This document shows positions 1 to 64,000 of a stretch of DNA of 64,000 bases, piece after piece. The stretch's first letter is position 1; every line of letters starts with the position of its first letter. The DNA comes from Bythopirellula goksoeyrii. Its GTDB lineage: Bacteria > Planctomycetota > Planctomycetia > Pirellulales > Lacipirellulaceae. The position numbers and the translations under genes were made by a program. Where the stretch lies: assembly GCF_008065115.1 (NCBI RefSeq), contig NZ_CP042913.1, positions 4,381,278 through 4,445,277 on the forward strand, written 5' to 3'. A model generated the notes under the pieces. That model worked only from the letters and a program-made list of their open reading frames with translations. It made no database searches and was not told where the DNA came from.

Positions 1-54
1 TTGTGAACGATCTATTTTTCTTAAATATCCCCATATAAGTACCAGAGAGACACA

Positions 55-261
55 ATGCAAAACAACCGTCCTAACCGTCCTCCGCGACAGGCACGGCCTC
101 ACTCCAAAGTGTCACCGGATGACACCCAGGAAGCCGATCGTTTGGCAAGGATCGAGAAGATATGCAACGGTAATAAGCAGATAGACATCTCGCCGAGATG
201 CTTCACTGAACCCGAGTATCAGCGTGCGACTAAGTTGGCGAAAACTACAGCTGGGAATTGA
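55..261 (+). CDS. Small hypothetical protein
   Basis: A 68-residue ORF with an ATG start and a basic, Pro/Arg-rich N-terminus (NRPNRPPRQARPH), followed by a short predicted helical stretch. I recognise no domain. It is followed closely by another small basic ORF on the same strand, and about 0.7 kb downstream lies a decayed integrase tail, so it may be cargo of an old mobile element. It could also be non-coding; no strong ribosome binding site is visible. Confidence 0.3.
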   Translation: MQNNRPNRPPRQARPHSKVSPDDTQEADRLARIEKICNGNKQIDISPRCFTEPEYQRATKLAKTTAGN

Positions 262-268
262 AACCACC

Positions 269-469
269 ATGAAGAAACGAAGGAGACGTCCCGATCCCAC
301 CCCAGCGCAGATTCGAGAACGGTGCGAGAAGATACAGGCAGGCTGGACGGAGGCTACTCGACGAAGGCGTGCGCCATGGTTGTATGAAAGGGGAAGAGTG
401 ATGTTCCCACGATACACTCACTCAGACGCGAAATTCGCCCTTAGACGCGTCGATCAAGAGAACGGGTGA
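269..469 (+). CDS. Small basic hypothetical protein (TPAQIRERCEKIQAGW type)
   Basis: The ORF is open from 224, but the ATG at 269 gives a natural 67-residue protein beginning MKKRRRRPDPTPAQIRERC. The segment TPAQIRERCEKIQAGWTEA followed by an RRRRA run looks like the very small basic proteins that planctomycete genomes often carry near phage-type recombinase genes; that is a recollection, not a search result. Function unknown. The neighbouring integrase relic at 977-1088 fits an eroded mobile element. Confidence 0.4.
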   Translation: MKKRRRRPDPTPAQIRERCEKIQAGWTEATRRRRAPWLYERGRVMFPRYTHSDAKFALRRVDQENG

Positions 470-1283
470 AAATACCTATCGAAGGCCAATCGCTCGTTAG
501 ACGCGACCCTAAGCGATTGAATTCAGATTGATCAAGTCTGAGGTTGCAAGATACTTCTTGACGAGTATTGCTTTGCCACTCTTTAGTCCGTCTCGCGCGC
601 GTGGGTGTAGTTTACCAAATTGCCTAGAGTCTGGCGAATAAAATCGCTACTCCACCCTTTATGCTCCACCAACACAGACACCTATCTCGATCCGCTTCGT
701 TCACTAGAACCTATCGCCAAATCATCCTCTACGCCTGATAGACTAGCCAACCCTTACAGTTTTCAGCGTTTTTTCCCTATTTTTAGCTTCAACACAGATG
801 GCCCCGCTACTGGTGTCAAAAAACCAGCAAAGCTCTCCTAGAATGAGAATGCGATTAGAAGCAGTCGCTTAGGATTGTTTCGCAACTACTAGGAGGATCT
901 GCAACGATACTAACATAAACGGATACCACGAAGCCTGGATCGCGATTATGTCAGAATCAGACGCTTACTCTATAGAGGGCGGACGTTGGCTGAGGTCCGT
1001 GACACAGCCGGGCATTCAAATGTGAGCATCCACCCGTATCTATCTGCTTGTGGCCGTGGAGGGAGGGCTGGAGTGTTTGTTTAGGTGATATGATACTGAT
1101 ATATGTAATGTGGTTTTTTGATTGCTTCTCATTCGTTCTTAGGAGTAGAGATAGTGCCTAATGCTGTCAGTGTTGCAATGCCGTACAAATAAAAACTGTC
1201 ATGAATCGCTTCTAATTGTTCAGTTGGATTAGAGCGGGACAAACCTCTCGATCACATCTGCACTAACTTACGAGTGGTAGTAC
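470..1283. other. Mostly non-coding stretch with mobile-element relics
   Basis: No convincing intact gene. It contains an imperfect hairpin with 7-bp arms (AATCGCT at 488-494, AGCGATT at 512-518), a weak ORF at 620-841 with no recognisable domain or RBS, and the integrase tail relic at 977-1088. The remainder shows nothing I can interpret. Confidence 0.5.
977..1088 (+). pseudogene. C-terminal relic of a tyrosine recombinase/integrase, frameshifted
   Basis: Translation from 977 gives GRTLAEVRDTAGHSNVSI, matching the end of the catalytic domain of phage-type tyrosine recombinases (the LGHxxVxxTxxY region). After base 1030 the homology moves by one base: from 1032 the reading is TRIYLLVAVEGGLECLFR followed by TGA at 1086-1088, which corresponds to the usual TSxYLHVAVED...NLF ending with the nucleophile Tyr. 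One extra base near 1031 explains both halves. Upstream no start or catalytic Arg/His region is preserved, so this is a dead fragment. Confidence 0.65.
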
Positions 1284-3272
1284 TCAGAATACTTCTCTAT
1301 CCGAGCACGTATCCATGGACGGCGCGGGAATGTTGATGTGGCGCAGCCAGATGTGATAGAGGCCGAATAGGGCGATTGCGGCGATTCCTGAGCAGACTGC
1401 ACAGGCATACCAATTGCGAACGATCAACAACATCGGAACTAGGAAAATCATTATTTGGAACGTCAGAGCAAAAGGAACGGCTGAAATATCCCTCCGATGT
1501 TCGCTGGTTACCTGCTGCTTTACAGGTTCGGGCAATTCGTCCTTGAGGTGTTTCCAAAAGCCGAAAGGCCAGGTCGTTCGATAGAAATGACGCAACACTT
1601 CCGGGTCTGTGGGAGGTGTCAGTAGAGCTCCTACAACGGAACCCAGCAGGCCAATTCCTCCGATGAATAGCAACTGATATTGAGGACCCAAATCAGGAAC
1701 GAGCAATCGTTGACAGAGGGCAGCCACCATGCCGCAAACCATGCCACACGCAAAACCACCGCCGTTAAATCGCCACCAATATAGCCTCAGAATAATAGGC
1801 ATCATCATGCCACCACCGAGTCCCATGATGATCCAATCCCAAACCTCGTGGATACTCTTCACATTGTAGGCAAATGCGAAACCAATGAAGACCATGGCTG
1901 CGATGAAGATCCAAGTGGCAACCAACAATTCACGGATTTCAGCAGACGGCCGAATGTGTTTTTGGTAAATATCACGAACGAACATTCCGGCTGTCATGTT
2001 GACGTTCGAATCAAATGTGGACATCGATGCTGCGAGCAATGCGATCAACATCAGTCCGCGGAAACCGGAAGGAATCTTGAAGAGCAGGACGGCGGGAAGA
2101 ATGCGTTCGGGATTCACAGTGCCGTGATAGCTGACCAATAGTAGTTGCCCCTTCCACCGCTCTCCCAGCCCTGCCTGTAATTTGGCAACCAATTGGGGAT
2201 CACTTGATTCCGGCGAGTTGATTAGGGCGGAGGTGACGTGTTGCCAATTCTCCTCTGTTACGTCCGGCACATGTTGTTTGATCAGGGAAGCAGTATCTTG
2301 GATTACTGATTGGTCAGGGAAAAGGCTATTGACTAGAACCAAGCCCAATACAGCAAATCCCATCATCATCGGCCAACGTACGGACATCAAGCAGGTCCAC
2401 AAGAATGATAGCTTGCTGCAATCGGCGTCACACTTAGCACCGAAGTATTTAGGATCGTCGCCGGTGCCCATTCCAAAGAAAAGATTGCGTAGCAAGTAAA
2501 GACCGGCGAAGGCAATTAGGGCTTGATACTGCTGGTAACCTTCGGGCATGGGAGTATGCCACTCTGGCGTGGCAGTCGTCCATTGCGAGTTGCCGGTGAC
2601 TTGTGTCGCTAGCACCTGTAAGCTGCCGGCATCGGTCACCTCAGACATAGCCAAGTAGGAAACCAGAATTACGGCAGCGATGATTATTAACGACTGAAGG
2701 AGGTCCGTGAATACAACGCCGTAGAACCCTGAGAACATTGTATAGATAGCTGCCACTCCGATCAGGGCGACAGCGCATTGCATGGGAGAGAAGGGCAACA
2801 GCATCGAGAGAAACAGCCCCATCGCCTTAATAAGATAGGCCAACATGCCAATCAACCAGACGATGGAAGCGATCGCCTTGGCAAGTTGGGCAAAGCGGCC
2901 TCCGGGTCCGTCGCCGAAGCGATAAATCATCCATTCGGCGCCAGTTAGGCATCCGGATCGGCGATGCCACTTGCCGGTCCAGAGCATCATGAGCACCAGT
3001 ACCAATACGGCGCCGCCGCGAAACTCAATGAATAGTCCTCGCGGTCCCAGCATGTAGAGGAAGGAGACGATAACCATTGTGCCGGCTACGTCCAAGTAGC
3101 TGGCCATTCCCGAAGCGCCCAACATCCACCATGGTAATGCGCGTCCGCCGACTAGATAGTCTTCTAGGCTAGCCGACGCAAATTTCTTGAGATAGAAAGT
3201 CATCCCGATCAGCAACATCAGATAGAGGCTGATGATCGTGTAGTCGAAAGAGTTAAGATACCCGCTGGTCAC
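1284..3272 (-). CDS. Sodium:solute symporter (SSS family)
   Basis: A 662-residue inner-membrane protein with about 13-15 hydrophobic segments and the SSS-family layout: an N-terminal segment ending in DYLVGGRALPWW, then the TGAEWMIYRFGD loop also found in the second symporter of this window (57030-58844). Members couple Na+ to uptake of sugars, sialic acid, amino acids and similar solutes; the substrate cannot be read here. GTG start at 3272. It is the last gene of a minus-strand run behind the regulator, GH38 mannosidase and EEP hydrolase, 222 bp from its upstream neighbour, so uptake of oligosaccharides or sugars released by the cluster is a reasonable inference. Confidence 0.85.
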   Translation of the reverse strand: MTSGYLNSFDYTIISLYLMLLIGMTFYLKKFASASLEDYLVGGRALPWWMLGASGMASYLDVAGTMVIVSFLYMLGPRGLFIEFRGGAVLVLVLMMLWTGKWHRRSGCLTGAEWMIYRFGDGPGGRFAQLAKAIASIVWLIGMLAYLIKAMGLFLSMLLPFSPMQCAVALIGVAAIYTMFSGFYGVVFTDLLQSLIIIAAVILVSYLAMSEVTDAGSLQVLATQVTGNSQWTTATPEWHTPMPEGYQQYQALIAFAGLYLLRNLFFGMGTGDDPKYFGAKCDADCSKLSFLWTCLMSVRWPMMMGFAVLGLVLVNSLFPDQSVIQDTASLIKQHVPDVTEENWQHVTSALINSPESSDPQLVAKLQAGLGERWKGQLLLVSYHGTVNPERILPAVLLFKIPSGFRGLMLIALLAASMSTFDSNVNMTAGMFVRDIYQKHIRPSAEIRELLVATWIFIAAMVFIGFAFAYNVKSIHEVWDWIIMGLGGGMMMPIILRLYWWRFNGGGFACGMVCGMVAALCQRLLVPDLGPQYQLLFIGGIGLLGSVVGALLTPPTDPEVLRHFYRTTWPFGFWKHLKDELPEPVKQQVTSEHRRDISAVPFALTFQIMIFLVPMLLIVRNWYACAVCSGIAAIALFGLYHIWLRHINIPAPSMDTCSDREVF

Positions 3273-3494
3273 AATGATTTCGTCCTTGGAAAGGTTCTTC
3301 CCAGCCAGAGGCGTACAGCCTAATTAAGGCCAAATGAAATAGAAAAGAAGATATTCGAGTAGAAATATAACAACAACCATCCTCATGGCACATAGGTTTG
3401 ATCACAGTTAGTGTCGAACGGATTCTGGTGTCCCTCTCGAAGAAGATGTTGTTGTGTTCCTATCATGATTGCCTCCTAATAAGTCAGCAACGTG

Positions 3495-4424
3495 TCAATT
3501 TGCCAGTTCCAATACTACGGTCACTGGATAGTGATCAGATGGGTATCTTCCCTGATCATTGAAGTAATCTATCGCAGCCTCAGACACATCCCAATGGGGT
3601 GACGAAAGAATCCAATCGATACGTCGCCCCGAGCGACTGCCAGTCCAGTGCGAGTTTGATGACTCACCTTTTGGGGCGCGGATTGGAAAATTCAACCGGT
3701 AAGTATCAGTCAAGCTAAGTGCATCAGTTGAGTAAAGTAATACCTGATATGGCAGGCTTCCTTCGTCAGAATTGAAATCTCCAGTGATTATGGCTGGAGA
3801 AGCACCTGCAATGAACTCGATGTGAGCACGTAGGATTGCGGCTGATTGAAGTCGAGCCTCTCGACTCTTGTTGTCGAAATGTGTGTTGAATACGAAGAAA
3901 CTTGTTGCAGGTCTTGATCGCTCGCGAAGATGTGTCCAGGAAACCATGCGAGGCCAATCAGGATTCCAAGACTTCGAGCCAGGAACGTCGGGAGTTTCAC
4001 TGAGCCAAAAGTGTCCCGATTGCGTTTTCTTAAATCGCGACTTGAGAAAGTATATTGCGCTTTGTTCTTCTTCTGAGTCCGTCGGGATTCGGCTTGTACC
4101 ATGGTGTTCGTATTCCGAAAGATTCTGCTTAAAGAACTCCGCCTGCATGCCCATTAACTCTTGCGTTCCCAGTACGTCTGGATCAAATTGACGTATGGTC
4201 TTTATGACCAGCTCACGGCGATTTCTCCAATGGTTAGCGCCATCTTGGGCTTTGCCATTTCGGATATTGAAGCTCATGACTCGAACAGTCGATGCGTCAG
4301 GATTTTCTGCCGCGACTGTAGGTGCAGCAAAGCCACAATTGGAGATCGTCCCGATCATAGCCAAGAGTATCTGGCTAAGGATAAAGTGAATTGCCCTTTG
4401 CTCTCGTTCATGACGGACTATCAA
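3495..4424 (-). CDS. Secreted endonuclease/exonuclease/phosphatase-fold hydrolase
   Basis: A 309-residue EEP-superfamily protein. Visible landmarks in order: VMSFNIRNG, GTQELMG (metal-binding Glu about residue 89), NTHFDN, ITGDFNSDEGS (Asp/Asn pair), RRIDWIL and a C-terminal SDHYPV. All catalytic motifs of the fold are present. The N-terminus (basic stretch, hydrophobic run, then AAPTVAAE) looks like a signal peptide, so the protein is probably exported. TTG at 4424 is used; an in-frame ATG at 4358 would shorten the leader. Such secreted members in polysaccharide loci may act on phosphodiesters, lipids or DNA; the real substrate is unknown. It follows the GH38 gene with 60 bp between them. 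Confidence 0.8.
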   Translation of the reverse strand: MIVRHEREQRAIHFILSQILLAMIGTISNCGFAAPTVAAENPDASTVRVMSFNIRNGKAQDGANHWRNRRELVIKTIRQFDPDVLGTQELMGMQAEFFKQNLSEYEHHGTSRIPTDSEEEQSAIYFLKSRFKKTQSGHFWLSETPDVPGSKSWNPDWPRMVSWTHLRERSRPATSFFVFNTHFDNKSREARLQSAAILRAHIEFIAGASPAIITGDFNSDEGSLPYQVLLYSTDALSLTDTYRLNFPIRAPKGESSNSHWTGSRSGRRIDWILSSPHWDVSEAAIDYFNDQGRYPSDHYPVTVVLELAN

Positions 4425-4484
4425 AAGAAACGCTCCTGTGACGAGATCATATTGCGATTTCCAGGAGTTCTTTTTCAGATCTCG

Positions 4485-7400
4485 TTATGTGAGGTGCAAG
4501 CAAACTATTTCTGATGGACGGTAATCAATGGGAACACAATTCCATGGATAGTTCTCATCACTTAGCTCCGTGAACAGATCGACTTGCTCCAGGTCATCTT
4601 CTATGATGTTCGAATTCCATGCAGTCGTGAATGGAAGCTTAGACTTTAGTACGGCCTTGCCATGTTGACCGTAAGGATCATAGAGTCGTACCACAACTCC
4701 GTCGCCTTCTTCAGCAGGCTTAATGGTATCTAAGACGAGATCTCCCTCTACGGTGAACAGCGATTGTCCAGCATCGCTGGATGGTCGGTTGACCCAAAGG
4801 AGTGGTTGATTGAATGTGGTCGCCTCAGAAACAACTTTTCCTCTTCGCCAATCTCCTTGGTGTGGGACAACGGCATAGGAAAACTGATGCTTGCCAATAT
4901 CGCAATATTTATCTGGGTAGGAAGGTGCTCTTAGTAAGCTCAACGCAAGTACGCCGCGATCCACACTAAACCCGTATTTGCAATCCGTGAGTAAGCCGAG
5001 CCCATAACCAGGCTCAGAAAGATCGGCCCAGCGATGCCCTGGCACTTCGAATTGGGCCGCATCTGCCGCCGTATTGCGGTGCGTTGGACGTTCGGCAAAC
5101 CCGAAGGGCATTTCAAACGTTGCGCGGTCTGAGCGGACCGTGGTGGGAAAGAGAACCTTGAGAAGCTGGTGCTCCTCTTGCCATTCGACCTCGCAGTCAA
5201 ATTCCAGCCGTCGCGAATCTGCGTCCAAACGAACGGTCTGTGTCATGGTGCTGTTGCGACCAATTGATCGTTCGAAGACGATTTCAGCTCGCAACGGTCC
5301 TTTGGACTGAATTTCGCATCTTGTTGCTGGCTCACAATCTTGCCCAGTTTCCAATATCGATGGTTCGACGTCCCAGGCATCCCAGAGGCTGGGCCGATCC
5401 TCATGGAGTACCAATTTGTTGCCTGGCGTACTCAGAATTTGCCGGCCAGATTCCAGGTCAACTAACTCGAGCACCTCTCCGCTCTCTGAGAGAACCACAG
5501 TCATCAGACCGTTCTGCAGATGCAGTTTTCCCTCATGGAGTTCAACGGCCACGGGAACGAATGGCTTATTGCCAGGTACCTGTCGACCAAAACCTACCGA
5601 AGGAGATTCTACAAGTGTCAGACCTCGGCCAGCAACATCCACTACCTCGCGGCGTGAGACACTTGTCGTATTTAGAGCCAACAATTCACTCGGTTGCGAA
5701 TCGTCCGAAGCGAGTTGGTCGAGAAGTTCGTCTCGAATCGCCTGACCGTATTCCAGAATCGAGGCGAAATCGGCTCGTGCCTGTTCATGCACTTCCGCAA
5801 TCGAGGAGCCAGGGAGAATGTCGTGAAATTGATTCAGCAACAGCTTTTTCCACAACTGATCGACACCCTCTTTGGGATAAACTGCCTGCGATTCACTGTG
5901 AGCCAATACGCCCAGGAGTTCAATGTCGTGGAGCAAGCGTTCGCTTTTCCGCAGCCCCCGCTTCATCATTGCTTGGCTTGTATAGGTAGCGCGATGCAAC
6001 TCCAAGTAGAGTTCGCCCACAATGGTAGGAATCGATCGAGTATTTTTCTCAAGTTGCTCAAAAAACTGTTCAGGAGTTCGCTGCTTACAACGTGGAACCC
6101 CAAGAAGATCTTCGGTTCGCCGTAATGTCTCTAGCATTTCCGGCGTTGGGCCTCCGCCTCCGTCTCCGTGTCCAAAGAGGTAATAGGCATCATGTCCACG
6201 ATCGGAATTCTTGTAGTTTGCCGCATGATAACGAAGTTCTTCGACTTCGCATGTTCCGCTGTAGGTGTCTGCCGGAGGGAAGTGGGTCAGCACACGACTG
6301 CCATCAGGGCTTTCCCAGTAAAAAGTGTGGTGTGGAGGCGAAGTAAAGCGATTCCAAGAGAGCTTCTGAGTCAGAAACTTGTCGATCCCAGCCAATCGCA
6401 TGATTTGCGGCAATTGTCCTGAGTAGCCGAACACATCTGGATTCCAAAACTCAGTGCAACGATGATCAAATCGGCTTTCAAAATAGCGCTGTCCAAAGAG
6501 GAACTGCCTGCAAAGCGATTCGCCAGATGGAAGAATACAGTCCGGCTCAATATAGGTTCCCCCCACCGGGACCCATTGACCTGAATCGGTCTTCGCCAAA
6601 ATTCTCCCAAATAGATCAGGATTCTGACGCTCGATACATTCGTACTGGTAGGCCTGCGAACAGGCAAAAAGAAACTCGGGATAGTCGTCCATGTTTCGCA
6701 CGGCAGAACTGAATGTTCGCACGGTCTTTCGGTAGGATTCCGCAAGTGGCCAAAGCCAAGCTGTGTCAATGTGTGCGTGTCCGATTGCGCTTAACTCATG
6801 ACACACTCCGCCGTTGCTTACGGCTAGCAGCTTGGAGAGCATCTTGCGTGCGGTCCTCCAAGTCTTGCGGTTGCTTAGGTCCAGAGTGTTGCACACTGCG
6901 TTAAGATCGTAGAGAAGCTGTCCCGCCCACGCAGGCTCAAGGGCTGGACGGACTAACGGTTTTTTCTCTGGGCCGATCGCTCTTGTTAGCTGGAGAGGGA
7001 CTCGATCAGCCACAAGTTCCGTTAAAACCCGGACGTCGTGATAGAGGTCCCATGCGTCTTGATCGAAGCAACGTATCTCACACATTTCAAGCCAGTGTGA
7101 CGACCTTGCAGAGGCCTCTGGCCACGGTAAGCCCGGTACGCCGTCCGCACCGAGCAAATGATTGCAAGCAACTTCAACAAAAACAGTAAACTCTTCGCCG
7201 CCAACTGCTTCTTCAATTATCATGGCCGTATCGCGTCCTGGATTGAAGCCTTGAACCGAAAGACCCTTCATCCAAAGTAGTGCTTCACTGTTGCTACGCC
7301 ATGCCAGATCAACTCGGCGACCTTTCCAATCTATCGGGATCTGAATCCTAAGTCGAAACCAGAAAGTAGCGAAGGTTGGCCCAAGAGATTCACCCAATTT

Positions 7401-7649
7401 GACCGAGCGATAGTTTAGTGCCGTCGCCTCAGAGGGTGGAATTCGTTCGACTGGACCTGCAATTTCGAGTTGCTCTACTCGATTACGTTCAGGATAGATC
7501 GCCTCGCTGAGTCGATTATTAAGAGACTGAACTCGTCCGAGAATATAGTTGCTTTCCCCAAGAAACGGCGGCGAGCTGGCAGGGTAGTTCTGGCAAGCAG
7601 CGATGGGCTGGCGCTCTGCTATCGTTTTTTCTTGCTGCTGCTGGTGCAT
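4485..7649 (-). CDS. Alpha-mannosidase, glycoside hydrolase family 38
   Basis: A 1054-residue GH38 enzyme without a signal peptide, so probably cytoplasmic. Residues about 80-200 form an N-terminal beta domain; the catalytic (beta/alpha) domain starts with GHAHIDTAWLWPLAESY (zinc ligands H291/D295 region) and contains WNPDVFGYSGQLPQI, whose Asp at about 405 matches the family nucleophile. A three-helix-bundle region follows (HDILPGSSIAEVHE), then the long C-terminal beta-sandwich. Class II alpha-mannosidases remove terminal alpha-mannose from oligosaccharides. Length matches bacterial GH38. It lies between the GntR-type regulator (88 bp upstream) and the EEP hydrolase, suggesting intracellular trimming of imported manno-oligosaccharides. 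Confidence 0.93.
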   Translation of the reverse strand: MHQQQQEKTIAERQPIAACQNYPASSPPFLGESNYILGRVQSLNNRLSEAIYPERNRVEQLEIAGPVERIPPSEATALNYRSVKLGESLGPTFATFWFRLRIQIPIDWKGRRVDLAWRSNSEALLWMKGLSVQGFNPGRDTAMIIEEAVGGEEFTVFVEVACNHLLGADGVPGLPWPEASARSSHWLEMCEIRCFDQDAWDLYHDVRVLTELVADRVPLQLTRAIGPEKKPLVRPALEPAWAGQLLYDLNAVCNTLDLSNRKTWRTARKMLSKLLAVSNGGVCHELSAIGHAHIDTAWLWPLAESYRKTVRTFSSAVRNMDDYPEFLFACSQAYQYECIERQNPDLFGRILAKTDSGQWVPVGGTYIEPDCILPSGESLCRQFLFGQRYFESRFDHRCTEFWNPDVFGYSGQLPQIMRLAGIDKFLTQKLSWNRFTSPPHHTFYWESPDGSRVLTHFPPADTYSGTCEVEELRYHAANYKNSDRGHDAYYLFGHGDGGGGPTPEMLETLRRTEDLLGVPRCKQRTPEQFFEQLEKNTRSIPTIVGELYLELHRATYTSQAMMKRGLRKSERLLHDIELLGVLAHSESQAVYPKEGVDQLWKKLLLNQFHDILPGSSIAEVHEQARADFASILEYGQAIRDELLDQLASDDSQPSELLALNTTSVSRREVVDVAGRGLTLVESPSVGFGRQVPGNKPFVPVAVELHEGKLHLQNGLMTVVLSESGEVLELVDLESGRQILSTPGNKLVLHEDRPSLWDAWDVEPSILETGQDCEPATRCEIQSKGPLRAEIVFERSIGRNSTMTQTVRLDADSRRLEFDCEVEWQEEHQLLKVLFPTTVRSDRATFEMPFGFAERPTHRNTAADAAQFEVPGHRWADLSEPGYGLGLLTDCKYGFSVDRGVLALSLLRAPSYPDKYCDIGKHQFSYAVVPHQGDWRRGKVVSEATTFNQPLLWVNRPSSDAGQSLFTVEGDLVLDTIKPAEEGDGVVVRLYDPYGQHGKAVLKSKLPFTTAWNSNIIEDDLEQVDLFTELSDENYPWNCVPIDYRPSEIVCLHLT

Positions 7650-7737
7650 GAGTGAGTTCGTGCCAGGTTCGTATCATGAAGAAAGCAATTTTGGAGCAGG
7701 ACTAAAGACTTAGATGTGAAATCTTCGGGCCACGATT

Positions 7738-8814
7738 CTACTTCATCTGGGTTGGCGGCCCGATTGAACCGCCGTCAAAGATTTTGAGATTCTTAGGTTC
7801 TAGGAGTAAAGGACCTTGCCAGTTATCTATAGTGCCACCTCCCGCAAACCAGTCAGCACAAGCATTCATATATTCTACTGGATCGGGTCGCTCGAAAGAA
7901 GCGAGCGGTGGATTGATAAATTTACCAATACCTTCACAGTCAACGGTACAAACACTCAACCGGTCACCTATCGATAAGCCCGCCTCGCTGGCCGCCCGAA
8001 TGACTCCCATGGCTGCAGGTAGGGTTACGCAAAGCACGGCTGTTGTTTGGTCGTCGATCTTTTGAATCCATTTTCGAGCAACTTTAACTCCTGCTTCAAA
8101 AATATTTTCATCGACACCACAAGGCTCATCGACCAGTCGACCGCCCACTTCCTCACTTCTCAGCCAGTCGCTCCATTCGTCCATTCTTGCCTGAGTTATC
8201 GTGTTATGTCCCTGGATGTTGATGCAATCGATCCGACGGTGCCCCAATCGTTGTAAACGCTGCATCATGGAAATGATTAGTCGTGGCGGAAACAATACGA
8301 TAGATGGCATATCGAAGTGCGTGAGATCTTCTGATAGTGCTACTACGCTGTTTGCATCGGTTAGCAACTCGGCTGTCCATGCGGGGATAGGTTCCGAGCT
8401 GGTCACCAAGAAAACGCCATCGAATGATCTGATTGATTCCGTGAGAGCAGGGTCATCCCAATGGTGGTAATTGATAACTCGTATACGGTCTCCTCGCTGA
8501 CGGGCAACATTCTCCATGGCTGCTAACCACAGTTGGAGATCCGGCGAAAATGACGTCGGCGAAATGCTGGGCGAAACAAAAGCGATTTGCATTCCGCCAA
8601 CTTTGTCACGCGCCTTAGAGCTAATTACCAACCGTCGGTTGGGGGCTCGTTCCAATAGGCCTTTCCCCTCGAGGTCCTCAAGTGCTTTTCGAAGCGTGAC
8701 GCGACTCACTCCAATATCGTCGGCAAGCTCTCTTTCAGCGGGTATGCCAGTCAGGGCGTAGTCCCCCTCCTGTATTCGACGTTCGATCATGCTGGCAATT
8801 CGAAGATGTTTCAT
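7738..8814 (-). CDS. GntR-family transcriptional regulator with LacI-type sensor domain (AraR architecture)
   Basis: A 358-residue cytoplasmic regulator. Residues about 4-68 form the GntR winged helix (AERELADDIGVSRVTLRKAL, then a wing ending GLLERAPNRR). From about 75 the protein resembles periplasmic-binding-protein-like sugar sensors of the LacI/GalR type (MQIAFVSPSIS..., RLGHRRIDCINIQG), the combination known from AraR of Bacillus. Such proteins usually repress sugar genes until a ligand binds. It heads a minus-strand gene run with GH38, EEP and symporter genes and faces the DUF1559/sulfatase operon. A palindrome at 8884-8897 just upstream suggests autoregulation; sister sites across the next 25 kb make it the best candidate for the regulon's repressor (inference). 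Confidence 0.88.
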   Translation of the reverse strand: MKHLRIASMIERRIQEGDYALTGIPAERELADDIGVSRVTLRKALEDLEGKGLLERAPNRRLVISSKARDKVGGMQIAFVSPSISPTSFSPDLQLWLAAMENVARQRGDRIRVINYHHWDDPALTESIRSFDGVFLVTSSEPIPAWTAELLTDANSVVALSEDLTHFDMPSIVLFPPRLIISMMQRLQRLGHRRIDCINIQGHNTITQARMDEWSDWLRSEEVGGRLVDEPCGVDENIFEAGVKVARKWIQKIDDQTTAVLCVTLPAAMGVIRAASEAGLSIGDRLSVCTVDCEGIGKFINPPLASFERPDPVEYMNACADWFAGGGTIDNWQGPLLLEPKNLKIFDGGSIGPPTQMK

Positions 8815-8883
8815 TTCGAAATATTTGTGGTCGCAGCTATTGCGGATATTTTTTGACTCAAAGCTGGCCTAGACCAACAGATA

Positions 8884-8897
8884 GTCCACAATTGGTA
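8884..8897 (-). promoter_or_regulatory. Putative operator upstream of the GntR-type gene
   Basis: GTCCACAATTGGTA on the plus strand fits (T/G)ACCA-N4-TGGTA with a perfect right arm and a degenerate left arm. It sits 70 bp upstream of the regulator start and 95 bp from the matching site of the divergent operon. A possible minus-strand -10 (TATCTG) abuts it, but the -35 is weak. Likely autoregulation. Confidence 0.5.
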
Positions 8898-8981
8898 TAC
8901 TGACATACTAATCTAAAATCTCCTTTTAGGGAAATCAAGTAGAGGCATTTTTACATAACCAAGGAGAATTTAGGCTGTCGA

Positions 8982-9011
8982 TTGACAATAATACCAAAAA
9001 TGGTCTATAGT
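8982..9011 (+). promoter_or_regulatory. Sigma-70-like promoter with embedded palindromic operator
   Basis: -35 TTGACA (8982-8987), 18-base spacer, -10 TATAGT (9006-9011). The spacer contains TACCAAAAATGGTC (8992-9005), a copy of the TACCA-N4-TGGTA palindrome. The first codon of the DUF1559 gene is 53 bases further on. A protein bound here would block RNA polymerase, so repression is the simple reading. Confidence 0.7.
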
Positions 9012-9063
9012 ATCTATCTCTTCTGTTGCTCCCGTCAAGAATTGTGCAAGTATTACGCATCCA

Positions 9064-10101
9064 ATGCAGCCACAACATCTACAACCAAGGAAGTGCTTCA
9101 GGCAGCGAGTGGCAATATCCGCGGTGCCGACTTCAGCTTACTACCCTGACAGACGCCACTTGCGCGGGCCAGCTGCTACCGCTGGCTTCACCTTAGTCGA
9201 GTTGATGACTGTCATTGCGATTATTGGCGTACTGATTGCACTACTACTCCCGGCCGTTCAAGCAGCCCGGGAAGCCTCGCGACGGACTCAATGCACCAAC
9301 AATTTGAAGCAACTCTCGATTGGGCTTACCGCTTTTGAGGCGGCAAACGCCAAATTCCCGGCTGGGCAACGGTGGTCAGGCCCCCGATCGGATCCGGCAA
9401 GCTATGCGAGCGCATGGTCTGTGGCCTTACTCCCGCAAATAGAGCAACAGACGGTCGCCAATCTGTTCGACATGCGATTTCCCCAAAGTGCTCAGCGCAA
9501 TCTGCCTGCGACGAGTCAGGTTATTGGTCTCTACCTGTGCCCGAGTACCTCGCAGATCGAGTCGCATCGATCCGAGTCTGGTCACTTGATAAACTTGGGT
9601 GGTGTCCCGGGTGAGGGAATGGCTTGCATGGACTATCTCGGCATCTCCGGTCCTGACAAAGATGCTAAGAATCCATTGAACGGCGAGCTCTATGGCCGAC
9701 AGCGGGGCATCCTGATCGGTACCAAGGGCTTTCCCAATAGCGCTAAGCTCACCGATCCTCCTCCCATCCGAGCTAAGGACGTAACCGATGGTCTGTCGAA
9801 CACTACCTGGCTTACGGAGTGTACTGGGCGCGGTGCTGATGAAAAGCAAGGCATTGTCGATGCGATCCATGGCGCTTGGGCCTCTGGCAATAACGTCACT
9901 CATATCGACGGCGGCATTAACGATGACCCACTCCCACGGGCATGGCACAATGAGCGGATTCACTCGGACCACCCTGGTGGCGCCCAGTTCGCTATGTGCG
10001 ATGGTTCAATTCACTTTCTGTCTGACTCGACCAGTAAAAAAGTGATTCGCTCCCTCTGTTCTCGCAACGGCGAGGAGCTACTGTCCGAGGAAACTCTCTG
10101 A
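9064..10101 (+). CDS. DUF1559 pseudopilin-like protein
   Basis: A 345-residue member of the DUF1559 family that is greatly expanded in planctomycetes. Residues 41-75 form a type IV pilin-like N-terminus ([20 protein letters not shown]) preceded by an unusually long 41-residue basic leader with the Gly/Phe prepilin cleavage point. The end carries the family's H-P-G-G / DGS signature (HPGGAQFAMCDGSIHFL). Role unknown; probably an envelope or pseudopilus-like component processed by prepilin peptidase. It is the first gene after the operator-bearing promoter at 8982-9011 and precedes two sulfatase genes (155 bp to the next). Confidence 0.85.
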   Translation: MQPQHLQPRKCFRQRVAISAVPTSAYYPDRRHLRGPAATAGFTLVELMTVIAIIGVLIALLLPAVQAAREASRRTQCTNNLKQLSIGLTAFEAANAKFPAGQRWSGPRSDPASYASAWSVALLPQIEQQTVANLFDMRFPQSAQRNLPATSQVIGLYLCPSTSQIESHRSESGHLINLGGVPGEGMACMDYLGISGPDKDAKNPLNGELYGRQRGILIGTKGFPNSAKLTDPPPIRAKDVTDGLSNTTWLTECTGRGADEKQGIVDAIHGAWASGNNVTHIDGGINDDPLPRAWHNERIHSDHPGGAQFAMCDGSIHFLSDSTSKKVIRSLCSRNGEELLSEETL

Positions 10102-10256
10102 AGACTGGTCGGCAGTTGCAATCATGAGGTGAGGCCTCAGTGCGGCAGAATCAGGCTAGGAAAACTCGGTCAATTGCCACCGATGGTCGTTGACAAACCA
10201 CCATTCGAAAAGGCAAATGGATTATTGTCGCTGCGTGGTAAACCTTTTAGTGAAAA

Positions 10257-11687
10257 ATGAAGAAAGACCATGGCATGAAGAATTGGATGGACCGTAAGTA
10301 CATCGTCGCCCTGATGAGTTATTTGGGTGTCATGATTTGCCAAGTTTCCGTTGAAGCTAAGCCGTTGAATGTGCTTTTCATTGTGATTGATGATTTGCGC
10401 CCGGAGCTAGGTTGCTACGGCAATGATTCCATGGTCACGCCAAATATTGATCGACTGGCGACGAAAGGTGTGAAGTTTAACCACGCCTATTGTCAGTATC
10501 CGGTCTGCAATCCCAGCCGCTCCTCGTTTTTGACCGGCAAGCGTCCAGATGAGCTCGGAATCGTTTCCAACCGAGTATCATTGCGCAAAGAGTGGCCGAA
10601 CATCATCACGTTGCCGCAACTGTTCCGTAAGAACGGATATTTCACTGCTGGGCTGGGAAAACTTTTCCACCAGGGACTGGATGACAACGGCAGTCAAACC
10701 CTATTTCGCGGCGCGGCATCTTTTGACTTTTCTTACAAGGCATTGGGGAATAGCCCGAAAATTGGAAAGAAGGGCGAAGGACGCAAAGCGGGTGATGGCA
10801 GCATACCCTGGTGTAAGTGGCTGGCCGCCGAGGGAGGCGACGAGGCACAACCCGACGGTATGCTCGCTGCCGAAGCGGTGCGCGTTCTTGAAGAACATCA
10901 CGACCAACCTTTTTTCATTGGTGTTGGGTTCCATAAACCTCATGATCCCTTTATTGCTCCGAAGGAGTATTTCGATCTCTATCCGCTCGATAAAGTCAAG
11001 TTGGCCCAGGATCCAGAGGATCGCATCCCTCTGTTAAAACATGCCCTTCCAAAGAGTTACGATTTCTCGAAGTTCACCGACCAAGATTGCCGTGAAATTA
11101 AACGAGCCTACCAGGCATGTACCAGTTTCTCGGATGCGCAAGTGGGCAAATTGTTTGAAGCGATGGACCGGCTGGAGCTGTGGGACAGCACGATTGTTCT
11201 GCTCCTGGGCGATCATGGATACCATCTAGGGGAACATGGCTGGTGGAACAAGGTGACCGTCTTCGAACTCGGAGCGCGAGGCCCCATGGTCATGTGGGTG
11301 CCCTGTGCCGAGAAGATGGGCCAAGAGACCGATTCCGTCGTGGAGTTTCTGGATATCTACCCGACGTTCGTGGACTACTGCGGGCTCAAGGCACCGCACA
11401 AGCTTTCGGGAAAGAGCCTGCGTCCGGTGTTGGAGAACCCTTCCAGCACTTGGGACAAAGCGGCCTATACGCAAGTTGTGCGAGGGGGAGTTGGGATGGG
11501 CTATAGCGTTCGCGTTGGCCCGTGGCGTTTCACACAATGGGGCAATGATGGCGAGGGGGGCATTGAACTCTATGATCACTCCAAGGATCAGCTAGAGTAT
11601 TACAATCTGGCGGACCAACCCGAATACAGCAAACTTCGCAAGCGCCTCGCCACATTGTTGAAGAAGGGTTTCCCCGTTTTGAACTGA
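10257..11687 (+). CDS. Secreted sulfatase (iduronate-2-sulfatase-like, family S1)
   Basis: A 476-residue formylglycine sulfatase. The N-terminal hydrophobic stretch (about 15-35) is a signal peptide; the metal-binding start FIVIDDLRPELGCYGN follows, then the modification motif CNPSRSSFLTGKRP with the Cys at residue 84 to be converted to formylglycine. HKPHDPF and LLGDHGYHLGEHGWWNK carry further active-site residues. It removes sulfate esters from glycans, probably in the periplasm. An in-frame ATG at 10275 is an alternative start. It is placed between the DUF1559 gene and a second sulfatase, 42 bp upstream of the latter's ATG, so a single transcript from the operator-bearing promoter is likely. 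Confidence 0.92.
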   Translation: MKKDHGMKNWMDRKYIVALMSYLGVMICQVSVEAKPLNVLFIVIDDLRPELGCYGNDSMVTPNIDRLATKGVKFNHAYCQYPVCNPSRSSFLTGKRPDELGIVSNRVSLRKEWPNIITLPQLFRKNGYFTAGLGKLFHQGLDDNGSQTLFRGAASFDFSYKALGNSPKIGKKGEGRKAGDGSIPWCKWLAAEGGDEAQPDGMLAAEAVRVLEEHHDQPFFIGVGFHKPHDPFIAPKEYFDLYPLDKVKLAQDPEDRIPLLKHALPKSYDFSKFTDQDCREIKRAYQACTSFSDAQVGKLFEAMDRLELWDSTIVLLLGDHGYHLGEHGWWNKVTVFELGARGPMVMWVPCAEKMGQETDSVVEFLDIYPTFVDYCGLKAPHKLSGKSLRPVLENPSSTWDKAAYTQVVRGGVGMGYSVRVGPWRFTQWGNDGEGGIELYDHSKDQLEYYNLADQPEYSKLRKRLATLLKKGFPVLN

Positions 11688-11729
11688 AACGCTGACTTAG
11701 ACCCAATTAAGACTCGGTATGGATTGTCG

Positions 11730-13511
11730 ATGAATAGGTCCCAGTTTAATCTGACGTTGCTTCTTGTTGTCTTTTCCGCACTCGCTTCGTGCCTCTGCCG
11801 AGCCTCTCTGAGTGCAGAAGTCTGTCGGCCCAATGTCGTACTTGTGATGACAGATGACCAGAGCTTTACAGACTTTGGTGTGAATGGCAACGAAGCTATC
11901 CTAACGCCCCATATCGACTTGCTTGCTGAGCAGAGTACATCATTCTCTCAGTTCTACGTCAGCCCCGTGTGTTCCGCGACCCGAGCCAGCCTGATGACAG
12001 GACGCTACAACTACCGAACTCGAGTCGTCGATACTTGGCTGGGGCGTTCGATGCTAGAACCCTCAGAGTTCACGCTTGCAGAGTCACTTTCCAAGGGGGG
12101 ATATGCCACAGGAATTTTTGGCAAGTGGCATCTCGGCGACTGCTATCCCATGCGACCTACTGATCAGGGTTTTCAAGAAGTTTTGGTTCATCGTGGAGGA
12201 GGGCTAGCCCAGCCTTCCGACCCCTTGAACAATCGACGTCGATACACCGATCCGGTTTTGATTCACAACGGCGAGACGGTACAAACTCAGGGCTACTGCA
12301 CAGATGTGTACTTCCGCGCCGCGGAGCAATTCATTGATCTAACTGTCGCAGATGAAAAAAATTTCTTTGTGTACATTGCGCCTAACGCACCGCATGGACC
12401 ATACCACGATGTTCCGGAGCGACTCCGCGCGCAATACGTGACAGAAAGTGAACGACTACGCAGGTTACTGCCAGAAGATTCAGCGTCGGACGATCGCGTC
12501 GTTGATGATCTTACGCGAGTAGCTGCAATGATTACGAATATCGATGAAAATGTGGGCCAACTAAGGCGATTCCTAGAATCTAAGGGTCTGAACCAGAACA
12601 CTCTTTTCCTATTTCTTTGCGATAATGGGCCAACGCCGCGCCGCTTTACCGGCAAGCACCGAGGAATGAAATGTGAGGTACGTGAAGGAGGGATCCGCTC
12701 GCCTCTTTGGGTTAGCTGGCCTGCCAGAATAAAGTCAAACGGTAAACACGACGAAATCGCCGCACATATCGATCTGATGCCAACCATACTGGAGGCATGT
12801 GGCATTGAGCCGGATCCAAACATTCAACTCGACGGCCGCAGCTTGATGCCGCTGCTTCAGAACGCCGAAGTCGATTGGCCTGATCGAGAGATAGTCATTC
12901 AGGCTCACCGCGGCGGCGAGCCTCAACGACATCATAATTTCATGATTCGAAATCAGCAATGGAAGCTAGTGCATCCCAGCGGTTTCCATCTCGAAAGATT
13001 TGAGGGCACGCCTCAATTTGAACTTTATGAAACAGCTACCGATCCTGGCGAAATGCGAAACCTAGCCGAACAACATCCCGAGGTCGTCGACCGACTTCGA
13101 GCGGCTTACGACCGATGGTTTGACGACGTCTCGGCAACTCGCCCCAACAACTACGCTCCGCCCCGAATTCACGTCGGAACTGAGTTCGAAAAGGAGACGG
13201 TGCTGACGCGAAACGATTGGCAGGGAGAAAACTGGTCGAGTGAGACCGTTGGCCACTGGCAGGTGCAAATCGCCCGAGGTGGTAATTATCGGGTGGTCGT
13301 GCATTTCGAGCAGCTCGGTGACGAAGTCACTATCGAAATCGGCGACGTTCATCGTACATTATCTTCAAATGGCCAAATGTCCGTGGCGTTCGATGAGATC
13401 CAACTCTCTCCGGGAGAGTGCTCGGTGTCTGCGTGGGCAAGCGGACCGGGACGTTGGGGAGCCTACCAGATTTTCTTATCTCGTGCTGCAGAAATTCATC
13501 CCACTCCCTAA
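11730..13511 (+). CDS. Secreted arylsulfatase-like sulfatase with C-terminal beta domain
   Basis: The ORF opens at a TTG (11724), but ATG at 11730 gives a cleaner signal peptide (MNRSQFNLTLLLVVF, ending near ASLSAE). The 593-residue protein has NVVLVMTDDQSFTDFG, the modification motif CSATRASLMTGRYNYRT with Cys at residue 81 (Ala/Thr in place of the commoner Pro/Ser), GIFGKWHLGD and FLCDNGPTPRRF, all sulfatase landmarks. About 110 residues after residue 480 form an extra beta-sandwich, as in some S1 subfamilies. Third gene of the plus-strand unit 9064-13511; it converges with the GH99-like gene, 45 bp away. Confidence 0.9.
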   Translation: MNRSQFNLTLLLVVFSALASCLCRASLSAEVCRPNVVLVMTDDQSFTDFGVNGNEAILTPHIDLLAEQSTSFSQFYVSPVCSATRASLMTGRYNYRTRVVDTWLGRSMLEPSEFTLAESLSKGGYATGIFGKWHLGDCYPMRPTDQGFQEVLVHRGGGLAQPSDPLNNRRRYTDPVLIHNGETVQTQGYCTDVYFRAAEQFIDLTVADEKNFFVYIAPNAPHGPYHDVPERLRAQYVTESERLRRLLPEDSASDDRVVDDLTRVAAMITNIDENVGQLRRFLESKGLNQNTLFLFLCDNGPTPRRFTGKHRGMKCEVREGGIRSPLWVSWPARIKSNGKHDEIAAHIDLMPTILEACGIEPDPNIQLDGRSLMPLLQNAEVDWPDREIVIQAHRGGEPQRHHNFMIRNQQWKLVHPSGFHLERFEGTPQFELYETATDPGEMRNLAEQHPEVVDRLRAAYDRWFDDVSATRPNNYAPPRIHVGTEFEKETVLTRNDWQGENWSSETVGHWQVQIARGGNYRVVVHFEQLGDEVTIEIGDVHRTLSSNGQMSVAFDEIQLSPGECSVSAWASGPGRWGAYQIFLSRAAEIHPTP

Positions 13512-13556
13512 CTGCGAGTCGTGTCGCAAAGTAATCGCCGTGAGTCGGTAGAGTTG

Positions 13557-16500
13557 CTAGAGATCGAGAAATTCTCCAGGTAATTCTTCCAGAGAATCCA
13601 AGAATCCGTTCGACTCTTCGTAAGATGAAAAAGCTTCGTCATAGGTCCTTAACTTGAACTCGACTTTTTCCGCATCATTTGGCACAGCATTGCGAGCTAG
13701 TAAGCGGAGCGTTTGGTCGTTGATCGTTGCAACTGTTGGAGATTCGGTCTCTGGGCTAAGGTAATGTGGTTCGACGTTTGGCTGGTTATTCTTGGTCCAC
13801 AGGACCATGCCTGCGTCTCTCGCCACGATCTGCTCTGCCACATCTGAGGCATCCGTCGCACGAATTGGTTCAGGGACCGCACTCGCAGAAAGACTATCTG
13901 GCTGCTCAACCGTTATTGGCGGCGGGAGCATGGCCCCAAAATTTCGTTGCCATACCAAGAAATCAGCCCCATCGACAAATCCATTTCCATTGCCATCTGC
14001 ACCTGATCCAGGGGGAGTAGTAGTTCCGTAGGAGTCCGACCATTTGGTCAAATCATCCCCATCGACGACTGCATCCTGATCGTAGTCGCCGGTCAAAGCG
14101 GGAACTCCGACCAAGCCGAACTCCGTCGTTTCAAGGTATGCCCCGGCGTTGCCACGTCCATCAATTGGCGTAATGCGAATCTGATAGGTGCCCGATACCA
14201 GGCCACTAGTATCCCAAGTAGTTTCGTCAGACCACGTACTCGCTCCTGCCCCAGTGTCATAGCCACTTTGGGATGCTGGGCTCGCATATTCGTAAACCAG
14301 ACCTACAGAATTCCATGACAAACCACCGTCGTTGGTCCATTCGATTTGAATGTGATTATCCTCTTGCACGGTCCATTGGTCCATCAAGCCGCTTCTCCAA
14401 TCGTCAGTCATTGACCAAGCGACTCTGACGGTGTTCTGTGGCGAATTGATCGTGGCCGAGGCCATTTCCAACTCCGGTGCTGCCAAGTCACCAAACGCGT
14501 GCAGTAGCCGTACCTGATCAATCGGGATGTGATTGCCTGTGATCCGGATATCCGCTCCGCCGTTCTGGCGATTTCCAAAGAATGCGTCGTCCAAATAGAA
14601 CCGGGCGGTACGCCACTCGCCGCTGTCCTCAAGCGAAATCGGGCTGGCCACTTTATAGGCCGCAATTGTCGAATCGTATTGAATGTTAAGGTTTCCAGAA
14701 CCAACGTCTTGATAGACCACTTCGACAATGGCGTTCAATCCCGCATGAACCTGGTTGGCAAAGTTGTCGTCAACTCGCAAATACATGTACAGCGATAAAG
14801 GCGTCCCGGTGAGTTGCCTAACGCTGCGACCGCCGACGTCTGTGGCCAAGGTCTGACCGTCGCCGGCGAACTCGAATTGTTGTAAGCCGTTTACGGTATT
14901 CGAGGATCCTAGATCGACATCCACCGACAACATGCTCTCCTTGATTACTCGAACGCGGCGAACGAACAGATTTCCGCCAATCTTCTCCAGCAGAAAATCA
15001 GCTCCTCCGTTTTGATTGTTGCCGAAGTAGGCGTCGGAAAGTTGGAAGCGGTGGGTTCGCCACTGACCACTACCAGTTAGTACGGCGGGTTCGGTTGCCT
15101 TTTGGGAGTCGGTCGTGGAGTCGTATTTAGCATTGAATTGTCCTGGACCTGAATCGAGATACTCGACCTCAATAGTAACGTCGCGACCGTTGGTATCTTG
15201 CAGCAAGAAGCTATCGTCTACCTGAAAGTACAAGCGATTGTCTAAGGAGTAGATCGCGTCGAAAGACTTTCCATCAACGGAGAAAGTAGTAGTTTGAATT
15301 TGGCCATCGGGATTATCGATGGCTGCAAGTCGATCACTGCCGGAACCCTGCCAAACGGCCTCCCCACCGACGTTCGAACGATTTTCAAGTTCGGACTCGG
15401 TAGGAATAGTATCGTTAATCGAAACCTTTTTTTGCAGGGCCTGCTTGGCTGCTCCGGTCAGCGCCATCCACCAATCGTTGGGCATCGGGTCGCTCACCTG
15501 GTAGGTCAACGGGTTTCCACCCGAATCCATGTCCGGCGCAGGTGGATCGTCGCTGGCAGGGATGAGGTTGGTCCCTTCGTCATACTCATCGAACATGCCG
15601 ATGAAGTACCAGGGGGCGTCGGTCTCATTGGCGGCGTCGCTGATCATCCGCCAATAAAAGTTTCCATCTTCGCGATCGCGTGAGGTAGCAGTACTACTGT
15701 TCTGCAGGTGAGTCCAAGAGAATCCCGGGAACACGTGAGGGACGTGTTGTGTTACACCGTTCAGTCTTGTTTCGTCGGAGGAGTAAGAGTTTCCACCCTT
15801 CCAATATCCTTGCCAGGGGATATAAGCATCGTGGAGGCCGGCGTTTGCGATTTGTGATCCTGATTCAGTATGTCTGCCCGCTCCGACGACGTACACTCCC
15901 CGCGAATGGAAATAGTTAATCAGGTCGGTCTGTTGCGCAGTGGAATAACTGTTGCCGCTGCTAACATAGAGGCCAAAAATTGTCACGACTGGCATGCCAT
16001 TCTCACGCTGATAGTGCGAGTCGTTGAGCATGTCGAACCCATCTGGGTCGGTTAAGTATTCCCAGTCGTCTTTGACCTGTTGAATTACAACGTCACGTTG
16101 AGAGGTTGTGCCACCGTTCTGAATGTCGTACTCGATTGCCCATGTGCGTCCTTCGCGATGAGCTGCATCGCGAGCGTTTACCACTGGCCATTGCGGCTCG
16201 CCAATATAGGATCCGTCAGGTTGCTTATACATGAACGATCCACGAAACCGTTGCACCAAAACACCGTCGATGTCGTGCTCGCGCATCCACTGAAAGTGGC
16301 GATTAACGACCGATGAATTGGCCGAGGAGAACAAGTAGGCTTGTTCTCCGCTAGCAGTAGCTACCCCCGGCACAGGAAAGAGTTCGCTCTGATCGTAGTC
16401 GTTCGCATCGGGCCACTGCTCAATGGACCAGTCGCCTGGGTGCCCCCAATGGACATACCCTTCGTCCGCGGCATCGTTGGGTGTGTTAAACCACCCCTGA

Positions 16501-17111
16501 TAGCCGGCGAGGACTTTTCCGGTAAGCGTCGACGCATCCACCTCTCGGCTTGGCCCCGCGTAAGGTGCCTCCCAAGGGGGGGACCAAACCCATTCCAGGC
16601 CGCTGTCCGGGAAGGGTTGGTCGGACAACTCTACCGTCGAAATCGGAGCGCCGCTGGTGTTCACGCGAAAATCGTGACCATTGCCTCCGTTTGCGAACTG
16701 GACGTTCTCCAGTAAGTGGTAAGAACTGACAAACTGCTGTGTGTCGATGCGGCTTGAACGAGTATGGAATTCTGTATCGTCAAAGTTGTCGGTAAGACTG
16801 TCGTACTCAACCTTGAGCTTTCCCGAACCTTCGTCGAAGTAGTTGACCTTCAGGTACATCGAGTCGCCCACTTGGAAACCGGGAAAAGCTGCCGGGCTCG
16901 TGTTGTAATAGAGGTAGGCGGGACCAACATGAACGTTGACACCATCTCGCTGCCCGGCGACCCATGTTCCGTCACCACTATTGGAGGAGGGCGCATTGAA
17001 GGTCACGGTTGTGAGTAATAGCCGGTCTTCAAGCTTCTCGAAAGTTGTCCTGCGATCAGCTAAACTAGGCGGGCTTTTACATTTGGACCTCTCACGCGAG
17101 TTCTCGCCCAT
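13557..17111 (-). CDS. Large secreted GH99/GH71-like protein with beta-sandwich repeats and dockerin-like motif
   Basis: A 1184-residue protein with the planctomycete LEPR-type N-terminus (FEKLEDRLLLT). Residues about 190-545 (GKVLAGYQGWFNTPND, FQWMREHDIDGVLVQRF, VPHVFPGFSWTHL) match the GH99/GH71-like domain often annotated as xylosidase in Bacteroidetes. A domain marked by YxDxGxGxLxxxYDS occurs three times: once before the catalytic region and twice after it (about 560-720 and 725-870), the latter two with FGNxQNGGAD. An Ig/FN3-like region and a dockerin-like pair follow (GDYDQDAVVDGDD; GNGNGFVDGADFLVWQR). There is no PEP-CTERM tail; it ends in an acidic segment. The homologous catalytic domain is fused to a sulfatase at 27348-29987. 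A promoter with the shared palindrome lies at 17160-17187. Confidence 0.8.
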   Translation of the reverse strand: MGENSRERSKCKSPPSLADRRTTFEKLEDRLLLTTVTFNAPSSNSGDGTWVAGQRDGVNVHVGPAYLYYNTSPAAFPGFQVGDSMYLKVNYFDEGSGKLKVEYDSLTDNFDDTEFHTRSSRIDTQQFVSSYHLLENVQFANGGNGHDFRVNTSGAPISTVELSDQPFPDSGLEWVWSPPWEAPYAGPSREVDASTLTGKVLAGYQGWFNTPNDAADEGYVHWGHPGDWSIEQWPDANDYDQSELFPVPGVATASGEQAYLFSSANSSVVNRHFQWMREHDIDGVLVQRFRGSFMYKQPDGSYIGEPQWPVVNARDAAHREGRTWAIEYDIQNGGTTSQRDVVIQQVKDDWEYLTDPDGFDMLNDSHYQRENGMPVVTIFGLYVSSGNSYSTAQQTDLINYFHSRGVYVVGAGRHTESGSQIANAGLHDAYIPWQGYWKGGNSYSSDETRLNGVTQHVPHVFPGFSWTHLQNSSTATSRDREDGNFYWRMISDAANETDAPWYFIGMFDEYDEGTNLIPASDDPPAPDMDSGGNPLTYQVSDPMPNDWWMALTGAAKQALQKKVSINDTIPTESELENRSNVGGEAVWQGSGSDRLAAIDNPDGQIQTTTFSVDGKSFDAIYSLDNRLYFQVDDSFLLQDTNGRDVTIEVEYLDSGPGQFNAKYDSTTDSQKATEPAVLTGSGQWRTHRFQLSDAYFGNNQNGGADFLLEKIGGNLFVRRVRVIKESMLSVDVDLGSSNTVNGLQQFEFAGDGQTLATDVGGRSVRQLTGTPLSLYMYLRVDDNFANQVHAGLNAIVEVVYQDVGSGNLNIQYDSTIAAYKVASPISLEDSGEWRTARFYLDDAFFGNRQNGGADIRITGNHIPIDQVRLLHAFGDLAAPELEMASATINSPQNTVRVAWSMTDDWRSGLMDQWTVQEDNHIQIEWTNDGGLSWNSVGLVYEYASPASQSGYDTGAGASTWSDETTWDTSGLVSGTYQIRITPIDGRGNAGAYLETTEFGLVGVPALTGDYDQDAVVDGDDLTKWSDSYGTTTPPGSGADGNGNGFVDGADFLVWQRNFGAMLPPPITVEQPDSLSASAVPEPIRATDASDVAEQIVARDAGMVLWTKNNQPNVEPHYLSPETESPTVATINDQTLRLLARNAVPNDAEKVEFKLRTYDEAFSSYEESNGFLDSLEELPGEFLDL

Positions 17112-17159
17112 TCTCTCTCCAATCTAGATCTAGTAGTCGACAAGTAGCCAGCAGACTAG

Positions 17160-17187
17160 ATTATACCAAAATTGGTACTCCATGGAA
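17160..17187 (-). promoter_or_regulatory. Minus-strand promoter with operator for the GH99-like gene
   Basis: The perfect palindrome TACCAAAATTGGTA (17164-17177) overlaps a consensus minus-strand -10, TATAAT (complement of 17160-17165). A -35 at the same 16-base spacing would be TTCCAT, a poor match. Start of translation is about 50 bases downstream. The operator/-10 overlap of two bases is the same as at 23081, 30197 and 32552. Confidence 0.65.
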
Positions 17188-17253
17188 GTTTTTGGCGATT
17201 TTTTTATGGGAAAATTGCAAAAACAACCCTAACTAGATCTTAATGTCTAAAGC

Positions 17254-17281
17254 TTGCTAAATATACCAATACTGGTACACT
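17254..17281 (+). promoter_or_regulatory. Plus-strand promoter with operator for the CotH gene cluster
   Basis: -35 TTGCTA (17254-17259), 16-base spacer, -10 TACACT (17276-17281). The palindrome TACCAATACTGGTA (17264-17277) fills the spacer and overlaps the -10 by two bases, the same geometry as the other sites. Translation of the CotH-domain gene begins about 253 bases downstream. Confidence 0.68.
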
Positions 17282-17534
17282 AAGGAATGCTGGCCATTTG
17301 TTGATGTTAGAATGGCCGTAATAGATCAAGCGAACTCGCAAGTTGGTGGCAATTCCTTTTTTACCTTATTCTCTTCTGACTGTGTCCAATGGGTCGACCG
17401 ATAGCTCCCTGGGCTTCTCGTCCCGCATGGCGTGCCATTCCTCCCATTTAGTTTTAAGTGATGGAACGACTACCAAGGTGGTCTTTCATGGAAGTAGATA
17501 ATTAGGCAATTCTAGATACTAATCAGGACATTAA

Positions 17535-20500
17535 ATGGGTCTACGAAATAGGAAATTGGTCTTCGAAACCCTTGAGTCTCGGGAGATGCTTGCGGCAAAC
17601 CCTATCATCACCGAATTCATGGCGTCCAACAGCAATACGCTGGAAGATGGTGATGGCGCAACGCCCGATTGGATTGAGATCTATAACAAGGGAGATCAGG
17701 CCCTCGATCTCGCCGGGTATCGGTTAACCGACAACGCTACTGATACCAACAAATGGGTGTTTCCCAGCAACGTGCTTGGATCGGGTGACTTTCTGACCGT
17801 TTTTGCATCGGGAAACAATACACCTGATTCGGCAGGCAATTTTCATACAAACTTTTCCCTTTCGGCCGATGGCGAGTATTTGGCCCTCATCGATCCGTTT
17901 GGTAGTGTCGTTTCCGAGTTTGGCATGAATGGAATCGATTACCCAGCACAGATTTCAGATGTGTCTTATGGCTTGGCGATGGATACTACTCTCACCAACG
18001 CGGTCACCCCCGACAGTAGTGCTCGATACCTGATTCCATCCAATAGCGCTGTCGATTCAATTTGGATGGACCCTAGTTTCAACGACTTGAGTTGGCAGAT
18101 TGGAACAGCAAGTATTGGCTACGAGAATTCGCCTGCAGACTATGCGGGTCTTATCCAAACTTCGGTGCCCCAGGGGACAGCTTCCGTCTACGTGCGGATG
18201 TCTTTTGCGGTTCCCGACACAGATACCATCTTGGACAAGCTGCAGATGAAGTATGACGATGGGTTCATCGCATACATCAATGGCTTTCGAGTCGCTAGTG
18301 CAAATGCACCTGCCTTGGGAGCATACAACTCCGTCGCCACCGGCGATCACCCGGATGGGCTGGCGGTGGATTACGTCAACTTTGATCTAAGCCAATATTC
18401 TTCAACACTGAATGTCGGAGCCAATACGCTCGCTATCCACATGCTCAATACGAGTAGCGGCAGCTCAGACCTGCTTTCGGTCTCCAACCTGGTTCTCACC
18501 TCGGGCGGCGTGATCGAGCCAGTGGTGATAGGCAGTTTGGCCTCGCCGACACCCAATCTGCCGAATACCAATTTACGTGCTTCCGATGTTCAATTTTCAA
18601 GAGCGGGAGGGATTTTTGTAAACTCGTTCCAACTTAATATGACTGCCGCGCCCAATGAATCGATCCGCTACACCACCGATGGTACGAACCCCGACATCAA
18701 TTCACCGCTCTATACCGGAGCCTTTACGGTAAATTCGACCCAACAGATTCGAGCTCGCGCGTATGGCCCCGTGGGACAAGTTGGCAATAATAAAACCGAA
18801 ACCTTCGTCAAGGCCTCCTCGTCGGTAGGTAGTGTGACCTCGGATCTCCCGATCATCGTCCTGGAAAACTTGAACCGGGGAATCCCCGACCGAGAATTTC
18901 AGGACTCCACTCTGGCCTTGTATGAAGTCGATCCGAATACCGGACTAAGTTCCTTGGCAGCACCCGCCGATCTCACTTCCGTCATCGGCCAACATCGACG
19001 TGGAAAAAGCACCTTCGGCCAGCCGAAGTTAAATCTGCGAATCGAATTGCGCGACAACTTTGGTGAGGACCAGAGCGAATCGCTGCTTGGCATGCCTTCC
19101 GAGTCGGATTGGATTCTCTACGCACCATGGACCATTGATCGAACCATGGTGCGACACGCCTTAATCTACGATCTGAGTCGTCAGACCGGCACCTGGGCTC
19201 CGCGCACTCGATATGTCGATGTTTATTCCAACTACGATGGTGGTCAACTCACGGATAATGACTATGTGGGCACCTACGTTTTGATGGAGGTCATCAAGCG
19301 AGATTCTAATCGCGTTGACATCTCTGAGCTTACTCCCACACAAAACTCCGCGCCGGACATCAGTGGCGGCTACATTCTTCAGGTTGATGAACCCGAGCCG
19401 GATGACGCTAGTTGGGATTCCGCACGAAATTATCCTTCGGGGAACAGTCAATTCATCCATGTCGAACCAGAACGAATCGACATGACACAGGCCCAAGTCG
19501 ACTATATACGCAATTATATTGACGATTTTGAAGACGCACTTTTCGGCCCCAATTCCACAGATCCAAATCTAGGCTATCAAGCCTATTTTGACGCCGAAGC
19601 TGCCATTGATTTCCATCTGTTCAATGCTTTTTCAGGCAATCCCGACGCGTGGCGATTGAGCACTTATCTGACGAAGGACCGAGGCGGTAAGCTGGCCTAT
19701 GGACCACTTTGGGATTTCGATCGTGCGATGGGCCCCGATGAAGATGATCGAACCGAGGATCCCACCAAATGGATGGTGGATGAAGCCTATTTCTGGGTTA
19801 CTCAGTATTGGAACAAGCTCTTTCAGGACGCCAACTTTGAGCAACGTTGGGTCGACCGCTGGCAAGAACTTCGTCAAACCGTTTTTAGCGATGCCAATCT
19901 CCGGGCCACGCTTCAAAGCCATACTGATCAACTTACCCAGGCCCAAGCTCGCAATGCCGCCAGATGGGGCAGCGGCATCGCGCCCAACGGAGGGCCTCTG
20001 GCCGACCCAGGCCTGACTGGCTGGGAAGGTGAGATTAGCCATCTCGAAAATTGGTTGGTCCAGCGAGCGAACTGGATCGATACTCAGACTATATCACCGC
20101 CTACGCTTGGTCCTGAACCTGGCAACGTAGCTGTCAATACTCACGTAACTCTCTCTGCGCCGGGTGCAAATATCTACTACACGCTCGATGGAAGCGATCC
20201 ACGGGCCGATGGCGGGGGGATTAAACCTGGAGCCATGCTTTACAACGGCTCCATTCCAATTAGCCAAACTACTGAAATAACCGCTAGAGCAAAAGGCTCG
20301 GGCGATTTCTTCGGTGGTTGGAGTGGTCTGGTGAAGGGGCTCTATTCCATCGAAGTCCCCGCGGATGCAACTAATCTACGTATTACGGAACTGCAATATC
20401 ACCCAGCAAATCCGACGCCTGCAGAGCTCGCCATGGCCCCAGGGATCGAGGACAACGATTTCGAGTTTGTCGAATTGCATAACATAAGCAACGACACGAT

Positions 20501-21344
20501 CAGCCTCAATGGCGTGAGATTCATGGAAGGAGTATCGTTTGACTTTAGTACGTCGAATGTCACTACAATTGCACCAGGCGCTACGGTTGTAGTAGTCGAA
20601 AATGAAGCCGCATTTGATGCCCGTTATGGCAATGGGATGTTGATTGCAGGGAAATATACGAACGATTTCTCCAACGGTGGTGATCATGTTGTTCTTGTCG
20701 ATAGCAATGACCAGATTATCCATGACTTTACCTATTCCGATGATGCCCCTTGGCCAACGAGTCCTGATGGAGGTGGACCTTCTCTAGAAGTGATTGATAC
20801 CGCTGGAAATTACAATAGTCCGAGTAATTGGCGAGCGAGTTCCGGAAATGGTACGCCAGGGATGCAAACGGTGGGACAACCGGGCGATTATGATCAGGAC
20901 TTCGATGTGGATGGCGCCGACTTTCTAGCTTGGCTTCGGGGATATGGAACTTCCTACGATGGAAACCATCTTAGTGATTGGCAATCCCATTATGGCGAGA
21001 ACACGGCTACAGTCTCCGCGCTAATAGGGCTTACAGAAAACAACTCGCCGAATTACTCATCCGAGTTGAGCAGCGAAGCATCAATAGGTTCTCTTGGCTT
21101 TATCTCGCTGTCTATCGCCTCGCCCCTCTCCTCTGGCCCAGAAAAGGCAGAGCTTGAACATGCTGCCTCGGTCGATCTCGCAATTGAACAATTACAGCAG
21201 CCCGCCACATCCAATTTCTCGCTAGAGCAGGCGATGATTTCAGCCAACTCCGCACAATCCAAAGTCTTTGAGACCATAGATGACCGGCGAACTGACGACG
21301 AATTCTGGGACGCCGTTTTGGAGGAAGATTTTACAATCCTGTAA
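17535..21344 (+). CDS. CotH-kinase/lamin-tail multidomain secreted protein with dockerin-like motif
   Basis: 1269 residues. It starts with the LEPR motif LESREMLA, then a lamin-tail domain (ITEFMASNSNTLEDGDGATP), a chitobiase-type FN3-associated segment (IRYTTDGTNPDI, about 375-430), a CotH-kinase region (about 440-800; GKSTFGQPKLNLRIELRD, GGYILQVDE, GPLWDFDRAMG), another chitobiase-like segment (IYYTLDGSDP), a second lamin-tail domain (LRITELQYHPANPTP) and a dockerin-like motif (DYDQDFDVDGADFLAW). CotH proteins can be protein kinases; the exported role here is unknown. Its partners are VTC and DUF4956 genes directly downstream, a trio found together in many bacteria. The promoter with operator is at 17254-17281. 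Confidence 0.85.
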   Translation: MGLRNRKLVFETLESREMLAANPIITEFMASNSNTLEDGDGATPDWIEIYNKGDQALDLAGYRLTDNATDTNKWVFPSNVLGSGDFLTVFASGNNTPDSAGNFHTNFSLSADGEYLALIDPFGSVVSEFGMNGIDYPAQISDVSYGLAMDTTLTNAVTPDSSARYLIPSNSAVDSIWMDPSFNDLSWQIGTASIGYENSPADYAGLIQTSVPQGTASVYVRMSFAVPDTDTILDKLQMKYDDGFIAYINGFRVASANAPALGAYNSVATGDHPDGLAVDYVNFDLSQYSSTLNVGANTLAIHMLNTSSGSSDLLSVSNLVLTSGGVIEPVVIGSLASPTPNLPNTNLRASDVQFSRAGGIFVNSFQLNMTAAPNESIRYTTDGTNPDINSPLYTGAFTVNSTQQIRARAYGPVGQVGNNKTETFVKASSSVGSVTSDLPIIVLENLNRGIPDREFQDSTLALYEVDPNTGLSSLAAPADLTSVIGQHRRGKSTFGQPKLNLRIELRDNFGEDQSESLLGMPSESDWILYAPWTIDRTMVRHALIYDLSRQTGTWAPRTRYVDVYSNYDGGQLTDNDYVGTYVLMEVIKRDSNRVDISELTPTQNSAPDISGGYILQVDEPEPDDASWDSARNYPSGNSQFIHVEPERIDMTQAQVDYIRNYIDDFEDALFGPNSTDPNLGYQAYFDAEAAIDFHLFNAFSGNPDAWRLSTYLTKDRGGKLAYGPLWDFDRAMGPDEDDRTEDPTKWMVDEAYFWVTQYWNKLFQDANFEQRWVDRWQELRQTVFSDANLRATLQSHTDQLTQAQARNAARWGSGIAPNGGPLADPGLTGWEGEISHLENWLVQRANWIDTQTISPPTLGPEPGNVAVNTHVTLSAPGANIYYTLDGSDPRADGGGIKPGAMLYNGSIPISQTTEITARAKGSGDFFGGWSGLVKGLYSIEVPADATNLRITELQYHPANPTPAELAMAPGIEDNDFEFVELHNISNDTISLNGVRFMEGVSFDFSTSNVTTIAPGATVVVVENEAAFDARYGNGMLIAGKYTNDFSNGGDHVVLVDSNDQIIHDFTYSDDAPWPTSPDGGGPSLEVIDTAGNYNSPSNWRASSGNGTPGMQTVGQPGDYDQDFDVDGADFLAWLRGYGTSYDGNHLSDWQSHYGENTATVSALIGLTENNSPNYSSELSSEASIGSLGFISLSIASPLSSGPEKAELEHAASVDLAIEQLQQPATSNFSLEQAMISANSAQSKVFETIDDRRTDDEFWDAVLEEDFTIL

Positions 21345-21482
21345 CTCGCTTGAGCAGAGGACTGATTAGCATTGGATCGAGGTTGCAAATAGCCTTGCGT
21401 TGCACAGATTTCCGAGTCATTGTTTGGCCTAGAGAAATTGGAGCTTTTTGCTGGAACTGAGAGACATTGCACCTACCTACAG

Positions 21483-22226
21483 ATGCCCATTGTCCAAAAA
21501 ACATTGAATACCATGGATCCGATCAGCCTCGCTGAGATGGACTCCCATGCGTTAATGAATCGCATTGATACCAAGTATGTTCTGGGCATTGCCCATCTGC
21601 CTGAGCTATTGGAGAGCATCAGGTATTCCTACCGTGTGCTGTGCATCGAAGCCGTTCGGCTTTCTCCCTACAGTACGCTGTACTTTGACACACCCGGTCA
21701 TGAGTGTTATCGGCAACATCATAATGGAAAGCTAAACCGACACAAATTCAGGATTCGCCAATATCAATCGTCAGGGACATGTTTCCTGGAGGTGAAGGCG
21801 AAGAATAACAAAGGCCGGACCAAGAAACAGCGAATTGCAATTGACAGATTTGAAGAATCACTTTCTCCCTCGTCGCGCAGTTTTATCGAAGCAGTTACCG
21901 GATATTTTCCCGAGCTGATCCCCCAACTATGGAGCTCCTTCTCCCGAATCACACTGGTCAATCGCAATCAACCTGAACGTGTTACCCTCGATCTTGATCT
22001 TGCATTCAGTGATGGCGATACACGGCGCAGCATGCCTAATATCATCATTGCAGAAGTCAAACAGGAGTTCGACGATCGCCGCTCACCGATGCGAGAGCAT
22101 CTACGCCGACACCATGTTCGGCAGATGCGAGTGAGTAAATACTGCCTGGGTACGGTACTTCTCAAGCCCCATTTGAAATGCAATCTCTTTAAATCCAAGC
22201 TCCACTCGATTAGCAAAATTGCCTGA
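21483..22226 (+). CDS. VTC-domain protein (polyphosphate polymerase-like)
   Basis: The frame is open from a TTG at 21420, but the ATG at 21483 yields the typical start (MPIVQKTLNTMDPISLAEMD). The 247-residue protein shows the VTC/triphosphate-tunnel pattern: MNRIDTKYVLG with the catalytic-type Lys, LYFDTPGHECYRQHHNG, KFRIRQYQSSGTCFLEVKAK (basic and acidic strands of the tunnel) and IIIAEVKQEFDD near the end. In yeast the VTC4 domain makes polyphosphate; bacterial homologues beside CotH are not well characterised. It lies 138 bp after the CotH gene and overlaps or nearly touches the DUF4956 gene, so the three are probably one operon. Confidence 0.85.
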   Translation: MPIVQKTLNTMDPISLAEMDSHALMNRIDTKYVLGIAHLPELLESIRYSYRVLCIEAVRLSPYSTLYFDTPGHECYRQHHNGKLNRHKFRIRQYQSSGTCFLEVKAKNNKGRTKKQRIAIDRFEESLSPSSRSFIEAVTGYFPELIPQLWSSFSRITLVNRNQPERVTLDLDLAFSDGDTRRSMPNIIIAEVKQEFDDRRSPMREHLRRHHVRQMRVSKYCLGTVLLKPHLKCNLFKSKLHSISKIA

Positions 22227-22239
22227 ACTAGAAGTAAAT

Positions 22240-22932
22240 ATGAACGACGCATCGTTATCCCGTGCTGAAATAAATATAGAATACCTTGATGTTCCGTACT
22301 TCGACGACGATATCTTCAAGTTGCTCTTTCGATACTTGCTCAACTTCGTTGTGGTGACGGTAATCGTACGATTCGTTTACTACAAACATTCAAACAATAA
22401 AGACTGCCTATTCACCTTCTTCATGATCAACACGATGGTCTTCTTCATTTGCTTTACGCTAAAGAAGTTCGATCTGGGATTGGGGATGGCTTTGGGCCTT
22501 TTCGCAATCTTTGGCATCCTGAGATACCGTACCAGCACGATTCCCATCAAGGAAATGACTTATCTCTTCATGGTCATCGGAGTGGGTGTGGTCAACTCGC
22601 TTGCCAACAAGAAAATGAGCTATATGGAATTGGCATTTACCAACCTCACCGTCATGGGCTTGGCTGCTGTGTTGGAAAACATATCCTTATTCAAGAGTGA
22701 AATGCGAGAAACGATTGTTTATGAGAAGGTGGATCTCATCCGACCTGAGAATCACGCTGAGCTAGTGGCCGATCTTGAGAAGAGAACTGGTTTGAAACTA
22801 AGCCGCCTCGAATTGGGGGAAATAAACTTCTTGCGCGACACGGTTTCTATCGACCTGTATTATTATCCGCACGAACAAGCCCGACCACGGGAAGACTGTA
22901 TCGAAGTCACCATGAGAACCCCGAGAGAATAA
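22240..22932 (+). CDS. DUF4956 membrane protein
   Basis: About 230 residues. Four hydrophobic segments are visible (LNFVVVTVIVRFVYY, CLFTFFMINTMVFFICF, GLGMALGLFAIFGILRYR, TYLFMVIGVGVVNSL), followed by a cytoplasmic C-terminal domain of about 90 residues. This matches the DUF4956 family, which is repeatedly found next to VTC-domain and CotH genes. ATG at 22240 is preferred; a TTG at 22219 in frame would overlap the VTC stop codon. Possible role: membrane partner of the VTC protein. No biochemical function is known to me. Confidence 0.83.
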   Translation: MNDASLSRAEINIEYLDVPYFDDDIFKLLFRYLLNFVVVTVIVRFVYYKHSNNKDCLFTFFMINTMVFFICFTLKKFDLGLGMALGLFAIFGILRYRTSTIPIKEMTYLFMVIGVGVVNSLANKKMSYMELAFTNLTVMGLAAVLENISLFKSEMRETIVYEKVDLIRPENHAELVADLEKRTGLKLSRLELGEINFLRDTVSIDLYYYPHEQARPREDCIEVTMRTPRE

Positions 22933-23326
22933 CCCGAAACACAGGTGCTCAATGGCAATACAGACGGCTGTTTTTGTTGACATCTACACATGGTCCAAAC
23001 CTGGTGTAGTTCCAATTGAATGAAATTGCAGTCGAATCGGTAAAAATTGGCTATTTCCCTGAGAATCCCCCTGAAAAATATTGACAAGCAGACCAATATT
23101 GGTATAGTGGGACTTGTTCATTGCTTCTTCACTACTTATACATGTACTTTTCGACGAGATCCTGGGCTGACGGTTAGCTAGGAATATTAAGACTTTTCGT
23201 GCTGATTAGTTCGACGTGATTTGCCAAAAAATAGTCGACGTGCGAGGAATTCTGTAGTTGACGTAGCACTATTGGTTTAGTGTCAAACGAACTACTTTTT
23301 TACTTTTTTGCGAGGGAGATGAGCTC
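22933..23326. other. Intergenic leader region of the first PEP-CTERM gene
   Basis: It contains the operator-bearing promoter at 23081-23108 and then a leader of about 210 nt. Just before the ATG is a strong purine-rich ribosome binding site (GAGGGAGATG) preceded by two T-runs. The same TTTTTT...GAGGGAGATG block precedes the paralogous gene at 33058, so the leaders are homologous as well. Confidence 0.6.
23081..23108 (+). promoter_or_regulatory. Promoter with embedded operator, PEP-CTERM gene 1
   Basis: -35 TTGACA (23081-23086), 16-base spacer, -10 TATAGT (23103-23108). The spacer carries GACCAATATTGGTA (23091-23104), with a perfect 12-bp core palindrome ACCAATATTGGT. Strong consensus elements plus a palindrome between them point to a strong promoter under repression. 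Confidence 0.78.
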
Positions 23327-24226
23327 ATGAAAAGAGCAAGTTTATTGAGTTTAGTGGCCGTCTTGGTGATGGCTGGCCAATTGACCGCCGCAGACATTCG
23401 TTACCAGACGAGTGGCGACTGGTTTGCTACTGTGGCTGTAGATGGATTCGGCTGGCAGGCCCCCGGTCTGCCTGGCGTTAACGATAACGCCCGATTTAAT
23501 TGGGGCGGCAACACGGTTACGCTAGCCGGCGCTGCTCCAGATGTTAGGAGCCTTCAAATAGGCGTGGATGAGAGCGGTACACTGGAGGTCAATAACGGTG
23601 GAGTAATTTCCACCACCACCAGCACAGGAAATGGAGATGTGCTTGCTGGAAACAACAATGCCAACGCTACTGGCACGCTGACCGTTAACGATGGTGGAAC
23701 TGTGAATGTCGGCAGAATTCTGTGGGCGGCAAACAACAACTCTACCGGTTTTATCAATATCAACACTGGTGGAGTTGTTAACGTTGCGAGCCATCTGTGG
23801 TGGGGAGTTACTGGAACCGCTACCGTAAACATCAGTGGAACTCTCCAACAAAATGGTGGTATTCTCGGACTGGGCACGAGTAACGCTTCTACTGCCTCTG
23901 GCGGTACTGCCACAGTAAGTATTTTGGACGGCGGGCTTATGGCGCTGAACAATATTTCCGGAAATCCGGGTTTGCCCTCAATTCAGGCTGGATCGAGCAT
24001 AGATATTAGCGGCTCCGGTCAATTGACCCTTCCTGGTGATTTTGAGGGCCTGCTGAATGAGTACGCAAACGCAGGCAAGATTGTTGGTGATGGTGGATCG
24101 ACTGCACTGACGATCAACCAGACTAAGAACCCTGGCTTCACCACAGCTTACATCGTCCCAGAGCCTGCAACCTTGCTACTGCTGGGCCTAAGCCTTGGAG
24201 GAATCTTGATCAGCAAGCGCCGCTAA
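23327..24226 (+). CDS. PEP-CTERM surface protein with beta-repeat (paralogue 1)
   Basis: A 299-residue exported protein: signal peptide (LLSLVAVLVMAGQLTAAD), then a repetitive Gly/Asn/Thr-rich body of short beta repeats (NGGVISTT, DGGTVNVGRILW, TGGVVNVASHLWWGV, ISGTLQQNGGILGLG), and a C-terminal PEP-CTERM signal (VPEPATLLLLGLSLGG then KRR). The repeats suggest a right-handed beta-helix like autotransporter passengers or glycan-binding surface proteins. PEP-CTERM proteins are processed by exosortase, which is not in this window. Paralogue at 33058-34155 shares the whole body. It lies alone behind a strong operator-controlled promoter and before a clear terminator. Confidence 0.85.
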   Translation: MKRASLLSLVAVLVMAGQLTAADIRYQTSGDWFATVAVDGFGWQAPGLPGVNDNARFNWGGNTVTLAGAAPDVRSLQIGVDESGTLEVNNGGVISTTTSTGNGDVLAGNNNANATGTLTVNDGGTVNVGRILWAANNNSTGFININTGGVVNVASHLWWGVTGTATVNISGTLQQNGGILGLGTSNASTASGGTATVSILDGGLMALNNISGNPGLPSIQAGSSIDISGSGQLTLPGDFEGLLNEYANAGKIVGDGGSTALTINQTKNPGFTTAYIVPEPATLLLLGLSLGGILISKRR

Positions 24227-24272
24227 TCGAGAGTGGTTCCTTGGACGTGGCCAAGCCATAGTCTGAAAATCG

Positions 24273-24313
24273 GGTTGAACTAAGCTATGGCGTGGCTTAG
24301 TTCAACCTTTTTT
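24273..24313 (+). terminator. Rho-independent terminator after PEP-CTERM gene 1
   Basis: A perfect 13-bp stem GGTTGAACTAAGC / GCTTAGTTCAACC with a 9-nt loop, followed by six T. Upstream, GCCAAGCCATAG (24250-24261) is complementary, with one mismatch, to CTATGGCGTGGC (24285-24296) in the loop and 3' arm, so an alternative hairpin competing with the terminator can be drawn. Confidence 0.9.
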
Positions 24314-24470
24314 CTTCCTCAGCTTTCTCTGCGAGCAATTTCTGGCGAGTCAGCATGATTGATTCACTGGCTTATCAAGTGCACCTTACAACTAGCAGTC
24401 GTCGAATGAAGCTCCAGGAAAAGTTTCAGGTTACTGGCTGAATAATATTTGGCATAACGGAGTACACACC

Positions 24471-25556
24471 ATGAGACGTCGTGACTTCCTCTATCGTACA
24501 ACAGCACTCCTGGCAGCGACTGTCATTCCGAGCCGATTTCTGGCCGCCAACTCCGGTAAGACTTTGAGAGTGCCACTTGGGCTGGACGGTTACTCGCTGA
24601 GGGGAATGAAGTGGAAGGCGACTTCGCTGATCAAGTTTGCCGCCGAGCAGAAGCTTGATGCTGTACTACTCAATGGCCTGAACTATTTCAAAAGCCTCGA
24701 AGACTCGCACCTGCTAAGCCTAAAGGAGTTAGCAAATAAGGCCAATATGCGGATCTATGTTGGTGCTGGAGGAATATGTGAAAGGTCGGCCTCCTTCTCA
24801 AATGAACATGGCGATGCCAAGATGCTGCTCGCGAAAGGTATTCATGTCGCCAAGACGGTTGGTTCACCTGTCGTCAACGTCCGAATTGGAAGCATCAACG
24901 ACCGCTACAGCGAAGGGGGTATCGAATCCCGAATCGCCGAATCCATCAAGGTACTCAAAGCACTCAAGAGCCGCGCTCTGGACGCGGGTGTAAAATTCGG
25001 CTTCGAAAACCACGCGGGCGACCTGCGGTCAGAAGAAGTACTGGCTCTGATTCAGGAAGTTGGCACCGATGTATGCGGCTCGATGTTGGACCCTGGCAAC
25101 GCGCTGTGGTCCATGGAAGATCCGATGCAGCACGTTCAGACGCTGGGCCCCTACGCGGTCTGCAGCAGCATTCGTGACTATACGGTGTGGCAGTCCGCAG
25201 AGGGCGCTACGTTTCAATGGACCGCCATCGGCGAGGGTTTGATGGACGCTCCAGCGTATGTCAATCACCTGGCAACCCAGTGCCCTGGGGTGCCGCTTTT
25301 CGTTGAAACCATTTCTAATAGTCAACGTCCGATCCCGTATCTGGAAGACGAATTCTGGGAAGGCTTCCCCAACCTCAAGGCGAAAGGAATCATCGGCTTC
25401 TTGAGGCTGTGTCGTCAGGGGCACGCAATGGACGTTGATAAACCTGAAGCTGGCGCTGACCAAGACGAATTCGATCAACAACATCAACGATCGCAATTCT
25501 TGAAGAGTATCGCGTACTTGCGAAAACACTGTGATGCGGGATTAGCGCAACCATGA
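24471..25556 (+). CDS. Tat-exported sugar phosphate isomerase/epimerase-like TIM-barrel protein
   Basis: 361 residues beginning with a twin-arginine signal (MRRRDFLYRTTALLAATVIP, cleavage near LAANS). The rest resembles the xylose-isomerase-like/AP endonuclease 2 TIM barrel: LDAVLLNGL, VVNVRIGS, VKFGFENHAGDL, GSMLDPGNALWSMEDP and PLFVETISN supply the usual acidic metal ligands. Exported members of this family are very common in planctomycetes and are thought to act on sugars, but exact reactions are rarely known. It stands alone between a terminator upstream and the convergent sulfatase gene downstream. Confidence 0.8.
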   Translation: MRRRDFLYRTTALLAATVIPSRFLAANSGKTLRVPLGLDGYSLRGMKWKATSLIKFAAEQKLDAVLLNGLNYFKSLEDSHLLSLKELANKANMRIYVGAGGICERSASFSNEHGDAKMLLAKGIHVAKTVGSPVVNVRIGSINDRYSEGGIESRIAESIKVLKALKSRALDAGVKFGFENHAGDLRSEEVLALIQEVGTDVCGSMLDPGNALWSMEDPMQHVQTLGPYAVCSSIRDYTVWQSAEGATFQWTAIGEGLMDAPAYVNHLATQCPGVPLFVETISNSQRPIPYLEDEFWEGFPNLKAKGIIGFLRLCRQGHAMDVDKPEAGADQDEFDQQHQRSQFLKSIAYLRKHCDAGLAQP

Positions 25557-25784
25557 CTGGCGCTACCTAATTACAACCTTCGGCATAAGGATCGCATGTG
25601 TTTTCCTCCATCACCCGTCGTGATGCCCTCAAGAAATCTTCCTGGACTCTCCCGAGACAAACGCAATCCTAACACGGGATTATCGAGCCGAGTCTCTCTC
25701 GTCGACTGCCGATCGCGTCTAGAAATCTGCCCCAACAACCTTGAAATCATTCTGCTCCGACAGTAGCAGTGAATCTGGCAATAC

Positions 25785-27293
25785 TTATGGAGCGGCTCGC
25801 TTCTTGGGGGCCCAATCAAAGTCTTCTCCCTTGATCACGAGCTTGATTTCACCTCTGTTCGGACCGGGTGTTGCAAATGCCTGCGGAGCGGCCGCTTGCA
25901 GCTCTCTCTTGATGTGCTTGTATTCTGGATGCAACGCCAAGTTGTCCCATTCGTTCGGGTCCTGCTTTACGTGATAGAGCTCTTCGGCATCATCCGCATA
26001 GTGGATGTAGCGCCAATCTTGATTCATCATGGCATATTCTCCCGGTTTCATCCCCGGCAGCAGAATGTCGCGGTCCTTCGCCAACGCCGGATCCTTCAAC
26101 ACCGGCGCCAGTGAGACGCCGTCGCGAGACATCCCATCCGGCACGGCACACAACTGGATCAGTGTAGGAAACATATCCATCAGACTGACTGTCGCATTCA
26201 CCTCGACCCCTCGAGTAATGCCAGGACCCGACCAGATGAACGGCACATTTGAAGTGCGCTCCCAGAGTGTGTGCTTTCCCCAGTCAAATTTCTCGCCGTG
26301 GTGATAGCCATGGTCGCTCCATAGCACTACGATCGTGTTGTCAGCATTTGGCCCCGACTCGATCGCATCGAGCAACCGCCCCAGCATTGCATCAGCGTAG
26401 GAGATGCATGCAAGATAACCAAGTATTGCATCATCAACCGCCCCCAGCCTTTCCAAGCGTTTGTGATGAGCGGCGCGTGCCTCTTTCGCCTTGCGTATCT
26501 TTGGCGGTAAGTCCTCCAGATCGTCGGTCCGAGAAGGAGGCAATTCGATTTTGTCGGGATCATAGAGATCAAAATACTTTTCTGGAGCATAATTAGGGAA
26601 ATGTGGGGCGTAGAGTCCGACTGCCACGAATACCGGCCTGTTATGTTTCTTCCTCAATAGATCACAAGCCCACTCAGTGCGAATGGTGTCGGCCATCTTC
26701 TCCTCATCTTCATTGAGTACTTTGCCCCACTCCAAGAAGAATTCATTTGCTGGCTTTCGGTCGTGATTGAAAATGCTGTTAGGGTAGGGAATTGGTAAAG
26801 CGGGGTCATCCACAGTCCAGCTCTCGAGGGGCCAGCCTCTGTTCTTCTGCTCCTCGTTGCGCAGAAAGAACTCATCCCAACCTCGCCGATCGACGAATCC
26901 AGCCGGATGGTGAAACAGCTTTCCTGCACCAAACGTTGCGTAGCCGCCTTCTTGCAGAACTTTCTGCAGCGGGATGATCTCCGGATGATCGTGGAAATAG
27001 ACCTGTGTTGTGTAGCATCCCGTGGTGCTGGCATGTCGTCCCGTGAAGATGGCAGACCGCGATGGCGCGCAGAAGACTCCAGCCGTGTGGGCATTAACGA
27101 AGTTGACGCCCGATCTCGCCAGACGATCCATATTCGGCGTAACAGCTTGTTCGTGGCCCAACGCCCCGACCCAATCGTTCATATCGTCCAACGCGAAAAA
27201 AAGCACGTTCGGTTTCGAATCTTCGGCAGATGCCGACACGGAAACCGCAAACAGAAGTTGGATACGAATCAGGGTTTGAAAAAGCTCATTCAT
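25785..27293 (-). CDS. Secreted sulfatase (iduronate-2-sulfatase-like, family S1)
   Basis: 502 residues with a signal peptide (LFAVSVSASAED), FFALDDMNDWVGALGHEQ as the first metal site and FCAPSRSAIFTGRHAS as the formylglycine motif, Cys at residue 75. GLYAPHFPNYAPEKY and LWSDHGYHHGEKFDWGKH supply further active-site His/Asp/Lys. All key residues are present, so an active sulfate-ester hydrolase is likely. It follows the sulfatase-GH fusion on the same strand with 54 bp between them, forming a two-gene unit; its stop is 228 bp from the convergent isomerase. Confidence 0.92.
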   Translation of the reverse strand: MNELFQTLIRIQLLFAVSVSASAEDSKPNVLFFALDDMNDWVGALGHEQAVTPNMDRLARSGVNFVNAHTAGVFCAPSRSAIFTGRHASTTGCYTTQVYFHDHPEIIPLQKVLQEGGYATFGAGKLFHHPAGFVDRRGWDEFFLRNEEQKNRGWPLESWTVDDPALPIPYPNSIFNHDRKPANEFFLEWGKVLNEDEEKMADTIRTEWACDLLRKKHNRPVFVAVGLYAPHFPNYAPEKYFDLYDPDKIELPPSRTDDLEDLPPKIRKAKEARAAHHKRLERLGAVDDAILGYLACISYADAMLGRLLDAIESGPNADNTIVVLWSDHGYHHGEKFDWGKHTLWERTSNVPFIWSGPGITRGVEVNATVSLMDMFPTLIQLCAVPDGMSRDGVSLAPVLKDPALAKDRDILLPGMKPGEYAMMNQDWRYIHYADDAEELYHVKQDPNEWDNLALHPEYKHIKRELQAAAPQAFATPGPNRGEIKLVIKGEDFDWAPKKRAAP

Positions 27294-27347
27294 GAGTGCA
27301 TTGACTTTCGACGAGTGTGCAGTTCTGAAAAAATGTCAAAGAGCAAT

Positions 27348-29987
27348 TTACGGAATTTCCTTCGTCCTTGGAATTTCCCCGCGGAGCATTTCTCCTGCCT
27401 TGCCGACGAGTCGGAGGTAAAAATCACTTGGCAAACCTTCATAGGTAAGGAACTTCCCTCCGTTGCCTGTCGGTGGCTGGTTGGTGCATTTTAAGATCGC
27501 CGTTCCTTCGTCGACTTCGTCGAACATAGCTACGTATAGCATTTCACAACCCGCTTGCTTTGCACCAATGGCCTGCGACCAGAGAAACTTCCCCTTCTGC
27601 CTAGGAATGGAATCGAGGTCGCCACCATGAAGATTGTGCCAGCTAAAGCCAGGAAAGACGACTGGCATGTAAGACAACTCGTGCTGGTCGCACCACCGTT
27701 GGTCAGGGCGCCAGTGCTTTTTCATATGCTGGGCAACTTCTTCTTCATTACGGTACCTACCAACCGTCCATGGGCTAATCACGTCAGCCAATTTGAGAGC
27801 CTCATGCAGTTGCGGATCCGGAATCGCATCTCGTTCTAATTTCCGCCAGCCTGTGGGAACGCCTAGCATCACCGAGAAGCCGTCTTCCTTTAAGGATTCG
27901 ATCAGTTCTCGACATTCCGCAAGCGAGTACTCGCGAGGCTTGCTTTTGCTGCCAAAACCCATGCCCCAAATGGCAACGATCGGTTTTCGATCATGTTGTT
28001 GGTAGGCCGCGTCTTCGGTCAGTCGCATTTCGCTGCTCAGCCTCTGCCAATCGTCACGAACGTTTTTCACTTCGCCAGCTTTCAATCCGGAGAGATCGTA
28101 CATTATCGCAAACGAGCGACCTGTTTGCTCGGCTCCTTGGCGGACATGGTCAAGCACAGTGTCATAGTTTTGCAGCACCACTTTGTCCCTCAATCCATTG
28201 GCAAATCGCTGGAGAAATACTCCGTCAATTCCATAGTCCTGCATCCATCGAAAGTGCCTCAACACAGTTTTCCGATTATTGCTACTGAAGACCTTGGCTG
28301 GGCTGCCGTCGGTGTTCTCAAAACCGGTGTCGTACAGTTCATCCGGATCAAACTCGGACAAGTCGGGCCACAGATCGACGGTCACGTTCCCCGGTGCAAA
28401 GAGTTGTTTACGATTTCTCGCCCAATGCTTCCAACCAAGCTGCGCACCGTCCCCTTCGCAATTAAACCACCCCTGATAGCCACACATGACTTTGCCCGTG
28501 AGCGTGCTACGATCGACGGCGACGCTGCTAACATCGCTTCCGGAGTCTCGACTATTTCCCTCTTCAACCGTCTGATTCAGGTCCATCGTCAGTTGGGCGA
28601 CGATGTCTGGATACTGCAAATACAGATTTGTTGTCTCACCAGGATCATCGGCAAGATTGTAGAGTTGGCCTGACGGACCACCTGCCACAGGTTCGATGAG
28701 TTTTGGTTTTGAGAATCCCCCCGAACCAAGTTGGGTGATTAGCTTCCAATCTCCGCTACGGATTGTCATCATCGAAGGCAGGCTACCAGCACGCATTACG
28801 AACTGATTGCGAACGGAAGTATCGTCTGCAGATTGACCGGTTAGTGCAGTCAGGAAATTGAAACTGTCGGGACCGGCACCCTCCGGTAGTGGGACTCCCA
28901 TCACGGAAGCAAAGGTTGCCAGAAAATCGGTGAAGCATACCAGTTGATCGCTAACAGTGTCGCTCTTGACTCGCCCTGGCCAGCGCACAATCAGTGGCAT
29001 GCGATGCCCCCCCTCCCAAGCATCCGCTTTCATCCCACGAAATTCCCCCGTAGCGTCGTGCCCCAATCGTTCGGAATCCACGTCGTACCAACAGGGACCG
29101 TTGTCGGAGGTGAAAACCAGCAGCGTATCGTCGGTCATGTTGGCTTCTTCAAGCGCTGTGAGGACTCTGCCTATCTGGGCATCGACCATCATCACAAAAT
29201 CACCGTAGGATCCTGCGCCACTCTTACCGGCAAAATATTCCGAGGGAAGCCAGGGAGTATGAGGAGCCGGATACGCGAGGTAGAGCAAGAGGGGCTTGTT
29301 ACCATCGTTTGACGCGTGCTCTTGAATCACCTGGATCGCTTCGTCAGTGAACCGAGGTAGCACCTCATGTAATTTAAGATCGGGAGCAATTCCACCTGCT
29401 CGCCAAAACTCACCCTGATTCGAATGCCAACCTGGACTGTGGTGGCCTGCGATCTTGTCGGTCGGCGGCGCGACGGCCTCGTTGCCTCGAATATAGAAAT
29501 AAGGTGGGATATCTGTTGAGGCTCGAATACCGAAAAACGAGTCGAACCCGCAATCAGTAGGACCGCCGGGTAAAGATTTGTCGTAACCGTTCTCTTGGAA
29601 GCCAAGATGCCACTTACCGACCATCGACGTATTGTAGCCCGCAAGTTTCGCCAAGGAAGCGATCGTCAACTGATCTGGTTCAATCAACGGCTGCTCGGGC
29701 CAGCGCGACACATCCGTCCGAAATGGGTAGCGCCCTGTCAGCAATCCATATCTCGACATGTGACAGAGCGGTCCAGGCGCATGCGCATCGGTAAATCGCA
29801 TTCCATCTCGAGCTATCGAATCAATGTTCGGTGTCTTAATTTTCGAATGCGGATTGAAGCACCCGGGATCACCGTAGCCCATATCGTCAACCAGAATCAC
29901 TACGATGTTCGGGTTATCTGCAGAACTACGGACGCAGCAGATCACTAACAAGCTTGTGCACAAGAGTCTCGAGAAAACCTGCGACAT
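27348..29987 (-). CDS. Two-domain enzyme: sulfatase fused to GH99/GH71-like glycosidase domain
   Basis: 879 residues. A signal peptide is followed by a sulfatase domain (about 25-475: NIVVILVDDMGYGDPGCFNP, MVGKWHLGFQ, FTSDNGPCWYDVD) and a GH99/GH71-like domain (about 490-879: GKVMCGYQGWFNCEGDGA, FRWMQDYGIDGVFLQRF, PVVFPGFSWHNL, MFDEVDEGTAI). The second domain is closely related to residues 190-545 of the 13557-17111 product. The formylglycine motif reads CHMSRYGLLTGRYP (Cys75) with Met where Pro or Ala is usual; the DNA was re-translated to confirm this. Combined desulfation and glycan cleavage by one exported protein is implied. First gene of a minus-strand pair; an operator-type palindrome lies in the divergent region at 30207-30220. 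Confidence 0.87.
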   Translation of the reverse strand: MSQVFSRLLCTSLLVICCVRSSADNPNIVVILVDDMGYGDPGCFNPHSKIKTPNIDSIARDGMRFTDAHAPGPLCHMSRYGLLTGRYPFRTDVSRWPEQPLIEPDQLTIASLAKLAGYNTSMVGKWHLGFQENGYDKSLPGGPTDCGFDSFFGIRASTDIPPYFYIRGNEAVAPPTDKIAGHHSPGWHSNQGEFWRAGGIAPDLKLHEVLPRFTDEAIQVIQEHASNDGNKPLLLYLAYPAPHTPWLPSEYFAGKSGAGSYGDFVMMVDAQIGRVLTALEEANMTDDTLLVFTSDNGPCWYDVDSERLGHDATGEFRGMKADAWEGGHRMPLIVRWPGRVKSDTVSDQLVCFTDFLATFASVMGVPLPEGAGPDSFNFLTALTGQSADDTSVRNQFVMRAGSLPSMMTIRSGDWKLITQLGSGGFSKPKLIEPVAGGPSGQLYNLADDPGETTNLYLQYPDIVAQLTMDLNQTVEEGNSRDSGSDVSSVAVDRSTLTGKVMCGYQGWFNCEGDGAQLGWKHWARNRKQLFAPGNVTVDLWPDLSEFDPDELYDTGFENTDGSPAKVFSSNNRKTVLRHFRWMQDYGIDGVFLQRFANGLRDKVVLQNYDTVLDHVRQGAEQTGRSFAIMYDLSGLKAGEVKNVRDDWQRLSSEMRLTEDAAYQQHDRKPIVAIWGMGFGSKSKPREYSLAECRELIESLKEDGFSVMLGVPTGWRKLERDAIPDPQLHEALKLADVISPWTVGRYRNEEEVAQHMKKHWRPDQRWCDQHELSYMPVVFPGFSWHNLHGGDLDSIPRQKGKFLWSQAIGAKQAGCEMLYVAMFDEVDEGTAILKCTNQPPTGNGGKFLTYEGLPSDFYLRLVGKAGEMLRGEIPRTKEIP

Positions 29988-30296
29988 GAGTTTCTATTCC
30001 TTTGTTTTCCTGGAAGTATCCGTTCTTAGCTTTTACCGAATTCTCGCCATTTGATTAGCCCGCTCGCAGGTCTTGTCAGAAAGTGATGTGTATAATCAAA
30101 CCATCGGAAACAACACGCGTTCTTTCCCGAATCTGGGCGACAGCCCGACGAATGCCTGCGCCAATTTGGTGCTCTAGGAGAATTTCAAGCCAAACCTTGA
30201 CGGATAGACCAATATTGGTATAGTCAGGGTATCGGCTGTCTGGCTTCTTATCAAGTGGTTTCTGTGACCTAAGAACATACGAGAGATGGGGATTTT
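29988..30296. other. Divergent intergenic region, fusion gene / GH99 gene
   Basis: 309 bp. The only element I can support is the plus-strand promoter with operator at 30197-30224. The same palindrome might also govern the minus-strand fusion gene (about 220 bp from its start), but no clear minus-strand -10/-35 pair is seen. Confidence 0.5.
30197..30224 (+). promoter_or_regulatory. Promoter with embedded operator, GH99 gene
   Basis: -35 TTGACG (30197-30202), 16-base spacer, -10 TATAGT (30219-30224). The spacer holds GACCAATATTGGTA (30207-30220), identical to the site at 23091-23104 and followed in both by the same TATAGT. Translation starts 73 bases after the -10 at an ATG preceded by GAGAGATGGGGA. 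Confidence 0.78.
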
Positions 30297-32399
30297 ATGA
30301 TTCGATGCTTCCAAGGGACATTGCCCCTCTACCTGCTACTTGGGTTTACTGGAGTTTGCAGAGCGGATCCTACGGTCGGAGTCTATTACTACCCTTGGTG
30401 GGGGGCCGGTCAAGGTGGACATACTTTTGATCAGACACTGCGTGCCCATACAACGCCCAACACCCAACTGCCCGCGGTAGGGCCTCAATATAGTAGCCGA
30501 GACGCGAACGTAATTTCAGCGCACATCGACCAAAGCCACCTGGGCAACATCTCAATGTGGTCGATGAGTTGGTGGGGGCCGAATTCGTACGAGAATCAAA
30601 CCATCCGCAACAACATCCTTCCTCATCCCCGTGCGTCGGAACTCAGCTATACGATTCACTACGAGACGGGAGGCCGCCTAGGGAACCATAACAACCCGAA
30701 CTATTCAAACTTGATCCCTGATTTCCAGTATTTGGCAACAAATATCTTCAGTGATCCCAATTATATGCGGATCGACGGTCGCCCAGTCGTCGTAATGTAC
30801 CTGAGCCGTGTGTTCTTCGATGACGCCGCAGGAGCTACAGCCCTAAACAATATGCGTACGACGATGCAGAATCAGTATGGCTACGATCCCTACATCATTG
30901 GTGATCATCTCTTTAATTCCGTATCGAGTGGTGTAGCAAATATGGACGCGATAACTAGTTTCGATGTTTACGGACAGGTCTTCGGGGATGGTGTAGTTAA
31001 TCAAGCAAAAATTGATCAATTAGATCAAATCTATTCTTCAGCTAAAAATGTGGCCAACAACGCTGGGGTCGCCTTTGTTCCTGGTTTGGCACCAGGCTAC
31101 AACGACAAGGCCGTCAGACCTGGGCATCCCCCTGCCGCCCGGTATTTTCCGAGTGAACCATTTGGTAGTGCTATGGAAGCCATGCTTCAAGATGCAGTCC
31201 TGCCAAATACAGATGTGAATATCAACGATCTGATTTTAGTGAATTCGTTTAATGAATGGCACGAAGACACCCAGATCGAAGCAAGCGTAATAGGCCCTGC
31301 CACGAATACCGACGATACGCCCGGAGGAATGGAACTTACGGAAGGTAGATTCTATGAGGGCTATGGAAATAAATATCTTGATATTCTCCGCAACGCAACG
31401 CAAGCAGCGCCGACAACGCCAGCAGAAATTCGGTGGGGACGCGGTACCGCAACAGGTATGTTTGTCGGGAACTATACGGACCTGGCCAACTGGAATGCGG
31501 ATGACGTGACTCCAGACCCACCGCGTATCCCCGGTCCTAGTGACAGGGCACGAGTTGATCGGTCTGGCACGGACATGACGTTCAACTCAACGATCATCGC
31601 CAATGATTTCTTGTTTGGCGTCGACGAGGCCGGGCAGACGTTTAATCTTGAGGCAGGTGCGGATGTGACCCTCGCATCGAACCTCTTCGTCTCATTTAAT
31701 AGTGGCGATATTGGCTTCGATGTCCAGACAGGTGCCTCGCTCATTGTTGGTGGTAATTTCTTGCTCGGTCAACACGACGGCAAACAAAACGGCCAGCAGT
31801 TCATGAATGATGAAGATATCACGGTGACAATTGCTGGCATGGTCGACAACATTGGGGATGTCATTTTGGGTGATCGGTATGGGCTCCTTCCTGCCACGAC
31901 TTCAATGGATGTGGATGTCTTGCTCGACGTTACGACGGGAACCCTGCGCACGTCGGATATCAAATTCGCACCGAACGGAGACTTAAGCACCTATCTCGCC
32001 CCAGCGAACAGTAACACGATGGGAATTCAGATCGGCGACGACGGCCTGATCGTCATCGTCGGCTCGGACTCAACCGCCAAGATTAATAACTTGATTGCCG
32101 ATGGATTGCTCTATACGAACAGTGCAACTGGCACCATCCAAGTAAGTTACGACGGGACAGATACCTTGGTCCAAGTCGTGCTCGCGGGAGATTTCGACGG
32201 AGATGGTGATGTCGACGGGGCCGATTTTCAAATGTGGCAACGCAACCCTGGTGTGGGGAATTTAAGCGACTGGCAGAACAACTATGGCGTCACCGGAGCC
32301 CAAACTGCGCTGAATAGCGTTCCCGAGCCCACAACTCTGGTTCTTATGCTTGCCAGTGCTCTCATCCTGAGTGGATCTGACCGCCGTCAGAATATGTGA
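30297..32399 (+). CDS. Glycoside hydrolase family 99 endo-alpha-mannosidase/mannanase, PEP-CTERM anchored
   Basis: 700 residues. Signal peptide (LYLLLGFTGVCRADP), then a GH99 catalytic domain (about 25-370): VGVYYYPWW, ISMWSMSWWGPNSYE, VVMYLSRVF, and NSFNEWHEDTQIEAS with the ExxE pair E320/E323 that matches the catalytic Glu residues of characterised GH99 enzymes. GH99 enzymes cut internal alpha-mannosidic bonds (N-glycan or yeast-type mannan). The C-terminal half is a beta-repeat region like the PEP-CTERM paralogues (ARVDRSGTDMTFNSTIIAND), a dockerin-like motif (DGDGDVDGADFQMWQR) and a PEP-CTERM tail (VPEPTTLVLMLASALIL). Surface display is likely. It has its own operator-controlled promoter. 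Confidence 0.9.
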   Translation: MIRCFQGTLPLYLLLGFTGVCRADPTVGVYYYPWWGAGQGGHTFDQTLRAHTTPNTQLPAVGPQYSSRDANVISAHIDQSHLGNISMWSMSWWGPNSYENQTIRNNILPHPRASELSYTIHYETGGRLGNHNNPNYSNLIPDFQYLATNIFSDPNYMRIDGRPVVVMYLSRVFFDDAAGATALNNMRTTMQNQYGYDPYIIGDHLFNSVSSGVANMDAITSFDVYGQVFGDGVVNQAKIDQLDQIYSSAKNVANNAGVAFVPGLAPGYNDKAVRPGHPPAARYFPSEPFGSAMEAMLQDAVLPNTDVNINDLILVNSFNEWHEDTQIEASVIGPATNTDDTPGGMELTEGRFYEGYGNKYLDILRNATQAAPTTPAEIRWGRGTATGMFVGNYTDLANWNADDVTPDPPRIPGPSDRARVDRSGTDMTFNSTIIANDFLFGVDEAGQTFNLEAGADVTLASNLFVSFNSGDIGFDVQTGASLIVGGNFLLGQHDGKQNGQQFMNDEDITVTIAGMVDNIGDVILGDRYGLLPATTSMDVDVLLDVTTGTLRTSDIKFAPNGDLSTYLAPANSNTMGIQIGDDGLIVIVGSDSTAKINNLIADGLLYTNSATGTIQVSYDGTDTLVQVVLAGDFDGDGDVDGADFQMWQRNPGVGNLSDWQNNYGVTGAQTALNSVPEPTTLVLMLASALILSGSDRRQNM

Positions 32400-33057
32400 T
32401 CCCTCTCTTTGCTGAGAAAAGTAAGTATTTGCCTTGATTCTAAGTATATTTTGGAGGCTGTTGTGGACAGGAGGATGTTTTTGCCGTTCACCGGCTTCTC
32501 GAATCGAATGGAGCTACATCAGGAAATTTAGGAATTTCAATGGGCAAACGCTTGACACATAGACCAGATTTGGTATAGTCAGGACTGAACGCGGGGGTGG
32601 CACTAAATCCAGCCACTGAATTGACCGGGCTTTTCAGGTTATTCAAGAACTAGACACTTGGGCCATCGCATTCGCGAAAATGCCGGATCAGGCAATAAGA
32701 TTCTAAGAAGATTTCAGTTTTTATACGCAACTTAGTTCTTTGGAGTTGAACGAACTTACAGAGAGTTTACTAAATCGCGATTGGCTATCGGGGCAGATTA
32801 GCGAACGCGAAACGTGGCGAAGTAACGCCGGCCGACTTTGGCCTACGTCGCTTGCCATGGCTTTTCGAGAAGTAGAGGAGGTGCCAAGCCAATGTATGGC
32901 CGTGTTTTTCGCTTTCATGCGAAACTCCCAATCGTATCTTCACTTGGCGAAGCATTGACTTAGAGGTTTGATTGGGTTGTACGAAGGTAGTTGCAACGCA
33001 GCTAGCAGAAGTTGTGCGAAATAAGACGAATTACTTTTTTTTGAGGGAGATGCTTTG
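32400..33057. other. Long intergenic/leader region of PEP-CTERM gene 2
   Basis: 658 bp. The promoter with operator at 32552-32579 is followed by a leader of about 470 nt. An ORF at 32740-32958 has no recognisable domain or ribosome binding site and I do not call it. The last 30 bases (TTTTTTTTGAGGGAGATG) match the leader end of the paralogue at 23327. The length invites a search for an untranslated regulatory structure. Confidence 0.5.
32552..32579 (+). promoter_or_regulatory. Promoter with embedded operator, PEP-CTERM gene 2
   Basis: -35 TTGACA (32552-32557), 16-base spacer, -10 TATAGT (32574-32579). GACCAGATTTGGTA (32562-32575) occupies the spacer in the same register as at 23081 and 30197; its left half differs at two inner bases. 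The flank ATAGACCA and the TATAGTCAGG downstream are also shared with 30197, so these promoters are related by descent. Confidence 0.75.
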
Positions 33058-34155
33058 ATGAAAAGAACAAATAATGTGTGCGTATTAGCAGTTCTTGTTG
33101 TGGCTGTCCTTACGATGGCTAGTCAATCGAGGGCCCAACAGACTCTTCGATATAGGACCGGCGGTGCATGGGAAAATGTCAGTGACGGAATAACTCCTGG
33201 CTGGGGCGTCAATCCTGATCAACCTGGATCAAGTGTCCCGGTCGCCGGTGATGAAGCCCGAGTAAACTGGGCAGGCAGTACAGTTACCTTGGACTATGCG
33301 GCTCCAGCTTTCGAAAGACTTCTCATAGGCGTTGATGAGGCTGGGACCATGGAAGTCAATGGTGGCGGAGTCCTTTCAGCAATCCAAGATGTGGTTGTCG
33401 GAAATAATAACTTCACCGAAGGTTATATGGATGTAAATGATGGCGCTACGGTGGACGTTGGCAGGATTCTATGGGTTGGCAAGGGGGGCCCCAATGACGG
33501 TCCGGGTGACACACTCGGTTACCTTAATATCAACAGTGGTGGAGTGGTGAACGTCGCGAACCATCTATGGTGGGGAGTGAAAGGAACTGCTGAAGTTAAT
33601 ATTAGCGGAACTCTCAACCAAACAGGAGGCATTCTCGGTCTTGGCACGATTAATGCTCTTGATTCGGGAGCACAAGGCGGCACTGCAGTAGTAAACATCC
33701 TCGACGGCGGACTGATGGCTTTGAATAACATTCATGCAGGTGGGACTCAGAGTTCAATTCAGCCTGGCTCGTACATTGACATTTCTGGATCGGGCCAACT
33801 CACTCTACCCGGTGATTTCGTAGGAGTTCTGGAAGGCTATCGAGATGCCAGCAAATTATACGGCAATGGCGTTCCCGGGGCTGTAGACATAGCCCTCAGT
33901 CCTGTTGTAGGTGGCCCCGGTGACTTTAACGATGACGGCGTTGTCGACGGAGCGGATTTCTTGGAATGGCAACGCGACACAAATGTGGGCGCCTTAGCCG
34001 ACTGGCAAACTAACTACGGTACAACAGGCATGCAGACTGTCGTCACCGCGATGTCTGCCCCAATCATTGCAGCCGTTCCAGAGCCGGGTGCCTTAACATT
34101 GATGCTCACCAGTGCCTTAGCGTTGAGTGGGTTTAGAAGAAGATCTTTTAGGTGA
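33058..34155 (+). CDS. PEP-CTERM surface protein with beta-repeat and dockerin-like motif (paralogue 2)
   Basis: ATG at 33058 (an in-frame TTG at 33055 is less likely) behind GAGGGAGATG. 365 residues: signal peptide (CVLAVLVVAVLTMASQSRAQ), a beta-repeat body strongly similar to the 23327 product (NINSGGVVNVANHLWWGV, ISGTLNQTGGILGLG, ILDGGLMALNNI, DISGSGQLTLPGDF), then an added dockerin-like motif (DDGVVDGADFLEWQR, DWQTNYG) absent in paralogue 1, and a PEP-CTERM tail (VPEPGALTLMLTSALALSG, RRR). Probably a surface or matrix protein; whether it binds glycan is unknown. Duplication of gene plus promoter is clear. Confidence 0.86.
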   Translation: MKRTNNVCVLAVLVVAVLTMASQSRAQQTLRYRTGGAWENVSDGITPGWGVNPDQPGSSVPVAGDEARVNWAGSTVTLDYAAPAFERLLIGVDEAGTMEVNGGGVLSAIQDVVVGNNNFTEGYMDVNDGATVDVGRILWVGKGGPNDGPGDTLGYLNINSGGVVNVANHLWWGVKGTAEVNISGTLNQTGGILGLGTINALDSGAQGGTAVVNILDGGLMALNNIHAGGTQSSIQPGSYIDISGSGQLTLPGDFVGVLEGYRDASKLYGNGVPGAVDIALSPVVGGPGDFNDDGVVDGADFLEWQRDTNVGALADWQTNYGTTGMQTVVTAMSAPIIAAVPEPGALTLMLTSALALSGFRRRSFR

Positions 34156-34340
34156 TTCCAATGCAAACCGTGAATCTGTCCCAGAGCCTTTTTCATCACT
34201 CGACCGTGGGTGTCGGCAAGGAATACTTGGATGGATTCAGCTGCGACTTGATTTGACGAGGGGTGCTTTATTTGGGTCCTTCGTATTGATGTTGTATTAC
34301 ACTTGGCCTGTTTATTTATCCTTCATTTCGCCGGAGTCGA

Positions 34341-35354
34341 ATGATGAAACCGAGTTCCAATCGTAAAATGGCCTTTACGCTTGTAGAGCTACTGGTAGTG
34401 ATCGCCATCATTGGAGTATTGGTTGCTCTACTATTACCAGCTATTCAAGCGGCCCGCGAAGCGGCGAGGCGCACTACATGCGTCAACCAGCTCAAGCAGA
34501 TGGGCCTCGCCATGCTCAATCATGAGAGCGCGACGGGAGCATTCCCTACGGGCGGCTCCGAGCCTTGGCACGATGAGGGCGATGCATCGGTAAGTTTTGG
34601 CAAAGGCTATGGCTGGATGGTGCAAATACTTCCGTATGTCGAAAATGCGGCATTGCAGAACCTATCGAAAGGATATGGTGCTGGAGATGCGCAGCGCGAT
34701 CGAGTCGTCCGTGGAACTCCGGTGCCACTTTACAATTGTCCGTCAAAGCGTGGAATCGTGATTAGCTACGAAGGGACTTTAGAGAATCCGGATGCCTGTC
34801 TAGAGGGATGCGCACTTACCGACTACGCCAGCTCGACGCCTGCCAACCTACTTGATGTCAGCCGTCCCAGCTATGATCCGTGGTTCTGGCAAGGCATCAC
34901 ACATGGCGACGTGCTAAGTGCTGCCCAACAAGAAATCAGATTCAAGAACAATAAATATCCCGTCAGCTATCAGGGCGTGATCGTGCGGACAGGAATGTCA
35001 GATCCTTGCAAAACAAGGAACATCACCGATGGTCTCTCGAATACGATGGCGCTTGGCGAGAAGCGACTTTTTACCAACTTATACCAGATTGGAGCTCCGT
35101 ACGATGACATCGGTTGGACCGATGGCTGGGACCCGGATATTGTTCGTTACACGGGCTACCAACCAGGCCCGGATATAGAACAGCCTGCTAAAGAGCCACA
35201 GGGCTATGGGTTTAACTTTGGCTCCTCTCACCCAGGCGGGTTAAACGCTGTCTTCGCGGATGGCCATGTGACTCAAATCACCTACGATATCGACTTAATC
35301 GTGTTTAATGCCATGGGCGATCGTCAGGATGGTTTGGTCGTGGATTACCAATAG
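34341..35354 (+). CDS. DUF1559 pseudopilin-like protein
   Basis: 337 residues with a short basic leader (MMKPSSNRKM) and [20 protein letters not shown], a prepilin-like N-terminus with Ala instead of Gly before the cleavage point. The C-terminal signature is SSHPGGLNAVFADGHVTQI. It is the first of three DUF1559 genes in a plus-strand run (34341-38281) and follows PEP-CTERM paralogue 2 by 185 bp. Two ATG codons (34341, 34344) could serve as start. Confidence 0.87.
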   Translation: MMKPSSNRKMAFTLVELLVVIAIIGVLVALLLPAIQAAREAARRTTCVNQLKQMGLAMLNHESATGAFPTGGSEPWHDEGDASVSFGKGYGWMVQILPYVENAALQNLSKGYGAGDAQRDRVVRGTPVPLYNCPSKRGIVISYEGTLENPDACLEGCALTDYASSTPANLLDVSRPSYDPWFWQGITHGDVLSAAQQEIRFKNNKYPVSYQGVIVRTGMSDPCKTRNITDGLSNTMALGEKRLFTNLYQIGAPYDDIGWTDGWDPDIVRYTGYQPGPDIEQPAKEPQGYGFNFGSSHPGGLNAVFADGHVTQITYDIDLIVFNAMGDRQDGLVVDYQ

Positions 35355-35443
35355 TAGGCTACGGTCGTTTCGCATTAGTGGAATTGAGTGGCGGCCCGAG
35401 ATCATCACAGATATCTGGATGAAACTCGAGGAGAATTACCTTG

Positions 35444-36520
35444 ATGAACAAGAAGCTGATCGGGAGGGTTCATCATGGCTCTCTAAAAAAGCAGACGTCC
35501 GGTGAAAGCGCCTTTACGCTGGTCGAATTACTAGTTGTGATTGCAATCATCGGTGTACTCGTTGCCTTACTACTGCCTGCTGTCCAAGCAGCCCGGGAAG
35601 CAGCGAGGCGAATCCAATGCTCAAATAACCTTAAACAGCTTGGATTAGGCGCACTTAACTATGAGTCGGCGCGTGGCTACTTCCCTATCAGCTATGGGAC
35701 TGGGTGGGACAATGCCGGGGGTATTGATCAACCAGGGGCAGGCTGGATACTGAGTACACTTCCATACCTTGAGCAGCAGTCCCTCTATGATCGTTTTGCT
35801 GCGGCAAGTGCCTTCGAGGGGAAGATGCCAAAAACTAATATCTGCCCAGATCGGCCGCCACGGCCCCGGAACGCAGGAATTAGCTCAGCTCCGGCTTGTG
35901 ATTTAATGGAGATTCAATTGGCTTCCCTCCATTGCCCCAGCGATGACGCTGAAACCGAAGAAGAGATTCCTCCCAATTGGGCAAGAAAGGTAGCAACTAC
36001 AAGCTACAAAGGGGTTTTGGGAGATACCTGGCTGGGCTCTTCGGGTCAGTCGGGAAGCGTCTTTCACAACAACAGCGCTCGGTATCCTAGCGGCAATTAC
36101 GACACCATCGACCCAAGATATTCGGCGAGCAATCCAAGAGATTGCCACCACGACACGCGCTGCCGAGGGATTTTCTTTCGTCAAACACTCCAAGAACCTA
36201 TCAAGATTGGCTCGATTAGCGACGGCATGAGTAACACTGCCATGGTTGGCGAGGATATTGTTGCACTCAATGGTCATTCCGTGGCCTTCTACGCTGATGG
36301 CGACTGGAACAGTTGCAACATTCCGCTCAACTATGGAACGAACACTCCCAACCCCACGGCGTTTCGCAATGATTGGTCTAATGCTCGTGGTTTCAAGAGC
36401 AGGCATCCTGGTGGGGTACAGTTTGTTTACGCTGATGGTTCGGTACATTTTCTTGATGATGCTACTGACCATGGTCTCTTTCGCGCGAGTTGTACGCGGA
36501 ATGAAGGAGAAGCACTGTGA
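35444..36520 (+). CDS. DUF1559 pseudopilin-like protein
   Basis: 358 residues from ATG 35444 (a TTG at 35441 is in frame; the purine-rich GAGGAGAATTA upstream favours the ATG). A 28-residue basic leader precedes [20 protein letters not shown]. The centre has several Cys (CPDRPPRPR, SLHCPSDDAE, RDCHHDTRC) and the end carries HPGGVQFVYADGSVHFL. The stop codon overlaps the GTG start of the following lipoprotein gene, indicating translational coupling. Confidence 0.87.
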   Translation: MNKKLIGRVHHGSLKKQTSGESAFTLVELLVVIAIIGVLVALLLPAVQAAREAARRIQCSNNLKQLGLGALNYESARGYFPISYGTGWDNAGGIDQPGAGWILSTLPYLEQQSLYDRFAAASAFEGKMPKTNICPDRPPRPRNAGISSAPACDLMEIQLASLHCPSDDAETEEEIPPNWARKVATTSYKGVLGDTWLGSSGQSGSVFHNNSARYPSGNYDTIDPRYSASNPRDCHHDTRCRGIFFRQTLQEPIKIGSISDGMSNTAMVGEDIVALNGHSVAFYADGDWNSCNIPLNYGTNTPNPTAFRNDWSNARGFKSRHPGGVQFVYADGSVHFLDDATDHGLFRASCTRNEGEAL

Positions 36521-37104
36521 TTGGACCTCAGCATGGGCCTGCGCGGTGTAGTAGTTCACTCTACAAGAGTGTTGGGTTCAGTTCACAACCTTACGCAAGA
36601 GTATTTGGCACGACCAGAAGCTTGACGCCTCCCAAGCCGATTTGGGGCGAAACATTTGCTGGGACCATTCGCTTGAGCCTCGTTTTTCTTGCATTGTCTC
36701 TAGTTGGGTGTGGACAACGATTGCCCTTTGTCTCGGGAAGCGTGGCGTTGGATGGTGAACTTGTGCGTGGTTCTGACAACTTGCAGTGTATCGTCCTTTT
36801 CTTCCCCGCGAATGGAAATGGTGCCCCAGCGATTGCGAATGTAGACGGATCAGGCAAGTTTATTCTGGAAACAGGCTCCACCAAGGGTGCCCTAGAAGGA
36901 AAGTACGACGTGGCGATCAGCGTGTCCGAGATTACTCCCAGTAAGGATGGGGGGAATCCCCATATTCGACAATTGGCTGCAGAAAAGTACGCGGACCCAA
37001 GCACATCGGGTTGGACTGTTGAGGTTGTTCCAGGTTCGAACGAATTTGATTTTGCAATTGAGAAGGGAGACCAGAATCTTAGGCGGTCGAATAAAGATGG
37101 ATAA
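36517..37104 (+). CDS. Small lipoprotein, carboxypeptidase-regulatory-like beta-sandwich
   Basis: 195 residues from a GTG whose bases overlap the TGA of the preceding DUF1559 gene. After a long N-terminal stretch comes a lipoprotein signal (LSLVFLALSLVGCGQ, lipobox LVGC about residue 65), so a shorter start cannot be excluded. The mature part (SGSVALDGELV, FFPANGNGAPAIANVDGSGKF, GKYDVAISV) resembles the short prealbumin-like domain of planctomycete lipoproteins that accompany DUF1559 genes. Function unknown. Confidence 0.72.
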   Translation: MIGPQHGPARCSSSLYKSVGFSSQPYARVFGTTRSLTPPKPIWGETFAGTIRLSLVFLALSLVGCGQRLPFVSGSVALDGELVRGSDNLQCIVLFFPANGNGAPAIANVDGSGKFILETGSTKGALEGKYDVAISVSEITPSKDGGNPHIRQLAAEKYADPSTSGWTVEVVPGSNEFDFAIEKGDQNLRRSNKDG

Positions 37105-37255
37105 TGAACGATGAAATTGCCTTTTAGGTAGCTCGCCAATTCTTGAGGACCTGGTTGCGGTGACTGTACCCGGTAGCAGTTTATTTGGTAATGGTTGGAG
37201 ACTCAACTCACTGGCAAGTCTGTGTGTTGCCTTTCGTTTGCTGACGACAAACAAT

Positions 37256-38281
37256 ATGAACGGGACTGCTTCGATGAATTGGAATCTTTTCAGCAATCTT
37301 CAAAAAGACTTTCGCCGAAAGCGGCTGCAAGGCACAGAAGGTTTTACACTAGTCGAATTACTAGTGGTGATTGCAATCATTGGCGTGCTAGTAGCGTTGC
37401 TGCTTCCCGCTGTACAATCGGCACGTGAATCAGCTCGGCGATCACAATGCCAGAATAACTTGAAACAGATAGGATTGGCGACTCAGAATATTCAGAGTGC
37501 GAGGGGAAAGCTGCCTCCCCAGTTTGGTTGGTTCGGTAGCGAAGAGAACGGGAGTTTCGGCACATTCTTCTTCCACCTACTGCCATATGTCGAGCAAACA
37601 AACCTCTACGAAGTATCGCGCATCGAGACAACTGTCGACCAGGACTACCCCTGTAGTTACACCCAACAACAGGGTTCACACGACAGTCGACGGCAACTGG
37701 GATGGCAATCTGTCGATGTGTATAATTGTCCAACGGACTCTTCTCAGCCTTATGTCGAACCAAACTGGGGGTGGGGCGGGAGTTGCTACGCATCTAACTT
37801 CCAAGTCTTTGCCTTTAATACCGATCCAGCGAGATTGACTAATACGTGTCACGAGCGGAATCTTGCTTACTGGCGGGGTGAAGCGGAGCTCGGCAAGACG
37901 ATCGGCGATGGCGTTTCGAACACGATCTTTTTCGCCGAAAAGTATGCCAATTGCAATTCGACAGGTCCATATCCGGCTGGCAAGGCCGATGGTGGAACCA
38001 TGTGGGCACGCTGGGACTGGCTTGACTATTGGCAGCCAACCTTTGCCGCTTTTATCCAGGGCAATCAGTCGATGTTTCAGAGCAGTCCGTGGCCGCACGA
38101 ACGAGAGAGTCTTACAATTCCAGGTCCTTGCAATCCACGACTCGCCCAGTCCTCGCACCCGGGAGTTATGAACGTCGGTATGGGCGATGGTAGTGTTCGG
38201 ACTCTTCAGGAAGGAATGAATGGTGATACATGGTGGGCATTGTGTACGGCCAATGGCTCGGAAGTTGTGGAAGTACCTTGA
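37256..38281 (+). CDS. DUF1559 pseudopilin-like protein
   Basis: The frame is open from a GTG at 37160, but ATG 37256 gives a typical leader. The protein (341 residues) has [20 protein letters not shown] about residue 29 and a modified C-terminal signature, [19 protein letters not shown], with one Gly of the usual HPGG lost. Third DUF1559 gene of the run; its stop codon overlaps the start of the next lipoprotein gene (TGATG), so the two are translationally coupled. Confidence 0.86.
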
Positions 38282-38727
38282 TGGCAAACAGCATTCTAAG
38301 TAAAAGCCGTATTTCACTTCGTCGACATTGGCCAACATTCGTAGCCATCCTGCTCCTTAGTATGGTGACGGGTTGTGGGCCAAAGTCCGCGAGAATCTCT
38401 GGCAAAGTGACCCTTCAAGACGTGCCGATCACGACTGGCACCATCGCCTTCATCAGCAAGAATGGTAAAGTAACCTCCGGAAACATCGAAAATGGAAACT
38501 TTGTAGTAGTTGGGGCCCAGGTCGATCCCAACACATCGGTAACTGTGACCTCCCACACTCCGTCCCCAATGATGCAGCCACCTCAGGGTCCCATGAAATC
38601 TGTATCCGACGAGCCGCAGCTAAAATACGTACCGATCCCAGATCGATATGGCAATTCAGATTCCAGCGATCTCAAGTGCGAGGTGGTTGAGGGTGAGCAA
38701 AAGATCGATTTCGATCTTCAGCCATGA
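38281..38727 (+). CDS. Small lipoprotein downstream of a DUF1559 gene
   Basis: 148 residues from the ATG at 38281 that shares a base with the upstream stop codon. The signal is FVAILLLSMVTGCGP with lipobox VTGC. The mature part (ARISGKVTLQDVPITTGTIAF, KNGKVTSGNIENGNFVV) looks like the carboxypeptidase-regulatory/transthyretin-like beta-sandwich of planctomycete lipoproteins. It mirrors the DUF1559-lipoprotein pairing seen just upstream (35444/36517). Role unknown, presumably envelope. Confidence 0.75.
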   Translation: MANSILSKSRISLRRHWPTFVAILLLSMVTGCGPKSARISGKVTLQDVPITTGTIAFISKNGKVTSGNIENGNFVVVGAQVDPNTSVTVTSHTPSPMMQPPQGPMKSVSDEPQLKYVPIPDRYGNSDSSDLKCEVVEGEQKIDFDLQP

Positions 38728-39007
38728 ATTTCCATCTGATATGCTATGAATTCAATAGCGTCTGTGCTGCAAGTCACTTTTCACTTCCCCATCGTATAGA
38801 AATGCAATGGCTTGGTTTTTGTCTAGTACGAATTTGGGAAGGTATAGCACCAAATTCAGAGTCATACCGGAAGAAGTACCTCTTTTGAGCCTTCTGAAAC
38901 TGTAAGTAGACTTCTCTCTCTTAAGGTTACAAGGGAAAGATTTGCAAAACTAGAAAGACGTCTTTCCTTCTATCTTTTTTTCATACTCCCCCTACCCCAC
39001 TACACGA

Positions 39008-39075
39008 AAATACTGCCGAGTTTTGGCAACGAATAACAAGCCTTGCAATCCTCGAAAGTTGTGGATCACTGGTAT
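39008..39075 (+). repeat. Diverged dispersed repeat, copy 1
   Basis: Ungapped match to 54843-54910, same orientation, 52 of 68 bases identical by eye; the best part is CTTGCAATCCTCGAAA and TGTGG-TCACT-GTAT. Both copies lie in gene-poor DNA. In one forward frame four of the five differences in the best 34 bases keep or nearly keep the codon meaning (LAILE[S/T]CGSLV), so it could be a relic of coding sequence. Confidence 0.5.
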
Positions 39076-39563
39076 TTATAGCGGATTAGGCGTTCTTGCG
39101 TTTTGGCGTCGGTGGCTTGAGTGCGAAACCTCTAAATGGGAGCAGGTGAACTAGTACGCTATGCCGATGGTACCTGAAGCCCCCCAACCGGGATTAAAAT
39201 CTGGCCTCAATCCTCTGGCGAATTCAGTCGTCAGATCGGCGTTGGACGTGAGCAACTCAAGTGTCCTTCTGTCGCTCTAGACGAGTCCAAACCCGACATG
39301 ATTCGCAGTCGATAGCCATCATCGATGTGCCGACACCGCAAGGGAGGGTGGGGACAAGATCGAAGGCGAGTGATGCAATCGCCCTGCCCTGCTTCTTAGC
39401 TAAGCGGATAAATACCCGCTTGCCATTTTGCCGATCTCTGAAGTACCCGTAATCTTCGAGAAACAATGCAATGCCGTGCAAGGGATTGCAAAGCACATTG
39501 AAAGTGAGTAAAGTACTATAGATACAGAGGAAAACGTCAATAGTGCCATTGCACTAGTCTAGA

Positions 39564-39605
39564 TTCACACCGTAGAGGTCACAAGTTCGAATCTTGTGTC
39601 GCCCA
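39564..39605 (+). pseudogene. 3' half of a tRNA (tRNA-Val-CAC-like), partial
   Basis: The sequence contains a well-formed T arm, ACAAG-TTCGAAT-CTTGT, a 5-base variable loop AGGTC, an anticodon-loop-like TTCACAC (CAC, Val) with CGTAG as 3' stem strand, and the acceptor 3' strand GTCGCCC plus A. The 5' half (D arm, acceptor 5' strand) is missing; upstream bases do not pair. This is the pattern left when an integrative element used the tRNA 3' end as attachment site. Confidence 0.55.
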
Positions 39606-39716
39606 TTTGAACCCCTGCACTTTCTTGCACATGGCTGAAATCATAAAAATGTCTCTGAAAACCTCTAAAGAGGCGGATTTTTTAGAATAGATAGAATCTC
39701 TTCTGATCCATTTGCT

Positions 39717-40373
39717 ATGCCCGAAAGATTTTTCATGAATGAGCGATTTTGCCAAGACTTCGTTATTCTACTGGTCATCTGCAACTTGGCGTTGGCTGGG
39801 TGCAGTTCAGGTCCTACGGCAATCCGACCAGTGGATATTGACGCAGATCAAGCTGGCGATCAGGCGATCGAGTTCTATGACAAGGATGGCGATGGCACAC
39901 TCAACGTGGATGAATTAGCGGCTGTGCCCGGAGTCCTAAAATACTTAGATAAATACGATCAAAATGCTGACGGTTTGGTGTCTGGCGACGAGATAACCGA
40001 GCGAGTCGAACTTTGGGACGATCAAGCCATGGGGATCCGTACTCTCGATGTCGAGGTTACGATTGGCGCTCGGCCATTGCAAGGCGCCGAAGTGCGATTC
40101 GTTCCCGAAAGCTATTTGGGGGACGGCCCGAAAGTTGCCAGTGGTACGACCGACTCCAAGGGCTTTGCCAAGATATCCGTAGCGGTTGATGAGTTGCCTG
40201 ATGACTTAAGAAAAGCGCGAATGCGAGGTCTCTTTGGTGGCACCTACAAAATCGAGGTCACTCATCCTACGCTGAAAGTTCCTGCAACCTACAATACTGA
40301 GACAACTTTGGGTGAAGAGGTGGCTCGCGACACTATTGGAGACTGGCTCGTCTTGAAATTAGACAAGGACTAA
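39717..40373 (+). CDS. EF-hand lipoprotein with prealbumin-like domain
   Basis: 218 residues. Lipoprotein signal LLVICNLALAGCSSG (lipobox LAGC). Two EF-hand loops follow: DKDGDGTLNVDE and DQNADGLVSGDE, with the calcium-ligand spacing intact. The C-terminal half (LDVEVTIGARPLQGAEVRFVP, GTTDSKGFAKI, GTYKIEVTHPTLKVP) is a beta-sandwich of the carboxypeptidase-regulatory type. Close paralogue of the 63165-63827 product over its whole length. Its 3' end overlaps the convergent glycosidase gene by 15 bp. An internal ATG at 39735 is an alternative start. Function unknown, presumably envelope-bound. Confidence 0.8.
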   Translation: MPERFFMNERFCQDFVILLVICNLALAGCSSGPTAIRPVDIDADQAGDQAIEFYDKDGDGTLNVDELAAVPGVLKYLDKYDQNADGLVSGDEITERVELWDDQAMGIRTLDVEVTIGARPLQGAEVRFVPESYLGDGPKVASGTTDSKGFAKISVAVDELPDDLRKARMRGLFGGTYKIEVTHPTLKVPATYNTETTLGEEVARDTIGDWLVLKLDKD

Positions 40374-41729
40374 GTAATACCTCAACAACCTCGGTGCTAT
40401 CGCTATAGTCATCCAAACAGACAGAAATATTAGATCCTTTGGCTCTGGAACACTTTCAAGACTCGGGGGCCCTGACGAGCCATAGTAGTTCTGCCATATC
40501 TCGCGGTCAATTGCGTCTACTAGCCCGTCACCATTTGCATCTCCCTGGTGAGCGAAGGCACCTCCGGTGAGATTGAAGCCGCGTTGCCAACGTAGAAAGT
40601 CCGCTCCATCGACGTCGCCATCGTCGTCAAAATCGCCGATGGCAGGTCCCGTTGGGAACGGTCGCGTACCCTTGAGACCCGCTGGATAGCTGGCTCCTTC
40701 AATGAATGCTGTCCAGAGATCACCTGAGTTGCCCACCGGATTGCCAACTCCCTTCCAATACTCCAGCGAGTACTCATTCCAACCGCCATAATCTTGATTG
40801 TGGACAAACCAACTCATTGAAATGATGTTGTGATTGCCAGGCGTCTGGTTCCAAGCGTGAACATCCGCAAAGGAACCGCGAATGAAGTCTGCGGTGACTG
40901 CCTCATTGATAGCCTGATTGCCAGTTGTAGCCGTAGAGCGGGCCCATTCGGTTATGTAGACTGAAGTATCGTGTTCACCATAGGAATCGATAACGGCCAA
41001 TTGAGAGACAAAGGAATTGTGAAATTCTGTCACGGCGTTGCTAGCCGAGGCAAATGGATTGCCGTATGCGTGCAGGCCAAATCCATCGATCCCGCTACCG
41101 GGGATCGCTTGAATCGCCTGGATAGTTTGAGAAAGCCAGGTATTGCCTGCCATCCAGCGCACTCCTGCGATCACACCGCCGGGACTCGGGGGTGCGACAA
41201 GTACCTCATCTTGAGGTCGAACGGCTTTGATTGCAGTGCAGATTTCATGATAAACTTCGGCGTAACCCTGGGGAGTAATCTTGTTATCCGTCCACCCTGT
41301 GCCTTCTCCAATGATGTTTGGTTCGTTACCCAGGATCCAAACATTGGATTGACCGCCCAACGTATTAACCACATCAAGCACGGAATTTGCCCAGTCAGCC
41401 CGATCAGGATTCGTCGGTGCAGGTATAGTCTGCCCCCAGTCGTAGTCGATCCGAGTGATGATCGATGCTCCCTGATTGGCATAGATTGACTGGTAGAGGG
41501 GCTGAAAATAGTTTGCCCCCCACCATGGTACCGAGTGGGTCAGCACTGTCTCCGTGCTCCATCCCCCTTCAGCACCATCACCAACTTGGGAACCGTTGAA
41601 GTCCCACCAATGCACACCATAAAGACTCTCGCCATTAGCCCACAAATCAGAGCCTAAAGGAGGAATCCAAGCTGTAACTCCCCAAATCAGAACTCCTAAA
41701 ATTATGCGATTTTGTGTCACAGGATGCAA
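40359..41729 (-). CDS. Secreted clan GH-A-like glycosidase with dockerin-like motif and C-terminal anchor
   Basis: 456 residues; TTG at 41729 or GTG at 41720 as start. Signal-like hydrophobic stretch at 10-25. The catalytic TIM barrel has NVWILGNEPNII (putative acid/base E136) and VYITEWARST (putative nucleophile E261) at the ends of strands 4 and 7, the clan-A pattern. GLHAYGNPF is also typical. The family (GH5, GH39, GH53-like) is not settled. After about 375 there is a dockerin-like pair (DGDVDGADFLRWQR; GDANGDGLVDAIDREIWQ) and VPEP plus a hydrophobic tail, a degenerate PEP-CTERM. It converges on the EF-hand lipoprotein gene. Confidence 0.78.
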   Translation of the reverse strand: MHPVTQNRIILGVLIWGVTAWIPPLGSDLWANGESLYGVHWWDFNGSQVGDGAEGGWSTETVLTHSVPWWGANYFQPLYQSIYANQGASIITRIDYDWGQTIPAPTNPDRADWANSVLDVVNTLGGQSNVWILGNEPNIIGEGTGWTDNKITPQGYAEVYHEICTAIKAVRPQDEVLVAPPSPGGVIAGVRWMAGNTWLSQTIQAIQAIPGSGIDGFGLHAYGNPFASASNAVTEFHNSFVSQLAVIDSYGEHDTSVYITEWARSTATTGNQAINEAVTADFIRGSFADVHAWNQTPGNHNIISMSWFVHNQDYGGWNEYSLEYWKGVGNPVGNSGDLWTAFIEGASYPAGLKGTRPFPTGPAIGDFDDDGDVDGADFLRWQRGFNLTGGAFAHQGDANGDGLVDAIDREIWQNYYGSSGPPSLESVPEPKDLIFLSVWMTIAIAPRLLRYYLVLV

Positions 41730-41845
41730 ATAAAAGAGTGAAATTCAATTCAATACATGGACAGTTGCAATTTGAGTTTCCAACTAAATTTTACGCTGGA
41801 GCGTCAGGCACACGTCGACGACGCGAGTCCAATGCGAATTGAACT

Positions 41846-42904
41846 CTAAGGCTGCTTGGTACAAATACCGACTTTCACCTCGTAGGTCCTGACCGAGCCT
41901 CCATCTGAGCGATGCCCCATCTTGCGATGCACTTCGGGATCAATTTCGTAAGAAACCGTCTGAACAGAGCCGTCTACATTGGCAAGATTACAACCCCCCG
42001 GGTGCGCGCTGCCAAAGCGTTCAGAAGCCCCCACGATTCCATCACGGTCTTGCAATGGAAGATAAGCTTCTCCATTCGCGGGATCTGTCTCGTCGTACCA
42101 CACCGAACGATAGAGATCGTCCTGATAGCCGGTGTACATCGGCCAATCATCAGCATGGGCCAACCCAGTTTGGTAATGTTGCGGTTCAATGAAACGTTCG
42201 CCAATGGCATAGGTATTACTCAGACCATCCGTGATTTGACGTAGCTTCAACGCTGTACCGCAAAATCCAATGCCCGTATGTTCGTCTGCAGTAGGATACC
42301 AGTCAGAGAGTACGCCAGCATTGATGTTTCTTGGCGAACAATCCATACACCATTTTTCTAGCTCTTTGATATCTCCTGCGTTCTGAGCATAGTCAGCTCT
42401 ACCGTGGGTCTCTGATAGATAGCCATTCTTGGGAGTGTGCCTCGCGGCATTAGGATAGGAATTGGCAGGTCGACGCGTGGGACAATTCATGACAGCAATT
42501 GCAATCGTGTCACGCTCACCCAGGACACGTTTCTTCTGGAATCCATTTGGCATTCCAGCAGCAATCTCGTGGACTGCTTGCTGTTCAATGTAAGGCAACA
42601 GATTATAGACCCATCCACCGGGCTGTTTCTCATCGGTTCCAAGATCAGGATCACCTACCCAATCTCCTAGCCAGCCCCCCGCAGGAAGATAGTTAAGCGC
42701 CGATTCATGCTGGAGCATGGCGAGAGAAAGCTGCTTGAGATGGTTCTTGCACTGCATGTTTCGGGCTGATTCACGCGCGGCTTGGACAGCTGGCAACAAC
42801 AGCGCTACTAGTACGCCGATAATTGCGATGACGACTAGCAGTTCCACGAGGGTAAAACCAGAGACTCTCCTCTGAATTATTCTCTGACAGAATCTCAATT
42901 CCAC
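41846..42904 (-). CDS. DUF1559 pseudopilin-like protein
   Basis: The frame opens at a GTG at 42928, but GTG 42904 directly follows GGGAGAGGTA, a good ribosome binding site, and is preferred (352 residues). Leader, then [20 protein letters not shown] and the C-terminal SAHPGGCNLANVDGSVQTV followed by YEIDPEVHRKMGHRSDGG, nearly identical in layout to the 62049-63092 product. It lies upstream of and in the same direction as the glycosidase gene 40359-41729. Confidence 0.86.
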   Translation of the reverse strand: MELRFCQRIIQRRVSGFTLVELLVVIAIIGVLVALLLPAVQAARESARNMQCKNHLKQLSLAMLQHESALNYLPAGGWLGDWVGDPDLGTDEKQPGGWVYNLLPYIEQQAVHEIAAGMPNGFQKKRVLGERDTIAIAVMNCPTRRPANSYPNAARHTPKNGYLSETHGRADYAQNAGDIKELEKWCMDCSPRNINAGVLSDWYPTADEHTGIGFCGTALKLRQITDGLSNTYAIGERFIEPQHYQTGLAHADDWPMYTGYQDDLYRSVWYDETDPANGEAYLPLQDRDGIVGASERFGSAHPGGCNLANVDGSVQTVSYEIDPEVHRKMGHRSDGGSVRTYEVKVGICTKQP

Positions 42905-43007
42905 TACCTCTCCCTGAAAGTGAATCACCTTGCAACGTCAAATTGACCCAACAAGTTCGCTTAATTAGTTCCTTCTCAATTCCGAGGAATACACTCAGAT
43001 GAGTGTC

Positions 43008-43038
43008 GCTTCCGGCAGCGACTCGCGCTACCGGAAGC
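43008..43038 (-). terminator. Strong hairpin after the PEP-CTERM gene
   Basis: GCTTCCGGCAGCG pairs with CGCTACCGGAAGC over 13 positions (one G-T type mismatch) around a 5-nt loop. Next to it, ACACTC-AGAT-GAGTGT (42991-43006) forms a second, smaller hairpin. No T-run follows on either strand, so termination or mRNA 3'-end protection is only inferred from position, 33 bp past the stop codon. Confidence 0.5.
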
Positions 43039-43070
43039 TAACCCAAATTCTGCATAATTGGATTCAAACT

Positions 43071-43883
43071 CTAATGACTTCTGCGAGCCAATAAGGCAGT
43101 TCCCAAACCGGCCAGCAGCAGGAGGCAGGAAGTAGGCTCGGGCACTTGCACGTCGATTTCCCATACAAGCGGTGAAGTATTCGGAGCGGTCAATCCGTCG
43201 TCGACGCCCGTCCACGGGTTATTACCGTCGAAGGGGTCCCGCATCTCTCCCAGCGAATTGTCGACCCCAAAGAATTCAAACTGAATGTTCGTCACGCCCG
43301 AGGCGAGTAATCCGCCTTGGTCGTCGAAAATCTCCAGGACTGTCGAATTATATCGAGGCGAAGAGCCAGAATTATTGACAGTTCCCGAGGGATCGGATTG
43401 GTAATAGCCGAAGGCGTTGGATCCAAGTAATGGCACAAATCCGCCCAGCGGGTTGAAGTTGGAGCCGTTGTCGGTTGATACGAAAATTCGCGAGGTGGAG
43501 AATATGCGCCCGTCACCGCCGTCGTTGCCGGTAAGAATCCTGATCAGGCCGATGTCGCTAGACGTCGCCAGATCGTACTGAATTCGCTTGGTCGGCTGTC
43601 CGACGGGAGGAAAGTCATTGAGCAGACCGGCCAAGCCGTTCTGGCCGGAGTCATTCGTGAATACGACCAACTGATCGGCGGGATTAGTATTCGCCGGATG
43701 CCAGCCCATATCGCCGGGCAGCTCGGTGGCGATGAGCCCCGAGATCAAGTCGCTGGTTGCGAGCCTCCCGTCAAGATCATTGCTGCCTGCACCGTGGAAG
43801 GTCTTCGCGGTCACTGCCGCTTGAGCATTGGTTGCCGCGATGCCGATGGCAAGCGCTGCAAGTATCATTGAAAACTTCATCAT
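43071..43883 (-). CDS. PEP-CTERM secreted protein, discoidin-like fold unassigned (tandem copy B)
   Basis: The first of two ATGs, 43883, follows GGGAG at a good distance; the frame itself is open to 43931. About 270 residues: signal peptide (MILAALAIGIAATNAQAAV), then a domain with repeated landmarks (LIATELPGDMGWHPANTNP, LLNDFPPVGQPTKRIQYDLA, ILTGNDGGDGRIFSTSRIFVS, DPFDGNNPWTGVDDG) and a PEP-CTERM end (VPEPTSCLLLLAGLGTALLA, RR). The same domain is in the 43939-45045 product and in the second half of the 46755-48824 product. Function unknown; association with glycosidases suggests substrate binding (inference). Confidence 0.8.
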   Translation of the reverse strand: MMKFSMILAALAIGIAATNAQAAVTAKTFHGAGSNDLDGRLATSDLISGLIATELPGDMGWHPANTNPADQLVVFTNDSGQNGLAGLLNDFPPVGQPTKRIQYDLATSSDIGLIRILTGNDGGDGRIFSTSRIFVSTDNGSNFNPLGGFVPLLGSNAFGYYQSDPSGTVNNSGSSPRYNSTVLEIFDDQGGLLASGVTNIQFEFFGVDNSLGEMRDPFDGNNPWTGVDDGLTAPNTSPLVWEIDVQVPEPTSCLLLLAGLGTALLARRSH

Positions 43884-43938
43884 TAGTCGTTCTCCCATCT
43901 CAAAAGTTACTAGAAACCAGAAAAGAAACACAAAACAG

Positions 43939-45045
43939 TTACGAAACCTGACAAATCTCTTTTGAATTGCCGACGGGGCAACCCATACGCCTCCCGAGAC
44001 CCATGGACACTATCAGAGCGGAGCCCAAAATGGCCATGGTATAGGGCTCGGGTACAGAAACACTGGCCGCAGTGAGCGATCCCTGACCGTACGTGCTTTG
44101 CCAAACACCCAAGTCCGTCCCGTTAACGTTGCCATCGCCAGTCGCATCTCCGTCGCCAGGCTGTGCAGAACCATCGTTGATCCCATAACCTCGCTGCCAT
44201 GTCAAAAAATCTTCGCCATCTACATCGCCGTCCATGTCAAAGTCGGCCGACACGCTGGGACCTTCCAAAACATCAATTTCCCAGATTAGTGGTGAGGAAA
44301 TCGCTGGTGGTTGTCCATCATCGAAACCCGTAAAAGGATTTTCTCCATCAAAGGAGTCTCGCTCCCAACCATCAGCATTATTGTTGGCATAGAAATCAAA
44401 TTGAAGGTTGGTCACAGAGGAAGCAATTATCGGAGATGCGTCGTCAAAAATACTCATAAAGCTGACAAGCGTTTCTAAGTTCGCAGGAATATCGCCCGCA
44501 CCACCAGGCCGGTTGATCGTGAGAGGATTATCTGAGGCATAGTAGCCATTCGAGTTAGCTCCCAGTCCCGGAACGAAACCACCTAGAGGCAAGAAGTTTG
44601 AACCGTTGTCCGTGGAGTATCGAATCACAACCGTGCAAAAAATTCGACCATCGACGTCGTTCTTATTCCCCGCAAGGATATTAATCTTGCCGATAGCAGA
44701 AGGCTGAGCGAGATCATACTGAATTACCTTGGTCGGAACACTCTCGCCAGGAAAATCATTGAGCAGCCCCGTCAAGATATTAGTGCCCCCAAGACCATCC
44801 GTAAAGGCAGGCAAACGGTCCGCAGGGTTCGTATTCGCCGGATGCCATCCCTGGTCCCCAGCCAGTTCGGTCGCAATGATGCCTTGAATTAGATCGTTGT
44901 TGGACAGCATTCCATCAAATAATGTCTCATCGAAATTGGGGTTCGGACCATGATCAGTAGCCACCGTAATCGCTGCATGCAACTGCGTGGTCGATAATGC
45001 AACCACTAAAAAGAACGTCAACGCGATTCCACTTTGCCTGTTCAT
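43939..45045 (-). CDS. PEP-CTERM secreted protein with dockerin-like motif (tandem copy A)
   Basis: 368 residues: signal peptide (FFLVVALSTTQLHAAI), the same domain as its neighbour (IIATELAGDQGWHPANTNP, GLLNDFPGESVPTKVIQYDL, DSFDGENPFTGFDDG), then a dockerin-like pair (DFDMDGDVDGEDFLTWQRGY; GDATGDGNVNGTDLGVWQ) and a VPEP plus hydrophobic C-terminus. The terminal segment continues for about 15 residues after the Arg cluster (GRRMG), longer than usual. It lies 55 bp upstream of copy B on the same strand and divergent from the XylR-type regulator, whose target it may be; two inverted repeats sit in the region between. Confidence 0.82.
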   Translation of the reverse strand: MNRQSGIALTFFLVVALSTTQLHAAITVATDHGPNPNFDETLFDGMLSNNDLIQGIIATELAGDQGWHPANTNPADRLPAFTDGLGGTNILTGLLNDFPGESVPTKVIQYDLAQPSAIGKINILAGNKNDVDGRIFCTVVIRYSTDNGSNFLPLGGFVPGLGANSNGYYASDNPLTINRPGGAGDIPANLETLVSFMSIFDDASPIIASSVTNLQFDFYANNNADGWERDSFDGENPFTGFDDGQPPAISSPLIWEIDVLEGPSVSADFDMDGDVDGEDFLTWQRGYGINDGSAQPGDGDATGDGNVNGTDLGVWQSTYGQGSLTAASVSVPEPYTMAILGSALIVSMGLGRRMGCPVGNSKEICQVS

Positions 45046-45112
45046 TTAAGCCAATCTCCTCTCTAGGTGCATTCGAATCATTGCGGTGAAAAGATCTGGT
45101 GTGAGCATGGAT

Positions 45113-45135
45113 GTGGCAGTTCAAAGAACTGTCAC
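45113..45135. promoter_or_regulatory. Inverted repeat, possible operator
   Basis: GTGGCAGTTC-AAA-GAACTGTCAC: 10-base arms with one mismatch and a 3-base centre, 68 bp upstream of the PEP-CTERM copy A start. The form is that of a binding site for a dimeric regulator; the adjacent XylR-type protein is the obvious candidate, without direct evidence. Confidence 0.4.
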
Positions 45136-45141
45136 AACTTG

Positions 45142-45155
45142 GCAAGGCGCCTTGC
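45142..45155. promoter_or_regulatory. Perfect 14-bp palindrome, possible operator
   Basis: GCAAGGCGCCTTGC, a perfect palindrome, seven bases beyond the inverted repeat at 45113-45135. No other exact copy was noticed in the window. Confidence 0.35.
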
Positions 45156-45471
45156 TTTCTGAGGACGAGTGATTACCTGAATTAGGCTGCCCAACCAAAC
45201 TACTACTCTCATAATATCCAAGAACTGTTGCAATATTGTGTAATCTTTTTATGATATTTAGTTACAGGAGCCGAGCCTTCATTTTGCTGATACGCCTAAG
45301 ACTTCCCGCTAGGTTTCTCCCTCAGGACCGTCGATTTCCCGCTGAGGAAGTAATTAGCCAAAATTGTCGTATTAGCCATGAAAGCTGCTTCCTCAATCAA
45401 GAAGTTTCCCAGTAGTCCTGGAGCTTCGGCAGAGATGATGTATACACCTATTCTACTTAGAGTTTTCAGGC

Positions 45472-46647
45472 ATGTCACGCCATTTGTCACGTCTTGAAGT
45501 AGCTTTGATCGTCGATCCGGCGAAACCTTATGATCGGCGGATAATCCGGGCAGTAGGTTCGTATGTGACCCAGCACCAACGCAATTGGTCGCTGTATGTT
45601 GAGCAGGATCCCATTCTCCGATTGCCCGATTTGCAGGCTTGGGCAGGCGACGGCATTCTAGCGAATTTCGATGATCGCAGAATCGCTAAGGCTGTGTCAG
45701 GTAGTAAAGTTCCAGTAGTTGGAATCGGTGGTGGTTATGGATATTACGAAGAAAATCCTTCGATTCCTTATGTTCGCACCGATAACCGAGCCATTGCAGA
45801 ACTTGCTGCCCAGCACCTAATCAACTTAGGGCTACGGAACTTCGCCTTTTGCAGTGAGCCTCCAAATCGCTCCAATGGTTGGGCTCGTGAGCGGGCCGAT
45901 GCTTTTCAGAGTATTCTGGACGAGGCCGGGTTTCACTGCGAAGTTTACACAGGGCGATTCGCAGCTTCGAGAAGGTGGCGTGAATCTCAAGCGGAATTAG
46001 AACACTGGGTAACTAGTTTAAAACCGCCGATTGGCATGATGGCATGTCGCGATGGGAGAGCCCGCCATGTTATGCAGGCTTGTAAGGAGATAGGATTACG
46101 TGTGCCTGAAGATATCGCCATCATCGGCGTTGACAATGACGAAGTCATCTGCGAGTTGGCGAATCCACCTTTGACGAGCATTGAACAAGGTACTAAGCGA
46201 ATTGGATTTGAGGCTGCCGCTCTCTTAGACGTTATGATGAGTGGTAAAATTCCTGAGGATAAACATACTACCATTCCACCTGAGGGGCTTGTTGTCCGGC
46301 AATCAACCGACGTGCTTGCCACTGGTGACCCAGAAGTTTCCGAGGCTCTGCGATTCATACGTCGACATGCCACTGACCCAATCACGGTGCAAGATGTCCT
46401 TGATGTGGCCCAGCTTTCTCGATCAACCCTTGAAGCACGATTTCGCGAAGCGTTAAACCGATCTATCCATGCAGAAATCCACCGCGTTCAAGTTGAGTTA
46501 GCCATGCGATTGCTCACGACCACCAATATTCCCATTAAGGAAATCGTCAAGCGCGTTGGAATCTCTTCAGTCCAGTATTTTACTGCTGTTATGAGACGCA
46601 ATACGGGTAAGACTCCCGGTCAGATTCGTGCCGAAACGCAACCATGA
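45472..46647 (+). CDS. XylR-type transcriptional regulator (LacI-like sensor plus AraC HTH)
   Basis: 391 residues with the XylR arrangement: no N-terminal DNA-binding domain, a periplasmic-binding-protein-like sugar sensor (about 5-275; VALIVDPAKPYDRRIIRAVG, VRTDNRAIAELAAQHLINLG, IAIIGVDNDEVICELANPPL) and a C-terminal AraC-type double helix-turn-helix (about 285-391; LDVAQLSRSTLEARFREAL, IVKRVGISSVQYFTAVMRR). Related proteins are activators that respond to xylose or other sugars. It stands between a divergent PEP-CTERM pair and a glycosidase gene 107 bp downstream that carries the same secreted domain, so these are plausible targets. Confidence 0.88.
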   Translation: MSRHLSRLEVALIVDPAKPYDRRIIRAVGSYVTQHQRNWSLYVEQDPILRLPDLQAWAGDGILANFDDRRIAKAVSGSKVPVVGIGGGYGYYEENPSIPYVRTDNRAIAELAAQHLINLGLRNFAFCSEPPNRSNGWARERADAFQSILDEAGFHCEVYTGRFAASRRWRESQAELEHWVTSLKPPIGMMACRDGRARHVMQACKEIGLRVPEDIAIIGVDNDEVICELANPPLTSIEQGTKRIGFEAAALLDVMMSGKIPEDKHTTIPPEGLVVRQSTDVLATGDPEVSEALRFIRRHATDPITVQDVLDVAQLSRSTLEARFREALNRSIHAEIHRVQVELAMRLLTTTNIPIKEIVKRVGISSVQYFTAVMRRNTGKTPGQIRAETQP

Positions 46648-46754
46648 CTTAGTGGCAGGATGCAAGTCCCAGTTTTTGAGACTAAAATAGACGAAGTTAT
46701 TCAATGCACCATCGTGAAATTCAGAGTACATTCAGTTAACTAGCCAAAATACCA

Positions 46755-48824
46755 ATGATCTCTAAACTATCTTATCGAACTGGCCTGAGTAGGCTCTTCA
46801 CCTGCCTCGCATATAGTTGCGCTTTGCAGGCGGCTACATTCTCGTTCGGTGATGAGTTTTATGGACTCAATGCCGGGGCACCGATCTGGAACGGATCCAT
46901 CCAGTTTACATCTCAAAAAGCGGCACAATTCGCAGCCACGGGCACCGATTCTATACGACTCAATTTCCGACTCGATTCGGGGGCTACTTCTTGGAACACC
47001 ACGCAATTGAATCTTTATGATGAAGTAATTCAAAACGCAAAAGACGCGGGCCTTCAGATTCTTGGGCTCTTCTCCAATGAAACGGTTTCGGGCGGGCAGT
47101 CAAGCTGGAATGACGATCCTGATGGGGACGGTTTCAATTCTTACGTAAGCGACTTTGCCGATACGGCTCAGTTTCTGGTAGATCGATACAAAAACGACAT
47201 CAAGCAATTCGAAATATGGAACGAGCCTAATGCCTGGTCGAATCCGAATTATCAAAGTGACCCACAGAACGCGGGTGGCACCTACATTTTACCTCGTGTC
47301 TATGCTCAGATGCTCTCAGAAACCTACCGTCATCTAAACACTGGCGGGCAAACACTGCTCGATGACTTCAATATCTCGCTTGCCACGGGAGGTCTTCTGG
47401 CTCACGATATTGGCGGCAGTTTTAGTACTGCAATGCCTTATTTTCAACAGGTATACGATCAAGCCACAGTCTGGAGCAACTTTCAATCCGATACAGGCGT
47501 GCAATATCCCTGGACGGACTTTGGATACCATTTCTACATCAGCCAGGGTGGTCTCGTTACGCAATCCCAACTTTCCAACTATCTTGATGCTGTTCGATCT
47601 ACGCAAGCTGCCAATAACGATCTTTCAACCATTGCAGTTACTGAATTCGGGTGGCAAACCGTCGGGAGCAATACAGAGCAACTACAACGCGACAACATGG
47701 CAACCGCCTACGACTTCTTGGAGAGTCAAAGCTATGTGAGCAGCACTTATTGGTACCAGTGGGTAGATGACGGGACTGGCGCCTGGGGTATCGTCCATGG
47801 GAATGGAGTGCACAAGCTATCCTACGATGAGTTTTCTGGAAGGAATAACATTGTTCAACCCGGAGGAACAATTTTCATTACTGAGCATGCTGCCAATGAT
47901 AATGCTTTGAGTTATTACTTTAGCTCCACCGATATTCTGCAAGGCTTGATAGCCACGGAGCGTGAAGGCGACAACGGCTGGCATTCTGCGAATCCTGCTT
48001 CATCGAATGGCTCCTATGATCCCAACGGCCTTCCAGCTTTTACCGACGGAGAGGGAGACATTGGGACCGGCTTGACTGGCCTGCTGAATGATTTCCCTGG
48101 CTCTGGCTCTCCGGCCAAGCTGATTGAGTACGAACTAGGAGCAGCATTTGACCTCGATGAGATTCGCATTTTCACTGGTAATAATGGATCTGATGGACGA
48201 ATTTTATCCACTACCGGGATTTGGACATCTACTGATGGATCAAACTTTGAGTTTCTTGGATACTTCCAATCCGATCCATCGGGATTCAATAACAACAGTA
48301 ATACTCCTGGTGGACCCGATGGCTCAACTCTCGTACGTATTCTTCGCGACGACGCGCTTGCACTAGCGACTGATATCACTCATTTGAGATTTGATTTCTA
48401 CGCTGTGTCGAATGTAAATGGTGTGATGTTTGACCCCTTTAACGGCATTAATCCGTTCACAGGTATTGATGACGGCTTTGAGTCCGCTTATGTTTCACCG
48501 CTTGTTCGGGAGATCGATGTCTTGGGATCATTGTCGGTTGTCGATAGTGCCGATTTTGATGCAGACAACGATGTTGATGGCAACGATTTTCTTATCTGGC
48601 AGCGTAATTATCTCACTGGTGATACACTGGCGGAAGGCGATGCCAACAGTGATGGGCTGGTCAACGAAGTCGACTTAGCTATTTGGCAAAACCAATATGG
48701 CATGATCTCTTCCACCGCGAATGCTCTGGAAACCGTACCTGAACCATATGCACTAACTCATATGGTCTTTAGTCTTCTGGCAGGTGGAGCATTCCGAGCG
48801 AGAAATACAAGTCGCGTTTTCTAA
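46755..48824 (+). CDS. Secreted clan GH-A-like glycosidase with accessory domain, dockerin-like motif and PEP-CTERM
   Basis: 689 residues. Signal peptide, then a TIM-barrel glycosidase (about 30-365) with FEIWNEPNAW (putative acid/base E157) and VTEFGWQTVG (putative nucleophile E297), and FGYHFYISQGG. Residues about 375-600 repeat the domain of the two neighbouring PEP-CTERM proteins (LIATEREGDNGWHSANP, GLLNDFPGSGSPAKLIEYEL, DPFNGINPFTGIDDG). A dockerin-like pair (DFDADNDVDGNDFLIWQR; GDANSDGLVNEVDLAIWQ) and a VPEP tail end the protein. Endo-acting on a plant- or alga-type glycan is plausible; the family is not certain. It follows the XylR-type regulator. Confidence 0.8.
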   Translation: MISKLSYRTGLSRLFTCLAYSCALQAATFSFGDEFYGLNAGAPIWNGSIQFTSQKAAQFAATGTDSIRLNFRLDSGATSWNTTQLNLYDEVIQNAKDAGLQILGLFSNETVSGGQSSWNDDPDGDGFNSYVSDFADTAQFLVDRYKNDIKQFEIWNEPNAWSNPNYQSDPQNAGGTYILPRVYAQMLSETYRHLNTGGQTLLDDFNISLATGGLLAHDIGGSFSTAMPYFQQVYDQATVWSNFQSDTGVQYPWTDFGYHFYISQGGLVTQSQLSNYLDAVRSTQAANNDLSTIAVTEFGWQTVGSNTEQLQRDNMATAYDFLESQSYVSSTYWYQWVDDGTGAWGIVHGNGVHKLSYDEFSGRNNIVQPGGTIFITEHAANDNALSYYFSSTDILQGLIATEREGDNGWHSANPASSNGSYDPNGLPAFTDGEGDIGTGLTGLLNDFPGSGSPAKLIEYELGAAFDLDEIRIFTGNNGSDGRILSTTGIWTSTDGSNFEFLGYFQSDPSGFNNNSNTPGGPDGSTLVRILRDDALALATDITHLRFDFYAVSNVNGVMFDPFNGINPFTGIDDGFESAYVSPLVREIDVLGSLSVVDSADFDADNDVDGNDFLIWQRNYLTGDTLAEGDANSDGLVNEVDLAIWQNQYGMISSTANALETVPEPYALTHMVFSLLAGGAFRARNTSRVF

Positions 48825-48844
48825 CAGAACTCGTGCCTTTGCTT

Positions 48845-51055
48845 TTAAGTGTCCAGCAACTGCAGTGAAGTCACGGTACCGTCCATGTCGGCAGCGACAA
48901 GAGTATCTATGCCATCAGTTCCGATTCCAGAGAGACAGTATAGACGGGGACTAATCGAATACTGGAGGGTCTGCAGACCGGAATCACAAGCGAGAAGCGT
49001 TAGGATTCCAGTGTCGGAGAGCACTGCCACCTGTCCAGCACATTCAACTGGTTGATTCGGCACTCGCCCCGTCGGCACTTCAGCATCCCAAATACGATTG
49101 CCCTTACGATCTATTCGTACTAAACGGTTGTCGAGGGTTTTTGCATACAAGGAGTGATCTGATTGACCTGCGGCAATCGAAGTCACTTTGTCTTGGAGGA
49201 CCGCTTGAAAATCGCCATTGAGCGCAAAGCTTCCAAGCATCCACGCACGGTTGTTGGCGAAGAGAGATCCTCCGATAGCGACTATCGGATTATCTGCTGC
49301 CCCATAGTAACGGCTTTTAACATCCTGGTGTCCTTTGGGAGACCACGATTTCCAGATAACGCCGCCTGTATTACAATCAACTGCGTAGATAAATCCGTCC
49401 CAGCTACTAATAAACAGTCGGTCCTCGAAAACAAGTGGCTGGGCTTCAAATGCATAACTGGTCACTTCTCGCGACCACCGGATTTGTCCGTCGTTGAGAC
49501 TTATCGCATGAAGCCAACCCGCTCCGTCAGCGAGATATGCGAGCCCTCCATGCACTCCCGAAGCAGCATAGAGTGAGTTAGGAAGCGATATTTTCCAAAT
49601 ACTTCTTCCGTCGGTCGCTCGCAAGCAATGCAACCCTCCGGAAATATTGCCCACCAGTATGCGGTCATCCGCTGCAGTGAGACTATGCACGACTTGACTG
49701 TGAGTATCATACGCCCATTTCTTTTCAAGCTTTCGTGATAAGCCGACGACTAGACCTGAGGTGTTGGCAACTATGATCAGATCGTCTTGTACTAGGGGAC
49801 GGGCCTTAACCCCCGCTCCAAGATTGGCTTCACTGATTAGAAAAGGTGCATCTTTGACGGGGAGCAGTTTGAAACGCTCTGCAGTCGTGATGGCTAGCCT
49901 CTTCTTGCCCCGAATGCGAGCCGATACGAAATGCCAGCCTGGGCAAAGATTTTCAGTATCGAGCAAGATGTTGTTGGCATTTGAGCCCTTGGGAAGTTGC
50001 AGAGAGTGCTCCAGGTCACTATCAATCCATATACGTAGGCGTGCATGACGTGGCAATTTAGGAATCTGAACAGGCAGTTGGCCACCTGAAATGGGTTCAT
50101 TCGGTACTCCCAGAGAATATTCAGAAATGGAGGCTACGTCTTCAAGTTTTTTTTCTAGAAGCGGCACAATCTGGAGCCTTTCGACGGACTCCTTTTCATA
50201 GCGGAACATCACTCGGAGCGTGCCGTCTACCATAGTTACGGTGTTGTAGCCCGTGTGCTCGCCAAAAGTCGCGCCTCCATTTACTCGGTCGATTCCCTGC
50301 CAGCGTTGGCAGTGAACCGTATGCCAGTGACCGTCCATGATTAAGGCCACCCTACGACCGATGAGTAATTTTGATAACCTGAGCTTATCGAACTCGCTCG
50401 CATAGCCTGCATTACCAGAAAGGGGATGATGCATTGCAATGAACAAAAGCTTATCTCTGGGAATCTTTTCTAAATCAGTTGTTATCCAATCAAGAGTACG
50501 ACGGTCCAAACAAGGCAAGGGATCCAATAGTCCAGAAGAATTGATGCAGAGGAAGTGACAGTCCCCAATGTCAAACGAGTACGAATCGTCGCCATAGGTC
50601 CCTTTTAAGAGATGATTAATTTCTCCCCAGGTGTTGTCGTGATTGCCTGGCACAAGGCTAACGGGACAAGCAATCTTAGCTATCGCCTGTTCGAAATCTT
50701 GCCAAGCTAAACCAACTGGGCCATATTCCATTACATCGCCAGTGTGAATCGCAAACGCTGGCAAATCCGCTTCTATTCCATAGATCTCCTGAACAACCGG
50801 CTCACTACTACACTGGGCGAGCCACTTCAGCGTTTTCACACTGCGTCCATCCTCGTTGTGAACTAGTCCACTTGGGCGAGGATCAATGTGCGTATCCGAG
50901 AAATGGATGAAGGAGAAATTCGCACCTTCAAGTTTGCCTGATGGACGAGCAAATTCAGCAACATGTCAATGAAATCGCTTGAAACCGGTCAGTAAACCAA
51001 GTGTCATTCCTGAGAGACACGTGGCCAGAAAGTTGCGTCTGCTGTGAGCATTCAT
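48845..51055 (-). pseudogene. Calcineurin-like phosphoesterase with PQQ-type beta-propeller, interrupted by an in-frame stop
   Basis: Reading from ATG 51055 gives a Tat signal (SRRNFLATCLSGMTLGLLTG), then TGA at 50966-50968, then in the same frame HVAEFARPSGKLEGA and FIHFSDTHIDPRPSG, the first metal-binding motif of the metallophosphoesterase. The frame then runs on unbroken for more than 660 codons: HTGDVMEYG, VPGNHDN, MHHPLSG, DGHWHTVH, followed by a propeller of repeated blades (VGNISGGLHCLRATDGRSIW, FISSWDGFIYAVDCNTGGVIW). Between the stop and GTG 50839 I found no start codon in frame, so re-initiation would lose both the export signal and the DTH metal ligands. Recent nonsense mutation, readthrough or sequence error. 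Confidence 0.8.
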
Positions 51056-51130
51056 TGGACACTCCCACAAGTTGTCGCAGACATATCATGTCCCCGCTTG
51101 CAAGTGAGTTGAGCGAAGAGATCACTCAGA

Positions 51131-51788
51131 CTAGTTTATCTCGACGAAAGTCTCCTCGTCAAACTCTCGAAATTCATTGGCATATTGTGCCTCGGCACCC
51201 CTTGTCGTGTAAGCGACCGCGTGTGGCCAATTTCGCCGGAACAAGCTGGCTGACGATTGTTGCGAATACAATCAACGAAGATTCGCATTTCGATTAAGTA
51301 ACTAAACGTACGCAGTCCGCCGCCCTGCCGATCTTCCTCTGCCTTGGTTAATTCATCCTTTAGGCTTGACACGCCCGCAATTTGAATTTCGTCTCCAATC
51401 TCCTCATTCGGAATCTTGTGGGCACGTTTCGACTTGTCATAGTGAAACAATTCCTGTTCCGAGGTGATACGCAAGGCACTTTCAGTGCCGAGTAGCAATT
51501 CGCCGTAGCTCCCTTGATAGTTGAAGCCTTGATGGAAATCCTGACTGAAGCAAACGATCACATCCCCATCGAACAAGTACTCTACGCTGCATACATCGTA
51601 AGTTTTTCGGTTGTCTCGATACAGACTGACCGCAAGATCGCAGACTCTCTGTGGAGGTTGACCAAAGCAAAATGAATTTGCTCGCTGGGGTTGCTTGTGA
51701 GAGTTTCAGCGCTGCCAAAAAGTCCAGTTGATGCCAAGGCAACTCCCAATGAACTACCAAGAATTGATCGACGGTCGATTTCCGCCAT
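51131..51788 (-). pseudogene. Gfo/Idh/MocA-family oxidoreductase pseudogene
   Basis: It begins with a Tat-like signal (MAEIDRRSILGSSLGVALAS, start ATG 51788) and the first bases of the Rossmann domain (PSEQIHFAL), then jumps at about 51670, in a different frame, to the C-terminal part: VCDLAVSLYRDNRKTYDVCS, VIVCFSQDFHQGFNYQGSYG, MRIFVDCIRNNRQP. Most of the NAD(P)-binding and catalytic domain (roughly 200 codons) is missing. Near 51205 another frame change leads to the natural end GAEAQYANEFREF...VEIN with the stop at 51131-51133. Two lesions with full-length ends preserved indicate deletion and frameshift of a once intact exported oxidoreductase. Confidence 0.8.
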
Positions 51789-51943
51789 AATCAATCTCCG
51801 GTTCTTATGCACAATATAAAAATGAGAGAAGTAATCTGTTCGATATTACTCCAAGTATTGCAAGCCACTGCTGCTTTTATGGCGACAAGTTAGGGCGTTC
51901 GATTGATCTGCTCTTGGAACATGTATGTAACCAAATTTCGTGA

Positions 51944-52978
51944 TTAACCACTCATTAGATGGTTGAGAACAATCATCTCGAGAGACTCGTAATCGTGACT
52001 CTTCCTGCACTCTTCGACCGCATTTTGTGGCAGGCTGCGTGCCTTCTCGACAAGCTTCAGAAACACCTGTTTGCTGTTCGCGAGGTGCAAGTGAGACGTC
52101 TCTTGCGACTGAGTTCGCATGGCTTTGACGTCCAATCCGACAAAGCGCCCTGTACGAGCATAACCTGCTTCTTCCAGCACGCGCACCTGATTAAAGGCTG
52201 CTCTCAAATTCACACTGCCAAAAGTCTTGTCCTGATCGAATTTTAGTCCGTTTTGATCGTTGAGATGAACGCTCCAAAGTTTGTCCATTTGTAAAGCGAA
52301 CGCCATTTCATCCGAGGGGTCGAGTCCAGTAAGTTGCGCATGGGCAGTTTCGATAAGTCCTCCTACCCGCGTTGGATCACTGGCTTGCCCTGCTAACGCC
52401 AGCGCATGACCGATCGTTGGCAAATACGCCTGGTCGACCGGTTCATTGGGTTTCGGCTCGATTGCAATCCGTAAATTAGATTCATATTCAAGTAGCGTAT
52501 TCACTGCTTCCAACAGCCTCGAATAAGCTGTACGGGCACACTTAGCTTCACGAATGTAGGTACCTTCTCTCGCACCCCAGAGCACCAGCAGATTGACTCC
52601 CAACTCGTTTGCAATGTCGATGGCCTGTTTACTACGGTCCAGCGCCCACTTTCGGCACTCAGGGTCGTTCGCAGTGTATCCGCCGTCGATTCCACGAGGA
52701 TCTTCCCACAACCGAGGAGCAACAAACTCAGGCACTAAGCCACTGTCGGCTAGTAGATTTTTGAGTTGTCTCGCCTCTGTAGAGATTTCAATGGCAGATT
52801 TACTGTCAAGATTCGGCACGGCGTCGTCGTCGTGCAACTGTACTCCTTCAAATCCAAGCTCTCGATAGATCTGCAGTTTTACGGCGAAGGCAATCTCGTT
52901 GCGCGTGGCAGGACCAAATGGATCGGCGCCGCCATGAATATTCCAAGGACCGAAGGAAAACCGATACGGCTCACTCAT
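51944..52978 (-). CDS. Xylose isomerase-like TIM-barrel enzyme
   Basis: 344 residues without a signal peptide. It follows the class I (actinobacterial-type) xylose isomerase layout: FSFGPWNIHGGADPFGPATR at the start, VQLHDDD with the catalytic His, GGYTANDPECRKWALDRS, LVLWGAREG with the substrate-stacking Trp, IAIEPKPNEP with the metal Glu/Lys, LIETAHAQLTGL, and NGLKFDQD with the paired metal Asp. The loop VHLNDQNG is about two residues shorter than in Streptomyces enzymes and puts Asn or Asp at the metal-ligand position, so the substrate may differ from xylose. Likely aldose-ketose isomerisation in the cytoplasm. The AraC-type gene lies upstream on the same strand. Confidence 0.78.
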   Translation of the reverse strand: MSEPYRFSFGPWNIHGGADPFGPATRNEIAFAVKLQIYRELGFEGVQLHDDDAVPNLDSKSAIEISTEARQLKNLLADSGLVPEFVAPRLWEDPRGIDGGYTANDPECRKWALDRSKQAIDIANELGVNLLVLWGAREGTYIREAKCARTAYSRLLEAVNTLLEYESNLRIAIEPKPNEPVDQAYLPTIGHALALAGQASDPTRVGGLIETAHAQLTGLDPSDEMAFALQMDKLWSVHLNDQNGLKFDQDKTFGSVNLRAAFNQVRVLEEAGYARTGRFVGLDVKAMRTQSQETSHLHLANSKQVFLKLVEKARSLPQNAVEECRKSHDYESLEMIVLNHLMSG

Positions 52979-53366
52979 TCCAGCGAACTCCTGGTGTCAA
53001 AAAATGAATCTGATGCAGTTGAGGTTGCAGAGATAGCAATGGTATTTTTTTCCGGAGAAGAGATTTCAGTAATTCCTGCAAGTTTGGCAGCTTCAGCAAA
53101 ACTATATAGTCCTTGAGAATCGCCAAATCCTGTCACACAGCATGCACCCGCCGCTGCTGCCAGCCGTCCCGAACATCTCGCCCTATTTCTTTGCGACTTA
53201 TATGTCTGTCATGTTAATTTGAAGAATTGGTTTGTCTCTACGCGTCGCGTCTCGATTGTGATACTATCGTATCATATTCTCCCTTATTGGTCTGAATATG
53301 TGCTATTATCACACTTAATCAAAGCGTATGGCATTTCAGCAAAGCAATTACCAATTCCTTTGGATT
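52979..53366. other. Intergenic region between AraC-type and xylose-isomerase-like genes
   Basis: 388 bp. The only clear element is the palindrome TGATAC-TATC-GTATCA at 53259-53274. The AT-rich stretch around it could hold the minus-strand promoter for the isomerase, but the boxes are not clear. Confidence 0.45.
53259..53274. promoter_or_regulatory. Palindrome TGATAC-N4-GTATCA, possible operator
   Basis: Perfect 6-base arms around TATC, about 280 bp upstream of the isomerase-like gene and just past the end of the AraC-type gene. Form and place suit a regulatory site; no second copy was noticed. Confidence 0.35.
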
Positions 53367-54254
53367 CTACTCAGCACTGGTAACTTGGCAGCGAAACTCT
53401 CGAGGACTTTGTCCCTTTAAGCGGCGGAAAATCCGATTGAAATGAGATAGGTTTGCAAATCCGGATTCGAATGCGATGTCACTCACAGCTTGATGGCCCA
53501 TTAACAGCTTTTGGCAAATCGCATCGATGCGGACCTCGTTTATGAATTCAACGAACGATCTTCCTGTGTAGTTTTTGAATTCTCGAGAGAAAGTAGCTCG
53601 AGACATATGTGATAATTCTACCATCTCCTGTAATTCCAATGTCTCATGATATCGGTTAAGAATCTCCAGGATGACTTTCTGTATCGCGGGAAAATGCTTT
53701 GTTGCATCAGATGCGCTGTATGACTTGCTTGAGATCCGCTTGCCTTGGTAGCGACTCAGAGCTTCAAGCAATTGTAAGAAACTGCCAAGCCTTGCAAGGC
53801 GATCTTGTGCTATCATCGTTTCAATAAAGTTACGAGCTTCATGAGCAACCTCAGTGGGAAATAAGATTCCTTGATTGTAGCCCTGCCAAAGTTTTGATAA
53901 CTTCTCCCATTCAGGGGCAGCTCGCAGCGGCTGAGACTTGTCGATCAGAAACTGTAAAGCCACGCCGCGAGATTCGTTGGGACAATTCCAGCAATGCGGG
54001 ACATAAGGTCCGAACAGTACCAACTCAGGGGCAGTGACTGGCAAGATGCTGTCACCTACAAAACGAGTACCTTGGCCACTTTCAAATAGGGTCAACTCGA
54101 CTTCTGCATGCACATGCCAGTTTTCACCATGGCCAGAAGCGTGCCTGCGTTTGTTCAGCGGTCCGACGACTTGAACATGTGAAATGGATTTTGACCAAGC
54201 GAGCAACCTGAATGACTCGGAGGCATGATTAATGTGCTCAACTATCAAAACCAT
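53367..54254 (-). CDS. AraC-family transcriptional regulator with cupin sensor domain
   Basis: 295 residues. The N-terminal part (about 20-110) is a cupin-like arabinose-binding-type fold (HVHAEVELTLFESGQGTRFV, GPYVPHCWNCP). The C-terminal 100 residues are the AraC double helix-turn-helix: MVELSHMSRATFSREFKNYT and DIAFESGFANLSHFNRIFRR, then GQSPREFR. Such regulators commonly activate sugar-use genes. Its closest same-strand target is the xylose isomerase-like gene 388 bp downstream; the degraded oxidoreductase and phosphoesterase lie beyond. Confidence 0.9.
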   Translation of the reverse strand: MVLIVEHINHASESFRLLAWSKSISHVQVVGPLNKRRHASGHGENWHVHAEVELTLFESGQGTRFVGDSILPVTAPELVLFGPYVPHCWNCPNESRGVALQFLIDKSQPLRAAPEWEKLSKLWQGYNQGILFPTEVAHEARNFIETMIAQDRLARLGSFLQLLEALSRYQGKRISSKSYSASDATKHFPAIQKVILEILNRYHETLELQEMVELSHMSRATFSREFKNYTGRSFVEFINEVRIDAICQKLLMGHQAVSDIAFESGFANLSHFNRIFRRLKGQSPREFRCQVTSAE

Positions 54255-54996
54255 CGAGTAAGATTCCCTGAGAAAGTTGTTTTATCTCGGGCCGATGCCT
54301 AACCGACCATGCGGCAACATTATAATAGTTGTAACGATTGGATAATCCTAGAGATTACCCTCGAGTCTGTACTTATTAGCAGCAAAAACCCGCTCTGTAC
54401 AAATAACTTGCCACGACGGCGTCCTGCACAATTCGTCTCAAGAGTTATCACTAGTAAAAAAATAGGATAACTCAATGTTCTCTGGAATATGAAGCCACCC
54501 TTCAAGCAGTGAGAACATCTGTAGCCGTCGAGTTATTCGCATTCGACGATCAAAGCTTGTAGACGGACTCGTCTCAATCGGTCGAAGTACAGCTCGACCT
54601 CTCGGACGCTGTAGTCTCCTTGAGAGCCCAGAGGATCAATATCGACATCGGTGAATTGAGGCCCAGTTCTGTGATTACTTCGCGTTCGGAAACGAAGATT
54701 GTTGCACCTAGTACTGCAAGTTGGATTGTCGCAAACGTTGATTCTGAAAAATGAGACGGTAATACACTAGCAAACCCAGCATCTGGCTCGTTCTAAAGGA
54801 TCAAACAGACTCGGCTGGCCTGCCCCCTGCCCTTCCAAGCGTAAATGCAGCTGAGCCTTTGCAAGGAATAGGAACGCTTGCAATACTCGAAACATGTGGT
54901 TCACTAGTATCGAGTAGCTTCCGTTTTCAAATCGCTTAAAATCAGTCTATTCGGAAGGCATTTCGAAATACCTATCCATCAAAGGGAGGGAGTATC
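54255..54996. other. Gene-poor stretch with repeat copy
   Basis: 742 bp without a supportable gene. It contains repeat copy 2 at 54843-54910. A TATAAT on the minus strand near 54325 may belong to the AraC-type gene promoter. Immediately before 54997 is a strong ribosome binding site (AAAGGGAGGGAG). Nothing else is identifiable. Confidence 0.5.
54843..54910 (+). repeat. Diverged dispersed repeat, copy 2
   Basis: Partner of 39008-39075 (52 of 68 bases identical, no gaps, same orientation). Its strongest block is CTTGCAATACTCGAAA. Both copies lie next to decayed or absent genes, which suits a mobile-element remnant. Confidence 0.5.
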
Positions 54997-55842
54997 ATGA
55001 AGTTATTGCGCTACGGTGATGTCGGATCTGAAATTCCAGGCCTGCTAGATAGTGAAGATCAAATTCGCTCACTTGTAGGAGTGGTTCCCGATCTAGCAGG
55101 AGACGTACTTTCCGATGAGTCCCTCGAGAAGATTCGCAAACTTGATTTCGGCAAGCTTCCATTGGTCGAACCAAACGTTCGCTTGGGTCCCTGCGTTGCT
55201 GGGACAAGCAAAGTCATCGGCATCGGGCTCAACTACGCCGACCACGCTGCTGAGACAGGTGCCGAGATACCGACGGAACCGGTAATCTTCATGAAAGCTA
55301 CAACTTCGATTTCAGGTCCAAACGACCACATCGAAATCCCTCGTGGATCCGAGAAAACGGATTGGGAAGTGGAACTTGGGGTCGTAATCGGAAAAAAAGC
55401 CAAGTACGTTTCTGAGCAGGACGCACTTTCCCATGTGGCCGGCTACTGTGTTGTCAACGACGTTTCGGAACGAGCCTTTCAATTGGAACGTTGTGGTTTG
55501 TGGGACAAGGGCAAGAGTTGTGACACCTTTTCACCGTTGGGTCCTTGGCTGGTGACTCGCGATGAAATAGGTGATCCACAAGATCTTCGTCTATGGCTTG
55601 AAGTCGATGGCCACCGCTATCAGAATGGTTCCACGAGCACAATGGTATTTGGTGTGCAGACGCTGGTGAGCTATGTCAGTCAGTTCATGACGCTCCTGCC
55701 AGGTGACGTGATCACCACCGGTACACCTCCTGGTGTCGGAATGGGGCAAAATCCCAAGGTGTTTCTCAAACCAGGTCAAACCGTTCGGTTGGGGATAACT
55801 GGCCTCGGAGAACAAGAACAGCAAACCGTCGCGGCAAAGTAA
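54997..55842 (+). CDS. Fumarylacetoacetate hydrolase-family enzyme (2,4-diketo-3-deoxy-L-fuconate hydrolase-like)
   Basis: 281 cytoplasmic residues. An N-terminal FAH_N-like segment (KLLRYGDVGSEIPGLLD) is followed by the catalytic domain: VIGIGLNYADHAAETG, PVIFMKATTSI, DWEVELGVVIGKKA with the metal-ligand Glu residues, YCVVNDVSERAFQLERCG and GDVITTGTPPGVGMGQNP. The overall likeness is to sugar-pathway members such as 2,4-diketo-3-deoxy-L-fuconate hydrolase, the last step of non-phosphorylated L-fucose breakdown; other members act on related acylpyruvates. A strong RBS supports the ATG. The DUF4185-type gene follows 32 bp downstream. Confidence 0.85.
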   Translation: MKLLRYGDVGSEIPGLLDSEDQIRSLVGVVPDLAGDVLSDESLEKIRKLDFGKLPLVEPNVRLGPCVAGTSKVIGIGLNYADHAAETGAEIPTEPVIFMKATTSISGPNDHIEIPRGSEKTDWEVELGVVIGKKAKYVSEQDALSHVAGYCVVNDVSERAFQLERCGLWDKGKSCDTFSPLGPWLVTRDEIGDPQDLRLWLEVDGHRYQNGSTSTMVFGVQTLVSYVSQFMTLLPGDVITTGTPPGVGMGQNPKVFLKPGQTVRLGITGLGEQEQQTVAAK

Positions 55843-55874
55843 CGTTTTCCACCTCCTCGACGTAGGAAGTCATC

Positions 55875-57014
55875 ATGACAAGACATCACTCTCCTTCTTT
55901 ATCTCGACGTCAGATGCTCACCCGTTCCACCGGAGGAATACTGGCCACTAGTACATTTTGGCAACTTCAAGCGGCATTTGGTGAAACGGGTCAATCGCAT
56001 CACGTTGCTGCGGTTCGTAATCTTGGAAGTCAATTTCAGGATAACCCTCTAAGGGTGACTGGCTTGGATTGTGCGTCAAGCATCGTACTACCATCGGGCG
56101 AATCGTTCTGGGTTTTTGGCGATACCATTGAGGGCCCGTTCGAGTCGATACGTGGCCTACCACTCGCGGACAAGCTCTCAAACACGGCGGCCATCGCACC
56201 CAAGCAAGACATTTCCGACGGAATCAAAAAGTTTAAGTTTCTTACCCAACCAGACGGCAAGCGGCCTTTGCAGATCGTTCCCTATGCCTCCGATGAAGAT
56301 CCTGCAGCGGAACGTATCTGGCCAATCCATGGTACCTGTCGAGCTGAGAAGCTCTACCTATTCTATCACCGGATATCGCTGATTCCTGGGGTCGACGTCT
56401 TTGAAAACTTCCAATTGGATGGCATGGGCATTGCGCAGGCTAAAACAGGGGATTGGAAGTTTAAACGGTTGTCGGCTCCCGATGGGACTGATTTCTTTTG
56501 GAAAGGCGATCAACCCAGTTTCGGCGTTTTTGTCGAGCAGCAAGGGGACTACGTTTACGTATGGGGAAGCCTCATTACTGGTATGTTTCTAGCCCGCACG
56601 CGCCCGGATGAGATTGCCAATCGTGAGAGCTACGAATATCTTGTCACGGCCCCGACTGTAAACGATCCCGACTTGAAACCTATCTGGTCAAAATATTTCG
56701 AGCCGACCGCTTCTCTTTTTGACTCGGTACCAAATGAAATGTCGGCATCTTACAATCAACATCTCGGCTGTTATTTGGCTATTCACTCACTTCTACGGGA
56801 CAACAAGATAGTGATGCGTACAGCCCCTCAGATTACGGGGCCTTGGAGTGAAGCAGAAATCATCTATCGTCCGGATAAAGTCGGAGATGGCGATCTCATC
56901 TATGCTGCTAAAGAGCATCCAGAACTAGCAAGGGAAAATGGGAAGATCATTTACGTCACCTTCGTGAATTCGGCCACCTATGTGCCTCAAATGATTGAAC
57001 TGACATTCAAATGA
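55875..57014 (+). CDS. Tat-exported DUF4185-like beta-propeller protein
   Basis: 379 residues beginning with a twin-arginine-type signal (SRRQMLTRSTGGILATS). The mature protein shows the pattern of five-bladed DUF4185/GH43-like propellers: LDCASSIVLPSGESFWVFGD, IWPIHGTCRAEKLYLFYHRI, VYVWGSLITGMFLAR, SASYNQHLGCYLAIHS, GPWSEAEIIY, IYVTFVNS. No catalytic residues can be assigned with certainty. The C-terminal half of the 58892-61597 product has the same kind of fold. It follows the fumarylacetoacetase-like gene on the same strand and converges with the symporter gene 15 bp away. Confidence 0.72.
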   Translation: MTRHHSPSLSRRQMLTRSTGGILATSTFWQLQAAFGETGQSHHVAAVRNLGSQFQDNPLRVTGLDCASSIVLPSGESFWVFGDTIEGPFESIRGLPLADKLSNTAAIAPKQDISDGIKKFKFLTQPDGKRPLQIVPYASDEDPAAERIWPIHGTCRAEKLYLFYHRISLIPGVDVFENFQLDGMGIAQAKTGDWKFKRLSAPDGTDFFWKGDQPSFGVFVEQQGDYVYVWGSLITGMFLARTRPDEIANRESYEYLVTAPTVNDPDLKPIWSKYFEPTASLFDSVPNEMSASYNQHLGCYLAIHSLLRDNKIVMRTAPQITGPWSEAEIIYRPDKVGDGDLIYAAKEHPELARENGKIIYVTFVNSATYVPQMIELTFK

Positions 57015-57029
57015 GTACTCGTCGCACAC

Positions 57030-58844
57030 TCAGCTCACTTTGCTCGGATCCTCTGGTAGTGGAAGATGCTCATACCAAGTGTATTTCAGCACGATGATTG
57101 CGGTAACCGACACGGCAGCCCAGCAGAGTGCCTGCCAGTGCCAGTGTCCCACGAGATACATGGGTGCCACATAAGCGCCAAAAATTGCCAGACTCGCTAG
57201 CCCTACATTGAGTACCGCATACCAGACACTCTCACCAGGGCTTTGCAACTCTTCTGCCGTGAGACCCGCACGATCACGTATTGGGCCCCACCAGCCGAAG
57301 GGTCGGACATTGCGATAGAACTGAATAAGTGTCGACTCGTCAGTTGGGCGTGAGAAGAAAGTACCCAAAATCGAGGCAACCAACGAGATCCCACACAATG
57401 CCGGGAAAGTAATGTAAATTGGCGGCTCGATTCCCTTCAGCGACATGAACAACAATGGCATCGCCCCGGCCAAGCCGACTAGGGTGCCTGCAGCATAGCC
57501 CATTCCATTGAATCGCCACCAATACCAACGAAAGACGTTGGGAATGATAAACGCCGCACCCAGGGCCATCATGATCCAGTCCCACACCTGCCGGATCGAA
57601 CTGGCATAGAGCCCAATGAGTGTTCCCGCGGTGACGATTGAAATCGTGGCGACATAACTAGCTCGCACTAGATGCTTCTCGTCAGCCTGAGGTCGGAAAA
57701 GTGGCTGCCATAAATCTCGCACAAGGTAGGACGCGCCCGAGTTCACTGTGGCAGCAAAGGTGGACATGAAAGCGGCCAAAAGACCAGCCAACACCAATCC
57801 GAGCACGCCGGGCCCCAAATAGGTCGCCAGCACACGAGGCATCACAATCTCGGCATCAACCGATCCAGACCCGTCAACTATTTCAAGCCCCGCGGCAATA
57901 GCCAATAATGCGATCCCCATCACCATCGCCCAGCGGACAACGAGGAAAGCGCTCCAGGCGGCTCCTACTTTGGCTGCGTCACGAGGATCACGTGTCGAGA
58001 GAAACATCTGAAAATCGAACATCTGCCCTGGCCCACCAAGATTCAACAAGAACCCTTTCGCTACCCAAGCGACTACCAAGAGGCCAAACATATGATAGCC
58101 CTGATAGCCAGTTGGCAGGGCATCGACGTTATCTAGTTTCCATTTAGGCCACAGGTTGGTAAAGCTGTCTCCATCGACCGGCGTGAGGGCCGCCAGTACC
58201 TCTGGCGTCAATTCAACATAAGCGATTGCTGCGATCACAATACTGGCCACCACTAAGATACACGTCTGCAATACATTGGTGATGACAACTGCTTCCAGTC
58301 CACCTAGCAGGGTATAGACCGTCGTAATGCCGAAGACTACGAATGCACAAAGTCGAATATTATCCTCCGGATCCAAACCGGTCTGAACATATTCGGCCGA
58401 GAATTTCCCAATACCCTCGAAGCCATACCCGGTGAGTCCAACGAGTGTGATCACCGCCATCAAGGCATAGGCATAGCGTGCCGCACGCCCATCTGCGTTA
58501 TCCCCGAATCGAGTAATCATCCACTCGGCGCCAGTCATCACTCGTGATCGCCGGACCCATTTGCCCATGTAGGACATGAAGAAAGCGGCCATCATGAAGC
58601 CCCACATCCAGTGGTTCCAGACTGACTTCATTCCAAACAAGTAAATCAGTGTTACCATCCACATGGTACCACTTATGTCAAAAGTCGATACCGATCCCGA
58701 CATGGCAAGAGCTAACCAATGAATGCGATGTCCCCCGAGAAAGTAGTTGTCCAAGCTTTTGGATGCGCGTCGTTGCTGCCAAACTCCTATTCCGATTAGT
58801 GCGACGAAGAACAAGAAGATGATGACGGCATCGAGAGTAGACAC
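57030..58844 (-). CDS. Sodium:solute symporter (SSS family)
   Basis: 604 residues with about 13-14 membrane segments. It shares with the 1284-3272 product the opening (FVALIGIGVWQQRRASKSLD; NYFLGGHRIHWLALAMSGSV), the loop TGAEWMITRFGDNADGR and the end EELQSPGES. GTG start at 58844. It lies 47 bp downstream of the esterase/propeller gene on the same strand, so it probably imports a product of that protein; identity of the solute is unknown. Slightly shorter than the first symporter, mostly at the C-terminus. Confidence 0.87.
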   Translation of the reverse strand: MSTLDAVIIFLFFVALIGIGVWQQRRASKSLDNYFLGGHRIHWLALAMSGSVSTFDISGTMWMVTLIYLFGMKSVWNHWMWGFMMAAFFMSYMGKWVRRSRVMTGAEWMITRFGDNADGRAARYAYALMAVITLVGLTGYGFEGIGKFSAEYVQTGLDPEDNIRLCAFVVFGITTVYTLLGGLEAVVITNVLQTCILVVASIVIAAIAYVELTPEVLAALTPVDGDSFTNLWPKWKLDNVDALPTGYQGYHMFGLLVVAWVAKGFLLNLGGPGQMFDFQMFLSTRDPRDAAKVGAAWSAFLVVRWAMVMGIALLAIAAGLEIVDGSGSVDAEIVMPRVLATYLGPGVLGLVLAGLLAAFMSTFAATVNSGASYLVRDLWQPLFRPQADEKHLVRASYVATISIVTAGTLIGLYASSIRQVWDWIMMALGAAFIIPNVFRWYWWRFNGMGYAAGTLVGLAGAMPLLFMSLKGIEPPIYITFPALCGISLVASILGTFFSRPTDESTLIQFYRNVRPFGWWGPIRDRAGLTAEELQSPGESVWYAVLNVGLASLAIFGAYVAPMYLVGHWHWQALCWAAVSVTAIIVLKYTWYEHLPLPEDPSKVS

Positions 58845-58891
58845 AGAGGTTGGTCCTTTGGGGAAAAGCTGTCGAAGACGGTGGACAAACT

Positions 58892-61597
58892 TTACTTTTT
58901 TTCTTTGGTCTCAGGTAAATCTACCTGCAGGAAACGGGGAAAGTATAAGTCTAGTCCGTCAAACAGGTGGTTAATGTCGTAAGTGTTAGAGCAATAGGTC
59001 AAAGCCAAACCTTCCGAAGCCAACTCCGGATGTGCTTTCGCAGCATAGAGCATACGCTCAGAGTCATCGATCTTGCTACTACCTGGTATTGTTTCTTCGG
59101 GACTGTAAAACTCTTCAAGCGCTGTCCAGGGGCCAGTCAGTGAAGGCGCGGTCCTTAATGCAATAGGTGTCAACGGAAAACCCGAAAACTGGACTTGGAC
59201 GTAGCGGTTCATCTCACGGGAAAAATGTACCGTGAATTCCGTTTGACCCGATTCGAAGACCGGTTCGGGCAATTCGACTAGCTTGTCCTGAGCGACCCAG
59301 TCACTTGTTGAGCCTGTCCACCACTCAGGACTAGATAAATCACCCTCTGCTACATCGACCAGTCGCCATCGAACCAAATAGACATCATGCGATTCACTTG
59401 CCACGCTAAATGCGACCAAATGCTCGCTGTCTTTGATAAGCGTTGCTGACCCCACCAATACGTCAAAACGATTTTGCGGACAGTCCAACTTGCGGATTTG
59501 CCACTGGTCAGGAGGTCTCTTAATATTGTCGATCAAAACTGCGCCCCACCCCGTTGTTTCGAATGCCATCTTTTTGTTGGCGTTGCGGGCGCGCATCAAC
59601 AGCATGATAATCTTTCCGTCGACTACCAAGGAACCACCCGGCCAAAAGAACTCCTCAGCTTCGTCGGCAATAAATGATCGCGGCTTGCCTTCGAACTCTT
59701 GCCAATAGGCTTTGAATTTGGCACTCGTGGGATCGTATCCTGATTGAATCCCGATGCTATTGCGGACCATAGTCGTACCACGGCGCTCACCGGGGACTGT
59801 TGGAGCCACGAAACTATCTCCAAAGAACCAGGCAACACGCCCATCTCCCAAATCGAGCGAATAAGCGTCATCACCTCCCAGCCAATTCGGATCGCGATGG
59901 AACAACACATCCGCTTCCGGCCAGGCAGTGGCCGATAATTCGCTTCGCGTAACAGTACCAAGTATCTCATCCACATAATTGCCAACCAGATCGGCCCAAA
60001 TCTGCCCGTGCTCAAAAAGGCCCTTGGGGCTGAAATGGATCCCGGCTCCCCCCAAGTCACGCCGATCCCCGATGAGTGTATCTGTGTCGGGGCCTTCTAA
60101 CGCTATGCCTTGTTGCCAGAGTTTCGCTTGGGCGTTTCGCACGGTATCGAAGCTTGGCTTTTCCGGATTGTGATAGGAAGCCTGCGCTACAAACCACGGG
60201 ATATACCAACCTGCTTGAGCTCGGGAAGAGAGGATCACGTGTCTAAGTTTTTCATAGTACTCCTCTGAATGCATTTCGACATCGCTTTCGCCTTGATGCC
60301 AAAGAAGCGCGCGAAATCCCAGCGGCCCCAGTTGATAAATGCGTGTCATCATCCAGGGAAACAAGTCACCATCTGGCTGCCACTGATTTACGCTTGTGCC
60401 GCCGTAGCCGGTGGCTGCCACGCCGATGGGAACTCCAAACCTTTCGTACATCGCATCACCAAAAGCGGGCCAGAAGCTACCTCCTTGGCTCTTGTCAGCT
60501 ACGCCAGGCTGCGGGTCATCGGCAATTTGCCAGGCTGTGCCACTGAAGGACGCGACCATCCCCGTTTTTTGCTGTGTGCGAAACTCGCCGCTGTTGGTCG
60601 AGTTCGACTGCCCAGCTCCAACGAACACTTCCCCCACACCAAGAGCCTTGATTTTCTCGGCGGCCAATACTTCACCCTGTTTCAGTGCTTCTATTTCTAG
60701 TGAATACCAACCACCGGCAGGGAGATGCATCATGGCTGAGAAACTGCGCGTTTCAGGTATCCATTCCACAGATTGCCATTTGCCGGGTAGCTTGCCATCC
60801 ACTGACTTACCCTTAAAGCGAACACGAATGGAATCAGGGTTTGTTGTCGTGTGCCCGCTCAAGAGGATTGTCCCCTCAGAAACACTTGTCCGTTGAAAAA
60901 CTTGATGCTCCTGAGGCGAATAGAGTTGGAGCTTAGCTTCTGTCAGTTTGGGAACAAGTGCGAAAACTTGCGAAAGACGCTCGGAGGACACCTTGCCGAC
61001 GGATAACTTGAGAGACTTCTCTTCTTTAGGATCTAGCGATACCTGGCATATCTGGTGAGGGCCTTGCCATGGTCCCCATAACTTGTCGCAACCATTGATG
61101 CTGAGCTGTGCGTCTCCCGCTACCACTACGACCTTAGTCCACTGCTCATTGATCGGCAGCGCAACCGCCACACCGGCCTGACTGAAGGCGGATTGCACAT
61201 CCCTTGAAAGTACCAAGAAAAATACCAGGGAACTATCGGATTTGTTCGTCAACTCCCATGTCATCTCCTTTTCACCAAATTCGTAGCGAATCGCAGCGGT
61301 CTCATTGCTGGCGGTAACAACGTTGTCTGCAACCTGTTCAACCGTATTGAGCTGTAGTGGGCCACCAGCGAAAAAATAGGTTCCACGGGAGATCGACACA
61401 CCTGGCGCTAGAAATTCTTGGTCACCAATCCTCAAGTTAGTCAAACACCCGTCCGGTGCGATCTGAACCTCGTACTGGGTGCTCGTTACTTTCAGTGGGC
61501 TGCGTTCCTCACGGATAACTACATCGGCACGCGCCTGCAGCAAGGCAAAGGCCCAGATCACTACAATCGCCATTCCGCTAATACTTCTCAGCGCCAT
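58892..61597 (-). CDS. Two-domain secreted protein: sialate O-acetylesterase-like SGNH esterase plus DUF4185-like propeller
   Basis: 901 residues. Signal peptide (VVIWAFALLQARADVV), an N-terminal beta region (about 30-320), then an SGNH esterase domain of the sialate O-acetylesterase type (about 320-545) with FVGAGQSNSTNSG (nucleophile Ser), ATGYGGTSVNQWQPDG, LLWHQGESD and AGIHFSPKG (catalytic Asp/His region). Residues about 550-890 form a DUF4185-like propeller (GDGRVAWFFGDSFVAP, FFWPGGSLVVDGKIIMLLMR, RMLYAAKAHPELASEGLALT). It probably removes acetyl groups from glycans outside the cytoplasm. First gene of a minus-strand pair with the symporter. Confidence 0.8.
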   Translation of the reverse strand: MALRSISGMAIVVIWAFALLQARADVVIREERSPLKVTSTQYEVQIAPDGCLTNLRIGDQEFLAPGVSISRGTYFFAGGPLQLNTVEQVADNVVTASNETAAIRYEFGEKEMTWELTNKSDSSLVFFLVLSRDVQSAFSQAGVAVALPINEQWTKVVVVAGDAQLSINGCDKLWGPWQGPHQICQVSLDPKEEKSLKLSVGKVSSERLSQVFALVPKLTEAKLQLYSPQEHQVFQRTSVSEGTILLSGHTTTNPDSIRVRFKGKSVDGKLPGKWQSVEWIPETRSFSAMMHLPAGGWYSLEIEALKQGEVLAAEKIKALGVGEVFVGAGQSNSTNSGEFRTQQKTGMVASFSGTAWQIADDPQPGVADKSQGGSFWPAFGDAMYERFGVPIGVAATGYGGTSVNQWQPDGDLFPWMMTRIYQLGPLGFRALLWHQGESDVEMHSEEYYEKLRHVILSSRAQAGWYIPWFVAQASYHNPEKPSFDTVRNAQAKLWQQGIALEGPDTDTLIGDRRDLGGAGIHFSPKGLFEHGQIWADLVGNYVDEILGTVTRSELSATAWPEADVLFHRDPNWLGGDDAYSLDLGDGRVAWFFGDSFVAPTVPGERRGTTMVRNSIGIQSGYDPTSAKFKAYWQEFEGKPRSFIADEAEEFFWPGGSLVVDGKIIMLLMRARNANKKMAFETTGWGAVLIDNIKRPPDQWQIRKLDCPQNRFDVLVGSATLIKDSEHLVAFSVASESHDVYLVRWRLVDVAEGDLSSPEWWTGSTSDWVAQDKLVELPEPVFESGQTEFTVHFSREMNRYVQVQFSGFPLTPIALRTAPSLTGPWTALEEFYSPEETIPGSSKIDDSERMLYAAKAHPELASEGLALTYCSNTYDINHLFDGLDLYFPRFLQVDLPETKEKK

Positions 61598-62048
61598 CTA
61601 TTGTTTCGTCCTCTCGTTAGCGCCAATTCGACGACAGATAAGTTTCTTCCTAGAGAAGTCAAGCAAGTCCACGTAGTATCTCGGCAAGCTACAAAACCCA
61701 CCAGGCACTTCCGGATCACACTCTATCGAAAGCTCATTGTAATAGAACCCGATCGAACTGCCAGCGTAGATGCGCGACACGGTAAGCCACAATCTCGTAG
61801 CCGAACCCAATACCAATCTCGACAACAGCCAATTGTTACAACATTTAGACGGGGTCACATTTGCTACTGCAAATGACCAGCAGTTTTTATATTTGGTTTG
61901 ACCTAAGGTAAAGGATTAGCAATAATCTAAGTAGCCAACGCAAAGGAGTTCTCTTTCTAAAAACTGCCTGCGCGCTCTGCTTTATTTCGCCGTTTAGCTA
62001 AGAACGTCTTGCTTCTTTTCGTTTCCTAACTAGTTGGGAGTTCCTATT
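61598..62048. other. Divergent intergenic region
   Basis: About 450 bp between the esterase gene (minus) and a DUF1559 gene (plus). A possible plus-strand promoter is at 61898-61926; the region near 61700-61860 encodes nothing recognisable. Confidence 0.4.
61898..61926 (+). promoter_or_regulatory. Possible sigma-70-like promoter of the DUF1559 gene
   Basis: TTGACC (61898-61903), 17-base spacer, AATAAT (61921-61926). No TACCA-N4-TGGTA palindrome is present, unlike the promoters between 8.9 and 32.6 kb. A leader of about 115 nt follows. Confidence 0.35.
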
Positions 62049-63092
62049 GTGGACCGTTCACATCGTTCGCTTGGTTTTACACTTGTTGAACTCTTGGTTG
62101 TGATTGCCATCATTGGCGTCCTTGTAGGACTGTTGTTGCCGGCCGTTCAAGCGGCGCGTGAGGCAGCGCGCCGCATGCAATGCGTCAACAACTTAAAGCA
62201 AATGGGACTTGGGTTCATGAATCATGAATCGACTCACCGAATTCTACCCTGCTCAGGCTGGACTGCCGTATATGTTGGAGATCCACTTATGGGTACCGGA
62301 CGTGAGCAACCGGGGGGTTGGATCTACCAGCTTCTACCTTTCGTAGAGCAGCAAGCGATCTATGACATCACCGATGACGGAGATAAGTTGAATATCACTG
62401 CTGCGCAACAGCAGCAATCCATTGACTTGCAAGGTAAGGCAATTTCTTTTTTCAATTGTCCTTCTCGTAGGCCTGCGCAAGCACAGCCCTATGCCTTGTC
62501 CAATTCATGGACTCCTCGCAATGGGACTCGTGCACCATTCGTGGCCCGCAGCGATTACGCTGCCAATGCTGGCGATGGAGAGGAGGGAATGAAGTTTTGG
62601 TTGGAGGACGAACAAAAATATGAAACCAAGTTGGAATGGCTATTTTTTGACTACAAAACTATAGGGAGCAAGCAATGGCCTCCGCTTGAGGGTCAGACAG
62701 GAGTAAACTATCAGGGCGCCGAGATTGGTTTCAAAGATATAACTGATGGTTCCTCCAACACCTATGCGGTAGGGGAAAAATACCTTAATCCTGCATATTA
62801 TGAGTCCGATGGCACGTTTGACGGCGGGGATAATCACAGCATGTATCAGGGATTTGACTGGGATGTGAATCGCTGGACCAGTGTAAATGATCCTCCACTT
62901 CAAGACCGTCTAGGACAAGAATCTTTTGGCAGCTTTGGAAGTGCGCATCCGGGTGGATTCAATATGGCCAATTGTGATGGTTCCGTCCAAATCGTCTCTT
63001 ATGACATTGACCCAGAAGTGCATCGTCGCGCTAGCCATCGAAGTGATGGGGGGGGACTATTACCAGTCCAAACCCCGCCTACTGCTCCCTGA
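62049..63092 (+). CDS. DUF1559 pseudopilin-like protein
   Basis: GTG at 62049 lies eight bases after GGGAG and is preferred to the TTG at 62034. 347 residues: [20 protein letters not shown] is a short basic leader with a prepilin-type segment; the end has SAHPGGFNMANCDGSVQIV and YDIDPEVHRRASHRSDGGG, nearly the same as in the 41846-42904 product, so the two are close paralogues. It is followed by the EF-hand lipoprotein gene 72 bp downstream, as DUF1559 and EF-hand genes are also neighbours near 40 kb. Confidence 0.87.
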   Translation: MDRSHRSLGFTLVELLVVIAIIGVLVGLLLPAVQAAREAARRMQCVNNLKQMGLGFMNHESTHRILPCSGWTAVYVGDPLMGTGREQPGGWIYQLLPFVEQQAIYDITDDGDKLNITAAQQQQSIDLQGKAISFFNCPSRRPAQAQPYALSNSWTPRNGTRAPFVARSDYAANAGDGEEGMKFWLEDEQKYETKLEWLFFDYKTIGSKQWPPLEGQTGVNYQGAEIGFKDITDGSSNTYAVGEKYLNPAYYESDGTFDGGDNHSMYQGFDWDVNRWTSVNDPPLQDRLGQESFGSFGSAHPGGFNMANCDGSVQIVSYDIDPEVHRRASHRSDGGGLLPVQTPPTAP

Positions 63093-63164
63093 TCTACGAG
63101 CTATAATAGCGTTTTGTAGGATACTATTACTACGCGTTCAAACTTTCACCCGAGTTCGTTACAT

Positions 63165-63827
63165 ATGAAATTCTCCACTTTCTCGGTGAGTTTTCGAGCT
63201 TGCGAGTTTCGGAGTATTTGGCTTCTAACCTTCTTTGTGGCGTTCACCCTCATTTCGCTGGAAGGTTGTAGTCGTGGCCCCGCTGCCGTCCACGTCCCGG
63301 AAGTGGACCCGGTCGAGTCGAGTAAACAAGCTTTTGAACTCTATGACACAGACAACGATGGCCAATTGTCTGACACCGAGCTTGCCGCATGTCCTGGAAT
63401 TCAGATGCATCTGCAGCTGTACGATAAAGACAGCGATGGGTCCGTTTCACAGCAAGAACTCGAAGAGCAACTTAATTCATTGGTCTCTGGTCAGATAGGT
63501 GTGACGAGCCTGCGCATTCAAGTGCGTTTAGACGGGCGACCCTTGCCTGGAGCCCAAATCAAGCTCGTTCCTGAGATGTATTTGGGGGATGATGTGAATG
63601 TTGCTTATGGAACAACTAACGGACGTGGCACTGCCACTATGGACATCCGCGACGAGGATTCTCCTGCATCGGATCATGGACTCTTGGGTGTCCACTATGG
63701 CACGTACAAAGTGGAAGTAACCCACCCCGAAGCGTCTATTCCAGAAAAATACAACACGCAAACGACGCTTGGATATGAGACCGAGAAGGGAAATCCGAGT
63801 TTTGTCCTTAATCTTAAGAGCCGGTGA
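63165..63827 (+). CDS. EF-hand lipoprotein with prealbumin-like domain (paralogue)
   Basis: 220 residues; signal LLTFFVAFTLISLEGCSRG, lipobox LEGC with an unusual Glu. Two EF-hand loops, DTDNDGQLSDTE and DKDSDGSVSQQE, then the beta-sandwich part (LRIQVRLDGRPLPGAQIKLVP, MYLGDDVNVAYGTTNGRG, HYGTYKVEVTHPEASIPEKY). Same domain order and length as the 39717-40373 product. The ligand positions of both loops are intact, so calcium binding is likely. Function unknown. Confidence 0.82.
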   Translation: MKFSTFSVSFRACEFRSIWLLTFFVAFTLISLEGCSRGPAAVHVPEVDPVESSKQAFELYDTDNDGQLSDTELAACPGIQMHLQLYDKDSDGSVSQQELEEQLNSLVSGQIGVTSLRIQVRLDGRPLPGAQIKLVPEMYLGDDVNVAYGTTNGRGTATMDIRDEDSPASDHGLLGVHYGTYKVEVTHPEASIPEKYNTQTTLGYETEKGNPSFVLNLKSR

Positions 63828-63837
63828 CTCGTTACAC

Positions 63838-64000
63838 TTAGGCTATTGGAATCATTGGCCACCTTGAGTTTACTATTATCAACGCAAAGCAAATCATCAC
63901 GGAAACTACATTCGAGGGTTCTGGCAGTTCAATTGTCGCCGCTTTTTGAGAATCTGTGTATTGTCGTTGCCAGTTAAGGAAATCTTCCCCGTCGGAGTCA
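63838..64000 (-). CDS. 3' end of a dockerin-like/PEP-CTERM protein gene (cut by window edge)
   Basis: The minus strand reads DSDGEDFLNWQRQYTDSQKA, then LPEPSNVVSVMICFALIIV and a short tail ending at TAA (63838-63840). This is the end of a dockerin-like motif followed by a PEP-CTERM-like segment, comparable with the ends of the products at 40359-41729 and 46755-48824. The 5' part lies beyond 64000. Its placement, converging on an EF-hand lipoprotein gene with 10 bp between stops, repeats the arrangement at 39717-41729, where the partner is a glycosidase. Confidence 0.75.
   Translation of the reverse strand, partial: DSDGEDFLNWQRQYTDSQKAATIELPEPSNVVSVMICFALIIVNSRWPMIPIA

Follow-up and report, generated by a model that had tools for sequence, protein, structure and literature searches.

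The TACCA-N4-TGGTA palindromes in a block of polysaccharide-related genes of Bythopirellula goksoeyrii are best explained, with a probability of about 0.8, as operators for the GntR/LacI-type regulator whose gene lies at 7738-8814 (minus strand) and which would act as a sugar-responsive repressor on outward-facing half-sites. The sites, their conservation, their co-occurrence with the regulator gene, their geometry and their covariation with the recognition helix were established computationally in and beyond the window, the whole 64,000-nucleotide stretch of DNA analyzed, to which all positions refer.

The regulator (358 aa) carries an N-terminal GntR winged helix-turn-helix (HTH; Pfam GntR, 48.1 bits, cut-off 27), with PDB matches to YvoA, PdhR, AraR, and FadR, and a C-terminal LacI-type domain (Peripla_BP_3, 52.4 bits, cut-off 26.5), for which profile A1 matches LacI, CcpA, and PurR chains. 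Pfam found no LacI HTH at the N-terminus, and the LacI-type match is to the C-terminal domain. The recognition helix reads GVSRVTLRKAL, with Arg at HTH positions 28 and 38, and orthologues occur in six other genomes at 98-52% identity. The same two-domain plan, a GntR HTH joined to a GalR/LacI domain, is found in AraR of Bacillus subtilis, whose structure 4egy aligns with the HTH and which, in the available text of PMC4218819, controls sugar genes through palindromic operators. The two differ in several respects: the AraR operator ATACATACGTACAAAT has inward half-sites according to the same text, while those proposed here, ACCA-N4-TGGT, face outward and depart from the inward form NyGTNxACNy; residue 28 is Asn in AraR (PMC4494728, available part) and Arg here; and arabinose control defines the AraR subfamily, whereas the block here holds GH38, GH99-type, and sulfatase genes. 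Since its proposed operators are not inward, the protein is termed AraR-like by architecture and is not filed as AraR. A role as repressor is suggested by position.

The local palindromes are real, as all seven 14-mers picked out by a sequence-only reading of this DNA were recovered where it had placed them. The weakest, GTCCACAATTGGTA (minus strand: TACCAATTGTGGAC) at 8884-8897 (-), lies 70 bp from the gntR start and scores 9.6 bits against a position weight matrix (PWM; rank 8); no convincing -35 box was found for it, and its TACCAA-N2-TTGGAC-like form is kept upstream of gntR in G000, G004, G017, and G009. The operator TACCAAAAATGGTC at 8992-9005 (+; 20.0 bits) is situated between gntR (-) and a DUF1559 gene (+), where a plus-strand promoter TTGACA-18-TATAGT and a minus-strand extended -10 TGGTATTAT can be recognized. 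At 17164-17177 (-), TACCAAAATTGGTA (23.5 bits) fits a minus-strand promoter with TATAAT and a weak -35 for the GH99-domain gene 13557-17111 (-), whose start is 53 bp away, and at 17264-17277 (+), TACCAATACTGGTA (18.8 bits) sits in TTGCTA-16-TACACT, the promoter of the CotH-VTC-DUF4956 genes. The exact promoter-operator cassette occurs three times on the plus strand: as TTGAC..GACCAATATTGGTATAGT at 23081-23108 before the PEP-CTERM gene 23327 and at 30197-30224 before the GH99-PEP-CTERM gene 30297 (20.7 bits each), and as TTGAC..GACCAGATTTGGTATAGT at 32552-32579 before gene 33055 (17.9 bits). In these cassettes (palindromes at 23091, 30207, and 32562), TTGACA or TTGACG is followed by a 16-bp spacer and a TATAGT whose first two bases are the palindrome's last two. 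Site-by-site comparison, with promoters assessed by consensus only, thus agrees with the earlier count of six palindromes within the -35/-10 spacer, five of them overlapping the -10 box, and places operators over the -35/-10 region before several co-localized genes.

A rival reading takes the palindromes as chance, or as a by-product of promoter sequence (TTGACA, TATAAT, and an AT-rich spacer). With up to two mismatches, TACCAN4TGGTA has 36 places in the window; 100 dinucleotide shuffles gave 16.4 on average and at most 26, so that chance must account for many of them and the loose pattern by itself proves little; genome-wide it is no commoner than a reversed control (289 vs. 303). As two-mismatch scans are swamped by chance, a footprinting PWM and a cassette pattern were used instead, the PWM being trained on 17 sites from five other genomes (excluding this genome and its near twin G004), which were chosen with the palindrome pattern of the sequence-only reading itself. 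The six best window sites are, in order, 17164, 30207, 23091, 8992, 17264, and 32562 (23.5-17.9 bits). Sites of at least 14 bits number six in the window, while none of 30 shuffled windows had more than one (0.30 on average); the best shuffled site reached 20.0 bits. From 33 to 64 kb, no site scores above 8.4 bits, in line with the earlier remark that no palindrome was noticed there, and the maxima in the two 20-kb flanks of the window are 11.2 and 11.9 bits. The overlap of the right half of the palindrome with the -10 box would suit a promoter by-product, but neither promoter box includes the left-hand ACCA, which does not vary among the 17 training sites except for one base in one half-site. 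In addition, a search of 296 genomes of the order gave 15 exact matches to the cassette TTGACN5KACCAN4TGGTAYA, every one at a gntR locus, which makes an origin by chance or from promoter sequence highly implausible.

Across genomes, the motif is present at the gntR locus in all seven found with the orthologue, where it precedes the same kinds of genes in rearranged order; in G030, the orthologue and two operators are present and the exact cassette is absent. Allowing one mismatch adds one cassette in each of 11 genomes without the orthologue and one more in this genome, which is as frequent as in the reversed control (12 matches). Motif places read outside gntR loci number 19, with 15 in other genomes and four in this genome (three of KACCAWWWHTGGTM outside the window, all in open frames, and one exact GACCAN4TGGTATA), and 17 of the 19 fall within an open frame of at least 120 codons (exceptions L092 and L103). 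The six top-ranked sites, the co-occurrence, and the locus-only cassettes, together with the covariation between operator and recognition helix described below, support the earlier proposal of a local regulon controlled by the GntR/LacI-type protein.

The genes of the block, annotated by Pfam unless noted, begin with a sodium:solute symporter (1284-3272, -), for which tblastn found a homologue close to gntR in each of the other six genomes, and a GH38 alpha-mannosidase (4485-7649, -), which is co-oriented with gntR, lies downstream of it, and also adjoins it in G004, G017, and G009. Operator 8992 is followed by genes for a DUF1559 protein and two sulfatases (9064-13511, +). The large protein at 13557-17111 (-) matches GH99 at 33.5 bits (cut-off 33) and has a homologue at the locus in five of the six other genomes, as do the PEP-CTERM protein at 23327-24226 (+) and the protein at 33055-34155 (+), which gave no match in the Pfam search and for which direct reading indicates a PEP-CTERM-like tail. 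The CotH/VTC/DUF4956 cluster occupies 17535-22932 (+), and another GH99 protein (75.2 bits), with a PEP-CTERM-like C-terminus by direct reading, is encoded at 30297-32399 (+). Judging from the GH38 and GH99 annotations, alpha-mannan may be guessed as the inducer.

Further evidence comes from related regulators, of which 76 proteins were reduced to 71 by omitting five without the HTH pattern from the code counts (L174, L176, L182, L184, and L198). Also left out were L143 (5 bp of upstream sequence), L179 (match beginning at position 65), the distant L124-L128, and the weaker L163-L167, L180, and L181; re-fetched duplicate loci were not entered. With a palindrome score that disregards which nucleotides occupy bases 2 and 3, an upstream palindrome of at least 7.0, a threshold picked after the scores were seen, was found for 49 of the 71 (mean in shuffled upstreams 5.75), leaving 22 without such a site; thresholds of 7.4 and 7.8 retain 41 and 28 of the 71, compared to 1.9 and 0.3 in shuffles. 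The score rewards flanking TA and so partly presupposes the TATA that follows the half-site, and the T at the sixth -10 position in 27 of the 49 is independent of this design. Among 24 loci with weak homologues, six of them from those left out above, two (distant, with the right residues) have the HTH pattern and neither has a site of at least 7.0; three without the pattern (L204, L211, and L216) have sites of 7.0-7.2. The final two genome searches gave no further family members.

In the 49 regulators with a site, written as half-site TKnTA, base n follows residue 38 (Arg with G in 32/34 half-sites, Tyr with C in 44/50, His with T in 14/14) and base K follows residue 28 (Arg with G in 72/80, others with T in 18/18). 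The residue-38 rule fits 19 of 23 clusters below 50% identity (permutation p < 1e-5) and the residue-28 rule 18 of 23 (p = 0.008). Misses for residue 38 are L146 (Tyr38-Val39, base A) and L157, L173, and L197, for which the top palindrome may have been wrongly picked. Of 30 genes fetched once the rule was noted, 20 have a site, and n is as predicted in 17. Tree-based independent pairs number one to two on starred branches, too few for a sign test, with averages of 0.8-1.9 changing the same way and 0.0 the other way, an average that does not describe every pairing. A wider role for clade 2 was rejected as its pattern TAGCRN4YGCTATNNT is no commoner than the reversed control, with two matches in this genome, one of which is the paralogue's own promoter.

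The covariation also bears on whether another transcription factor (LacI, TetR, or AraC/XylR) binds the palindromes and gntR is merely a controlled neighbor. In favor of such a factor, ACCA-N4-TGGT misfits the published GntR consensus NyGTNxACNy (PMC4494728, available part); however, operator and GntR recognition helix covary over 23 divergent clusters, and the two other recognized regulators in the window (45472 and 53367) have no counterpart within 60-80 kb around the other orthologues, except for a 33% XylR homologue in G009. This alternative is therefore very improbable. Related bacteria of the phylum seem to employ this operator in versions that differ at one or two of the letters read. 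We consider it reasonably probable that GntR/LacI chimeric repressors in several Planctomycetota lineages bind outward TKnTA half-sites, which with K = G double as the extended -10 TGnTATAnT, and that n depends on residue 38 (G with Arg, C with Tyr, T with His) and K on residue 28 (G with Arg, T with any other).

The operator would thus be the usual GntR half-site turned outward, its gene-facing half often forming the extended -10. Outward palindromes are enriched among the 71 upstreams at gaps of 3 (7 genes) and 4 (13 genes), compared to 0.8 and 0.6 in shuffles, and inward palindromes with gaps of 0-4 number 0, 0, 2, 0, and 0, with no clear enrichment. An inward partner 2 nt past the left half matches in at least 3 of 4 bases in 7 of 49 cases (random ~6%), a mild excess that probably stems from the TATA flanks. 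In NagR, Arg at HTH 28 reads G-5 and Arg at HTH 38 reads G-4 (PMC4333415, available text), with residue positions mapped here via the HTH alignment, and the reading order from the dyad is reversed in our sites relative to this description. The protein might alternatively bind inward as usual, with unchanged domain orientation and new contacts to the opposite strand. In favor of such binding, the N4 sites have a GG pair 4 and 5 from the dyad as in the described NagR operator, on the other strand. In the available descriptions of NagR, FadR, and AraR, however, the equivalent of position 4 is the base read by the Arg at HTH 38, whereas in our sites covariation links position 5 to residue 38 and position 4 to residue 28, as expected for a turned half-site, and inward binding is accordingly rather unlikely.

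The proposed contacts have precedents in part. In NagR/YvoA (HutC), the Args at HTH 28 and 38 read the consecutive G's of TGGT, as proposed here (PMC4333415, available text), but its operator GTGGTCTAGACCAC is inward, unlike the outward sites here, and the HutC effector domain has a chorismate-lyase fold rather than the LacI type (PMC4494728, available part). The repeats TGGTATAW, TGGTATT, and ATACCA of NanR, NagQ, and GabR, listed in that part of PMC4494728, are nearly the same half-site as TGGTATA; these are direct repeats in other GntR subfamilies, in contrast to the outward palindromes here. For FadR, HutC, and YtrA, the accessible portion of Suvorova et al. 2015 (PMC4494728) correlates HTH residue 28 with a base of the TKGT/ACMA box, Arg going with G/C; AraR-type regulators are not among the three subfamilies it analyzes. 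Unlike in those correlations, residue 38 itself varies here (Arg/Tyr/His) with n, and the sites are outward.

The sequence-only reading had further proposed that the regulon was built by copying a promoter-operator cassette, of which at most two site pairs give an indication. Flanks resemble each other at 30207/32562 (17-20 bp to the left of the -35, outward, and CAGG after the -10) and 17164/17264 (~31 bp to the right of the -10, outward), and in a core-anchored flank test the best score of each pair was reached in 0 of 500 shuffles; because 30 comparisons were made, each is borderline after correction. AGGAGAATTT is common to 8992 and 30207. Local flank alignment gave p < 0.05 in 8 of 42 comparisons, three of which concern the facing sites 8992/8884 and 17164/17264. 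The remaining pairs show little likeness, with short matches at most, and promoters of identical geometry but different flanks are present in G009, G015, G017, and G035. Local copying of some window operators, which concerns origin and is compatible with repressor binding, is thus a tentative possibility.

From these patterns, we infer binding, repression, inducer, and domain orientation as follows. The 7738-8814 protein would repress the surrounding polysaccharide block and its own operon by binding as a dimer to TACCA-N4-TGGTA, mostly between the -35 and -10 boxes. Each DNA-binding domain would read 5'-T-K-n-T-A, residue 28 reading K and residue 38 reading n, with the two half-sites outward instead of facing each other as in FadR, NagR, and AraR. 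The gene-facing TGGTA followed by TA would also be the extended -10 (TGnTATAnT), so that repressor and RNA polymerase would compete for the same bases, and an oligosaccharide on the LacI-type domain would release the repressor. In relatives of the phylum, n and K would have changed according to residues 38 and 28. Within TGnTATA, n is the only base that sigma is not known to recognize, and paralogous repressors could therefore diverge at n with the promoter unspoiled, a simple account of how operators may diversify without promoter damage.

If this is true, the protein would strongly prefer TACCAAATTTGGTA over the inward TGGT-N4-ACCA, TAGCAAATTTGCTA, and TAACAAATTTGTTA, and outward half-sites would add another dimer geometry to those of the GntR family, as the literature found describes inward and direct-repeat sites. 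Planctomycetes are degraders of complex, often sulfated polysaccharides, and assignments of regulators to gene blocks are mostly lacking for them. If the residue-base rule is true, the operators of each polysaccharide locus would be predictable from the regulator protein sequence alone, and such a two-residue/two-base rule would let planctomycete regulons be read from genomes.

All seven TACCA-N4-TGGTA palindromes that the sequence-only reading had described as operators (starting at window positions 8884, 8992, 17164, 17264, 23091, 30207, and 32562) are present. Six of them take ranks 1 to 6 in the window under a PWM trained on 17 sites from G017, G009, G030, G015, and G035, with none from the source genome (G000) or its near twin (G004), the training sites having been chosen with that reading's own pattern. 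Six window sites score at least 14 bits, compared with 0.30 per shuffled window. The site at 8884 is weak (9.6 bits), yet it is kept beside the regulator gene gntR (7738-8814, minus strand) in G000, G004, G017, and G009. A further half-site, TTGGTCTA, lies on the minus strand at 8870-8877, separated by 12 bp from this weak operator's inner half, and is conserved (TTGGTCTA in G000, G004, and G009; ATGGTCTA in G017); it resembles the additional boxes of GntR operators in excerpts of an earlier account (PMC4494728). Matches to the loose palindrome pattern show moderate enrichment in the window (36 vs. 16.4 in shuffles), and GACCAN4TGGTATA with two mismatches is not enriched across the 6.47-Mb single-contig genome (289 vs. 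303 for the reversed control), in which the window spans G000:C1:4381278-4445277. KACCAWWWHTGGTM occurs at nine places in the genome, six inside the window, and the remaining three fall in open frames. A short AGGAGAATTT box upstream of the -35 is common to 8992 and 30207, with a gapped form at 32562.

The GntR protein has a 98% identical orthologue in Bythopirellula polymerisocia Pla144, which makes the source organism a near relative of that species. Orthologues of at least 52% identity were found in 7 of the 59 genomes searched, including the source genome. The motif occurs at the locus in 7/7 carriers. Gene order is rearranged among these loci, and the operators still precede gntR, the GH99 protein, PEP-CTERM-type proteins, and the symporter; in G009 the gntR-proximal site is a weak form, with strong sites 4-10 kb off. 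In the usual layout, TTGAC(A/G) or TTGC is separated by 16 bp from a -10 whose first bases are the palindrome's final TA. In 296 genomes of the order, sampled from a larger group, the cassette TTGACN5KACCAN4TGGTAYA has 15 exact matches, every one at gntR loci (three each in G000, G004, and G009; two each in G015, G017, and G035), while the seventh carrier, G030, has two operators upstream of gntR and no exact cassette. One mismatch adds 14 matches in the same genomes, of which two are at gntR loci (G000 and G004) and 12 elsewhere (one more in G000 and 11 in other genomes), no commoner than the reversed control (12). An origin by cassette copying, as had been proposed, is possible for the pairs 30207/32562 and 17164/17264 and is not apparent from flank comparisons in the remaining pairs.

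A second GntR/LacI-type paralogue (L060, G000:C1:4832974-4834005; 33% identical) is preceded by an operator of its own, TAGCATTTATGCTA, set within a promoter of the form TTGCAC-16-TATATT. In this paralogue and 12 relatives (clade 2), TAGCR-N4-YGCTA lies upstream of all, with the same 5+4+5 plan; HTH position 38 is Arg in clade 1 (SRVTLRKAL, once SRATLRKAL) and Tyr in clade 2 (SYMTARRAV). The survey was extended over relatives, family, order, and phylum and yielded 76 proteins, of which 71 show the HTH pattern. For each protein, the outward palindrome with a 3- or 4-bp spacer that scored highest in the 330 bp upstream was taken, using a score that disregards which bases occupy positions 2 and 3. 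A palindrome scoring at least 7.0 was found in 49/71 upstreams (with shuffled upstreams, in 5.75 on average and in 10 at most). Writing the half-site as 5'-TKnTA, base n in the half-sites of these 49 proteins is G in 32/34 with Arg38, C in 44/50 with Tyr38, and T in 14/14 with His38, and base K is G in 72/80 with Arg28 (A in 7, T in 1) and T in 18/18 with Met, Thr, or Glu28. At 50% identity, a site is present in 23 of 31 clusters; the predicted n is seen in 19 of these (p<1e-5 by permutation) and the predicted K in 18 (p=0.008). A quickly built tree of the 49 proteins' effector domains requires at least eight changes of residue 38. Of 30 proteins added after the rule was recorded, 20 have a site, and n is as predicted in 17 of those. 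This set is not fully independent, since it includes near relatives of proteins already surveyed and since Glu28 and Tyr38-Leu39 lay outside the rule as recorded. In G640, G717, and G718, the pattern TAACAN4TGTTATA, derived from the promoters of the His38 regulators L196, L193, and L195, is confined to the DNA upstream of these three genes, and its reversed control is absent from the three genomes. The G640 genome (C1) has 16 matches to the regulator family at E<=1e-25, several with differing operator letters upstream. The top operators of L149, L146, L139, L136, L151, L158, L172, L162, L177, L178, and L183 have a 3-bp spacer, as do all eight code-fitting sites of non-Arg28 proteins.

According to excerpts of PMC4494728, GntR operators either face inward (TKGT..ACMA) or are arranged as direct repeats, apart from a few other exceptions, and in NagR, according to excerpts of PMC4333415, Arg at HTH 28 reads G-5 and Arg at HTH 38 reads G-4. 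Here, position 4 follows residue 28 and position 5 follows residue 38, which is the order expected for half-sites 5'-TKnTA turned outward; we infer that they are read in the usual way, facing outward. Perfect-type outward palindromes precede 7/71 genes with gap 3 and 13/71 with gap 4 (shuffled 0.8 and 0.6), and inward palindromes with gaps 0-4 precede 0, 0, 2, 0, and 0 of 71 (shuffled 0.4, 0, 0.6, 0.2, and 0.6). An inward partner at HutC spacing beside the sites does not exceed background (3 and 2 of 49, counting those that match at three or more of four positions); on the left side, 7/49 have one by the same measure when the gap is 2 nt. Upstream of L195, L196, and L139 there are tandem operators whose adjacent half-sites also pair inward (e.g., TGTTATATAACA), an arrangement that could permit cooperative binding. 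Among the matches listed from open-literature titles and abstract openings, there was no apparent treatment of the TACCA-N4-TGGTA operator or of outward GntR sites, and nothing for 'GntR' with 'everted repeat'.

The gene-facing half is followed by T in 43/49 and then A in 37/49, both favored by the score, and the sixth -10 base, which the score does not favor, is T in 27/49. TKnTA followed by TA thus often makes TGnTATAnT, an extended -10 where K is G. In an extended -10, n is the letter that sigma is not known to read, and the Arg28 paralogues differ from one another at n.

The block in the window contains a symporter, an endonuclease/phosphatase-type protein, GH38, the GntR regulator, DUF1559 proteins, four sulfatases, GH99-type proteins, a CotH/VTC/DUF4956 cluster, and PEP-CTERM proteins. 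The PEP-CTERM-like C-terminal tail of the GH99 protein at 30297-32399 suggests a sorted or anchored glycosidase. The protein at 27348-29987 (minus strand) has a sulfatase domain (residues 26-365) and a second module with a weak, below cut-off GH99 match (residues 756-862, 26.6 bits), which is matched alone at one place in G009, G017, and G030 by tblastn. The window also encodes six dispersed DUF1559 (SBP_bac_10) proteins (9064-10101, 34341-38281, 41846-42928, and 62034-63092), three of them near one another, and each carries an N-terminal methylation motif. From the operator position, the GntR protein would be expected to act by repression, and its LacI-type domain would be expected to respond to a sugar. 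As a guess, the substrate may be of the alpha-mannan type, from GH38 and GH99, and sulfated, from the sulfatases.
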